DNA of 41,534 bases from IMG/VR virus record IMGVR_UViG_3300002334_000057, positions 1 through 41,534 of that record. One strand, 5' to 3'. Made by a program: the position numbers and the translations under genes. The DNA comes from a virus. Positions 1-41,534 of the stretch are shown piece after piece. The stretch's first letter is position 1. Every line of letters starts with the position of its first letter. The notes beneath the pieces were generated by a model. The model saw only the letters and a list, made by a program, of their open reading frames with translations. It was not told the origin of the DNA and did no database searches.

Positions 1-228
1 AGTATTTGTCATCGATATTGTTTGTTCGCTTGTGTGGTTCGGTCTAAGGCTTGGCGAAAAATCGGAACACCAAAGGAGTCCAAACGGTTATACGACCTTG
101 CGGCTAAGTGGGTGAAGTTCCCGGTGAACCTTCTTGATGACTCTGCAAACGAAGGATTGGTCATCATCGAGTTCGAGTGCAATCGAATCAATATTTGTTC
201 GGAAGGGCTAATCACGAGCAATTACTAA
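1..228 (+). CDS. Hypothetical protein, C-terminal part, cut by window edge
   Basis: The first reading frame is open from base 1 to a TAA at 226-228, so this is probably the tail end of a gene that begins outside the window. About 75 residues are visible; a TTG at 22 could start a 68-residue protein but has no clear ribosome binding site. The visible part is mixed charged and hydrophobic with no motif I recognise. Its place directly before terL would suit a small terminase subunit, but nothing in the residues shows that. An opposing minus-strand frame of similar length exists; I prefer plus because every other gene here is plus. Confidence 0.35.
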   Translation, partial: SICHRYCLFACVVRSKAWRKIGTPKESKRLYDLAAKWVKFPVNLLDDSANEGLVIIEFECNRINICSEGLITSNY

Positions 229-250
229 TTTGCTTTGTTTGTCAATATCT

Positions 251-278
251 TTGTCTATTCCGGGTGAGGTGCTAGAAT
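251..278 (+). promoter_or_regulatory. Candidate sigma70-like promoter before terL
   Basis: TTGTCT at 251-256 and TAGAAT at 273-278 are separated by 16 bases. Transcription would start near 285, the first ATG of terL, so that ATG would be leaderless or translation would begin further in. The site lies in the 56-base gap before terL. Confidence 0.4.
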
Positions 279-284
279 GACCGG

Positions 285-1778
285 ATGGCAATAGCACCCG
301 GCACATGTTTAACACGCGGCAACAATTCAGAATTCGCAAGTTTGGATGTAAGCAATTTTGGCCGAAGTATTATCGAATCGCCGAAACAAGTAGAGGTCAA
401 GATTCGAGAGGTTGAAATTCCGGTGATGCCTTGGCAGGGTGATTTACTTGAGGCCGAAGAAGAAATCGTTGCGGCTGTTGGGGGTATCGGTAGCGGCAAG
501 ACTTACGGCGGCGCGTTGTACACCGTTGATAAGATGGCATTCGAGGCTGATACCGGGACCATCGGCGCAGTACTCGCAAACACCTACGAGCAGTTGAGTC
601 AAGCAACACTTCCGAAGCTTTGGGAGGTGTTCGCTACGCTCGGGATGGAATACGGAACCGACTACGTACAGAATGAAGCGCCGCCGAGAAACTGGCGAGG
701 GTTCAAAAGTCGATTCAAGAAACATCACAACGTTGTCAGTGTTCGATGTTGGGGCCAGTTCATTACACGGTCACTTGAGAAGTACAACGCCATTCGCGGC
801 GTGGAACTTGGCTGGTTCTGGTGGGATGAAGCACGCGACAGTAAGGAAGAGGCGTTCAAGGTCGTTCTAGGACGCCTCAGATGCCCCAAGGCACACAAGA
901 GAGAGGGAAGGATAACAACATCGCCCAACGGGTTCGATTGGCTCTATGAGGCGTTTGTAGAGAACGCGGAAGTATTCGGTGAAGGCAAGAGACGCATGAT
1001 CCACATGCGCACGCGAGACAATATCTTTCTTGACGAAGAATTCTTTGAACTTCTTGAGAAATCATACGATCCGCTGTTTGCTAAACAGGAACTTGATGGT
1101 GAGTTTGTCGCGCTTACGGAGGGTCGCGTATACCGCAACTTCCAGCGGAAAATACATGTTCGCAAACGCAATTACAATCCAGAGCTTGACCTGTATGTAA
1201 CCGCTGACTGGAACCGTAACCCGATGTTGTGGGAAATTTGCCAGTTGATACCGGCAAACTCTTATGACAACAATGAAGACTTTGAAATCTTACACGTGAT
1301 TGATGAGATTGCGGTGAACGAAGCGGATACACCTAGCGTCTGCGAAGAACTAATAAGACGCTACCCGCCTTCGGAACACAAGGGACAAATGCGGTTTTGT
1401 GGTGACCCATCAGGACGCAACAAAGACACTCGCGGCAACTACACCGATTACAAACTTGTTCGTGAGAGCCTAGAGGCACAAGGCGCGTGGGCCGGTAGAT
1501 TCGTGAGGATGTGGAAGGCCGCACAACCGCCACAAATGAAACGCGTGGCTTCTATCAATGCTATACTTCTCAACACCCGTAAACAGGTGCGTCTTTACAT
1601 TGATCCGAAATGTAAAGAATTGCATCGTGACTTTGAACGATGCGTGTGGAAGCCGGGTACGAAATTGATGGACAAAGATACCGATCGATCACGTACGCAC
1701 GCCTCAGACGCGCTATCGTACTTGACACTCGTAATGTTCCCGCCTTTGACTAGCGGTAGCGGAACAATCACCATATGA
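285..1778 (+). CDS. terL: Terminase large subunit
   Basis: This is the packaging motor that pumps DNA into the prohead using ATP and cuts the concatemer. The ATPase half has an adenine-binding Q at residue 51, Walker A GGIGSGKT at 66-73, Walker B ending in DE at 181-182, and a TTSPNG coupling motif near 210. The nuclease half has the RNase H-fold acidic residues D308 (in TADWN), D374 (in GDPSG) and D475 (in HASDALSYL), as in Terminase_6C proteins. The length of 497 residues is normal. The start is uncertain: the ATG at 285 has no ribosome binding site and coincides with the predicted transcription start, while GTG/ATG at 422/425 (just before the Q motif, GAGG upstream) is an alternative. The stop codon runs into the first palindromic repeat. 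Confidence 0.95.
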   Translation: MAIAPGTCLTRGNNSEFASLDVSNFGRSIIESPKQVEVKIREVEIPVMPWQGDLLEAEEEIVAAVGGIGSGKTYGGALYTVDKMAFEADTGTIGAVLANTYEQLSQATLPKLWEVFATLGMEYGTDYVQNEAPPRNWRGFKSRFKKHHNVVSVRCWGQFITRSLEKYNAIRGVELGWFWWDEARDSKEEAFKVVLGRLRCPKAHKREGRITTSPNGFDWLYEAFVENAEVFGEGKRRMIHMRTRDNIFLDEEFFELLEKSYDPLFAKQELDGEFVALTEGRVYRNFQRKIHVRKRNYNPELDLYVTADWNRNPMLWEICQLIPANSYDNNEDFEILHVIDEIAVNEADTPSVCEELIRRYPPSEHKGQMRFCGDPSGRNKDTRGNYTDYKLVRESLEAQGAWAGRFVRMWKAAQPPQMKRVASINAILLNTRKQVRLYIDPKCKELHRDFERCVWKPGTKLMDKDTDRSRTHASDALSYLTLVMFPPLTSGSGTITI

Positions 1779-1794
1779 ATTGCAAGCCGCAATT
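1778..1794. repeat. 17-bp palindrome, copy 1 (terL/portal junction)
   Basis: AATTGCAAGCCGCAATT. The left end overlaps the terL TGA and the right end is 17 bases before the portal ATG. It belongs to the dispersed family with consensus AATTGCGRSYCGCAATT. Confidence 0.9.
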
Positions 1795-1811
1795 GAACAG
1801 GATATAGACAA

Positions 1812-3596
1812 ATGGCAAAGATCATTGCAGAGCAGCAGAACGTATCGGAAAATAAAAGTTCCAACCCTAGTTTTGACGCATACTTTATGGAAGGGTTGCT
1901 TGACCGTAAAAGGTTGTTCAACTTTCTTGATGTTTCGTACCGAGGCGGCAAAGCGTACAAAGAAGGTTGTGATGTTTACGGGTTGCCGCTTCTTATTCCG
2001 CACGAGTTGGAACTAAGCGGTTCTGGTGATTCGCCGCAAACTTTGAACGCAATTATTGCCAATACCGGCAATTCGGAAGATAACCGTTTCTTACGTCGTC
2101 TACGTACATCGTCGTATAAGAACTTCACCAAGCCGATTATTTCTAGGTTCGCGGCATACGTCACCCGTAACGATCCAAAGCGGTATGACACGGACGAGCT
2201 TGATCGGATCAAGATTAAACCGTTCATTGATGAAATGATTTTGGAGGGGTTGAAGCTTACAGAAGTATGGGTTGGGTACGATACCGTCCAGCTTGACGAA
2301 TTTGATGAAGATGGCAGTTTGATCTCTTATACGGAGAACGATATTGCTGTTCTTGATCCAGAACATCAAGGCAGGCCATACCCTGTAATGATCGATGCTA
2401 GAAACGTTGTTGATTTTGATGAGGACGAAAACGGTGTTATTCATCGTGTTGTATTTGAAGAGATTGAAGAATTCAAAGATTCATTCACTGCTAAAAAGTC
2501 AAAGGTTACAAACTACAAAGAGTGGACAACAACCGGTTGGAAAACTTATCGCAAGGTGAAATCAGGCGATAGTAAAAATTCGTTCAATCAAGAAAAAACT
2601 TCAACGATCACCAACACGCTAACCGGCTCATCTGTTCGAGTTGAGTTGATTAGTGAGGGTTCGCATTCATTCGAGGAAGTCCCTTTTAGACCGTTCCGGC
2701 CAAGGTTCCCTACCGAAGACCTTGCGGATTTGAACAGGCTTCTGTTCAACATCGAATCACTTGTTGATGAAGAGTTGTTTTCATCGACGTTCACCCAGAA
2801 AGTGATTACAGGCGCGAGCGCTGACGAAGTGAAGACGGCTACAACAGGGTCAGGTAATACGCTCGTTATCGAGAACCAAGATGCAACGCTTGATGTTATT
2901 GGTTCTATCGAGGGTCAAGCTGCAAGTCTCATGGACCGGTGTAGACATATCGTCGAGGATATTTACCGTCTAACAGCTATGGATAGCGGGCAAAAGAATG
3001 TTGCTGAAGCGGCAGAGAAAAAGAAACGAGACTTGGAAGCGCTTTACACCTTGCTAATTCAGGTGGCCAAAGACGCGGAGATTGTAGAGAACGAATTGCT
3101 TATCGGCATGGGTATCATCGAAGCGGGTGATACAAATCAGCTTTCTGTTTATGATCGCAAGTTTGATATTGCAAGTATCGCCGAAATGCTTGAAGAGCTT
3201 GAAAGTTTAGGACGTATGCCGTTCGTACCCGGATCGTTTAAACGTATGAAGGCGTTGCAGATTATGCGGAGGCTCGATACCCATAACGAGTTTAAAGACT
3301 ACAAAACTTCGGAAGACATGATTGACACTACAACCGAAATGGTGGAAGCCATTGAAGTACTGCTACGTATGGGCATAGTTACCCCGGAAGCTATCGCAAC
3401 AGCGCTAGGTTTGCCGACTACGCCTGAAATCATCAAGATGATTCAAGAGAAGATGAGCAGTCACCGCGAAGCCGATGATGTGTTTGGTGATGATGAAGCC
3501 GCGCAAGAGTTTGAGGATGATAAAAATGGCAAAGAAGATAGTGTTATCGAAGATGAAGGGTTTGAATCTAAAGGAAATCAAAGCGAAGATAAGTGA
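1812..3596 (+). CDS. Portal protein
   Basis: This is probably the dodecameric portal at the head vertex through which DNA enters and leaves and onto which terminase and connector dock. The call rests on position (directly after terL and before a MuF-type gene), on length (594 residues) and on architecture: an N-terminal KNFTKPIISRFAAYVTRNDPKR-type stretch with basic and aromatic residues near 100-120, a central beta-rich clip/wing region, a helical section with an AAEKKKRDLEALYTLL coiled segment near 400, and an acidic C-terminal tail. No single signature identifies the family; an SPP1 gp6-like or DUF4055-like portal is most likely. AGGA at 1799-1802 is 9 bases before the ATG. The last 71 bases overlap the next gene. 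Confidence 0.8.
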   Translation: MAKIIAEQQNVSENKSSNPSFDAYFMEGLLDRKRLFNFLDVSYRGGKAYKEGCDVYGLPLLIPHELELSGSGDSPQTLNAIIANTGNSEDNRFLRRLRTSSYKNFTKPIISRFAAYVTRNDPKRYDTDELDRIKIKPFIDEMILEGLKLTEVWVGYDTVQLDEFDEDGSLISYTENDIAVLDPEHQGRPYPVMIDARNVVDFDEDENGVIHRVVFEEIEEFKDSFTAKKSKVTNYKEWTTTGWKTYRKVKSGDSKNSFNQEKTSTITNTLTGSSVRVELISEGSHSFEEVPFRPFRPRFPTEDLADLNRLLFNIESLVDEELFSSTFTQKVITGASADEVKTATTGSGNTLVIENQDATLDVIGSIEGQAASLMDRCRHIVEDIYRLTAMDSGQKNVAEAAEKKKRDLEALYTLLIQVAKDAEIVENELLIGMGIIEAGDTNQLSVYDRKFDIASIAEMLEELESLGRMPFVPGSFKRMKALQIMRRLDTHNEFKDYKTSEDMIDTTTEMVEAIEVLLRMGIVTPEAIATALGLPTTPEIIKMIQEKMSSHREADDVFGDDEAAQEFEDDKNGKEDSVIEDEGFESKGNQSEDK

Positions 3597-3837
3597 TGTG
3601 ATCGGATCGAGATCGAAAGAAGACGAGCCGGAAATTCATCCGGTAGAAATACGTGGCGACGATCCGAGAAACAACAACAACCCGTATGTAATCATGGCGA
3701 AGATGAAAAAGATCATGGACGCAAACCCGCGAGGGTTAAAGACGGGATCGCTTGAGGCGTTGAAGTTTGACCGGTTGAAAATTCGTTTAGAAAAAATACA
3801 GAATGCCGAACAAATCAAAGAAGTTGACACTTCGTGA
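3526..3837 (+). CDS. Small basic hypothetical protein overlapping portal and MuF genes
   Basis: A 103-residue protein in a third frame. It begins 71 bases inside the portal gene and ends 35 bases inside the MuF gene, and it fills the otherwise empty 3597-3802 interval. The ATG at 3526 has GAGG at 3513-3516, 9 bases upstream, which makes it a better start than the earlier in-frame ATGs inside portal. It is rich in Lys and Arg, with NNNNPYV and MKKIMDANPRGLKTGSLEALK in the middle, and looks helical at both ends. I do not recognise a family. The nested position suggests a head-assembly accessory co-translated with portal. Confidence 0.7.
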   Translation: MAKKIVLSKMKGLNLKEIKAKISDVIGSRSKEDEPEIHPVEIRGDDPRNNNNPYVIMAKMKKIMDANPRGLKTGSLEALKFDRLKIRLEKIQNAEQIKEVDTS

Positions 3838-4936
3838 AGAGATACTTGATAACCGCGCAAGGCTCATCAAGCACGAAAAAGAAATTGTTGCTGCTGCTGA
3901 TTTGTTCTTTGTTGGTCTTGAACGTGAGTGGAAAAAAGAAATCAATCGAACGATTCGTACGGCTTCTCCGAATCGAAGTGTTTCGGCAACACAAGAGGCA
4001 TTGCTAAGACGTAAAGTAATGATATTGCGAAGAGTGAACGCGATAACAGACAAAAAGGTTGCTGAAGTTCAGAAGTGGCTCGGTACGAGGGTTCAGCAGA
4101 TCGGACTAAGGGAATCGGTAAGGGTTCAATCGATCCTTGACACTCAGATATCTCGCAGTCTCGTTACGACAGGGCGAACCGTACCGAATGCGGGGTTTAC
4201 AAACGTCAAGTTTCAAGGGATTGGCAGGGGTTCGATACAGTCTGCTCTAGGTTCTGATCTTGTTGGGCACAAACAACTGAAGTCGTTCGAGCACATAAGC
4301 AAGACTGTAAAAGAGAAGATGAAGAAAGAGCTTGCGCAGACCATCGCAGACGGCAAAGGGCCGGACGATCTAATCAAGAAATGGACGCGGGGATCAGGAT
4401 CGGCACATCGCAAGTTTAAGAACGATGTACGGGCACTTGCTAGAACTTCCCTACATGCCGCTTCAAACGCCGCACACGAGGCCGTATACCGTCAGAACGC
4501 AGTGCTAATACCACGTGTCAGATGGGAAGCTACATTTGACAGCGTAACTTGCATGGTGTGCGGGGGATATCACGGCACAGAGTACGCGGTCAACAACGCA
4601 CCCGCGATACCCGCACATCTAAATTGTCGATGTATCTTGATTCCGATATTCGGTGACCCGTTGCTGAACAGTGATTTGAACAGCCTTGAAGCGTACGTTG
4701 ATAAAGGCGTGACGAGATACCGACAAGCCGATAGATCGTTTGATAACTGGTTGCGTGTAAGGGCGACCGAAGCACAGAAGAACGACTTCTTTCAAAGTAA
4801 ATTTAAACGAGCGGCATGGCAGGATAAAAAAGTAAAACTTGAACAGATGGTGACACCTACGAACCATGTACTGACAGATGGTCAGATATCAAGATTGATT
4901 ACCGATAGCAATTGGTTAAAAGCACACCCCATTTGA
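3803..4936 (+). CDS. Phage Mu F-like minor head protein (head morphogenesis)
   Basis: A 377-residue relative of Mu gpF/SPP1 gp7, minor capsid proteins that associate with the portal and are often packaged or ejected. The family signature is clear: a helical ARTSLHAASNAAHEAVY segment, then RWEATFDSVTCMVCGGYHG (C250, C253) and P-A-H-L-N-C-R-C (H272, C275, C277), a probable zinc site. The N-terminal 100 residues are charged and helical. The start ATG at 3803 lies inside the preceding small gene and lacks a good ribosome binding site, so translation may be coupled. The TGA stop opens palindrome copy 2. Confidence 0.9.
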   Translation: MPNKSKKLTLREEILDNRARLIKHEKEIVAAADLFFVGLEREWKKEINRTIRTASPNRSVSATQEALLRRKVMILRRVNAITDKKVAEVQKWLGTRVQQIGLRESVRVQSILDTQISRSLVTTGRTVPNAGFTNVKFQGIGRGSIQSALGSDLVGHKQLKSFEHISKTVKEKMKKELAQTIADGKGPDDLIKKWTRGSGSAHRKFKNDVRALARTSLHAASNAAHEAVYRQNAVLIPRVRWEATFDSVTCMVCGGYHGTEYAVNNAPAIPAHLNCRCILIPIFGDPLLNSDLNSLEAYVDKGVTRYRQADRSFDNWLRVRATEAQKNDFFQSKFKRAAWQDKKVKLEQMVTPTNHVLTDGQISRLITDSNWLKAHPI

Positions 4937-4952
4937 ATTGCGGCTCGCAATT
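4936..4952. repeat. 17-bp palindrome, copy 2 (MuF/connector junction)
   Basis: AATTGCGGCTCGCAATT, extended to 19 bp by G at 4935 and C at 4953. It overlaps the MuF TGA and lies 15 bases before the next ATG, immediately followed by that gene's AGGAG. Confidence 0.95.
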
Positions 4953-4967
4953 CAGGAGATAAATACA

Positions 4968-5498
4968 ATGGCTTTGAATACAGATATAGCGGGAACGGCT
5001 ACCGACTCATACGTAACGCTTGCCGAATTCTCAACGATTGGTGCAACGCTCGTTGAGCTTGTGCAATACGGTATCGACCAAGCCGATCTAACGGCATTTG
5101 AGGCCGCTTCTGTTGCCACACAAGAAGAAGTTGCAAGGCTTTCAGCAAATAACATCGATACAGCCGCATACGACGGTGTGAAATTCACGGACGCACAAAT
5201 AAGAGAGTGGCCGAGAACAAGAACACGTAGACCCGATTTGCGCGAGGGGACTATTGTACCGCGTGAGGTTCTTCTGGCACAGGTCGCAGATGGGCTGAAG
5301 GCGTTTGCATTGAAGAGTGACAACCAAGAAGCACTTGATAGTAACATCGCTTCGTTCTCGCTTGCCGAACAATCCGTTTCGTTCAACACTAAAAACGCTT
5401 TTAAGAATGCGAATATTCACAATTCGGCAAAGAACATTTTAGAGAAGGGTAATTTGCTTCGCGGCGGTGTTTCTTCCGTGCGAATGCGTAGAGGTTGA
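4968..5498 (+). CDS. Head-tail connector of the 'DnaT-like ssDNA-binding' phage family
   Basis: A 176-residue protein with the family layout of an N-terminal DSYVTLAEF motif, a run of helices, then NIDTAAYDGVKFTDAQIREWPRTRT and a VPREVLLAQVADGLKAFAL helix. Databases often name this family DnaT-like, but its usual place after portal/MuF genes fits an adaptor bound under the portal. The ATG at 4968 has AGGAG at 4954-4958, 9 bases upstream. A longer frame from 4938 would start inside the palindrome and is not supported. The C-terminus is rich in Asn, Arg and Gly. Confidence 0.8.
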   Translation: MALNTDIAGTATDSYVTLAEFSTIGATLVELVQYGIDQADLTAFEAASVATQEEVARLSANNIDTAAYDGVKFTDAQIREWPRTRTRRPDLREGTIVPREVLLAQVADGLKAFALKSDNQEALDSNIASFSLAEQSVSFNTKNAFKNANIHNSAKNILEKGNLLRGGVSSVRMRRG

Positions 5499-5530
5499 AC
5501 TGATATAGGAATTGTTTTGTTGTTTATTGT

Positions 5531-5559
5531 TTGACATTCCTAAATTGCTTCCGTATTCT
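5531..5559 (+). promoter_or_regulatory. Strong sigma70-like promoter for scaffold/coat genes
   Basis: TTGACA at 5531-5536, a 17-base spacer, and TATTCT at 5554-5559. It sits in the 240-base gap between the connector and scaffold genes and would give a leader of about 170 bases before the scaffold ATG. It is the best promoter match in the structural region, fitting high demand for coat and scaffold. Confidence 0.75.
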
Positions 5560-5725
5560 ACACGTGTCGTCTTACTCGAAAGAGTTGGGCGATAATTCCA
5601 AAGTTGGCGGTCTTGTTATAGATCGCACTATGAGTGATTCAAAGTTGCTCAGATGAAGAGAACGGAAGTGCATACCCGTTTTCCGCGTTGACTGCGAAAG
5701 GTCAGAAAAAAACACTCCCGACCAT

Positions 5726-5732
5726 AGGAGGT
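5726..5732 (+). promoter_or_regulatory. Perfect Shine-Dalgarno deciding the scaffold start
   Basis: AGGAGGT lies 6 bases before the ATG at 5739. It rules out the longer in-frame GTG at 5634 as the main start, since that has no comparable site. Confidence 0.85.
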
Positions 5733-5738
5733 AATCCC

Positions 5739-6641
5739 ATGTTGATTACTGCTAATTCAATCGTTCGTAATTGTGGCGTCGGTCCTACATTTGATGCGGG
5801 TTCACCTGATCCGTTTCGCCCATTTGGTGCTTGTCACTTCTCGGGCGATCGCTTTGGCGGTCCTTTGTTTGTACCGGATGCTGATGAAGGCAGTGGTTCA
5901 GAAGAAGAAACTGTTGAAGAGACTGTTGTAGAAGAAGGCGAAGAAGTCGTAGAAGCAACAATTCCAAAAAGGCAGTACGACAGTGTTATGAAGGAAACGA
6001 GACAGCGGAAGAGAACCATTGCTGAACGAGACGTTGAGATCGTAAGACTTACAGGTCTCGTTCCGAACGAAGATGAGCTTGCGGAGTTTCGTGACTTCCA
6101 ATCGAATAAAGAAAACGAAGAAGTTGAAAAGAAAAAGAGTGCGGGTCGTTTTGAAGAATTGCTTTCGACTGCGAACAAGAAGCACGCAGCAGAAATTGGT
6201 GCTCTTGACAAGACGGTTGCGGGTCTTACGGCTCGGCTTGGCGCAACAACTGTTCGTAGTGCTCTTGCGTCAGTTATCCCGCAATACACAGGCGCACCGG
6301 TTGCCGATGTGATTGCAATGATTGGTGACGGTGTTTCGTTTGATGCTGAAGAAGACGCAATCGTCTTGAAAGGCCCGGACGGTGAATGGCCGTTGAACGA
6401 TAGCGGCAAAACCCAAAGCCTTGAAGAATTTGTTGAAAAGTTCATTGCAGGTAAGTCGTACCTAGTCAAAGTCGAGCCGCTTGGTGGTTCTGGCGGGAAA
6501 AACCAAAGAGTATCGGGTAAGACAGGTGCGAGATTGACAGGGGCACAGATCAACGCTCTACCGTTGGATGAAAAAAGATCAGTGCTGAAGTCGATTCGTG
6601 AAGGCAACGAGAATGCAATCGAAGCCTTCAAGCGTAACTAA
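5739..6641 (+). CDS. Scaffolding protein
   Basis: A 300-residue protein directly before the coat gene. It has the usual scaffold composition: an acidic Glu/Val tract (about residues 49-68), a long charged coiled-coil region (about 70-165) with many Lys and Glu, a globular part containing ALASVIPQYTGAPVADVIAMIGDG, and a short C-terminal segment with ALPLDEKRSVLKSIREGNENAIEAFKR that could be the coat-binding helix. No protease motif is seen, so it is unlikely to be a fused maturation protease. The start is set by the AGGAGGT ribosome binding site. The N-terminal 40 residues carry two Cys and an aromatic Gly/Pro-rich stretch unusual for a scaffold. Confidence 0.75.
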   Translation: MLITANSIVRNCGVGPTFDAGSPDPFRPFGACHFSGDRFGGPLFVPDADEGSGSEEETVEETVVEEGEEVVEATIPKRQYDSVMKETRQRKRTIAERDVEIVRLTGLVPNEDELAEFRDFQSNKENEEVEKKKSAGRFEELLSTANKKHAAEIGALDKTVAGLTARLGATTVRSALASVIPQYTGAPVADVIAMIGDGVSFDAEEDAIVLKGPDGEWPLNDSGKTQSLEEFVEKFIAGKSYLVKVEPLGGSGGKNQRVSGKTGARLTGAQINALPLDEKRSVLKSIREGNENAIEAFKRN

Positions 6642-6748
6642 GAAAACCTTTGAGCCGGAATAGCTTTGTAATTGTTGTGAAGCGGGTTTGAAGGGTAGTA
6701 GAAAAAATACCTTGTTGCAAAGCAGGGTTTCAATTTGGAGAATGAAAA

Positions 6749-7669
6749 ATGGCAAATACCCTTACTGCCTATACGCCCGAACTTTGGGCGGAAACCAATG
6801 TTCAGATTCTTCGTGAGAAGATCGTACTTCCGAACCTTGTTCGGCGTGACTTCTCAGCCGATCTTGCTGAGGCTGGCGATACGGTCAACACACGTAGACC
6901 TGCGAAGCTGACAACCAACAACTTCACAAGTGCCGGTCAGGTTACTACTCAGAACCTTACCGCTGCGAACATTCCGGTTACCTTGAACCAACACAAGGAA
7001 GTTACTTTCGAGGTTACCGACCGCGAAGCTTCCCGTTCGTTCAAGAACATCATCGAAGAGTTCATGGACCCGTCTATGCTCGCAATCTCCAACGACGTTG
7101 ATACGGCGATCGCTTCCGAGTACGCCAACTTCGACGTTTCCGCAACGGTTGCATCGGCTGCCGGTTGGGATGCTGCTATTCGAGCCGCTCGCACCACGCT
7201 GAACAACCAGCTTGTTCCTGAAGATGGCCGCTCGCTCGTGCTTAGCAATGACGACGAAGGTTCGCTTCTTGCCGATGACAAATTTGTCAAAGTCAACGAG
7301 TCCGGCGATGGCGGGCAGGCTTTGCGTAACGGTATGGTTGGTCGCCTGTACGGTTTCGATATCTTCCGTGCAACGAACATTCAATCTGTTGGTTCGCCAG
7401 TGCTTCGTAAGAACATGGCGATTCACAAGAACGCAATTGCAATGGTTATCCGTCCGATGGCTACTGCTGACAGTTCCACACCCGGCGTTAATCAGGCGAT
7501 TGGTTCTGACGACGAAGCCAGTCTTGCCGTTCGTATGACTATGAGTTACCAGCACCTCTACTTGAAGACACTGGTAACCTTTGACATTCTTTACGGCATC
7601 AAAACGCTGGAAGATGTTTCGGGTATCACTCAGGTCGATTCGGCTATGGTTCTTAACGCCGGTTTCTAA
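6749..7669 (+). CDS. Major capsid (coat) protein, P22 coat-like
   Basis: The 306-residue coat protein that forms the icosahedral shell with an HK97-type fold. The N-terminal half matches the P22-coat-type pattern: MANTLTAYTPELWAETN, LREKIVLPNLVRRDFS, a GDTVNTRRP beta strand, then VTLNQHKEVTFEVTDREAS. After it come SMLAISNDVDTAIASEY (spine helix) and GRLYGFDIFRATNI. The ATG has GGAG at 6737-6740. Codons are conspicuously optimised compared with neighbours, with many repeated GTT, CTT and AAC, as expected for the most expressed gene. A terminator follows at 7699-7722. Confidence 0.92.
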   Translation: MANTLTAYTPELWAETNVQILREKIVLPNLVRRDFSADLAEAGDTVNTRRPAKLTTNNFTSAGQVTTQNLTAANIPVTLNQHKEVTFEVTDREASRSFKNIIEEFMDPSMLAISNDVDTAIASEYANFDVSATVASAAGWDAAIRAARTTLNNQLVPEDGRSLVLSNDDEGSLLADDKFVKVNESGDGGQALRNGMVGRLYGFDIFRATNIQSVGSPVLRKNMAIHKNAIAMVIRPMATADSSTPGVNQAIGSDDEASLAVRMTMSYQHLYLKTLVTFDILYGIKTLEDVSGITQVDSAMVLNAGF

Positions 7670-7698
7670 ACCGATGATTTGAATCTACAAGCAACACT

Positions 7699-7722
7699 AA
7701 ACCCCCTAGCGGGGGTTTTTTA
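7699..7722 (+). terminator. Rho-independent terminator after coat gene
   Basis: AAACCCCC at 7699-7706, loop TAGC, GGGGGTTT at 7711-7718, continuing into a run of T. It ends the scaffold-coat transcript before the accessory genes. Confidence 0.85.
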
Positions 7723-7748
7723 GTTTTCAAAGTTGATGTTTGGATCAC

Positions 7749-7765
7749 AATTGCGAGCCGCAATT
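7749..7765. repeat. 17-bp palindrome, copy 3 (before methyltransferase)
   Basis: AATTGCGAGCCGCAATT in the gap after the coat terminator, 14 bases before the methyltransferase ATG. Here the palindrome is not attached to an upstream stop codon, so its constant partner is the downstream start. Confidence 0.95.
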
Positions 7766-7779
7766 CAATGAGGTTAAAA

Positions 7780-8427
7780 ATGGAACCATCAAGATACGAA
7801 GAGATTTACGAACCGGCTTATCGGGGCGGGTATCACCGCGACGGGAGTTACACACACTCAAAGCCTCTTCTAACGCGCGTGCTTGAAATGTATCCAAACA
7901 CCAAGTCAGCTATTGATTTCGGGGCGTCTAACGGTGCCGCTATCCGATGGTTGCAAAGTCGGAACGTGATAGCGACGGGGATTGAGATATCAAGCACCGC
8001 TGTTGCGATTGCCGCGAATCACAGAACAATGATTGCGAACGGTTCGATATGTGAACCAAACGACTTCAAAACGAATGTTGTTGAACTGGCATACTCGACG
8101 GATGTAATGGAGCACTTATCCGTTGAAGATATTGACAAGTGCATATCTGAACAGGTGCGGGTTTCAAATCATCTAGTTGCGGCGAAGATTGCCACAAAGA
8201 AGGCTCGCGTACTTCAGCCGTTCCGGCATATGGGGGCCGGGTTCAATCCTCATTTGACAGTTCAATCAATACGCTGGTGGTGGGCAAAGTATATGCAACA
8301 AGGACTTGAATTGATTTGGACGGATGGTAATGACAGTGCGATATTCCGCAAGATCGACAGACCACAACCTTCTGAACTGATTACGAACGTTTCTGAGAGC
8401 CTAGATACATCCTTGGAGGTGTCGTAG
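7780..8427 (+). CDS. Class I SAM-dependent methyltransferase
   Basis: A 215-residue Rossmann-fold methyltransferase. Motif I is IDFGASNG with D46 near residues 45-52, followed by the acidic ribose-binding IEIS, and a motif IV-like STDVMEHL near 107-114, as in Methyltransf_11/23 proteins. The substrate is not visible: there is no DNA-methylase DPPY or PCQ motif, so a small molecule, sugar or protein is more likely than DNA. TGAGG at 7769-7773 supports the ATG at 7780. The gene is inserted between coat and connector genes next to a DUF115-like gene, and the window also has a glycosyltransferase, so a role in surface decoration is possible. Confidence 0.8.
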   Translation: MEPSRYEEIYEPAYRGGYHRDGSYTHSKPLLTRVLEMYPNTKSAIDFGASNGAAIRWLQSRNVIATGIEISSTAVAIAANHRTMIANGSICEPNDFKTNVVELAYSTDVMEHLSVEDIDKCISEQVRVSNHLVAAKIATKKARVLQPFRHMGAGFNPHLTVQSIRWWWAKYMQQGLELIWTDGNDSAIFRKIDRPQPSELITNVSESLDTSLEVS

Positions 8428-8431
8428 GTCT

Positions 8432-9094
8432 ATGACACACACGTACGACCATAAAGATCAGGTTGCTCTTATAGTGGCTTCAGGGCCGTCGTCGGGAATG
8501 ATTACGCAACAGTACCTTGAGAAGTTCCGAGAGCACTATAAGGAACAAGGTACGGTCATCATCGGAACAAACAACGTGTGGAACGTTGCGAGCGGGTCGC
8601 CATTGTTTGCGGATTACGGGGTGATCCTTGACCGCGACTTCTTGGCAAAGAACCAAGGGCCGATGAATACTTACCGTAAACTCAATCCGGCGTTCATTCC
8701 GGTGTTGGGATTCAAACCGCGCAACGATGTTTTAGGCAAGTGGCACCAAATAAACATCCTCACGGATCGAACGGCAGAGTTTGAACCGGCGTATGAATTC
8801 GGGCAGTATTTCCACGGGTTATCTTCCGGTGTTGCTGCTATACAATTCGCGCTACATTGCGGGGTTTCAAAGATACTTTTGATTGGGCATGATCTTTGTT
8901 GTCACGAAGGAAAGACACACGGAAACGGCAAGAGAAATAATATCGAGTTAGATAAGAATTACCCGCAAGGCCGTGATATGATGATTGGGTACATGTGGGT
9001 GTACGAACAGGCAAAGAGTCTAGGTGTAGACGTTCTGAATCTTTCACCTATTTCTGAATTAAACTTTATCCCAAAACCAGTAAACGCGGAGTAG
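8432..9094 (+). CDS. DUF115/MptE-like protein (possible glycosyltransferase-like)
   Basis: A 220-residue protein with a Rossmann-like start, VALIVASGPSSG (residues 11-22), and a second strand motif, KILLIGHDL (147-155). Together they resemble the DUF115 family, which includes MptE-type pterin pyrophosphokinases and Maf flagellin-glycosylation proteins. CCHEGKTHGNGKRNN follows and may form the active-site loop. GGAGGT at 8415-8420 precedes the ATG, 4 bases after the methyltransferase stop, so the two genes are coexpressed. The reaction cannot be told from the sequence. Nucleotide-sugar transfer or sugar-phosphate chemistry is the reasonable guess. Confidence 0.65.
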   Translation: MTHTYDHKDQVALIVASGPSSGMITQQYLEKFREHYKEQGTVIIGTNNVWNVASGSPLFADYGVILDRDFLAKNQGPMNTYRKLNPAFIPVLGFKPRNDVLGKWHQINILTDRTAEFEPAYEFGQYFHGLSSGVAAIQFALHCGVSKILLIGHDLCCHEGKTHGNGKRNNIELDKNYPQGRDMMIGYMWVYEQAKSLGVDVLNLSPISELNFIPKPVNAE

Positions 9095-9100
9095 TTGGAA

Positions 9101-9700
9101 ATGGCTAAGAAAACAACAAGCAAGAGAACGATCGTTCGTCGTCCTAAGTCCACAATTTCAGGATCAACGCCCAAGAAGAAAACAACGACTAAGAAAACGC
9201 CAGCACGCAAGCCAAAGGCTTCAAGTGTCAAGCGGAAAGTGCAAGACGTGCCCGCTCTTACCCTTGCACCTGTTATTGATATTCAAAGTAACGCTCGCGG
9301 TATCAGTTTTAACCCGGCGGCGTTCAACACCGAAGACGACGATGAAGCAACTGCTCTTGCGGCATCGGCACATGGTACAGCGTTCGTGCGGATGCTTCAT
9401 CCAAAGGGCACTGTCAAAGGGGTTACCGCAACGTCTGTTATCGCACGGCTTATGGAAGGTTGGAGGTTCTTGGTAATGGAACCGGCAACGCCTCGATATG
9501 TCGGAGTTGGTGACGTGTGCGATATGGCGGAAGAAGAAAACTTCACGCACGATGTTCGAGATGCAAGAGTTCCCCAAACAATCGAGCAAGCCGAAATGTC
9601 GTGGGAAATCGCAATGTCTCAAGACCTGTCAGTGTTCCCTAATCACCCTGATCTTCTTAGAGGTTTTAACGCGTCACATACTCGCAAGTCAAACCTTTAA
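9101..9700 (+). CDS. Hypothetical protein with histone-like basic N-terminal tail
   Basis: A 199-residue protein starting at ATG 9101, with GGAG at 9088-9091. The first 50 residues are Lys/Thr/Arg/Pro-rich with repeated TKKTPARKPK-like blocks and look disordered and nucleic-acid binding, like histone H1 tails. From about 70 on there is a folded part with a beta-rich section and an acidic HDVRDARVPQTIEQAEMSWEIAMSQDL helix. I do not recognise the family. Placed after coat and before the connector genes, it could be a minor head or DNA-associated protein. Confidence 0.65.
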   Translation: MAKKTTSKRTIVRRPKSTISGSTPKKKTTTKKTPARKPKASSVKRKVQDVPALTLAPVIDIQSNARGISFNPAAFNTEDDDEATALAASAHGTAFVRMLHPKGTVKGVTATSVIARLMEGWRFLVMEPATPRYVGVGDVCDMAEEENFTHDVRDARVPQTIEQAEMSWEIAMSQDLSVFPNHPDLLRGFNASHTRKSNL

Positions 9701-9720
9701 CTGGAAAGGAATTCTGAACT

Positions 9721-10149
9721 ATGTCGTTACCGATGATGACAAAAGATAGAGCTACGTTTCAACGTGTGAACGTGACAGGTGACGAATTTGTAAACGCCAT
9801 AAGAAAAAACGAGTATGGAGAAATCGATACTTCCCAGATTGGCGGTCAGGACATACTTGATACTATTTGCACAGACTGCAAAGGGAACTGGCAACCGGGA
9901 AATCAAATCGAAGTACCTTCTAACAGCGGACCCGGACGAACAAAGCTTGACGGCGCTTTCTTTGCAGACAGTTTTCACGATGGAAAACTTGGCGACCTAG
10001 TTTATTTCAACGGTGATGCGACTGAAGTTTATCGGGTTGCACGCGTCACACCGCGAAAAGACCCGTTCAAGAGTTCAGTCACAAAGTTCACGCGCTACGA
10101 TTTCGTGAAACAAGACCCGGTAGCCGTCCGAGATAACACTGAGGATTAA
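9721..10149 (+). CDS. Hypothetical head-tail joining protein
   Basis: A 142-residue protein between the head genes and the HK97 gp10-like gene, the position of a head-closure (stopper) protein. It has a pair of Cys in TICTDCKGNW and a beta-rich second half (GDLVYFNGDATEVYRVARVTPRKDPF) that could form the beta-barrel typical of stoppers. AAGGA lies upstream of the ATG. The family assignment is by position and rough fold only. Confidence 0.65.
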   Translation: MSLPMMTKDRATFQRVNVTGDEFVNAIRKNEYGEIDTSQIGGQDILDTICTDCKGNWQPGNQIEVPSNSGPGRTKLDGAFFADSFHDGKLGDLVYFNGDATEVYRVARVTPRKDPFKSSVTKFTRYDFVKQDPVAVRDNTED

Positions 10150-10154
10150 AGCGA

Positions 10155-10724
10155 GTGCCCCCACAATCAGTATCATTTAAATTCGTTGGGGGTGATCCGC
10201 GCCGGAACGTGGTAAAGATCGAAGACGCTGTTATCTCGGGCGTGTACGACGGCGTTACGTCTATCGGTGAGTTTGTAAAGGCGAGAGCACAACAAAACGT
10301 GACGGACCTAAGCAAAGTAGACCGAGGGACATTGCGAGCGAGCATAACAAGCGAAGTTTCTTCAGATACAAAAGGTATCACGGCATCAATATTCCCAACG
10401 GTTGCTTATGGCGTGTGGGTTGAGTTCGGTCGGTTAGGTGCTCTCTCTTCACCGGCTGGCACTGGTAAAGATTCGGCAAAGTCTGCATTTCCACCAGTGC
10501 AAGTTATCCGTGATTGGGTTCTTCGCAACCGGGTAAAACTTGCTGTTGCAAGCGGCGATATAAACAGCGTGGCATTCTTGATCGCTCGTAAAATCTTTCG
10601 GTACGGGATCGAACCAAAACCGTTCATGCGTCCCGCTTTCGATCTTGGTGCAACACATTTTGAGCGCGTCGTAAAAGACAATGTTGATAAACAGGTTCGT
10701 TCATTCAAGAAGGTGAAAAGATGA
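10155..10724 (+). CDS. HK97 gp10-like tail completion/neck protein
   Basis: A 189-residue protein with the HK97-gp10 pattern: an N-terminal helix ending VKARAQQNVT, GTLRASITSEVS, the YGVWVEFG motif, PPVQVIRDWVLRNR, then IARKIFRYGIEPKPFMRPAFD and a final amphipathic helix. The family joins head and tail in siphophages. It starts with GTG at 10155, with GAGGA 9 bases upstream at 10141-10145. Its last 4 bases overlap the next ATG. Confidence 0.85.
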   Translation: MPPQSVSFKFVGGDPRRNVVKIEDAVISGVYDGVTSIGEFVKARAQQNVTDLSKVDRGTLRASITSEVSSDTKGITASIFPTVAYGVWVEFGRLGALSSPAGTGKDSAKSAFPPVQVIRDWVLRNRVKLAVASGDINSVAFLIARKIFRYGIEPKPFMRPAFDLGATHFERVVKDNVDKQVRSFKKVKR

Positions 10725-11215
10725 CACACGTACATGAGCCGATAGCGGGTAGGGTTCTCACATGGGCTTTGCGGTATCTGGATACCGAAATTGTGACCGC
10801 TGCCGGTCTTGCGAGTGTCACGTATCCAACACTTAGAAAAATCGCAACGCAAGAAATGCCAACAGCTGAAGGTGTTTACCTTTCGATTGGGAACGAAGTA
10901 AGGGTTGACGATTTTACTTCGACGTGCTCGTTTATGATAGAGGTCGTTTTGAGCGACGGGGGTAGTTCTCGCGGATACCTAGTGCGTGATTTGATTGTCA
11001 ATGAATTTGATAAATATCGTCCGGGTATTGCTGGGATTGATACAGACCTACGCGTTATGTTTGGGCTTCGATTGAAATCATTGAAGCGAAGTTTACTTCA
11101 ACCTTGTTCACCGTACGGTAATCAGCCAAGTGCCAACGAGCAGATTGTTGGCACCCGGTCGATTATCGGGTACACTTTCAAAGGGTCACGCGATTCAAAC
11201 CTTGTGACCCCATAA
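10721..11215 (+). CDS. Probable tail terminator protein
   Basis: A 164-residue protein starting in an ATGA overlap with the gp10-like gene. Its position between the gp10-like and tail tube genes is that of the tail terminator (lambda gpU/DUF3168-like), which caps the tail tube. The helix GRVLTWALRYLD and the strand-rich TSTCSFMIEVVLSDGG fit an alpha/beta fold, but no diagnostic motif is seen. Confidence 0.65.
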   Translation: MTHVHEPIAGRVLTWALRYLDTEIVTAAGLASVTYPTLRKIATQEMPTAEGVYLSIGNEVRVDDFTSTCSFMIEVVLSDGGSSRGYLVRDLIVNEFDKYRPGIAGIDTDLRVMFGLRLKSLKRSLLQPCSPYGNQPSANEQIVGTRSIIGYTFKGSRDSNLVTP

Positions 11216-11280
11216 TAAAATTGTTTCGTATGTCCGCCAACATACACCCAAACCAGTTGTTTTTATTGATGTTGCTCAGA

Positions 11281-11318
11281 CAGGTTTCTTGTGAAGCCTG
11301 TTGTTCTCTTCTCTTTTT
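11281..11318 (+). terminator. Hairpin with pyrimidine-rich tail just before the tail tube gene
   Basis: CAGGTTTC at 11281-11288 pairs with GAAGCCTG at 11293-11300 across a TTGT loop, with one G-T pair, followed by TTGTTCTCTTCTCTTTTT. It is only 11 bases before the tail tube GGAG. It may be a weak terminator, an RNA-processing site or a stabilising 5' hairpin for a highly expressed gene. The remaining gap 11216-11280 holds no clear promoter. Confidence 0.45.
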
Positions 11319-11329
11319 GGAGCTACACA

Positions 11330-11845
11330 ATGGCAACGCATACCATTACCGAAGCAAAGGACGGCGATAGTGTCATTCTTGGTTTGGGTCTTTTTGGAAC
11401 TAAGGCGTTTGGGTCAGGCGGCAGTTTTACGGATGTTGGTTACGTCAAGGGAATTTCTCTGACGTACACACGCGAACTTGTTGAGTTCGAGTCTGCCGGT
11501 TTGCTTGTAAAACGTCTTGCGTTCCGCGACCGTATGAGCATGGAAGTTGAGATGGCTGAGGTTTCGATTGCGAACCTTGCTCTTATTATTCCCGGCACTT
11601 CATCGTCTACTCAGATCACCTTTGGTGGCGACAAGACAATCACGCGCCTTGCAGTTCGTTTCGAACATCTTCGAGACGACAACAAGATTATTCAAGTTGA
11701 CATGTACAAGACGGTTGCGTCTGGTGAAGTCAGTCTTGAATTCGCGGAAGAGGAATTCATCACCTTCCCGACCACGTTTGAAGCAGAGCTTGATACCAGC
11801 CAAACATCGGGCGAGCAGTACGGGATCATTCAGATCGTCACGTAA
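11330..11845 (+). CDS. Major tail tube protein
   Basis: A 171-residue protein that should form the stacked hexameric rings of the tail tube. It is beta-rich, with SVILGLGLFGTKAFGSGG, GYVKGISLTYTRELVEFESAG and a C-terminal FITFPTTFEAELD strand. The position upstream of the frameshifted chaperones and tape measure, the optimised codons and the following strong terminator all fit. GGAG at 11319-11322 is 7 bases before ATG 11330; the longer frame from 11291 begins inside a hairpin loop and is rejected. Confidence 0.8.
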   Translation: MATHTITEAKDGDSVILGLGLFGTKAFGSGGSFTDVGYVKGISLTYTRELVEFESAGLLVKRLAFRDRMSMEVEMAEVSIANLALIIPGTSSSTQITFGGDKTITRLAVRFEHLRDDNKIIQVDMYKTVASGEVSLEFAEEEFITFPTTFEAELDTSQTSGEQYGIIQIVT

Positions 11846-11872
11846 GCCCGTCAATGCGTAAACATGCGCGGG

Positions 11873-11906
11873 CGGGATGTTTCTTGATTGAAACATCCCG
11901 TTTTTT
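11873..11906 (+). terminator. Strong rho-independent terminator after tail tube gene
   Basis: CGGGATGTTTC at 11873-11883, loop TTGATT, GAAACATCCCG at 11890-11900, then six T. The perfect 11-bp stem separates abundant tail tube mRNA from chaperone and tape measure expression. Confidence 0.93.
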
Positions 11907-11943
11907 ACAACCTGTTTCTCAAAGTTGAATGCAAAGGAAATTT

Positions 11944-12504
11944 ATGACAGACGAACAAGTAACGGAAGTGGAAGCGGTCGAAGAAGTAGACACTTCAAAA
12001 GCGGATGCGTTTAGAGAACGACTTAAGCACTTCAGGAAAGAAGGTAATTCGGTTGTACTTGCTGAAAAGAGCGTATCAGACGCAAGCGAGTGTGTACGGT
12101 TGGGCCTTGACGATATCCTTCTCGGTGAAGTAGATATTATCTTCGATGATGAAACCACGATCCGGCTAAAACCTGTCACAGTTCGCACGGTTGGCAAGAT
12201 TCAAGACTACGAATACGAAACCGAGAAGCGGCTTAAGGGAATGAAAGAGGGAGCCGTTAGACCGAGTAATCTAAGTGATGTTCATCGTAGTTACATGCTT
12301 TTCATGTTCATTGCTAATCAACACCGAGGCGAAAAAGGCGACGGGCAAGAACCGTTTACGATTGATGAGATTTTGGACTTGCTTGATATCGAGATGATGC
12401 CAACTATCTCGGCGTTGACGAATGCGGCGCTCAACCCTTTACCCGAAGGCTTCGGAAACAAAGACGAAGCCGAAACGGAAACGGAAACGACGAACGAGAC
12501 TTAA
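11944..12504 (+). CDS. Tail assembly chaperone (gpG-like, zero frame)
   Basis: A 186-residue chaperone expected to bind the tape measure protein during tail tube assembly. It lies between the tail tube and tape measure genes, where lambda G/GT sits. It starts MTDEQVTEVEAVEEVD (acidic), has a middle KPVTVRTVGKIQDYEYE segment and ends in a Glu/Thr-rich tail. AAGGA at 11934-11938 supports ATG 11944. A -1 slip at 12435-12441 would extend it to a 289-residue GT-type product; see the next two entries. Confidence 0.8.
   Translation: MTDEQVTEVEAVEEVDTSKADAFRERLKHFRKEGNSVVLAEKSVSDASECVRLGLDDILLGEVDIIFDDETTIRLKPVTVRTVGKIQDYEYETEKRLKGMKEGAVRPSNLSDVHRSYMLFMFIANQHRGEKGDGQEPFTIDEILDLLDIEMMPTISALTNAALNPLPEGFGNKDEAETETETTNET
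12435..12441 (+). other. Programmed -1 frameshift slippery site
   Basis: The heptamer CCCTTTA is placed exactly as X XXY YYZ in the zero frame (AAC CCT TTA), 63 bases before the zero-frame TAA. After slipping, the -1 frame from 12441 is open through to 12812. No strong downstream pseudoknot is obvious by eye. Confidence 0.7.
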
Positions 12505-12812
12505 ACAAAAGTTTTTGGCCTGTAATCTTCTATCAGTTTGCGAAAACCTTTGGGTGGACGCCTGAACAAGTTGGAGATTTAACGCTAATTCAACTCACGA
12601 TGTACCTTGAAGAAATTTCGTATGAAGCCGAACAGATCGAGGCGAGCAGTAAGAAGAAGAGTCGCAAGGGCGGGAAGTTCGGCAAGACTGACAAAAGCAA
12701 AAACGCACACAAGCCAAGTAAGAACTGGCAAGGTAAAGACATTTCAAATGCAAGCGAAAAAGACTTGTTTGATATGTTTGGCGGTTCCAGTGTTGGTACT
12801 GGTAAAAAATAA
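12441..12812 (+). CDS. Tail assembly chaperone -1 frame extension (gpGT-like)
   Basis: This is the 123-residue C-terminal part made only after the -1 frameshift; it has no ribosome binding site of its own at its first ATG (12600). It contains PVIFYQFAKTFGWTPEQVGDLT and LIQLTMYLEEISYEAEQIEA, the pattern of a lambda gpT-like domain, ending in a Lys/Ser-rich linker and DLFDMFGG. The -1 frame has no stop between 12441 and 12812. The first residues after the slip are Arg/Asn/Gly-rich because they mirror the GAAACG repeats of the zero frame. Confidence 0.75.
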   Translation, partial: TRRLRKQRRSRNGNGNDERDLNKSFWPVIFYQFAKTFGWTPEQVGDLTLIQLTMYLEEISYEAEQIEASSKKKSRKGGKFGKTDKSKNAHKPSKNWQGKDISNASEKDLFDMFGGSSVGTGKK

Positions 12813-12832
12813 CGAACTTGTTTCCAAACCTG

Positions 12833-12849
12833 AATTGCGAGTCGCAATT
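12833..12849. repeat. 17-bp palindrome, copy 4 (before tape measure)
   Basis: AATTGCGAGTCGCAATT in the gap between chaperone and tape measure, 17 bases before the tape measure ATG and just ahead of its GAGGGA. The centre is AGT instead of AGC. Confidence 0.95.
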
Positions 12850-12866
12850 ATAGAGGGACGTTAAAA

Positions 12867-15800
12867 ATGCCATCCGAAGCAGATGCAGGCAGTGTAGTTG
12901 TTAGCTTTAGGGCGGATGTGCGTAAAGCACTTTCGTCCTTTGAAGAATATAATCGTGGATTGCGGAAATCTACAGAGCAGACAAAGAGGTCTGTTAAATC
13001 GATTCGTGCCCAACTAGATAGTGTGAATACTAGCGGTGCCATCGGTGCCGGTGCTGCCGCTGCCGGTAATGGTCAAGGTATCGCGTCACTCGGTGCTAGT
13101 CTCGCCATAGCTCGACGTGTGGGCGGTGTAACAGACGGCATCGTCAATAACTTCCAGACACTAACCATCGTTGCCGATCAAGCATTCGAGGCGGCTGGTA
13201 CTTCGGTCAATGGATATTCGAGAGCATTGACCGAAGCTGGTGAAAAGTCACGCCTTGCGTTGACCGTAATGAATCGTTCGATTGCTTTACTTCCCGCCGG
13301 TGTAAGTTCTAGCGTTCAACAATCTCGTGTTTCGTTCACCAAGTTCAACAAAGACTTCGGTGAATTGGCATCGAAGACACAAACAAACGTCACGAAAATA
13401 CGCAAGAGTTTGAACACCCTGAACTTGATCGTTGCGGCTGGTGTCGGTGTGGGTGTGCTGAAACTTGGCTCAGACTTTGATAAGGCGATAACGGCGGTTC
13501 GTTCGGTTACAAAAGAAACGGTTGAAGAGTTCGAGTCTGTACGTCAGAGCGTGATTGCGATTGCGAACGATGTAGGCGTTTCCGCTGTTGATGCTGCCGT
13601 TGGTTTGAATGATATTGTGCAATCCGGGTTTGAGGGTCAAGAAGCGTTTGACCTACTCACGGCTTCCGCTCAAACAGCACGTGCGGGCCTGATTGAAACG
13701 TCACTCGCAACGAGCGTGCTTGTGGGTACGTTGAACGCGTACCAGTTATCCGGTAGTGATGCCGCCGAAGTATCTGGTAAGCTCATCAAAGCCGTTGACG
13801 TTGGTATCTTCACGTTCCAAGAACTGGCAACGAGTATCGGCAACGTCACGCCGATTGCGTTTGCTGCCGGTGTCGAACTTGAAGAGCTTCTAGCTATCTT
13901 GTCATCGCTCACTTTGAGTGGTCTAGGATTCACCGAAGCAACCACGCAGTTGCGAGCCGCAATTGTCGCACTGCTGAAACCACAAGAACAAGCGGCTAAG
14001 AGAATCAAGGAGGTTCTTGGTGTATCCGCTGAAGCCGCAATTCGTGTCAACGGTTTCGCTGACACGTTGCAACGTCTGGTTGAATCGGCCAATGGTTCCA
14101 ACGAAGCGCTTGCGAAAATCTTCCCGAACATCCGAGCGTTGCAAGGTCTTGTTTCTCTTGCCGCTACAGGGTTTAAAGACCTGAACAGCACCATTGAAGT
14201 ACTTGGCAATTCTGGTGCGGCTTCACTCAAGCGTGTTCTTGAGATTCAATCCGGTTCGTTCTCTCAGCTTGCGGGTGAGATTCGTAGACAACTCGGCAAC
14301 CAGTTGATTAAGGTGTTTGAGAAAAACAGAAAAACAATCGTTGGTATGACAGCAAGTGTTCTTGAGTTTACGAAAGCAAACCGTGATAGCGTGTTTGCAC
14401 TCGTTGCGATTGGCGCTGCCATTGGTGTCGTGGCGGTTGGGCTGCTCGTATTGAAGGGTGCGTTGTTTGTAACTGAGGTTGCACTAGCTGGTGTAGTAAG
14501 AGTGTCGAAAACCCTTGCGGCCATTCAGAGCGGCGAGCTTGCAAAGTCGTTTGCTTCAACCGCTTTAAAGCTTCGCAATTTGGTCTTCTCTCAAACCGCG
14601 TACGCTGCAAACTCTGCCGTTCTGTTGTCTAGCACTAAGGGACTTTCAAGAGCGTTCCCTGTATTTACCAAAGCCGCGATCCAATCAACCAATGCTATCA
14701 AGGCTCTAAATATTGCGCAGATCGCATCCAATCTTTCTTTCAAGGTTGGAACGGCAAGAGTAATTGCACACGCAACCGCACTTAAAGCCGCTGCCGTTGC
14801 CGCTGTTATTGCAACTGGTAATTTCCTTGCAATGAGTGTTGCCGCTGCCGCTGCTGTTTCACCTATTGCCGTGATTGCATTAGCGGCAGGCACCGCGTTG
14901 GTTGCGTTCAATATCGGTCGTTGGTTATCGCCTTGGAAACGAGCTAACGATGAAGCTGAAAAACAGATTGAAGCACTAGAAAAAATCAGTGATATTCAAG
15001 ACGGGATACAACAAAGACTCAGTAGGCGCGGTGCTATTACTCCCGAATCTGATACCGCTATTCGGCAAATTAAAACCATTCAAGAACTTCGTAATGAACT
15101 GGCCGATGCTCTTACGGCGTACAATGTAGGTATTGATGGTGCCGCTGCCAAGGTCACAGGGTTGCGAAACGAGCTTGCAAAAGTTGGTGAGACATTTAAT
15201 AGCGATGACCTTCGCAAAGTTCTCGGTGATCGGATCGAAGGTCTTACCCAGATTGTTATAACTGAACGCGCGAAACTTGCGGAAGCGGCTGGTGAGGCTA
15301 TCGCTTCATCCGCATCTTCGCAGGTACTACTTGTAAGCGCGGGGTTTAAAGAAGGTGACATATTAAAGGCAACAAAAGCGTTGCGTGATCTTGATTTGAT
15401 ATTGACACAGATGGCCGAAGATTCTAATAAAAGTACTGCGAATCTCGAACAGTTCGCCGCACTGCTCGCAGAGACAGAGACAAATACGCTCGGTGCTCGT
15501 GATGCTCTTGATAGTTTCGTTGACAGTCTGAGAACTGCGAACCTTTCACCGTTCCAACAATCTTTGAAATCCGTAATGGAAGACGAACAGCAGCTTGAAA
15601 AAGAATTCGAGAATCTAGCGAGTCAACTACGCAACACGCTTGAGAATATCATCCCGCCCGAGACAATCAATCAACTGATTCCGAAGATTGCACCGAACCC
15701 GGACATTGCACAACGTCTGTTGTTGGGTGGAACGAAAGAAGAGATTTCAAAATTCTTGCTTGACGCAATCGTTGCGTCCCGAGACGATATCAAATCGCTC

Positions 15801-17534
15801 TTTGATTTCTTGCGTCTGGAAATCACAAATTCGCAGATTGATTCGATCAAGAACATCCTGAAGAGTTACGACCTTTTACAAAGCGGTTTTCTTGAAGTAG
15901 AGACGGCACTAACCGATATCGTTTCTGAAGAATCCGATAAGCGTACCGAAGTCGCTATCGAGGCCAACGAGAAGTTGATATCACTTCAGATTGAACGGTT
16001 GCGGCTTGAAGGTAAAGAACTTGAGTCTTCTTTGCTACAGGTAGAACGTAGGTACAAGAACGAACAGAAACGTATTCGTGAAACCGGGAACCTTGCTAAG
16101 AGAATCCGAGCGGCTGAAGGTCAGATTATCGAAGCGCAGGCCGAAGGTGAAGCCGCAAGAGTTCAGCAACTTAGAGCCGAAATTGATGCACTTACACAAT
16201 TGCAGGCAGATCAGATATCCGAACTTGATCGCTTGCGTGACGCTTCGCTTGATAAGGAAATGAAACGCGAGAAGAATCGGATTGAAAATACCGAAGACGG
16301 ACGTAAAGCCAAGAAGAAAGCACAACAAGAAGAACGGGTAGGTGAGCTTGAGTCACAACGCGTAGAACTGAAGGGGCAGATTGCAAAGGCCAAGGAAAAT
16401 GGTTTACTCAGAACCGAACTTGTGTTGAAGCAAAAACTGATCGAAACAGAACGCGAGATTGTTAACATCACAGATCAACGAATCGAAGATGAGCTTGATT
16501 TGATTGAATCTTCTGACAGGGTGCTTGAAAATCTCAGAGCACAGTTTGAAACACTCCGAAGAATCAACGGATCACGCGAGGAATACAACGACCTGTTGAA
16601 AGATGCAGAGCGTAAGCTGGTCGGAACCAACAGTGTGCTTGATGCCCGTGAGGCTATCCGTGGACGGCTTGAGGACGCGGATACCGTGGATGAGGCCGAT
16701 AGTTTCAAGAAGGCGGCAGGGAGCGTTCTACGGTCTCGCGGTCAATCACTGCAAACCAGACGCGGAGAGCTTCAGAACGAGCTTGGGCGTACGAAAGATT
16801 CAGGACGTAGAGAAGAAATTCTTACGGAGCTTGAAGCGGTTGATAAAGAACTTCGGAACCTTGTTGAGAAGCTTCGGATTCTTGATGACGAGTACGACCG
16901 AACGATTGAAGTACTCAAGAAAGAACAGGCAGAGCGCGAGCGTCAGGTACAAGAGAAGAGCATTCGTGAGCGTGGTAAAGACGCGGGACTCACGGACGAG
17001 GAAATTGATGAAGAGGTAGACAAGAGAACCGGTAAGGACTTAAAGCCAATCTCTGATAAACAGAAAGAACGCACGGAAAGGAACCTTCGCAAGCGCGGTG
17101 ATCTAGAAGACGATGAAGAGGTCATCGGTATCAAGAACGGTCGCCCGGTCATAGGTAAGAAACTCGCACCGGAACGTGAAGAAGGTTTACAGGTGCCTGA
17201 AGTTGGGACAGACGATTTGCAACCGGGCGGAACAGACAACATTCCCGGTATCCGAGACGTTCCGATTTCACCGGGTGCTGTTCCCACAACACCGGACGCG
17301 GTTAGAGGTATTGAGAAAACAACCGATAGTCTTGAGAAAATCGGAACACAAATCGAATCCGGGATTTCGGCGTTCCAAGACTCCCTTAATTCTTTACAGA
17401 CAACGGCAGTTGATACGTTTACAATCATCAACGGCAAGCTTGAAGAACTTGCGGCAGTGACAAACGAGCACACGACGCAACTTGAAGAACAGAGATCGCG
17501 GGCCGAGTCCGTGAGGATCGAAGGGAGAAGATAA
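12867..17534 (+). CDS. Tail tape measure protein
   Basis: A 1555-residue protein that sets tail length and is ejected on infection; at about 0.15 nm per residue it implies a tail of roughly 230 nm. Residues ~190-440 form the conserved tape measure domain (FDKAITAVRSVT, GVSAVDAAVGLNDIVQSGF, LAILSSLTLSGLGFTEATTQLRAA). Two hydrophobic stretches follow at about 510-545 and 640-680, suited to membrane crossing. The second half is long charged coiled coil (about 870-1420), then a Pro/Thr-rich tail and a last coiled segment. No muramidase or peptidase motif was seen. GAGGGA at 12853-12858 precedes the ATG. A near-copy of the palindrome lies inside at 13948-13964. Confidence 0.93.
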   Translation: MPSEADAGSVVVSFRADVRKALSSFEEYNRGLRKSTEQTKRSVKSIRAQLDSVNTSGAIGAGAAAAGNGQGIASLGASLAIARRVGGVTDGIVNNFQTLTIVADQAFEAAGTSVNGYSRALTEAGEKSRLALTVMNRSIALLPAGVSSSVQQSRVSFTKFNKDFGELASKTQTNVTKIRKSLNTLNLIVAAGVGVGVLKLGSDFDKAITAVRSVTKETVEEFESVRQSVIAIANDVGVSAVDAAVGLNDIVQSGFEGQEAFDLLTASAQTARAGLIETSLATSVLVGTLNAYQLSGSDAAEVSGKLIKAVDVGIFTFQELATSIGNVTPIAFAAGVELEELLAILSSLTLSGLGFTEATTQLRAAIVALLKPQEQAAKRIKEVLGVSAEAAIRVNGFADTLQRLVESANGSNEALAKIFPNIRALQGLVSLAATGFKDLNSTIEVLGNSGAASLKRVLEIQSGSFSQLAGEIRRQLGNQLIKVFEKNRKTIVGMTASVLEFTKANRDSVFALVAIGAAIGVVAVGLLVLKGALFVTEVALAGVVRVSKTLAAIQSGELAKSFASTALKLRNLVFSQTAYAANSAVLLSSTKGLSRAFPVFTKAAIQSTNAIKALNIAQIASNLSFKVGTARVIAHATALKAAAVAAVIATGNFLAMSVAAAAAVSPIAVIALAAGTALVAFNIGRWLSPWKRANDEAEKQIEALEKISDIQDGIQQRLSRRGAITPESDTAIRQIKTIQELRNELADALTAYNVGIDGAAAKVTGLRNELAKVGETFNSDDLRKVLGDRIEGLTQIVITERAKLAEAAGEAIASSASSQVLLVSAGFKEGDILKATKALRDLDLILTQMAEDSNKSTANLEQFAALLAETETNTLGARDALDSFVDSLRTANLSPFQQSLKSVMEDEQQLEKEFENLASQLRNTLENIIPPETINQLIPKIAPNPDIAQRLLLGGTKEEISKFLLDAIVASRDDIKSLFDFLRLEITNSQIDSIKNILKSYDLLQSGFLEVETALTDIVSEESDKRTEVAIEANEKLISLQIERLRLEGKELESSLLQVERRYKNEQKRIRETGNLAKRIRAAEGQIIEAQAEGEAARVQQLRAEIDALTQLQADQISELDRLRDASLDKEMKREKNRIENTEDGRKAKKKAQQEERVGELESQRVELKGQIAKAKENGLLRTELVLKQKLIETEREIVNITDQRIEDELDLIESSDRVLENLRAQFETLRRINGSREEYNDLLKDAERKLVGTNSVLDAREAIRGRLEDADTVDEADSFKKAAGSVLRSRGQSLQTRRGELQNELGRTKDSGRREEILTELEAVDKELRNLVEKLRILDDEYDRTIEVLKKEQAERERQVQEKSIRERGKDAGLTDEEIDEEVDKRTGKDLKPISDKQKERTERNLRKRGDLEDDEEVIGIKNGRPVIGKKLAPEREEGLQVPEVGTDDLQPGGTDNIPGIRDVPISPGAVPTTPDAVRGIEKTTDSLEKIGTQIESGISAFQDSLNSLQTTAVDTFTIINGKLEELAAVTNEHTTQLEEQRSRAESVRIEGRR
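13948..13964. repeat. Palindrome variant inside tape measure gene
   Basis: AGTTGCGAGCCGCAATT differs from the consensus at one base and encodes part of QLRAAI. It may be a true intragenic site or a chance match to common codons. Confidence 0.6.
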
Positions 17535-17535
17535 G

Positions 17536-18060
17536 ATGGCTTCGGTGGTTCCATATCTATTGACGTTCAAAGGGAATTGGGCGGGGTCTACTGAAGTCGC
17601 ACTTTCCTTTGAAAACGGTTCACACGAATCTGTTTCGGGTGGGGGTCTTCCCGCGTTTATCACTCCGCAACAAAACCCGGTTGGTGTGTACTATTGGAAC
17701 ATCAAAGGTTTCTTCGCGGAAACAGAGAGCCAAGTACACGACAATGCGGCACAGACACAAGCTCTTGTTGTAAGTGAATTGGGTTTAGCTGACACAATAA
17801 CGGAACATTTGGGTTTCTTCCCGCCGATTGAAAAGCGGTTAGCACGCGGTGGTGTTACGCTTTGGTCACCACATGATAACGCCGGTTCACTGAAGCTCTA
17901 TCGAGGCCCAACAGGTGACTACGCGGGCGGGAACGCGGTAACCCTTTCGAGCGAATGTTGGTTGAAAAAATACAACGCGACTACAGGCGGAAGAAACGGG
18001 ATTGCAACAATTGATTACCAATTTGTTTCAAGTAGAAACCCCGTCGATTACATTGTCTGA
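17536..18060 (+). CDS. Minor tail protein (hypothetical)
   Basis: A 174-residue protein one base after the tape measure stop, with GGGAGAA at 17524-17530 as ribosome binding site. In this position siphophages carry distal-tail or tape-measure-associated minor proteins. It is rich in Gly, aromatic residues and predicted strands (VVPYLLTFKGNWAG, NPVGVYYWNIKGFF, GSLKLYRGPTGDYAGG). No known motif. The TGA leads into palindrome copy 5. Confidence 0.7.
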   Translation: MASVVPYLLTFKGNWAGSTEVALSFENGSHESVSGGGLPAFITPQQNPVGVYYWNIKGFFAETESQVHDNAAQTQALVVSELGLADTITEHLGFFPPIEKRLARGGVTLWSPHDNAGSLKLYRGPTGDYAGGNAVTLSSECWLKKYNATTGGRNGIATIDYQFVSSRNPVDYIV

Positions 18061-18076
18061 ATTGCGACTCGCAATT
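18060..18076. repeat. 17-bp palindrome, copy 5 (before tail hub gene)
   Basis: AATTGCGACTCGCAATT overlaps the upstream TGA and is 16 bases before the hub ATG, just ahead of its GAGG. Confidence 0.95.
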
Positions 18077-18092
18077 ACCCGAGGAAAACAAA

Positions 18093-21000
18093 ATGTCTAC
18101 TGAGTTGAACGTTGACGGTATTGAAGTTCTCGAACTAAGTTGGCAGATGTCCCGCGCTTCTAAGTGCCGATTTACGGTAACCGGGCGAGGCGGTGATGAT
18201 TCTGGAACAGGTCCGCAATTCGCGGCTAGGGATGTTGTGACGTTCAACGTTCCGAGGGGCGGCGGCGAGGTATGCTTGTTCGTGGGGGTAGTGCTGCCGT
18301 CGAGGCGTATCATTTCCGCAACGGAAGATTCGATTGAGTACGTAGCCGCTGATATCTTGGAGTATCTAGGCAACAACCCTATCGATGTTGTGAACAAGCG
18401 GTACAATCCTATCGGCTCTTCCCCGCTGCTCGAATACCCTTCGGGTGATACGGTCACGTTTCAGTACATCCTTGAAACAGAATTCGATTCACTTATTCAA
18501 GACGGAACCATCGGCGGGTTTGATTACTCTGAATCGAACAGTCTTGAAGAATTGATTTTGTACGACGTACAAATAACCGGTTTGACTTGGCTTGAATTGA
18601 TTGATGAACTGCTCACACAAGTACCTTCGCTTGGTTACTGGTACGAACCCGATTCGGCTGATTGGGCTTCTGGTTCTCACAAGGGCGGTACAATTCATTT
18701 CTACGACCTGTCAACGGTTCCAACATCGCCAACGGCTGATTTTGTCTTGCCGAGTACGGTCGATGACACGCTTGTAGAAAACATTCTTGAATTGGATATC
18801 AATCTTGATATCAGCCGTGCGTATGACACTGTTACGATTAATGGGTTCGGCAATTTCTACGAAACAAGCGAACAGCTAAACACCGCATGGACCAATTTAG
18901 AGGCCGGTAATTCTCGCGGATTGTTTGCAATCTATGGAACGGTTGTAGCGGACGAGCACGTACTAAGAGATAACCCGGACGGCGTATCAAGGCCACAGTA
19001 TTACAGCAGCTTTGGATCATGGTCTACACTACCAGCGTCAATCGGAACAACTGCGCGACCGTGGTACCCGGAAGCGGAAAACTCAAACGCACAAAGAGCT
19101 TTCAGGCGGTTCTCTGTAAACGAAACTGTGAATATAAGCGCGTTCGCAGGTTTGCCGGTTGGTGCTCTTTATGGGGGCACACAGGACCAAGAAGTGTTTG
19201 ACTTGAAACTGAGATCAACCCAAGAGGGTAGCAATTCGCAGTTGTACAGAGTCTCGCCTGCAATCAGCATTCAAGGGTTGTTTCATCGTTGGTACGGTGG
19301 TGAAATCGTGGGCACCATTGGCGATGATGACTACCTAGGTTCTATATCGAATGGTGTGAAAATATTTGTCTTCAGTGACGGTATCTTTGACGACTGGGGC
19401 GAGTTTGTACCAAACACCGTACTGTACGAAAATCAGCTTCCAAATGGTCCGTTTGCACCGTTGAGAGATTACGGGCCACCGCAATCTGTATCCGAAAACT
19501 TTGTTTGGTTGTCTGTCGCGCTAGTCAACAGAACCAATTACTTTTTCACAAGCAATGTTTCAGGGAATACTTTTTATGACGATATGGTAGATCAGTTGAT
19601 CTACATGTACTGGCCGATCGTAGGGTTCGAGGCTTTGGGTGATTGGAACGACCCGCAAGTGTGGTGCAATTACACATTGAAAGCACCTTTTTATCACAGT
19701 CTTTCAAACGGGTCTTTAGGTTATGACAAGTCCCTCGTCCTTTATGATAATCGATTGCTTCGATATACAGATAAAGATGATAATGTGATTCGTGACGATC
19801 ACGACTTACTCGTACAACTTACACAAATCATTTTTGATTCAGTATCACGCCCGCGAGTGTTCGGTACATGCTCAGTAGATATTGAATCGTTTGAAACTGG
19901 CGACGTGTATTCTGACTGGTTAGAAGAGGCGATGGTAACAATCGGGTCGGCTGTTCGTTTCCGACACTGGGGAGGCGGAACTGTTGGGGATAATTTCTTG
20001 CCAGAGACAAGGATTCAATCAATTAGACTTGAAAAAATTATTAGCGAAGGGTCTATCACTGTTGGGTTTGACAATGACACAACTTTTGAGAATATCGAGA
20101 AGATTACTGATCGTCTCGCGTTTAGAAGTGACCAGAATTTAGAGATAGGTCTTAATACTCAGTTCCCCGCTGTTGATAGTCCGGTTGTCGGGGATGATTG
20201 CACGGATGACGGAATCATCAATGTTATTACTACAGACGGAGACGGCGGCGGAGGTAGCGGAGGGGGAGGCGGCGGAGGTGGCGGCGGAGGCGGCGGAGGG
20301 GGAGGCGGTACTGATACCGGCGATGAAGAGTGCCCTACAATTGAATGGTTGCTTTCATTCCAGCAATACATTGCACTGAGTGAACGATGCCGCGAATTGC
20401 TTTTTCCAGATGGTGGTTTTATTGGTCCGGGCGGGTTTTATGAATCTGAAACACAAGAAGCTTTAGCGTCTGATTGCGGCGTAAGTCTTCCTGATTATGA
20501 AGTCGTGCCTTTCTATGATTCGTACGATATGGGTATTGCGGTGATCGCAGAATACGAGGTTGAACACACTCTTGATTCCACAGGTATGGTTAATGAAGAG
20601 ACCCCGTATTTCTTTACGGGCGGGAAGTCGGTAACCACAACCGCAAATATCAGTGAGTCTAAAAATGTTGGTCATAATTCGTTTTGCACACGCGCTGTTT
20701 TCCCCGGCCCAACAGCGCAGTCAAAAGCGATAGGTGTAAATACCGGTGATTACGTTGGAGACAGTACAGCCGACGGGGTAGTTGCGATACGATCGAGCGT
20801 GACTCAGTACTTCGATATGAATCTAAACAAATTCGTAATTGCGGTGTTTATTCATTTTGTTGATCTCGGCTCTACGCTCCATTTTCAGAACCTTACGATG
20901 AGAATATTCGGAATCGTCGAATTGGATGGAACGGTAAACGTTGCGGACTTTGCGACCGGTGTAACAGGGTCGGTAGGCTTTGAACCGCATCCCGCTGAAC

Positions 21001-21314
21001 CGTCTCAAAGGGAAGAAGTTCTTTCTTGGATTCGTGGTTACAAAAACATGTTGATTGATCCCAACTTCAACAACGAGACGAGCGATTCAACAGAACATGA
21101 ATCACATGCGATAACAGCGTCCGTAAGCGTGGTATATCTTGAAGATGGGTACGTGTTTGAGATCAGCGGCGTAAGTACTTACAAAAAAGTAACCGACGCG
21201 GATAGCCCTTACGCCATCGATCAGAGAACACACACGCAGGAGCACACTTCAACATATAATGCAACGGTTACGGTAACCGCTATGACAACCAATCCGAATT
21301 TTGTTGCGAGTTAA
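18093..21314 (+). CDS. Large tail hub/tip protein with polyglycine linker
   Basis: A 1073-residue tail-tip protein. The N-terminus (about 1-110) resembles a baseplate hub domain: VDGIEVLELSWQMSRASKCRFTV, then VTFNVPRGGGEVCLFVGVV, where a barrel strand leads into a helix. The middle is rich in Trp, Tyr and Asn, as in adhesion modules. Residues 718-739 are four Gly, one Ser and 17 Gly, a flexible linker before a Cys-containing C-terminal domain (DEECPTIEWLL) that is beta-rich and ends in repeated Thr/Val strands. The layout suggests a hub anchored to the tube and a mobile receptor-binding part. GAGG lies just upstream of the ATG. Confidence 0.72.
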   Translation: MSTELNVDGIEVLELSWQMSRASKCRFTVTGRGGDDSGTGPQFAARDVVTFNVPRGGGEVCLFVGVVLPSRRIISATEDSIEYVAADILEYLGNNPIDVVNKRYNPIGSSPLLEYPSGDTVTFQYILETEFDSLIQDGTIGGFDYSESNSLEELILYDVQITGLTWLELIDELLTQVPSLGYWYEPDSADWASGSHKGGTIHFYDLSTVPTSPTADFVLPSTVDDTLVENILELDINLDISRAYDTVTINGFGNFYETSEQLNTAWTNLEAGNSRGLFAIYGTVVADEHVLRDNPDGVSRPQYYSSFGSWSTLPASIGTTARPWYPEAENSNAQRAFRRFSVNETVNISAFAGLPVGALYGGTQDQEVFDLKLRSTQEGSNSQLYRVSPAISIQGLFHRWYGGEIVGTIGDDDYLGSISNGVKIFVFSDGIFDDWGEFVPNTVLYENQLPNGPFAPLRDYGPPQSVSENFVWLSVALVNRTNYFFTSNVSGNTFYDDMVDQLIYMYWPIVGFEALGDWNDPQVWCNYTLKAPFYHSLSNGSLGYDKSLVLYDNRLLRYTDKDDNVIRDDHDLLVQLTQIIFDSVSRPRVFGTCSVDIESFETGDVYSDWLEEAMVTIGSAVRFRHWGGGTVGDNFLPETRIQSIRLEKIISEGSITVGFDNDTTFENIEKITDRLAFRSDQNLEIGLNTQFPAVDSPVVGDDCTDDGIINVITTDGDGGGGSGGGGGGGGGGGGGGGGGTDTGDEECPTIEWLLSFQQYIALSERCRELLFPDGGFIGPGGFYESETQEALASDCGVSLPDYEVVPFYDSYDMGIAVIAEYEVEHTLDSTGMVNEETPYFFTGGKSVTTTANISESKNVGHNSFCTRAVFPGPTAQSKAIGVNTGDYVGDSTADGVVAIRSSVTQYFDMNLNKFVIAVFIHFVDLGSTLHFQNLTMRIFGIVELDGTVNVADFATGVTGSVGFEPHPAEPSQREEVLSWIRGYKNMLIDPNFNNETSDSTEHESHAITASVSVVYLEDGYVFEISGVSTYKKVTDADSPYAIDQRTHTQEHTSTYNATVTVTAMTTNPNFVAS

Positions 21315-21317
21315 AAA

Positions 21318-22616
21318 ATGATTCAGAAAAATCCTAGAACTTCAGATGTTGACAAATGGAATAATTTGAGCGAAGACGAGCGGGTAGATATTTGTTTACC
21401 TATCTGGGAAGACCGTAATGAATGGGGATACAATATTGATAAACCCGCACACCATACAACGGTTGCGAAAAGAAGATCGTCGTGCGACTCTTGCAATCAC
21501 CAGACAGATGTTGATGGCGGCAGTTATTGCAATTTGATTGCGAGTCGTTCAGGAACGATTCAGTTTCTAGATGACGATCTTCTCAGAACACCAAAACTTG
21601 ATTGCCCTGTGCGTGCAAAGGGGTTTTCAAACAACTTCAAAGATAACCCGTCTGTTTCACTCGTCATTGCTTGCTTGAATGAGGGAAGCGATCTAGAAGC
21701 AACGATTGCGACAGTACTAGCCGCCAATACAAAGCCGGATGAAATCTTGCTCGTTGACGACGGGTCAGTTGAACCTTGTAATCATCGGGTTGCGCAAATG
21801 ATCGCGTATGCAAACGTTGATTTTAAGTACATCCGGCATACGAAAAGAATGGGTTCGTCAGTATCCAAGAACGTAGGGTGTGCGAAGTCTTACGGCGACG
21901 TTGTGATTGTGGTTGATTCTCATATGCGGTTCCCGTTGAACTGGTTGGATATGATGTTGGCCGACTTGAGAGAAAACCCTACATCGATAATTGCCGCTGC
22001 ATCAATCCCGATGGATTCGATATCTAAATGCCGGGTGCTCGCGGGTACGGATTGGACGTACGATGACGACACCGCCAACTATAAACTCAGGTGGTCATTA
22101 AGCCACATCAGAGCGAACGCACCTTACCGCCAGCCGGGTTTGATGGGTGCTTGCTATGGAATGACCAGAGATACGCTAGATTGGCTTGAGGGCTATGCTC
22201 CCGGCCTCACAGGGTACGGTATCGAAGAAGAGTGGTTATCTTACCGCGCTCATCTGCTCGGGATCGGCATACGGTTTAGTAGACAGTGCAAAGTAGAGCA
22301 CAAATATAGTCGCACACCGAACCGATTGGATTGTCAAGGCACACAACCGCCTATGTGGGAAATGTACTGGAACCGTCTGGTGCTCATGTGGGGCATAAGC
22401 GGTTTCCCGCCCGAACCAAACGCCGGTTACTTTGACAACATGCTTGATGCACTATCGACCAATGGGGACAAAACGATGAGCGACCAACTCATTAAATGCG
22501 TTGAAGAGAACTTCTTGAATATCCGAGAAATGATGTATCGGCTCAACGCCAAGGTCAATCGAATCGATCCAGAACGACGAAAACACATCAACAAAGAACA
22601 GTTTGAAGAGGTCTGA
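21318..22616 (+). CDS. GT2-fold glycosyltransferase, polypeptide GalNAc-transferase-like
   Basis: A 432-residue enzyme with a GT-A fold. Residues 112-150 (VSLVIACLNEGSDLEATIATV to LLVDDGS) are the nucleotide-sugar binding half. D200-S-H202 is the DxH metal motif seen in polypeptide GalNAc-transferases rather than the more common DxD, and GACYGMTRD, GLTGYGIEEEWLSYRAHLLG and VEHKYSR follow in the order of that family. The first 100 residues are extra and contain C56, C59, C71 and C96, a possible metal site. The gene begins 3 bases after the tail hub stop and ends at a terminator, so it is expressed with the tail genes; glycosylation of virion or host surface proteins is an inference. Confidence 0.82.
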   Translation: MIQKNPRTSDVDKWNNLSEDERVDICLPIWEDRNEWGYNIDKPAHHTTVAKRRSSCDSCNHQTDVDGGSYCNLIASRSGTIQFLDDDLLRTPKLDCPVRAKGFSNNFKDNPSVSLVIACLNEGSDLEATIATVLAANTKPDEILLVDDGSVEPCNHRVAQMIAYANVDFKYIRHTKRMGSSVSKNVGCAKSYGDVVIVVDSHMRFPLNWLDMMLADLRENPTSIIAAASIPMDSISKCRVLAGTDWTYDDDTANYKLRWSLSHIRANAPYRQPGLMGACYGMTRDTLDWLEGYAPGLTGYGIEEEWLSYRAHLLGIGIRFSRQCKVEHKYSRTPNRLDCQGTQPPMWEMYWNRLVLMWGISGFPPEPNAGYFDNMLDALSTNGDKTMSDQLIKCVEENFLNIREMMYRLNAKVNRIDPERRKHINKEQFEEV

Positions 22617-22622
22617 GAGCCT

Positions 22623-22645
22623 AAAACCCCGCAAAGGGGTTTTTT
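22623..22645 (+). terminator. Rho-independent terminator ending the structural block
   Basis: AAAACCCC at 22623-22630, loop GCAAA, GGGGTTTT at 22636-22643, with further T. It lies 7 bases after the glycosyltransferase stop. Confidence 0.85.
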
Positions 22646-22673
22646 ATTGGAAAAAATCACAAAAGGGTTCAGA

Positions 22674-22711
22674 TTGACACGTATTTCTGACCGATGAAAG
22701 GGCAATATATA
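22674..22711 (+). promoter_or_regulatory. Candidate non-standard promoter A (TTGACA-N26-TATATA)
   Basis: TTGACA at 22674-22679 and TATATA at 22706-22711 are 26 bases apart, too far for standard sigma70. The same two boxes with the same 26-base spacing occur at 26136-26173. Following a terminator and preceding a gene cluster, some promoter is expected here. Confidence 0.35.
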
Positions 22712-22750
22712 GTGTCTATGCCAGAGATATAAAGTAAAGAAAGAACAACG

Positions 22751-23047
22751 ATGACAAAGCAAGCGGAAATAAAGATCGTGTCGAAACCAATCGATTGGAA
22801 AAAACGGGTCAAAGAAGCGAACGAAATGTTTCGACGTTCTGACAATATCCGAAAAATGGCTATGGAGAAATTCCTATCCGCGTTCCCGGTAGGTTGCGAC
22901 GTGACTTGGATGCACGGACCCTACCCGCAACGCGGACAAGTCTTGGAGCATATCGAATGTCACGGCGATTTATGGGTAAAAAACAGCAATACAGGAAAGA
23001 CTGTAAAGGTTTCGGCGTACAACATGACACAGTTTATTGAGCGATGA
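22751..23047 (+). CDS. Small hypothetical protein
   Basis: A 98-residue, Lys-rich protein with no recognised family. It starts with a helical MTKQAEIKIVSKPIDWKKRVKEA region and has a C-terminal part suggesting a small barrel (GCDVTWMHGPYPQRGQVLEH, LWVKNSNTGKTVKVSAY). It is the first gene after the structural-block terminator and overlaps the next gene by ATGA. The ribosome binding site is a weak AAAGAA. Confidence 0.65.
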   Translation: MTKQAEIKIVSKPIDWKKRVKEANEMFRRSDNIRKMAMEKFLSAFPVGCDVTWMHGPYPQRGQVLEHIECHGDLWVKNSNTGKTVKVSAYNMTQFIER

Positions 23048-23277
23048 AAAATCCGATGAAAAACGTACTCACCAGCCCGGCCTTCTATATCATCATTTGT
23101 GCGTTCGTGTTTAGCGTTAGCGCTGCGTTTAAACTAGACGCGTGGGGAGCTACGATCGTCGTAAAGGTTTGGGTGCCAGTAATGACGTGGTTGATTATCG
23201 CTTCGATGGCGATGTTCGTAGATGCCGATACCAAAGCGACAATTGCGACTCGCAATTCAAAAGAACGGAGACGATAA
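23044..23277 (+). CDS. Two-helix membrane protein, holin candidate
   Basis: A 77-residue protein with two hydrophobic segments (about 12-28 and 36-58) joined by a short KLDAWGAT loop and a basic C-terminus ending KERRR. Size and topology suit a class II holin, but no endolysin is visible nearby, so the lysis role is unproven. It overlaps the previous gene by 4 bases. Palindrome copy 6 lies inside its last codons, so the C-terminal TIATRN is encoded by the repeat. Confidence 0.6.
   Translation: MKNPMKNVLTSPAFYIIICAFVFSVSAAFKLDAWGATIVVKVWVPVMTWLIIASMAMFVDADTKATIATRNSKERRR
23241..23257. repeat. 17-bp palindrome, copy 6 (end of membrane protein gene)
   Basis: AATTGCGACTCGCAATT inside the 3' end of the membrane protein gene and 23 bases before the next ATG. 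Even when coding, the copy stays perfect and keeps its place ahead of a start codon. Confidence 0.95.
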
Positions 23278-23280
23278 ATT

Positions 23281-24012
23281 ATGGCCTACACAAACACCAA
23301 AGTAATCGACGCGATCATCGTTGGCGCTGACAAGCACCGCGAGGCCGACGATTTTATCAAGGGCACATACGCGAAATTTGAAGAATACGGCTTCCGTGGT
23401 TGCGCGATCGGCTGCGCCATCCACGACGCGAAGCAGGCGGGGCATCTGCCCGAGTCGTTAGAAGATGGTGACCACGCGGGCTTATCAGCCGCGACCGGCA
23501 TACCAGAAACGCTGCTCCGTCTTGAGGATTCAATTTACGAAGGGTTGGCAACAAACACGTCATGGCCGGGAAGGTTCGCCCGCGCCGCACGGCATCGTGA
23601 TCTAACGATGGCGTGGCCTCGATTCGCATTGTGGCTTCTATCGGATGAGACAAGCCCAATGTGGAAATCAGCGCAAGATTCAATTGTCAAACAAACGATT
23701 GATGGCGTGGTTTCGCTTTATAACGAGTGGATTGACACGGGAGAAATACCATCAGAAGATAAGTGGGTTGCTGCGAGGGATTCTACGGATGCTGTTGCTG
23801 ATGTTGCGGATGCAGATGCAGCGTGGGCAGCTGCATCGGCTGCTGCGCGGGCTGCTGCGCGGAATGCGGGGGTTGCAGCGGGGATTGCTGCGCGGAATGC
23901 ATCGGCTGCTACGCGGGTTGCTGCGGGGGTTGCGCGGGTTGCTGCGTGGGTCACAATGTCCGACAAGCTCATCGAGATCATGGAAACGTGCCCGGAAGGT
24001 GGTGAATCGTGA
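23281..24012 (+). CDS. Ala-rich repeat phage protein
   Basis: A 243-residue protein. Residues 1-160 are a folded region (VDAIIVGADKHREADDFIKGTYAKFEEYGFRGCAIGCAIHDA; TGIPETLLRLEDSIYEGL) of a type I have seen in other phages but cannot name. Residues ~165-230 are an imperfect Ala repeat (AAxAAARxA) encoded by GCTGCTGCGCGG-like units at about 23795-23950. That stretch is much richer in GC than its surroundings and would form a helix with Ala on one face. The repeat could vary in length by slippage. GGAG at 23267-23270 precedes the ATG. Confidence 0.7.
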   Translation: MAYTNTKVIDAIIVGADKHREADDFIKGTYAKFEEYGFRGCAIGCAIHDAKQAGHLPESLEDGDHAGLSAATGIPETLLRLEDSIYEGLATNTSWPGRFARAARHRDLTMAWPRFALWLLSDETSPMWKSAQDSIVKQTIDGVVSLYNEWIDTGEIPSEDKWVAARDSTDAVADVADADAAWAAASAAARAAARNAGVAAGIAARNASAATRVAAGVARVAAWVTMSDKLIEIMETCPEGGES

Positions 24013-24058
24013 GCGTCAATATCGCCGGATTGACGACCCCAACACCGAGAGGTAACAC

Positions 24059-24379
24059 ATGAAAGCGTTGAAACTTAGCCTAGGAGCCGATGATGAATCA
24101 GTTATTTTCTATTGCCCGGCGTGCAAAACCGCCCATCGTATCACCGTTGGTTCTGGAAAATGGATTTACAACGACGATAGCGAACAGCCGACGATTCACC
24201 CGAGCATTGACGCAAGATTGATGGTTGACCGCAAACAGGTAAGGTGTCATTCGTTCGTGGTCAACGGTCAGATTCGGTTCTGCAAAGATTCATCGCACAC
24301 GATGGCAGGCCAAAGAATCATGCTCCCACACATCCCGCAAGACATTGCTGATTTCTGGAACGGGTGCGTAAAAGATTGA
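24059..24379 (+). CDS. DUF6527-like small zinc-binding phage protein
   Basis: A 106-residue protein with FYCPACKTAH, W-x-Y-N, QPTIHPSI, RCHSFVVNGQIRFCKDSSH and AGQ. This order is typical of DUF6527-type phage proteins, whose Cys/His residues suggest a zinc fold. The function is unknown. GAGAGGT at 24046-24052 is 6 bases before the ATG. The 46 bases before it (24013-24058) hold nothing else. It overlaps the helicase gene by 16 bases. Confidence 0.7.
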   Translation: MKALKLSLGADDESVIFYCPACKTAHRITVGSGKWIYNDDSEQPTIHPSIDARLMVDRKQVRCHSFVVNGQIRFCKDSSHTMAGQRIMLPHIPQDIADFWNGCVKD

Positions 24380-26130
24380 AACTCGCACTTGCTAAAAATT
24401 CAAAGATCACCCGTCAAGGTATCGTTCAATTAATACCGGATCGCGGGCGGCGTGATCTAAAAATCGTTGACCGGTTTCCTTGGCCGTACCAGATGGAAGA
24501 CGGCAAGATTTACATTCACGTTTCGCTTGTTCCCGTGATGATGATGGCTAGTTGGTGGGGCGGGTTTCAAGACGACAGAGCGAAGCGGTACGTACACGCG
24601 TATATCCGTGACCTGAAATCAACGTACTCCGCGCAGAAAACAAAGCGAAGGTCAAAGTACGATTGGTCGAAACATTTCCGCGATGACTGGATTTCGATAC
24701 CCTACCAACTCGCGGGTATGGACTACATCTACGAACGAAACAAGCTTTGGGATGTGGGGCAACTGCTCGGCGATGACGTGGGACTCGGTAAGACGATTCA
24801 GGCGATCGGGTGTCTTGCTAGGTGGTTTGAAGAGGGTACGATTACGTTTGAACACCCGGTTATAATCTCTTGCACGTCCGCGCTTAAATCCCAATGGGCC
24901 GATGAGATTGCACGTTTCTGGAAACATCCCAAAGGTATAATCGTTACACAGATCGACGGCGTAGCGAAAGAACGCAAGAAGCGGATTGAAATACCGTCAC
25001 ACATCTACATTCTGAACTGGGATATGTTCTCACGCGGCATGTATGACGAGATGCTTGAGACGTTCTATACCGACAGAACGCCGAGTGTGCTTCTCATGGA
25101 TGAGACGCAGAAGATTACAAACCCACACGCACGATGCACGCAACGGGCGTTGAAACTCGCGTCTTGTTCTAAGTGTTCGATATCGTTCAATGCGACACCA
25201 CTAGAAAATAGCTTGCAAGATTTGTGGTCGTTGTTTTTCTCATCCGATCCGAACATCATCGGTGGGTTCGAGAACTTCGCTAAACGATATCTTGTCTATG
25301 ACGGATACGGGCGGGTGAGAAAAGCGATAAACCTGCGAGAGTTGAAAAAGCGAATCGGTATCTTGTACATCCGGCGAACGCGTAACGAGATTGAGGCTGA
25401 TTTGCCGGGTGTTATTCCGATGTTGCGACGGGTCGAAATGTCAGAGCACCAGACGAAGGCATACAGCCAAGCCGTGAACCAGTTCATCGCGTCAGGGGAA
25501 GGTGGAGCCGTTGGCTTAGGTCTTCTCGCTCGTGCGCAACGTGCGGCGTTCTGTGCGGACTTTGAGGACGGGTACAACCCGCACTCTGCGAAGATCGATG
25601 ATTTAAAATCTCTTCTTGATGGCGAACTATCAGGAGAGCGAATGGTGTTGTTCACGAGGTTCCGACAGATTGCGGTACGCGCGGCTGAACTGTTAGAGCA
25701 ATACAAGCCGTTGATGATTCACGGGCAGATCACGCCAAAGGTTCGCAATCTGAATCGAAGACTATTCACGCAAGAAAACAATCATCAGATTCTCATTTGT
25801 ACCGAAGCGGGTGACCGAGGGTTAAATCTGCAATCTGCTGGTGTGGTTGTGAATCTCGATCTACCTTGGAACCCTTCTAAGTTGCGTCAACGGGTGGGCC
25901 GCATTGCGCGTCACGGTCAGACAAAGAAGAACGTTCTATGTGTGAACTACGTTGCGGGTCGCTGGAAATCGAACGACCACAAGACCATTGATGATTATTT
26001 TCTAAACATCATCCAACGAAAGCGGGTTGCGTTCAACGACATGTTTGGCGATGATGGCGTTGACGAGATCGGTGATACAAAATCAGACAAGATCGACGTA
26101 TCGGCACTGAAAGATTTTTTGATAAACTGA
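24364..26130 (+). CDS. SNF2-family DNA helicase/translocase
   Basis: A 588-residue two-lobe ATPase. Q115 of YQLAGMDY is the Q motif, DDVGLGKT (137-144) is motif I, DETQ (246-249) motif II, NATPLENS (276-283) motif III, EAGDRGLNLQ motif V, and QRVGRIARHGQ (about 508-519) motif VI. The usual DEMGLGKT has become DDVGLGKT, which keeps the P-loop lysine. Phage SNF2 enzymes are thought to act in replication or recombination by remodelling or translocating on DNA. The start is GTG at 24364 within the DUF6527 gene, with only a weak ribosome binding site, so it may be translationally coupled. It opens the replication block. Confidence 0.88.
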   Translation: MRKRLKLALAKNSKITRQGIVQLIPDRGRRDLKIVDRFPWPYQMEDGKIYIHVSLVPVMMMASWWGGFQDDRAKRYVHAYIRDLKSTYSAQKTKRRSKYDWSKHFRDDWISIPYQLAGMDYIYERNKLWDVGQLLGDDVGLGKTIQAIGCLARWFEEGTITFEHPVIISCTSALKSQWADEIARFWKHPKGIIVTQIDGVAKERKKRIEIPSHIYILNWDMFSRGMYDEMLETFYTDRTPSVLLMDETQKITNPHARCTQRALKLASCSKCSISFNATPLENSLQDLWSLFFSSDPNIIGGFENFAKRYLVYDGYGRVRKAINLRELKKRIGILYIRRTRNEIEADLPGVIPMLRRVEMSEHQTKAYSQAVNQFIASGEGGAVGLGLLARAQRAAFCADFEDGYNPHSAKIDDLKSLLDGELSGERMVLFTRFRQIAVRAAELLEQYKPLMIHGQITPKVRNLNRRLFTQENNHQILICTEAGDRGLNLQSAGVVVNLDLPWNPSKLRQRVGRIARHGQTKKNVLCVNYVAGRWKSNDHKTIDDYFLNIIQRKRVAFNDMFGDDGVDEIGDTKSDKIDVSALKDFLIN

Positions 26131-26135
26131 TATTA

Positions 26136-26173
26136 TTGTCACGGTAAACCGGTTCGTTCAAGTGGAATATATA
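26136..26173 (+). promoter_or_regulatory. Candidate non-standard promoter B (TTGTCA-N26-TATATA)
   Basis: TTGTCA at 26136-26141 and TATATA at 26168-26173 have the same 26-base spacing as the 22674 site, and both are followed by G. If real, transcription would begin close to the ATG at 26177, giving a leaderless message. Confidence 0.3.
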
Positions 26174-26176
26174 GGT

Positions 26177-27049
26177 ATGGAAACCAATATCAAAATACAC
26201 GCTTTGAATCTTTGGGAGCGTGAGAACTTCCGCCCGAACAAACGCGTTGCAGAAAACTTTGTTTATCGGTTAAACTCTCATTGTTTGAGAATTGGGAAAA
26301 CCGATAAGGACGCGCTGAGTTACAAAGACAACCCGGATGACGGTTTACCGGTTGATACATTCACCGTTGAATTAATGTATGACGCATTCGATTTTTATAT
26401 GTCTTCGTGCGGTAAAAATCTTGATTACTCAACAGATCATTTGACACGCGGTGCTATTGCGAGGGGTGTTTCTACAATCGTTATGAGTACCCTTTCGCAA
26501 CTTTCTGCTGCTAGAGGGTTTGCTAAGCCGTTTTTGGCTTTCTATACCGGTGATGTTCATGCCGAGAAATCGGAAACCGATGATTGTGACAGTTCATATA
26601 TAATTGATTGCAAAATTCGTAAATCAGAATACAGTTTAGCGTTTCCTATTATTTCAATCGAAAGCACTCACATCGCACCGTTCGGATTTCTTTTTAAGTC
26701 CGCTTTTTACCGAGGTATGATTAAGAGAATATCTGAAGGTAAATATTACTGTTTCGGTGAAAACGATACGGCGGAACAGGCGACGTTCAAACTTATCACG
26801 GCAATTTCTAGCATGGACAATCGGATGATTCCAATGTCTGTTGCAGATTGGCCGGTTCAGCACTGGGATGATTGGACATACAACGATTCAAATATGTCTT
26901 TTTCCCACGATCACAAGGCCGCGCACAACAGAGAAGTAGTTAAGAACGTTGCACTCAGTAACGTTATTGAAATGTTCGGCGTGTTGAGGTTGCAGAGCCG
27001 ACTTGTTGAAAGTCGATTAATGATGGATGAGGTTGAAAGTCATGCATGA
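26177..27049 (+). CDS. Hypothetical protein in replication block
   Basis: A 290-residue protein with no family I recognise. It has aromatic- and acid-rich stretches (TVELMYDAFDFYMSSC; DWPVQHWDDWTYNDSN), a central strand-rich part, and a C-terminal helix before the exonuclease gene. The start is unclear: GTG at 26162 and ATG at 26177 both lack a spaced ribosome binding site. The stop overlaps the exonuclease start. Its place between helicase and exonuclease suggests a replication or recombination accessory such as a single-strand binding or annealing protein, but no motif shows it. Confidence 0.6.
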   Translation: METNIKIHALNLWERENFRPNKRVAENFVYRLNSHCLRIGKTDKDALSYKDNPDDGLPVDTFTVELMYDAFDFYMSSCGKNLDYSTDHLTRGAIARGVSTIVMSTLSQLSAARGFAKPFLAFYTGDVHAEKSETDDCDSSYIIDCKIRKSEYSLAFPIISIESTHIAPFGFLFKSAFYRGMIKRISEGKYYCFGENDTAEQATFKLITAISSMDNRMIPMSVADWPVQHWDDWTYNDSNMSFSHDHKAAHNREVVKNVALSNVIEMFGVLRLQSRLVESRLMMDEVESHA

Positions 27050-28073
27050 AAATAATCCGTACCGTTCTTTAGCTCGGCGAGAATACCCAAAAGATTCAAC
27101 GATTGTTCTCGTTGATTCTCAACACGCCGCATACCGTGCGTTCCATACGCGAGACCTGCGAACGCATGACGGTATCCCAACGTCTGTACTTCACGGTGTG
27201 CTTGAAATGCTAGGCGGCACGCTCGCACTCGCAAACACGACGCGGTTTCTTCTTTGCTGGGACGGGCAACATGGTAACGATTACCGACGTGCCATCTACT
27301 CGCAATACAAGGCTCGACATTTCCGAGATAGGAATGACGAAGAACAAGCAAGTATGATTGCAACCAGCGAGGCAATTGATGTTGCAATTGAAGGACTTGG
27401 TTCGCTCGGTATGCCGCAACTGCAATTTAACCGTATTGACGGTGATGATTTGCTCGGTGTGTGTGCGAACCGTCTAGCGAAGATTGACAGAATCAAACGG
27501 GTTCTGATTCTGTCGGATGATAAAGATTATCTGCAATTAGTCACGAACAAGATTCATGTTTACCGTGCGGGTCAAGACGATTACGTGGACCCGGAAGTGT
27601 TCTTTGAGCAACACGGGTTCGAGCCTAGTTTGTATGTGGATTACAAAGCACTCGTTGGCGAAGGGAAGACGGGGGATAATATTCCCGGCGTTCAGGGTGT
27701 GGGCGATAAGACGGCTTGTACGTTGATTCAGAAGTACGGCGGTATCGAGAACGTGATTAAAGCATGTGTTGCGAATAGCAAAGAGCCCGGTGCTCGGATG
27801 TTTGAGAAGAGAGTTGCACAGAGCCAACAGGCGGCGCGTGATTCTTACAAACTCTCAAAGATATTCAGAAACGTGTTTGACATAACCAACAGTGAGGCTT
27901 TGATTGGTCCGACCGGGTTTGATGTTTTCAAGACAAAAGAGCAAATGAGAATTGCATTGCGTCAAAAATCTATTAGCCTGAGAGATATCGTGAAGTTCCG
28001 AGGAAAGTATGAATTCGGTACATCGCTTTCGACTGACAGAATGGTTGATGTTTTCGGCTACAAAGTAATCTGA
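27042..28073 (+). CDS. 5'-3' exonuclease (PIN/FEN-like)
   Basis: A 343-residue flap endonuclease/exonuclease of the DNA polymerase I N-terminal and T5 D15 type. VLVDSQHAAYRAF gives the first metal Asp, YKARH follows, then DGDDLLGVCA and LSDDKDYLQLV supply the acidic cluster, and GEGKTGDNIPGVQGVGDKTA is the helix-3-turn-helix DNA-binding motif. It should remove primers and trim flaps beside the phage polymerase. GAGG at 27029-27032 supports ATG 27042 over the in-frame ATG 27027. The TGA opens palindrome copy 7. Confidence 0.92.
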   Translation: MHENNPYRSLARREYPKDSTIVLVDSQHAAYRAFHTRDLRTHDGIPTSVLHGVLEMLGGTLALANTTRFLLCWDGQHGNDYRRAIYSQYKARHFRDRNDEEQASMIATSEAIDVAIEGLGSLGMPQLQFNRIDGDDLLGVCANRLAKIDRIKRVLILSDDKDYLQLVTNKIHVYRAGQDDYVDPEVFFEQHGFEPSLYVDYKALVGEGKTGDNIPGVQGVGDKTACTLIQKYGGIENVIKACVANSKEPGARMFEKRVAQSQQAARDSYKLSKIFRNVFDITNSEALIGPTGFDVFKTKEQMRIALRQKSISLRDIVKFRGKYEFGTSLSTDRMVDVFGYKVI

Positions 28074-28089
28074 ATTGCGGCTCGCAATT
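28073..28089. repeat. 17-bp palindrome, copy 7 (exonuclease/polymerase junction)
   Basis: AATTGCGGCTCGCAATT overlaps the exonuclease TGA and is 16 bases before the polymerase ATG. It is the same orientation as copy 2. Confidence 0.95.
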
Positions 28090-28105
28090 CAACAATGGGT
28101 AAAAA

Positions 28106-31100
28106 ATGAAGAACTGCGATTTTACGCATTTGCATTTGCATACGGACTATTCTTTTCTTGACGGTGTTGGTACTGCTGAGGAATACGCTCACTTGGCGTC
28201 TAAGCACGGTCAGCGTGCAATAGCATGTACAGATCACGGCGGGCTTCATGGCCTTCCTGCGATGCGTAGGGCCGCTACAGCACATGGTCTGAAGTTCATA
28301 CCCGGTTGCGAACTATACATCAACGATGACCGCGACAATACGAAAGAGAAAAGACGAGAAGCGAGAGCGGACAGTAAGAAAATCGACCCGGAATTTGGAG
28401 ATCATCATCTAGTTGTTCTTGCCATCGATAATATTGGCTGGCACAACCTGCTAAAGATCAACGACGATTCAATCCGAAAAGGTTTCTACTACAAACCAAG
28501 AACCACAAACGATATGGTGCTTGAGCACAACGAAGGGTTGATCGCAACAACGACTTGTTTGGGTTCCGAATTCTCCAAACTTGGCAGGGCCGGAAAACTC
28601 AAAGAGCTTCGCGTCTTAATGGGTCGGTACAAAGACGCGTTCGGCGATAGGTTCTTTGCAGAGCTTCACGTCAACAAGATTGACGAACAAAGAGAGTGGA
28701 ATACCATTCTCATCGAAGAAGCTAAGAAGCTAGATATCCCGTTCATCATTGCTTGCGACACTCACTACGCGTGTTCGCACGACAAACCAAGACAGGATGA
28801 AATGATCGGACTCGCGCGGCATCAACGCCTAGACGATCCGAAATTCTGGAGCCTGACAACAGAAGAACTTTGGTTCCAAACACCGAGAGATATTCTCAGC
28901 GCCGCGAGGGAATGGGATAGCGGTATTCCAAAAGATGTTTTCATCAAAGGGTTCTTGAATACCGTTGCGATCGCAGAGAGATCGAACGTAGAAATATACG
29001 ACGATACGACTCTGAAACCACCAAAGTACTTAGACGCGAACGGCAACAATATAGACGATGCTTTCGGGCACCTGAAAACGATTGCGGTGAAAGGTCTGAA
29101 GAAACTAATGGGCGGTACTTTGCCGCAAGAATACAAAGACCGAATGATTAGAGAATTGCGGGTCATCCGTGATTTGGGAATGTCAGAGTTTTATCTGGTA
29201 ACGATGGACGTTGTGCGAGAGTGTAAGAAGCGTGGAATCTTCGTGTGGACTCGCGGGTCAGGTTGCGGGTCGATTATTGCAGCCGCTATCGGTATCACTC
29301 ACATTGACCCGATCCGATTCGGTTTGCTGTTTGAGAGATTCGTTGACCCGAGCCGACCAAACGCGCCGGACTTTGATTTGGATATTGACGCGTCACGGCG
29401 CGGCGAGGTTGTTGATTGGCTTTTGAATAAATACGGGGGTCCGAACGGTGAACGTATCGCCCGTATTATTTCGCTAGGAACGTTCCGGTTGAAGTCTGCC
29501 GTACAAGAAGGTTGCTGGTGTCACGGTCACGAAAGAAAAGACCTGTACAGAATATCCGATTTGGTTGACAAGATAGACCCGTCACACGAGAAGGCAATTG
29601 CGGCTTGCAATTCAGACGAGCGAGAGAAACTAATCGGTGACGCGTACGATGCGATTGTAAATATCGCGGGTGACCGTGAAGCAAAGTTCTTGACCGAGAA
29701 CGAAACAACAATCAAGAACGCAATGGTGCTCACCGGTCGTGTGAAGAACAAAGGGTTGCACGCGGCGGGTTATGTCATCGCACCGGGTCCGATGGTTGAG
29801 TATATGCCGATTGACCGAGGCAAAGACCCGGTAACCGGTGAGCCGATCATTGTCACGGCGTGGGGCGAGGGTCAGGCATCACAGGACATTGCAGATACCG
29901 GGTTGTTGAAGCTCGACCTTCTCGCGCTCGACACAATCAGTGTCGTGTCTGAATGTGTGAAGCTTGTATACAAGCGGCACGGTAAAAACCTATGGGAAGA
30001 AATCGACACGTGGAACATGGATTATTCCAACCCGAAAGTGATGAAAGAATTTCACACCGGGAACGGGTTCGGCCTTCATCAACTCAACACGGACTCACAA
30101 CAGCTTGCCGATTTCGTAGGACGGTTGAAGCCGACAGATGTACGCGGTCTGATTGCAGCTATCGCCATGTACCGACCGGGACCGATGCAGTTCTGCGACA
30201 CGTTCATTGCGAGAAGTCACGGCAGAGAAGAAGCTGAATCGATACACCCTATCTTTGACGAGATCACGGCAGAGACGTACGGAATTATGGTGTATCAGGA
30301 ACAAATTATGTTTGTTCTCAACAAGCTCGGCGGTATCGAACTGCGCGAGGCGTACATGATAATCAAGGCGATTTCAAAGAAGAAACTGAAAGAGATTCAG
30401 AAGTCTAAACAGCAATTCGTCACACACGCAATAGATAACCACAACATGAGCGAGGAACAGGCTACCGGTATCTTTGAGCACATTGAGAAGTTTGCAGGTT
30501 ACGGCTTCAACAAAGCTCACTCGGCGTCCTACGGAATACTTTCTTTCGTGACCGCTTACCTTCGCTCGCATTACACAATCGAATTCTGGTACGCGTGGCT
30601 CAACAGAACCATCAACAAAACTTCAATCAAGAAGAAAGGGGTTCAGGGGGAACGCAAAATCGGTTTGATGATGGGTCAGGCCGAGCTTGCCGGGCAAACA
30701 TTGATTGGGCCGGTCGCGTGTATGTCACTCGACACATGGCAGATCACAAAGAGTGACAGACTCATTGCACCGTTGTCTATCCTTAAAGGTGTTGGGAACA
30801 CTACAGCGACCGCCCTGCGCGATGCGTACAAAGAACATCGATTTGCTGACATTTGGGAATTCTTGGAATGGTGCGAACAGAACAAGAAACTTGCGAACGC
30901 TGGCGCTTTGAAATCAATGGCGAAAGGTAACGCACTCAAACTGTTCAAGGTCACCGTGCCGGAATCGCTCGCAATCGTTACAGCATACTGCGAAGCAAAG
31001 CCGACAAAAGCGAAGGGTTTGAAATGGGAACAAACAAAGCGGCAATACGACGACGATGAAATTGAGTGGGACGAAGATCAATCGGTATTGCTGAAGTACG

Positions 31101-31519
31101 AGAAAGAGGTTTTAGGTTTTAACCATTGGTCGAATCCTTGGTCACTGTATGGACGCGAACAAAAAGTTGTTCAGATGATGGAAGCAAGACCGGGCAAGAT
31201 TGTTATTGGTGAGCCGAACTATCACGGTGTTTCAAGACCGTTCTGCATCACGAGTATCCGCAAGCACATCGATAAAAATGGCGGTGAAATGGCTTTTATC
31301 AACATGCTCGGGATAGACCATCAATCGCTAGACGGCATTTGTTTTGCCAGTACATGGAAAGGAATATCTAAATCAGTTCTGGTTGGAAAATGTTACTTGG
31401 TTCGTGGTGAGTTTCAAGGCGGTAAGTATATGATTGGAAATGGGTCCAGACGCGGAGCGCGTTCGGGTGGTCCAATCTTCCGCGATATTGACGAAATGGG
31501 AAATGACAATGAGTACTGA
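28106..31519 (+). CDS. dnaE: DNA polymerase III alpha subunit (DnaE-type, family C)
   Basis: The 1137-residue replicative polymerase. The N-terminal PHP domain is present (HLHLHT at 8-13, TDHG at 42-45, GCELY). The palm has PDFDLD with D422 and D424 matching E. coli D401/D403, and D604 in LKLDLLAL matching D555. YRPGPM and NKAHSASYGILSFVTAYLRSHY identify the fingers and tau-facing region. A helix-hairpin-helix stretch (LSILKGVGNTTATAL) and an OB-like C-terminal domain follow. Its length is close to that of cellular DnaE. Phages with their own family C polymerase are a minority. No proofreading subunit or clamp is seen in the window. A palindrome copy lies inside at 29596. Confidence 0.95.
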   Translation: MKNCDFTHLHLHTDYSFLDGVGTAEEYAHLASKHGQRAIACTDHGGLHGLPAMRRAATAHGLKFIPGCELYINDDRDNTKEKRREARADSKKIDPEFGDHHLVVLAIDNIGWHNLLKINDDSIRKGFYYKPRTTNDMVLEHNEGLIATTTCLGSEFSKLGRAGKLKELRVLMGRYKDAFGDRFFAELHVNKIDEQREWNTILIEEAKKLDIPFIIACDTHYACSHDKPRQDEMIGLARHQRLDDPKFWSLTTEELWFQTPRDILSAAREWDSGIPKDVFIKGFLNTVAIAERSNVEIYDDTTLKPPKYLDANGNNIDDAFGHLKTIAVKGLKKLMGGTLPQEYKDRMIRELRVIRDLGMSEFYLVTMDVVRECKKRGIFVWTRGSGCGSIIAAAIGITHIDPIRFGLLFERFVDPSRPNAPDFDLDIDASRRGEVVDWLLNKYGGPNGERIARIISLGTFRLKSAVQEGCWCHGHERKDLYRISDLVDKIDPSHEKAIAACNSDEREKLIGDAYDAIVNIAGDREAKFLTENETTIKNAMVLTGRVKNKGLHAAGYVIAPGPMVEYMPIDRGKDPVTGEPIIVTAWGEGQASQDIADTGLLKLDLLALDTISVVSECVKLVYKRHGKNLWEEIDTWNMDYSNPKVMKEFHTGNGFGLHQLNTDSQQLADFVGRLKPTDVRGLIAAIAMYRPGPMQFCDTFIARSHGREEAESIHPIFDEITAETYGIMVYQEQIMFVLNKLGGIELREAYMIIKAISKKKLKEIQKSKQQFVTHAIDNHNMSEEQATGIFEHIEKFAGYGFNKAHSASYGILSFVTAYLRSHYTIEFWYAWLNRTINKTSIKKKGVQGERKIGLMMGQAELAGQTLIGPVACMSLDTWQITKSDRLIAPLSILKGVGNTTATALRDAYKEHRFADIWEFLEWCEQNKKLANAGALKSMAKGNALKLFKVTVPESLAIVTAYCEAKPTKAKGLKWEQTKRQYDDDEIEWDEDQSVLLKYEKEVLGFNHWSNPWSLYGREQKVVQMMEARPGKIVIGEPNYHGVSRPFCITSIRKHIDKNGGEMAFINMLGIDHQSLDGICFASTWKGISKSVLVGKCYLVRGEFQGGKYMIGNGSRRGARSGGPIFRDIDEMGNDNEY
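29596..29612. repeat. Palindrome variant inside polymerase gene
   Basis: AATTGCGGCTTGCAATT within codons for AIAACNS. The six outer bases of each arm are perfect. Confidence 0.7.
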
Positions 31520-31991
31520 AGTTGCGTTTAGATGTTCCGATGGGACTATCAGAAAAAATGATTCGGCTATGCGTTTTGAATTGAAGATTTTACATAACGC
31601 AATTCACGATAGGATTTCAATGACTTCAAACGGCAAGCATATAAAATTTGAATGGGTTGCACCTACCGAGAGAATTATTTCAGATACAGATCAAGCTTTC
31701 CATGTTTACACAAGCGCAATTACTTATCGGCTTGGGTCATTTTCGGATAGTATGTACAAGCAGATTGTACCGATGCTTTTTGCTGAACCTTACGACTTGC
31801 AAAAGTTCGCTAATGAACTGAAGTTATGGTTTGGAGAAACTTCACAATATGGATCATCACACGCCCGCCTTAAACTTTGTATTGACGATTTGATGAGATG
31901 CGAAATCGAAGAGACATACGAATTAGTCATACAAAAAGTATCGAACATCATCGAACACGCGAAGCGAATGAGAAGAGCAAAAGATGAGTAA
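31509..31991 (+). CDS. Hypothetical protein following polymerase
   Basis: A 160-residue protein starting at ATG 31509, inside the last codons of the polymerase gene, with GGGAA at 31498-31502. It is alpha-rich in the second half (SQYGSSHARLKLCIDDLMRCEIEETYELVIQKVSNI, shown in part) and ends in basic residues. No family recognised. It overlaps the next gene by 8 bases, so it belongs to the replication operon. Confidence 0.65.
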   Translation: MSTEVAFRCSDGTIRKNDSAMRFELKILHNAIHDRISMTSNGKHIKFEWVAPTERIISDTDQAFHVYTSAITYRLGSFSDSMYKQIVPMLFAEPYDLQKFANELKLWFGETSQYGSSHARLKLCIDDLMRCEIEETYELVIQKVSNIIEHAKRMRRAKDE

Positions 31992-32580
31992 GAAGCGAAA
32001 ACGAAAAAATCACGTAATGGTGAATGGTGAATGGCAAAGATCGCCAGATACGGAGCGGCGGTTGCGTCTCATGGAATACCGCGATTGTGGTGTTCCAGAA
32101 ATGTACAGCGAAACACCTATGTCTTCAGTTGTTAAGGCATCTTTATTTTCAAAGATGGAAATTGCATTTCCGATAACGAAAGACCGTTCGCTTTTGTTGT
32201 GGATACATGTTGCCGAAATGCGTGACTCGCGGCAACAAACACTTGCCTATTTGATTCGTAGTTACTTGGACGCTGGCCAAACCGCAAAGATTTACAGGCT
32301 TCCAGATTTGGTAGATAAAAAGTTTGATAAAAAAGAATGGAATGCGGTCTGGTCACACGTTTTAAGTTTGGATTGTATGGTGCTTGAAATCGCCAATGAT
32401 TACAATCACAAGGTAGCACCAGAGATTTTCAAAGAAGTTGTGATTTCACGCAAGCGAAGCAAAGGTTTAACGATCATCATTTCCGAAGACGACATTGCGG
32501 CGATGGTTCCAAGGTACGGCGAAACGATGTGTAACTTTTTTGGCGCTATCAAGAAAACGCGAAAGTACATCAATGGGTAA
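31984..32580 (+). CDS. Possible degenerate DnaC-like helicase loader (no P-loop)
   Basis: A 198-residue protein just upstream of the replicative helicase. After a basic N-terminus (MSKKRKRKNHVMVNGEWQR) the order of elements resembles the AAA+ part of DnaC/DnaI loaders: a strand, RSLLLWIHV, where a P-loop would follow; a helix, QQTLAYLIRSYLDAG; KIYRLPDLVDKKF; a strand, LDCMVLEIAN, at the Walker B place; and GLTIIISEDDIAAM at the sensor I place. The GxxxxGK[ST] loop and the acidic Walker B pair are both missing, so it should not hydrolyse ATP. This is my structural inference from strand order; it could be unrelated. Confidence 0.5.
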   Translation: MSKKRKRKNHVMVNGEWQRSPDTERRLRLMEYRDCGVPEMYSETPMSSVVKASLFSKMEIAFPITKDRSLLLWIHVAEMRDSRQQTLAYLIRSYLDAGQTAKIYRLPDLVDKKFDKKEWNAVWSHVLSLDCMVLEIANDYNHKVAPEIFKEVVISRKRSKGLTIIISEDDIAAMVPRYGETMCNFFGAIKKTRKYING

Positions 32581-32728
32581 CGACGCGGGCAAGGGTGACA
32601 AACAGCGACCGTGTAACCGCCGCAAATACGATGATGGGTATGATCGTATTTTCAGAAAAACAAACATAGCCGACGATAAAAGTAAAGACCGTAACCGGCT
32701 TGATAAAAAAGATGGTGATGTGAAGTGA
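32573..32728 (+). CDS. Small conserved phage protein (GKGDKQRP type)
   Basis: A 51-residue, highly charged protein, MGNDAGKGDKQRPCNRRKYD at its start, then DGYDRIFRK. Small phage proteins with a GKGDKxRP...YxxxYDRIF pattern are common and have no assigned function. The ATG at 32573 lies within the preceding gene's last codons, and its stop overlaps the helicase GTG start. The longer upstream frame from 32495 is a shadow. Confidence 0.7.
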   Translation: MGNDAGKGDKQRPCNRRKYDDGYDRIFRKTNIADDKSKDRNRLDKKDGDVK

Positions 32729-34128
32729 ACGATTCAGAACAAGTATTTGTTGCCGGGTTAATTCAAAGACCCGATAGAATGGTTACGGTTTTCAGTTTCG
32801 ATTTAGGATGGTTTGAATCTGTTGAATGTAAAGCCATATTTATTGCGGCTCGCAATCATTACCGCGAAGCTGCATCAAGGGGCAACATTCGATTTGCTTC
32901 CGGTACGCAAATCGTAAAAGGTTCTCACCGCGTTCTTATATCCAACTGTAAACGTGGAACAAAGAAGTATGATTCGAGAGTAACGAAAGCTCAGGCAATC
33001 GGCGCTTTCGTTGATGAAGTAAACACCGATTGGGACTTGGTGAATGATTCCGATTGGGACGAAGCAAGAGATGATATTGGTACGTCCTACCGCGATCGTA
33101 TGGCTTACGACTCTTTGAGAGAGATCGTTGATATATATCAGAAAAAAGGCAGTAGCGAAGGTCTTTGTCAACGTGTTAACCAACTTGCCTCAGATTTGAA
33201 TCCGTTGGCTACAGAAGATGCAGGCGCGTACATAAAAGACGATGCCGTTAACGCTCTCTCCGAAGCACGTGCGGCGGCAAAAAGTAAAGAGTTTCAGGGT
33301 ATCCCTACACCATACAAACAACTTAATAGGCTTATCGATTGTGGCGGCGGTCGTAAAGACCGTTTGTGGTTGGTTGCCGGTTATACCGGCTCTGGTAAAT
33401 CAACGATGGCTTTGAATCTGATTCATAAAGCGATGATGCGGGGTAAAGGGGTTGCTTATCTTTGCGTTGAGCAGACCCGTAAAGAATTGCGGAATATGTT
33501 CATCGCTCGACACACCCAAGAGATTCGACCGGGTTTAGGGGTTGAACTTGCAAAGATCGTTAGCGGTAATATGAATAAAGAAGAATGGGGTGTGTTGAAA
33601 AAAACAGTTGACGATCTTGATACAAATACCGACTACGGGCATGTTCATTTTCGCCATGTGCGGAGAGGTACGAGTATCGAATCTGTTGTTGGTATGCTTG
33701 AAGTTTTGAATCGCCAACATGCGATTGATGTTGTTGTTTTGGATCATACAGAATTGTTTGGGTCGGAACGTGGCAAAAGAGCACCAAAGGCGGAAGAGCT
33801 TTCGTATGTGGTCCAAGGAGCCAAAGACCTATCGATCACGTTCAACAATCGAAAAGGCGTGTGGGTGATCCTGTGCCATCAAATCAACCGCTCTGGTTAC
33901 GATCGATCCTTAACGCGTGGTCATTATCTGTTGTCTGATTTGAGCGGAACAAGCGAAGCCGAGCGTTCTTCAGATTTGGTTATGTTCTTGTGGCGCAGTG
34001 AGGAATTAAAAGACCTTTCTGAAATCCGGGTTGGGATAGCGAAAAACAGACAAGGTGAACCGCTTGAAAAGGGTTTTGAAGTTATGGAAGATTTCGCCAC
34101 ATGTTCAATTTTTCCGATTGGTAATTGA
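32725..34128 (+). CDS. DnaB-like replicative helicase
   Basis: A 467-residue ring helicase with a RecA-type motor. Walker A is GYTGSGKST (219-227); VAYLCVEQ is the H1a-like strand with its catalytic Glu; D340 in VVVLDHTELF is the Walker B Asp (DnaB usually has DYLQL); VILCHQINR is the H3 segment; SDLSGTSEAERSSDLVMFLWR is the H4 segment. The N-terminal 200 residues replace the usual DnaB N-domain and are divergent. It starts with GTG in a GTGA overlap. Together with the primase and polymerase it makes the phage replisome. A weak palindrome copy lies at 32842. Confidence 0.9.
   Translation: MNDSEQVFVAGLIQRPDRMVTVFSFDLGWFESVECKAIFIAARNHYREAASRGNIRFASGTQIVKGSHRVLISNCKRGTKKYDSRVTKAQAIGAFVDEVNTDWDLVNDSDWDEARDDIGTSYRDRMAYDSLREIVDIYQKKGSSEGLCQRVNQLASDLNPLATEDAGAYIKDDAVNALSEARAAAKSKEFQGIPTPYKQLNRLIDCGGGRKDRLWLVAGYTGSGKSTMALNLIHKAMMRGKGVAYLCVEQTRKELRNMFIARHTQEIRPGLGVELAKIVSGNMNKEEWGVLKKTVDDLDTNTDYGHVHFRHVRRGTSIESVVGMLEVLNRQHAIDVVVLDHTELFGSERGKRAPKAEELSYVVQGAKDLSITFNNRKGVWVILCHQINRSGYDRSLTRGHYLLSDLSGTSEAERSSDLVMFLWRSEELKDLSEIRVGIAKNRQGEPLEKGFEVMEDFATCSIFPIGN
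32842..32856. repeat. Truncated palindrome inside helicase gene
   Basis: ATTGCGGCTCGCAAT, perfect over the inner 15 bases, encoding IAARN. The outermost A/T pair of the 17-mer is lost. Confidence 0.55.
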
Positions 34129-35252
34129 TGGCTGACGGAAACATAAAACTTAGATCGCTAGCGGAAGACATTAAACGCACGGTGTCGGTTGACGAGATCG
34201 CCAGAACGTACGGTATCAACCTTGATACATCAAATCGAACAGAGTGCTTTTGTTGCGGATCACCGGGCGGTTTGGCGTACTACAATTCTGGCGAGAAAAA
34301 CGAATCGGCGTTCTATTGTTTTTCATGCGAACAACGCGGTGACGTGATTGATGTAGTTGCAATCATGGAAGATTTGCCAAAGTACAAAGCGATTGAATTT
34401 CTTGCGGCGCGTTTCAATGTCGTTGTAAATGATGGCCCGGCGGCTTGGGCTGAACGTCTAAAATGGGGATACGAAAACCGGGTGTGGTGTGACAGTTCCG
34501 GGCCGGTTGATGTTCCCGGTGTACTCGTTGCCGATCAGCGTGTAATAGATAAATGGAAAAGTTTACGCAGGCAGAACCCGGAACAATTGGAACGGTACGC
34601 AGACGGGTTACAGGTTGATCCCGATATACTTCAAAGTATCGGCTTCAGGTGGGATTCTCAAAATCAATGCGGCGCGTTCCCGATGTACAACCACAACAAA
34701 GAAGTTGTAGGTATTCGCTATCGCTCGTTTGATGGTTCGATGAAGTGGTCAGAAAAGTTTTCGTGTAATGGACTGTTCTTTGATACCAGTTGCGATTTTG
34801 GCAATCGCGTTTTCTTACCTGAAGGACCAACGGATACAATCGCTCTGTTGTCAATGGGTGTTCAAGTCGTTGGCCGACCGAACAGTAACGTAGGCGGTGC
34901 GACTATTTCTAGGATGCTATCGGGCCGCGATTTGGTTGTTGTCAGTGACCGGGACGAGATCGGACGCAATGGGAAAAGGGCCGGATTGGTGGGCGCGTCC
35001 AAGTGTGCAAAAGCTGTTGAGTTTCGATCTTTGAGTGTTGCGGTAATCATTTCACCGCCCGGATATAAAGACGTGCGGGAATGGGTTGATAGCGGTGCAG
35101 GAAATTTGACCAGATTAAATGAGTTGGTGAAAAACGCACTCTATCTGAAAAAACCGCCCATTGGTCATTTGGCACGTGCTGCTGAGGTAACGCGGTTATT
35201 CGAGAAGTTTGAAGCGAATCGGTCAAATCGCAGGTTTGAAAAAAATATTTGA
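34128..35252 (+). CDS. DnaG-like primase (zinc finger plus Toprim)
   Basis: A 374-residue primase. A zinc ribbon is formed by C40/C43 (CFCCGSPGG) and C64/C67 (FYCFSCEQRGD), followed by DVIDVVAIMEDLPKYKAIEFLA as in CHC2 domains. The Toprim domain has E232 in PEGPTD and D274-R-D276 in VVSDRDEIG. It is short because it lacks a DnaB-binding C-domain beyond a final basic helix. The ATG overlaps the helicase TGA (TGATG). The last codons coincide with the first bases of the promoter/leader repeat at 35238. Confidence 0.9.
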   Translation: MADGNIKLRSLAEDIKRTVSVDEIARTYGINLDTSNRTECFCCGSPGGLAYYNSGEKNESAFYCFSCEQRGDVIDVVAIMEDLPKYKAIEFLAARFNVVVNDGPAAWAERLKWGYENRVWCDSSGPVDVPGVLVADQRVIDKWKSLRRQNPEQLERYADGLQVDPDILQSIGFRWDSQNQCGAFPMYNHNKEVVGIRYRSFDGSMKWSEKFSCNGLFFDTSCDFGNRVFLPEGPTDTIALLSMGVQVVGRPNSNVGGATISRMLSGRDLVVVSDRDEIGRNGKRAGLVGASKCAKAVEFRSLSVAVIISPPGYKDVREWVDSGAGNLTRLNELVKNALYLKKPPIGHLARAAEVTRLFEKFEANRSNRRFEKNI

Positions 35253-35340
35253 AATAGATGGTGTGATGGGTTGCATCGCTCGATGTAGACGGTAAGATAG
35301 ACGTGTAACGAATGGGCAACACAAACAAAGGGACCAAACG
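35238..35340 (+). promoter_or_regulatory. Promoter/leader repeat, copy 1
   Basis: An A-rich block (from 35238, overlapping the primase end), TTGCAT at 35271-35276, 16 bases, TAAGAT at 35293-35298, then a 5' leader ending in AAGGGA 7 bases before the ATG at 35341. The same arrangement recurs at 36348 and 37801. Confidence 0.88.
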
Positions 35341-36294
35341 ATGAACATCACAAAAACAGATTTCGACACGTTCGCAGATGAGATTTTCGCTAACGGTGTA
35401 AAAACACTCGGTACGCTTTGCTGGTTCTCGATTTCCGATGTACGTATCGGTGCAGATGCCGTGAATAGGATGGCGAAAAACAGCGGGCTTGATTCTAATC
35501 TCAAGCGGAAACCCGCAAGTGACGCGTTCCGGGTTGCAACTACTGAATGTTTGAAGAATTCCGGCGTAGTGACTTCGCATTCTGAACGTTTGATTATTCG
35601 CTCTGTGAAGGATAACGCATCAACAATCATCAAAGCTATTGTTGTTGAAACCGTCAACGCGGCTGGCGAAACGCTCGATCATTACGTTGCGGGTCGAATT
35701 CGGTTTGATCGTGAAAAAGAACAGATCACCGAACACAATGAAGGTGTAACCGGGAGTCATTGCAAAATGGTTCACGAACTCAGCTTGCAGGTCGAATCTG
35801 ACTACAAAGATTTTCGCAATCGTCTTACCGCTGGCGAGCTTCGCCGCTGGATGATGGGGCACTTGAAAGAAATGTGTTACCTGAAACTCCTACCGGGCGG
35901 CGGCGCTTACTTTGTTCCGAGTTTCAACAACGACATTCTTAGAAACCTGAAGGAATTCGTTTCTGACCTTTCGGAAGCAACGAATACAAAACACACGTTC
36001 GGCGTTCTTCCCGTGCCCGATGTTTCCGATCAGCGTGAACTCGTTACACGTTCGTTCGTTGAGTCATTCGAAGATGAGACCAAAGAGCTTTTAGGCGATA
36101 TTGCGGATATGCTTGCCAAGGGTGAAGAGATCACCGCACGGGCAGCCAAGACACGACTTGCACGAATCCGTGAAACGATTGGCCGTGCTGCTGAGTACCG
36201 CACACATCTGAATATCGCAAACGCTGATATTGACGAACGCCTTGTTATGTTGGAAGTTCAAGCCGTCGAAATCATGGACCGTAAAACCGCCTGA
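35341..36294 (+). CDS. Unknown protein, first of the RavA/ViaA-like trio
   Basis: A 317-residue protein behind its own promoter. It has a mixed N-terminal half (LCWFSISDVRIGADAVNRMA; KRKPASDAFRVATTECL; then several strands including HYVAGRIRFDREKEQI) and a helical C-terminal half with many Glu, Arg and Ala (LLGDIADMLAKGEEITARAAK; ETIGRAAEYRTHL). I do not recognise a named domain with certainty; a DUF6744-like phage family is possible. Sharing a duplicated leader with the AAA+ and VWA genes suggests it is their substrate, adaptor or partner. The TGA opens palindrome copy 8 and a terminator follows. Confidence 0.7.
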   Translation: MNITKTDFDTFADEIFANGVKTLGTLCWFSISDVRIGADAVNRMAKNSGLDSNLKRKPASDAFRVATTECLKNSGVVTSHSERLIIRSVKDNASTIIKAIVVETVNAAGETLDHYVAGRIRFDREKEQITEHNEGVTGSHCKMVHELSLQVESDYKDFRNRLTAGELRRWMMGHLKEMCYLKLLPGGGAYFVPSFNNDILRNLKEFVSDLSEATNTKHTFGVLPVPDVSDQRELVTRSFVESFEDETKELLGDIADMLAKGEEITARAAKTRLARIRETIGRAAEYRTHLNIANADIDERLVMLEVQAVEIMDRKTA

Positions 36295-36310
36295 ATTGCA
36301 AGCCGCAATT
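36294..36310. repeat. 17-bp palindrome, copy 8 (before terminator)
   Basis: AATTGCAAGCCGCAATT, identical to copy 1. It overlaps the TGA of the unknown gene but is followed by a terminator and a new promoter instead of a start codon. Confidence 0.92.
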
Positions 36311-36345
36311 ACCCTCATGCCCGGTAAATCGGGTATGAGGGTTTT
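36311..36345 (+). terminator. Terminator between unknown gene and RavA-like gene
   Basis: ACCCTCATGCCCG at 36311-36323 pairs with CGGGTATGAGGGT at 36330-36342 (one G-T pair) across GTAAAT, then a short T tail. The loop and stem resemble those at 37766. Confidence 0.85.
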
Positions 36346-36347
36346 AC

Positions 36348-36450
36348 GAAAAAAATATCTGAAATAGATGATGCGACCCCTTGCACGAACCGATGTAGAC
36401 AGTAAGATAGACGTGTAGCAAATGGGCAACACAAACAAAAGGGACCAACA
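36348..36450 (+). promoter_or_regulatory. Promoter/leader repeat, copy 2
   Basis: A-rich block from 36348, TTGCAC at 36381-36386, 16 bases, TAAGAT at 36403-36408, leader with AAAAGGGAC before the ATG at 36451. It is the same length as copy 1 and most positions are identical. Confidence 0.9.
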
Positions 36451-37749
36451 ATGACAAGCACAACACGCAAACCGAGAACCACAAAGAGAACCGTCAAGAA
36501 GTCACCCGCAAAAAAGGGGGCGAGAAAGTCAGCGGTTTTCGATGTGGTTTCCAAAATCGAAGCCATCCGCGACCGGGCCGCTAGAATGTATGTCGGTCGT
36601 GATGAGGTCGCGGAAGCCATCGCGCTCGGGATAGTGTCAGAGAGAAACCTATTGCTTATAGGTGTGCCCGGCACCGCGAAAACCGCAATCGTTAAAGAAA
36701 TGGTTTCTTCATTCTGCCCGGATGACGGTGATATATTTTCGGTCCTACTTACAAAATTCACGACACCGAAAGAAGTCTTTGGTCCGATTGATATCTTGAA
36801 GCTGAAAGAGGGTAAAAACATCGTGCTTACTGACGGATATCTTCCGTCTGCAAAGGTCGCGGTACTTGATGAAGTCTTTAAAGGTTCTTCCGCTATTCTC
36901 AATTCACTTCTTACTATCGTCAACGAAGGAATCTTTAAAGCCAACGGTACGACTTGGGAAAAATGCCCGTTACGTATGACCGTGGGTATATCTAACGAAT
37001 ACCCGGAAGACCCCACACTTCTTGCGGCATTCTATGATCGTTTCCCGATCAAGTTAAAAGTTGATTCGCTTGATGGTTCGTCGTTCCGAAACATGCTTGA
37101 TTCTGTTTGTGATAAACGTATCGAAAATGCGAAGCCGGTTCAAAGTTTGACCGATGCCGACTTTGACGAAATCAACGCGCTGCGAAATGCGGTAACCGTA
37201 TCATCGAAAATGCTCGACACAATCAGCGAAATTAGAGAACAAGCACGGGTAAAAGGTGTTGAAATTTCCGATCGTCGTTGGGTGCAAGTTATCAATATTC
37301 TCAAGGCTCATGCGGTGATGAATCGAACAACGGAAGTAACCGTTTCAGATTTGAAATGCCTTTCATACGTGGTTTGGAATACCGACGATGACCGCTCAAT
37401 TATCAATCAGATTCTTCCGCAATTCGCCGAACCTATAGAGCGTGAATTGATGATGATTTTCGATGAAATTAACCACGCGAGACACAGAGTACTTTCGGCG
37501 GCGATCGGTGCTAACGGTGAATTCGATGGTTCGGCGGCATCTACTGAAGCCGTACAGGCTCGTCAGGCTATTCAGGGTCAACGCAACTGTCTTGAGGAAT
37601 TGTCTGATTACACGGATGATTCTGATATCGAATCAGTTGAAGCAATTGAAGAAATGCGGGTGTATGTTGAAACAGTGCTAAGTGTCGTGACCCGTGTTGG
37701 TACTGGTAGCGCCAGCGTCGAAGAACTCAAGAAGACGATTCAGAGCTAA
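36451..37749 (+). CDS. RavA-like MoxR-family AAA+ ATPase
   Basis: A 432-residue AAA+ protein. After a basic tail (about 1-27), Walker A is GVPGTAKT (71-78), KFTTPKEVFGPIDI follows, then DGYLPSAKVAVLDE with D140/E141 as Walker B, AILNSLLTIVNE, sensor I in VGISNEYPED, and YDRFPIKL. This matches E. coli RavA almost block by block (GYLPxAxxxxLDE, AILNxLLTxxNE), more closely than CobS. Such ATPases form hexamers that remodel proteins together with a VWA partner, here the next gene. It has its own promoter and is bounded by terminators, so it is made as a single-gene message. Confidence 0.88.
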   Translation: MTSTTRKPRTTKRTVKKSPAKKGARKSAVFDVVSKIEAIRDRAARMYVGRDEVAEAIALGIVSERNLLLIGVPGTAKTAIVKEMVSSFCPDDGDIFSVLLTKFTTPKEVFGPIDILKLKEGKNIVLTDGYLPSAKVAVLDEVFKGSSAILNSLLTIVNEGIFKANGTTWEKCPLRMTVGISNEYPEDPTLLAAFYDRFPIKLKVDSLDGSSFRNMLDSVCDKRIENAKPVQSLTDADFDEINALRNAVTVSSKMLDTISEIREQARVKGVEISDRRWVQVINILKAHAVMNRTTEVTVSDLKCLSYVVWNTDDDRSIINQILPQFAEPIERELMMIFDEINHARHRVLSAAIGANGEFDGSAASTEAVQARQAIQGQRNCLEELSDYTDDSDIESVEAIEEMRVYVETVLSVVTRVGTGSASVEELKKTIQS

Positions 37750-37765
37750 GAAATTGTTTGTCCCG

Positions 37766-37799
37766 CCTTGCACTCGGTAAAACGGGTGTGAGGTTTTTT
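37766..37799 (+). terminator. Terminator after RavA-like gene
   Basis: CCTTGCACTCG at 37766-37776 pairs with CGGGTGTGAGG at 37783-37793 (three G-T pairs) across GTAAAA, then six T. It is related in sequence to the 36311 terminator, so the duplicated unit includes terminator plus promoter. Confidence 0.82.
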
Positions 37800-37800
37800 A

Positions 37801-37899
37801 GAAAAAAAGATTGAAAATAGATGACGCAACCCTTGCACTGACCGATGTACACGGTAAGATAGACGTGTAACGAATGGGTAACAAACAAAGGGACTAGAA
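37801..37899 (+). promoter_or_regulatory. Promoter/leader repeat, copy 3
   Basis: A-rich block from 37801, TTGCAC at 37833-37838, 16 bases, TAAGAT at 37855-37860, leader ending in AAAGGGAC before the ATG at 37900. It is slightly shorter than copies 1 and 2. Confidence 0.9.
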
Positions 37900-39372
37900 A
37901 TGCAAAAGCAAATCAATCAAGCAATCAGTTTTGCACGTTACGACGGAGCAGCCTACAAGCGTATTTCAGATGTTCCTGTTTTTTTTGATGGCATATCAAA
38001 GATTGAACTGACGAACTCTCCGATGAAAGTTGGTCGAATCGCTTTCGATATGTTTAACATGCTCAACAAAGGTTTACCGAAAACTTCCGGTTTCGGTAAT
38101 GAGTTTCAGCAACAGGTTTGCACGCGGCTACTTGAACTTCCGAAGTACAAAGAACTCCACAGTATGACTGTCGGCGATGAGGTTAGCTCGGCAATGGCGG
38201 CTTCGGTTCTTTTGGGCGATATCATCGAGAGTATCCCTGAAGACCTAAAAGAAGATATCACGGATGCAGACGAAGCAACCGGTGATTACGAAAACGCTGA
38301 GGGTTTTTATGACGCGCTGCAAGACGACGAATCCGCAACGCAGGATGAAATCGACGATGCCGCGAAAGATTCGATTGAAAAAGAATCGGCGATGAAAAAG
38401 GCAAATCAGAAGTTAGCTAACAACGTCCGCGACTCGGGCAAGATGATACAACAAGGTATCGATTCCGCTGTTGATGTCGCTTCGGATCAAACACGTACCG
38501 TGAAAGCCGTTTCTGAAATGTTCGGAACCGAAAGCTCTAAAGTCGGCTCGGGTAATCTTGCCGAAAAAATGGAGATGGCTAAACGTCTCGCCGGTCGCGG
38601 TAACGAGTTTCAGAAGTTCGTTGATTTGCTCGGGCGAATGGTTCGTGAATCCAACAAAGCCGAAATGAGCAAGACCACACATAACGCTGGTGCGATTGTT
38701 GATATCACGCTTGGCGATGATTTGTCTTCCGCAATGGATATGGACGTGCTCGAATTTATTGACCCGGATTTACACCTTCAAAGCCTAACCCGTATTGCCG
38801 ACGGTTCGCTCATGGAATACGAATGCGAAGCTGAAGTACCAGAATCAAAAGGCGATATTATCGTCCTTCTTGATGAGTCTGGTTCGATGAGGGGTCAACG
38901 CGAAGCGGAAGCCAAAGCGTTTACACTGGCAGCTGTTCAAACCGCTATGCGTCAGGGCCGCACAGTACGCGTGATGCTCTTTCAGACAAAAATAACCGGT
39001 GAGTACACCTTTGAGCCTAAAGGTTCTCAGAACACGAACAACGCCGCTCAACTGAGCAAGCTAAACGAACTCGGGCGGCGCTCAACTGGTGGCGGTACAG
39101 ACTTCACACAACCGCTGACGCATCTTATCGACACGGTTACCAAATCTGAAAAAGACAACGCAGATGTAATCGTTGTGACAGATGGTCACGCGAATGTTTC
39201 ACAAACCGTTGTTGATATGGTCAACGAGTTGCGCGTTGCTCGCGGGATGCATTTTTATTCGATGTGTATCGGGTCAAGTCATACCTGCTCGCTTGAAAAG
39301 TTTTCTGACAAGGTTTGGAGACTTGGCAATCTGAGCGATGCCAGTTCCGAACTGTTCACCTGTATTGTTTGA
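37900..39372 (+). CDS. ViaA-like VWA-domain protein
   Basis: A 490-residue partner of the AAA+ protein, close to ViaA in size and layout: a helical and acidic N-terminal two thirds with long charged helices (about 130-260), a GDDLSSAMDMDVLEFIDPDL segment (272-291) typical of the family, and a C-terminal VWA domain. The metal site (MIDAS) is complete: D325-x-S327-x-S329 in DESGSM, T400-D401 in GGGTDFTQPL, and D428 in VTDGHA. KVWRLGNLSD near the end matches the VWRF region of ViaA. CoxE/CobT-like VWA proteins are the alternative. The gene has its own promoter and a GGGAC ribosome binding site. Confidence 0.87.
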   Translation: MQKQINQAISFARYDGAAYKRISDVPVFFDGISKIELTNSPMKVGRIAFDMFNMLNKGLPKTSGFGNEFQQQVCTRLLELPKYKELHSMTVGDEVSSAMAASVLLGDIIESIPEDLKEDITDADEATGDYENAEGFYDALQDDESATQDEIDDAAKDSIEKESAMKKANQKLANNVRDSGKMIQQGIDSAVDVASDQTRTVKAVSEMFGTESSKVGSGNLAEKMEMAKRLAGRGNEFQKFVDLLGRMVRESNKAEMSKTTHNAGAIVDITLGDDLSSAMDMDVLEFIDPDLHLQSLTRIADGSLMEYECEAEVPESKGDIIVLLDESGSMRGQREAEAKAFTLAAVQTAMRQGRTVRVMLFQTKITGEYTFEPKGSQNTNNAAQLSKLNELGRRSTGGGTDFTQPLTHLIDTVTKSEKDNADVIVVTDGHANVSQTVVDMVNELRVARGMHFYSMCIGSSHTCSLEKFSDKVWRLGNLSDASSELFTCIV

Positions 39373-39384
39373 GAAAGTGGAAAG

Positions 39385-39663
39385 ATGAGAAACAAGGAAA
39401 TAAAAGAACGTAATCGAATTGATGATTGTGTTTATAGAAATGAGAAAATATCAAAGGCCGAAGAATGCTTACGGCATGAAACAATCGATTGGAAAGAGTA
39501 CTCACGACGTGTTGCGATTTCCAAAACGATGAAGGGAAGAAAGAGGACGAAGATAGACCGTAAGAAAATTTCAGACGCGATGAAAGGTGTTGTGAAAACG
39601 GAAGACCACAAACGCAAAATATCGGAATCGTTAAAGGGAAATAGAAACGCCAAATCCAAATAA
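39385..39663 (+). CDS. NUMOD3-only protein
   Basis: A 92-residue, Lys/Arg-rich protein. Its second half has repeated NUMOD3-type motifs: VAISKTMKGRKRTKI, KKISDAMKG and HKRKISESLKGNRN. NUMOD3 modules are DNA-binding parts of GIY-YIG and HNH homing endonucleases, but no catalytic domain (GIY, HNH) is present. It could be a remnant of a homing endonuclease or a reused DNA-binding protein. It begins 12 bases after the VWA stop, with GGAAAG close to the ATG. Confidence 0.7.
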   Translation: MRNKEIKERNRIDDCVYRNEKISKAEECLRHETIDWKEYSRRVAISKTMKGRKRTKIDRKKISDAMKGVVKTEDHKRKISESLKGNRNAKSK

Positions 39664-39675
39664 AGGAAACGGCAA

Positions 39676-40242
39676 ATGATATTGGTTGAAAACAAAACAG
39701 TTGATTTCTCGGACATAGTGCAGAACGAACTTCGGATGATTTTTAGATCAGCCGCAAACAATGCGTGGATAAAATCAGGAGGTCTTGACGCGAACGATTT
39801 AGCAAACGGGTTCATTGCATGGATGTTGCAGCGCGGCTACATTAATCGGTTCGATCCTAAGATTGGTTCTCTTGTAAATTTCTTGTGGGGTTTTGCGAAC
39901 AAGTACAACATGAGAGTTTGCAGGCAATGCCGATCAAAGTGCGAGGGTATGGAAAAATACAAAGCGAAGGTGAACAAGACGCCTGTTTTGACCGATGATC
40001 CGATTGAGGATTTTGATACAGCCGAACACGCGAGGTATCACATGAAAAGGGTTTTGAATGCGTGTAGTTCAAAAAAGCGTAGAATTTTACAGGCTTTAAT
40101 CGATTGCGACATGGATAGGATTTTGGTATCCGAACATCTTGGGATAACGACTAGGGCGGTTTCTGAAGGATACCTAGCGTCAAAACGTGATTTGAAAAAA
40201 ATGTTTTCGGAAGATGAAAATCTTTTGGCTTACAGTCATTGA
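39676..40242 (+). CDS. Sigma factor-like protein
   Basis: A 188-residue protein resembling a small sigma70-family factor. The first part, DANDLANGFIAWMLQRGYINRF then DPKIGSLVNFLWGFANKYNMR, follows sigma region 2 (the DLxQxxFxxxxxxxxxFDPxxGxxxxYL pattern). The end, KKRRILQALIDCDMDRILVSEHLGITTRAVSEGYLASKRDLKK, in part, is a region 4 helix-turn-helix. CRQCRSKC in between is unusual. It may redirect host RNA polymerase to late or atypical phage promoters. AAAGGAAA lies before the ATG. The TGA is inside the -35 box of the next promoter. Confidence 0.68.
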   Translation: MILVENKTVDFSDIVQNELRMIFRSAANNAWIKSGGLDANDLANGFIAWMLQRGYINRFDPKIGSLVNFLWGFANKYNMRVCRQCRSKCEGMEKYKAKVNKTPVLTDDPIEDFDTAEHARYHMKRVLNACSSKKRRILQALIDCDMDRILVSEHLGITTRAVSEGYLASKRDLKKMFSEDENLLAYSH

Positions 40243-40266
40243 CACCCGGATTGTTCCGTGTAGGAT
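40239..40266 (+). promoter_or_regulatory. Sigma70-like promoter for the ParB-like gene
   Basis: TTGACA at 40239-40244, 16 bases, TAGGAT at 40261-40266. The -35 box overlaps the stop codon of the sigma-like gene. The predicted start near 40273 puts palindrome copy 9 at about +5 to +21. Confidence 0.75.
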
Positions 40267-40276
40267 GAAATGTGCG

Positions 40277-40293
40277 AATTGCGAGCCGCAATT
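40277..40293. repeat. 17-bp palindrome, copy 9 (operator-like, before ParB-like gene)
   Basis: AATTGCGAGCCGCAATT, identical to copy 3, directly downstream of the promoter's -10 box and 57 bases before the start codon. Its position is that of an autoregulatory operator. Confidence 0.92.
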
Positions 40294-40350
40294 ATTTAGG
40301 CTCGAATCAAAAAAAGAAAAACTTCTCTAAATACTGGAAGGTAAATGAAG

Positions 40351-41534: not shown

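Follow-up and report, generated by a model that had tools for sequence, protein, structure and literature searches.

Cluster O mycobacteriophages (Corndog, Firecracker) carry 17-bp repeats that were reported in 2015 with their function left open; the same authors considered the cluster O ParB unlikely to serve genome stability (PMC4351075). These repeats are the nearest known thing to the family described here, which we followed through a 41,534-nucleotide viral sequence (the window, meaning the whole stretch of DNA that was analysed) and the rest of the same genome. In both cases dyad-symmetric repeats with 7-bp arms and a 3-bp centre occur by dozens, partly within genes and in both orientations, and the genome encodes an orphan ParB-like protein but gives no ParA match; the likeness to cluster O that an earlier sequence-only reading had drawn is therefore apt, and through the orphan ParB-like protein it reaches beyond what that reading had noted. 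Firecracker has 34 exact 17-bp palindromes and the ParB-like gp94, again with no ParA match. However, the cluster O arm TGTTCGG has no copy (≤2 mismatches) in the map of the window phage, where the arms are AATTGCG, and the repeats are unevenly spaced in Firecracker (CV 0.93, P 0.46) while being even in the window phage.

Bacterial ParB–parS and Noc share their protein fold with the phage protein, but the phage gives no ParA match and its sites lie all round the genome; moreover, the centres of 3 bp (window phage, asymmetric) or 5 bp (its relative G009) are unlike those of bacterial parS and Noc sites. KorB, a ParB relative on plasmid RK2, can travel as much as 1.5 kb along DNA by sliding away from its site (PMC11790492). 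The KorB/OB system resembles ours in its ParB-family protein, its short promoter-proximal and distal sites and its sliding, and differs in being a plasmid system with a KorA partner, proven repression and another site sequence (PMC11790492). The stoperators of cluster A (L5) are similarly dispersed, with several copies within short junctions, but they are asymmetric and oriented with transcription, whereas the orientation of our sites is mixed. Hyperion (cluster EG) has 18-bp inverted repeats 14–22 bp ahead of start codons (PMC7302621). The Hyperion repeats sit mostly at one genome end, in a genome with no ParB_N match. Finally, the start-associated sequence of cluster K is a 13-bp element at the ribosome binding site. 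Cluster EF has a similar motif.

Copies and placement of the repeat

The 17-base near-palindromic consensus, AATTGCGNNNCGCAATT, has 12 copies in the window, seven of them exact; those at 1778, 13948, 29596 and 36294 carry one mismatch and the worst, at 32841, carries two. All 12 copies listed by the sequence-only reading were recovered, with the start of the last interior variant moved from 32842 to 32841. The sites and their neighbouring genes are:

1778..1794, plus strand: site with one mismatch; overlaps the terminase stop, ahead of portal
4936..4952, minus strand: exact site; overlaps the stop of the head morphogenesis gene, ahead of connector Ad1
7749..7765, plus strand: exact site ahead of the methyltransferase gene
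12833..12849, plus strand: exact site ahead of the tape measure gene
13948..13964, plus strand: site with one mismatch within the tape measure gene
18060..18076, minus strand: exact site ahead of a tail-region gene (1073 aa)
23241..23257, minus strand: exact site; the ATG at 23281 is 23 bases on
28073..28089, minus strand: exact site ahead of the DnaE-type polymerase gene
29596..29612, minus strand: site with one mismatch within the polymerase gene
32841..32857, minus strand: site with two mismatches within the DnaB-like helicase gene
36294..36310, plus strand: site with one mismatch; overlaps the stop of the DUF6744 gene, upstream of the MoxR gene
40239..40266, plus strand: predicted sigma70-like promoter, TTGACA-16-TAGGAT, before the ParB-like gene
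40277..40293, plus strand: exact site; begins 11 bp past where the promoter -10 ends, with 51 bases left to the ParB-like gene
40345..41534, plus strand: ParB-like gene (397 aa); its stop codon is completed at 41538 of the extended map, just past the window

The label 'tail hub', given earlier to the gene at 18093, found no supporting PHROGs hit.

Shuffled versions of the window gave a mean of 3.43 matches (≤3 mismatches) and none of 100 reached 12, which rules out a chance repeat. Joining the window to two contigs from the same sample yielded an extended, closed map of 81,154 bp, circular or circularly permuted; the search of the rest of the genome that the earlier reading had called for brought the total on this map to 24 copies. 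For the 6-bp-armed palindrome family, the map has 19 copies as compared with at most 3 in shuffles (10 per genome, four genomes). The centre, read on the strand of the site, is AGC in 19 copies and AGT in three (22/24), and so the freely varying three-base centre proposed earlier is not borne out, while the occurrence of both orientations is (14 plus and 10 minus).

Among the 12 imperfect copies an arm pair is broken in eight, left as G-U in four and compensated in none. Such one-sided arm changes without compensation point to DNA rather than RNA as the recognised form. It is thus highly improbable that the repeats act as RNA hairpins, be it as terminators or in translation control before the ribosome binding site: their stems could fold as RNA (-4 to -10 kcal/mol) and six copies are suitably close to start codons, but TTTT follows within 8 bases of just 1/24 copies, unlike intrinsic terminators, and a hairpin would be useless for the interior and promoter copies.

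The six copies in question (1778, 4936, 7749, 12833, 18060 and 28073) lie 14–17 bases ahead of an ATG, and in five (1778, 4936, 18060, 28073 and 36294) the first A of the site falls in the TGA of the upstream ORF, both in good agreement with the sequence-only reading; 12833 has a TGA as well, though no listed ORF terminates at it. In a mechanical gene set 10/24 copies fall within ORFs, five of these deep inside genes. Marking of gene starts, as proposed earlier, is therefore common but secondary, the genome-wide spacing being the stronger regularity, and the parallel with cluster K is weak: placement near starts is alike, but the window sites are dyads, at least 14 bases from starts or inside genes. 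Exact copies make up 2/10 of those inside and 10/14 of those outside ORFs (mechanical gene set; Fisher P 0.036, weak), and 0/5 of the clearly interior sites, a set of our choosing, as compared with 12/19 of the others (P 0.037, weak).

Could the sites be operators of a genome-wide regulator, either the ParB-like protein or another helix-turn-helix protein, which silences or tunes transcription at promoters and over junctions in the manner of KorB or stoperator systems? The centres of 12/24 sites lie in intergenic bases, which make up 5.3% of bases, and 5/18 predicted promoters have a site directly after the -10 (0.9–1.1 expected, P 0.0003–0.002), including the ParB-like gene's own promoter with the exact site at 40277 directly downstream. 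We nevertheless regard this as a rather doubtful account of the family, since 19/24 sites lie away from any predicted promoter (simple consensus, plus strand scanned), their orientation is independent of transcription (six plus and six minus among the annotated one-way genes of the window), and operators would need neither even spacing nor interior sites.

Even spacing and an orphan ParB-like protein

Sites follow one another at a mean of ~3.4 kb around the whole genome. The coefficient of variation of the gaps (CV 0.365; 24 sites, closed map) was equalled in none of 200,000 uniform random draws, nor did any of 50,000 sets of 24 drawn among the 101 gene starts match the real sites in evenness. 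Such evenness points away from promoter control alone. The farthest base is 2.9 kb from any site, and 79% of the genome lies within 1.5 kb of one; with this spacing, a ParB-like protein could coat or organise the whole genome.

The ParB-like protein has an acidic N-terminus, a ParB-CTPase fold with Boxes I, II and III recognisable (GAHR and DNLVRE motifs found) and a putative helix-turn-helix region. It matches Pfam ParB_N at E 6e-5 (23.4 bits, under the curated cut-off of 26.3) and, in the PDB, Spo0J (E 2e-6) and Noc (E 7e-6); a two-sequence profile matched Noc at E 7e-11. Foldseek placed Noc and ParB on top (E 2e-7 and 4e-7), with KorB starting at rank 19 (E 5e-4), for a predicted model that is poor (mean pLDDT 54). 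The homology to Noc and Spo0J extends through the helix-turn-helix region, where the model is of low confidence, and Pfam HTH_ParB matched the G009 homolog weakly and the window protein not at all. In our reading of the alignment, two ParB catalytic positions seem altered (Q to N, and the E of GERR to A, giving GAHR), suggesting that CTP hydrolysis is perhaps lost or that another nucleotide is used.

A ParA profile (PF13614) matched none of five records, which represent three phages, G009 as a fragment, while all 14 control genomes were matched; the ParA-binding motif was absent from the three proteins tested. By homology, then, the window protein is ParB/Noc-like and, having no ParA match, an orphan. 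Neither hallmark of ParABS partition, a ParA ATPase or a ParA-binding motif in ParB, was found, and the sites are genome-wide rather than clustered, making it very unlikely that they are a dispersed centromere by which a phage-plasmid is partitioned, despite the ParB family protein and the circular or circularly permuted map.

The relative G009 and other lineages

G009 (68% GC) is syntenic with the window phage, its polymerase being 43% identical and its ParB homolog 28% identical (E 6e-24). The expectation that the consensus would recur in relatives failed here: the 55,457 bp of G009 have no match at ≤3 mismatches and instead carry their own palindrome, TTGTTTC-N5-GAAACAA, at 15 sites (CV 0.40, P 0.0003). 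This motif has three matches (≤2 mismatches) in the window map versus 0–3 in shuffles, which is chance level. Its half-site TGTTTC matches that of bacterial parS; canonical parS, unlike the window site, lacks an asymmetric centre. Conservation of copies at orthologous junctions, also expected earlier, was not supported in G009 either (four shared versus 2.5 expected, P 0.19, within a limit of 150 bp that leaves out the MoxR junction sites, 157 and 103 bp upstream). The nearest G009 site lies 456 bp before parB, and neither of two predicted promoters adjoins a site. A homolog with a different site is what is expected where site and protein co-diverge; since the pair was found in one distant relative only, the case for co-divergence has two lineages behind it.

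In a scan of 98 loci, only pieces of G009 showed palindrome families that were spread out. The 78 terminase-related loci (L336–L413), scanned for a third lineage member, yielded only tandem or AT-rich families and a four-copy, 5-bp-armed one in a G009 piece; a four-copy AT-rich family in L366 looked like chance. A ParB profile run over 32 records picked from these loci found G009 strongly and G062 weakly. A megablast query of 20 kb taken from the window brought up no near isolate, and the capsid relatives Morgana, Hiyaa and PSonyx (first ~27 kb) had no family of more than two copies. HannahD matches ParB_N and HTH_ParB above cut-off, with no comparable dispersed palindrome family in the 30 of 46 kb examined. 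Adler encodes a 32% homolog of Firecracker gp94 together with an annotated ParA; dispersed palindromes were predicted there and failed to appear, the top 6-bp-armed family having four GC-only copies versus 2–3 in shuffles. HannahD and Adler, with ParB-like proteins but no such sites, and Hyperion, with 18-bp palindromes yet no ParB_N match, are counter-cases to the pairing.

That each element occurs alone elsewhere fits a further possibility, namely that the sites serve replication, recombination, packaging or a host factor through a different binder and that the ParB-like gene is incidental. The phage does encode RecA, RuvC-like and SbcC/D-like proteins. A host-genome site family was rejected, however: in 257 Gb, 73 stretches contained a single match apiece, with two in two of the genomes, versus ~120 by chance, and the lack of a copy family in bacterial genomes makes a host factor unlikely. 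With no alternative conserved helix-turn-helix protein identified in a search that took in 10 proteins of the upstream half, we consider a different binder unlikely.

Proposed loading sites for a ParB-like clamp

The reading we prefer, with a probability of about 0.5, is that the 17-bp repeats are recognition and loading sites of the phage's own orphan ParB-like clamp. The sites, their spacing, the protein family, the missing ParA match, the site at the predicted promoter and the relative's own site and homolog are direct observations from the sequences. A dimer of the ParB-like protein would bind the dyad via its helix-turn-helix, close with nucleotide, probably CTP, and slide off from the site as a closed clamp, so that the protein would coat or organise the whole ~81-kb genome instead of working from a single centromere; a site directly downstream of a promoter, as at the protein's own gene, would double as an operator. 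What we infer is that the protein binds the sites, uses a nucleotide, slides, and coats or organises the genome. The uneven spacing in Firecracker and the G009 promoters without adjoining sites count against loading of a clamp. More tentatively, regularly spaced sites may feed a ParB-like clamp for ParA-free genome coating in several lineages, cluster O included, each using different sites; a Rad50/SMC-like split protein encoded close by would then perhaps be a partner in organising or insulating the genome.

Many ParB-fold proteins, including phage ones, are uncharacterised (PMC12704722). The present case, in which a lone partition-like protein probably loads onto 17-base sites, ties dispersed dyad repeats of the cluster O type to ParB-fold phage proteins. 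It contributes the even spacing as a quantitative clue, along with matched protein–site pairs that are testable in vitro; that G009 is arranged alike around another site sequence offers a testable explanation for the similar mycobacteriophage repeats. If true, it would mean that in some phages ParB clamps are put to use along the whole genome, with no partition involved.

A near-palindrome dispersed over an 81-kb map

In the window, AATTGCGNNNCGCAATT occurs in 12 copies at up to three mismatches (7 exact, four with one mismatch and one with two), against a mean of 3.43 matches in shuffled windows at the same threshold; 12 copies were reached in 0 of 100 shuffles. The copy coordinates listed in the sequence-only reading agree with ours except for 32842, which should read 32841, and its observations that six copies lie 14-17 bases ahead of an ATG and that five overlap the upstream TGA were both borne out. 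Scanning viral contigs for the exact site pattern yielded two multi-copy contigs from one sample (68,318 and 61,624 bp), each with 19 copies at up to two mismatches; the remaining six contigs had one copy apiece. Both are 100% identical to the window where compared, bar the final 14 and 51 bases of the respective contigs, and the last 772 bases of the window are the first 772 of the longer contig. Given this agreement and the end overlap, the pieces close into an 81,154-bp map (coordinates above 41,534 refer to it), which suggests a genome that is circular or circularly permuted; its form in the virion could still differ.

The 24 copies on this map form a clean family: 12 are exact, 11 have one mismatch and one has two; allowing three mismatches adds none, and allowing four gives 25. 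Orienting the copies by their centre puts 14 on the plus and 10 on the minus strand and gives AATTGCRAGYCGCAATT as the consensus. All 24 copies agree at positions 3-6 and 11-16, and the centre is AGC in 19, AGT in three, AAC in one and CGC in one, these columns being biased because the centre itself served to choose the orientation. Position 7, which was not used for orienting, nevertheless varies where its partner does not (17 G, 6 A and 1 C, versus 24 C at position 11), and conservation outside the 17 bp is slight, no column exceeding about 0.6 bit.

Round the map, gaps between sites range from 587 to 5,850 bp with a CV of 0.365, an evenness equalled by 0 of 200,000 uniform placements and 0 of 50,000 random picks of 24 among 101 gene starts. 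The 17 copies that we classed as junction copies give, taken alone, a CV of 0.55 (P 0.006). No sampled map point is farther than 2,914 bp from its nearest site, and for 79% of the genome a site is no more than 1.5 kb away. Judged against a greedy mechanical gene set, half of the copies (12/24) are centred within intergenic bases, which make up 5.3% of the map. Ten of the 24 lie within an ORF; two of these are exact (12833 and 23241), both close to the ORF end, and none of the deep-in-gene copies (13948, 29596, 32841, 43478 and 57922) is exact.

The orphan ParB-like protein and its surroundings

The gene at 40345, which ends 4 bases beyond the window, encodes a 397-aa protein that ParB_N matches at E 6e-5 (23.4 bits, under the cut-off of 26.3). 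The protein also matches a Spo0J chain (E 2e-6) and a Noc chain (E 7e-6), and its two-sequence profile reaches Noc at E 7e-11. Noc and ParB chains rank first against its structure model, with sulfiredoxin at rank 15 and KorB, the ParB relative of plasmid RK2, from rank 19; as model confidence is low (mean pLDDT 54), we treat these matches as supporting evidence only. Box II reads GAHR and Box III DNLVRE. In M. xanthus ParB, alanine variants of Q52 and E93 are reported to be hydrolysis-defective (PMC9178275; for Q52A also PMC12462528), and as we read the alignments these positions appear to be N and A in the window protein. ParA (PF13614) had no match in five records representing three phages. 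The N-terminus (window 40345-40560) carries a long acidic stretch with a tandem DDEL repeat.

A predicted promoter, TTGACA-16-TAGGAT (40239-40266), lies upstream of this gene, and an exact site begins 11 bp past its end. A simple consensus model predicted 18 distinct plus-strand promoters, and in five of them a site falls between -5 and +40 relative to the end of the -10; the expected number is 0.92 when random junction sites are taken (P 0.00025) and 1.14 when intergenic positions are (P 0.0023). The same scan of the relative G009, described below, gave two promoters, neither adjoining a site.

Neighbouring genes and other features.
Window 36451-39372: MoxR-type AAA ATPase (bpMoxR, Pfam E 2e-56) and, next to it downstream, a von Willebrand factor A (vWA) domain protein
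L026:1047-1766 and L026:5838-6890: two putative Rad50/SbcC-like halves in separate ORFs, both with homologs in G009
Window 35281-35334 and 37843-37894: 54-bp direct repeat, 93% identical with small gaps, directly upstream of the DUF6744 gene and the vWA gene
Window 8432-9094 and 21318-22616: within the head and tail gene blocks, genes resembling glycosyltransferases (a sialyltransferase-like PHROG; family 2)

Across 50,697 phage records, only 23 matched the MoxR protein. Visual inspection shows a strong hairpin and then a run of T residues at 36311-36350, immediately after the 36294 site, likely a terminator ahead of the MoxR gene. The ORF downstream of the ParB-like gene resembles, by eye, a Rad50/SbcC ATPase (C-terminal half), with no Pfam match; a separate AAA_15/AAA_23 gene carries an N-terminal half, which ends in CPLCGG.

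A relative with different sites, and other phages

A polymerase-profile scan, with at least 80 loci from at least 600 stretches, included G009 (contig IMGVR_UViG_3300033067_001029; 55,457 bp, 68% GC), a syntenic relative whose polymerase is 43% identical to that of the window phage and which shares 29 ortholog pairs with it in the part compared, homologs of the MoxR and vWA proteins also being present. The sequence-only reading had proposed looking for its motif in related phages: the motif itself has 0 matches in G009 at up to three mismatches, but a different palindrome family is present. TTGTTTC-N5-GAAACAA occurs there 15 times at up to two mismatches, with none at three and one four-mismatch match (9357) left out of the count, and is likewise spaced with a CV of 0.40 (P 0.0003). 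The ParB homolog of G009 (28% identity over 309 residues, E 6e-24) has a site 456 bp before it. Next to the site upstream of the G009 MoxR gene, and also next to the one before the parB region, lies a second conserved sequence, ATTCCGGGAAATATC (L117 near 19063; L118 near 3617, both G009 loci).

In a scan for the G009 motif, G009 alone recurs among the 80 loci listed of at least 119, and in the extended map the motif is at chance level (3 matches at up to two mismatches versus 0-3 in 25 shuffles). Scans with the polymerase, ParB and terminase pairs returned no third member having both ParB and sites. Families of at least three 6-bp-armed palindromes were found in 4 of 98 loci scanned, mostly polymerase relatives and including the G009 pieces: three are those pieces and the fourth is L053, whose copies all lie within about 1 kb. 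Of the polymerase-related records, 50 were covered (50 of 87 loci) and 4 gave a ParB_N match; those other than G009 had no dispersed palindrome family in the stretches scanned.

The cluster O mycobacteriophage Firecracker carries TGTTCGG-N3-CCGAACA (34 exact copies, 39 at up to two mismatches), unevenly spread, and its gp94 matches ParB_N above the cut-off. The paper reporting the cluster O repeats deems a transcriptional role unlikely and describes Corndog gp90, presumably the counterpart of gp94, as parB-like (PMC4351075). HannahD, of which 30 of 46 kb was covered, and Adler each have a ParB-like protein, with no such repeats found, and Hyperion has repeats with ParB_N unmatched; these three count against a general ParB-repeat rule.

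A proposed genome-wide clamp

The literature searched, with most subscription papers outside it, gave no report in which a phage ParB is paired with sites that are dispersed or evenly spaced, the nearest being the cluster O paper (PMC4351075) and a ParB-fold survey (PMC12704722). We consider a ParB-like clamp that loads at sites around the whole genome the best explanation, at roughly even odds (about 0.5), because dyad sites occur together with an orphan ParB-family protein, a site lies at that protein's own predicted promoter, the relative pairs different sites with a homologous protein, and the spacing is even. The nearest worked example is KorB, which is described as sliding up to 1.5 kb and being held at promoters by KorA (PMC11790492). 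The phage clamp would load from sites round the whole genome and coat the DNA, and this coating may serve organisation, protection or silencing.
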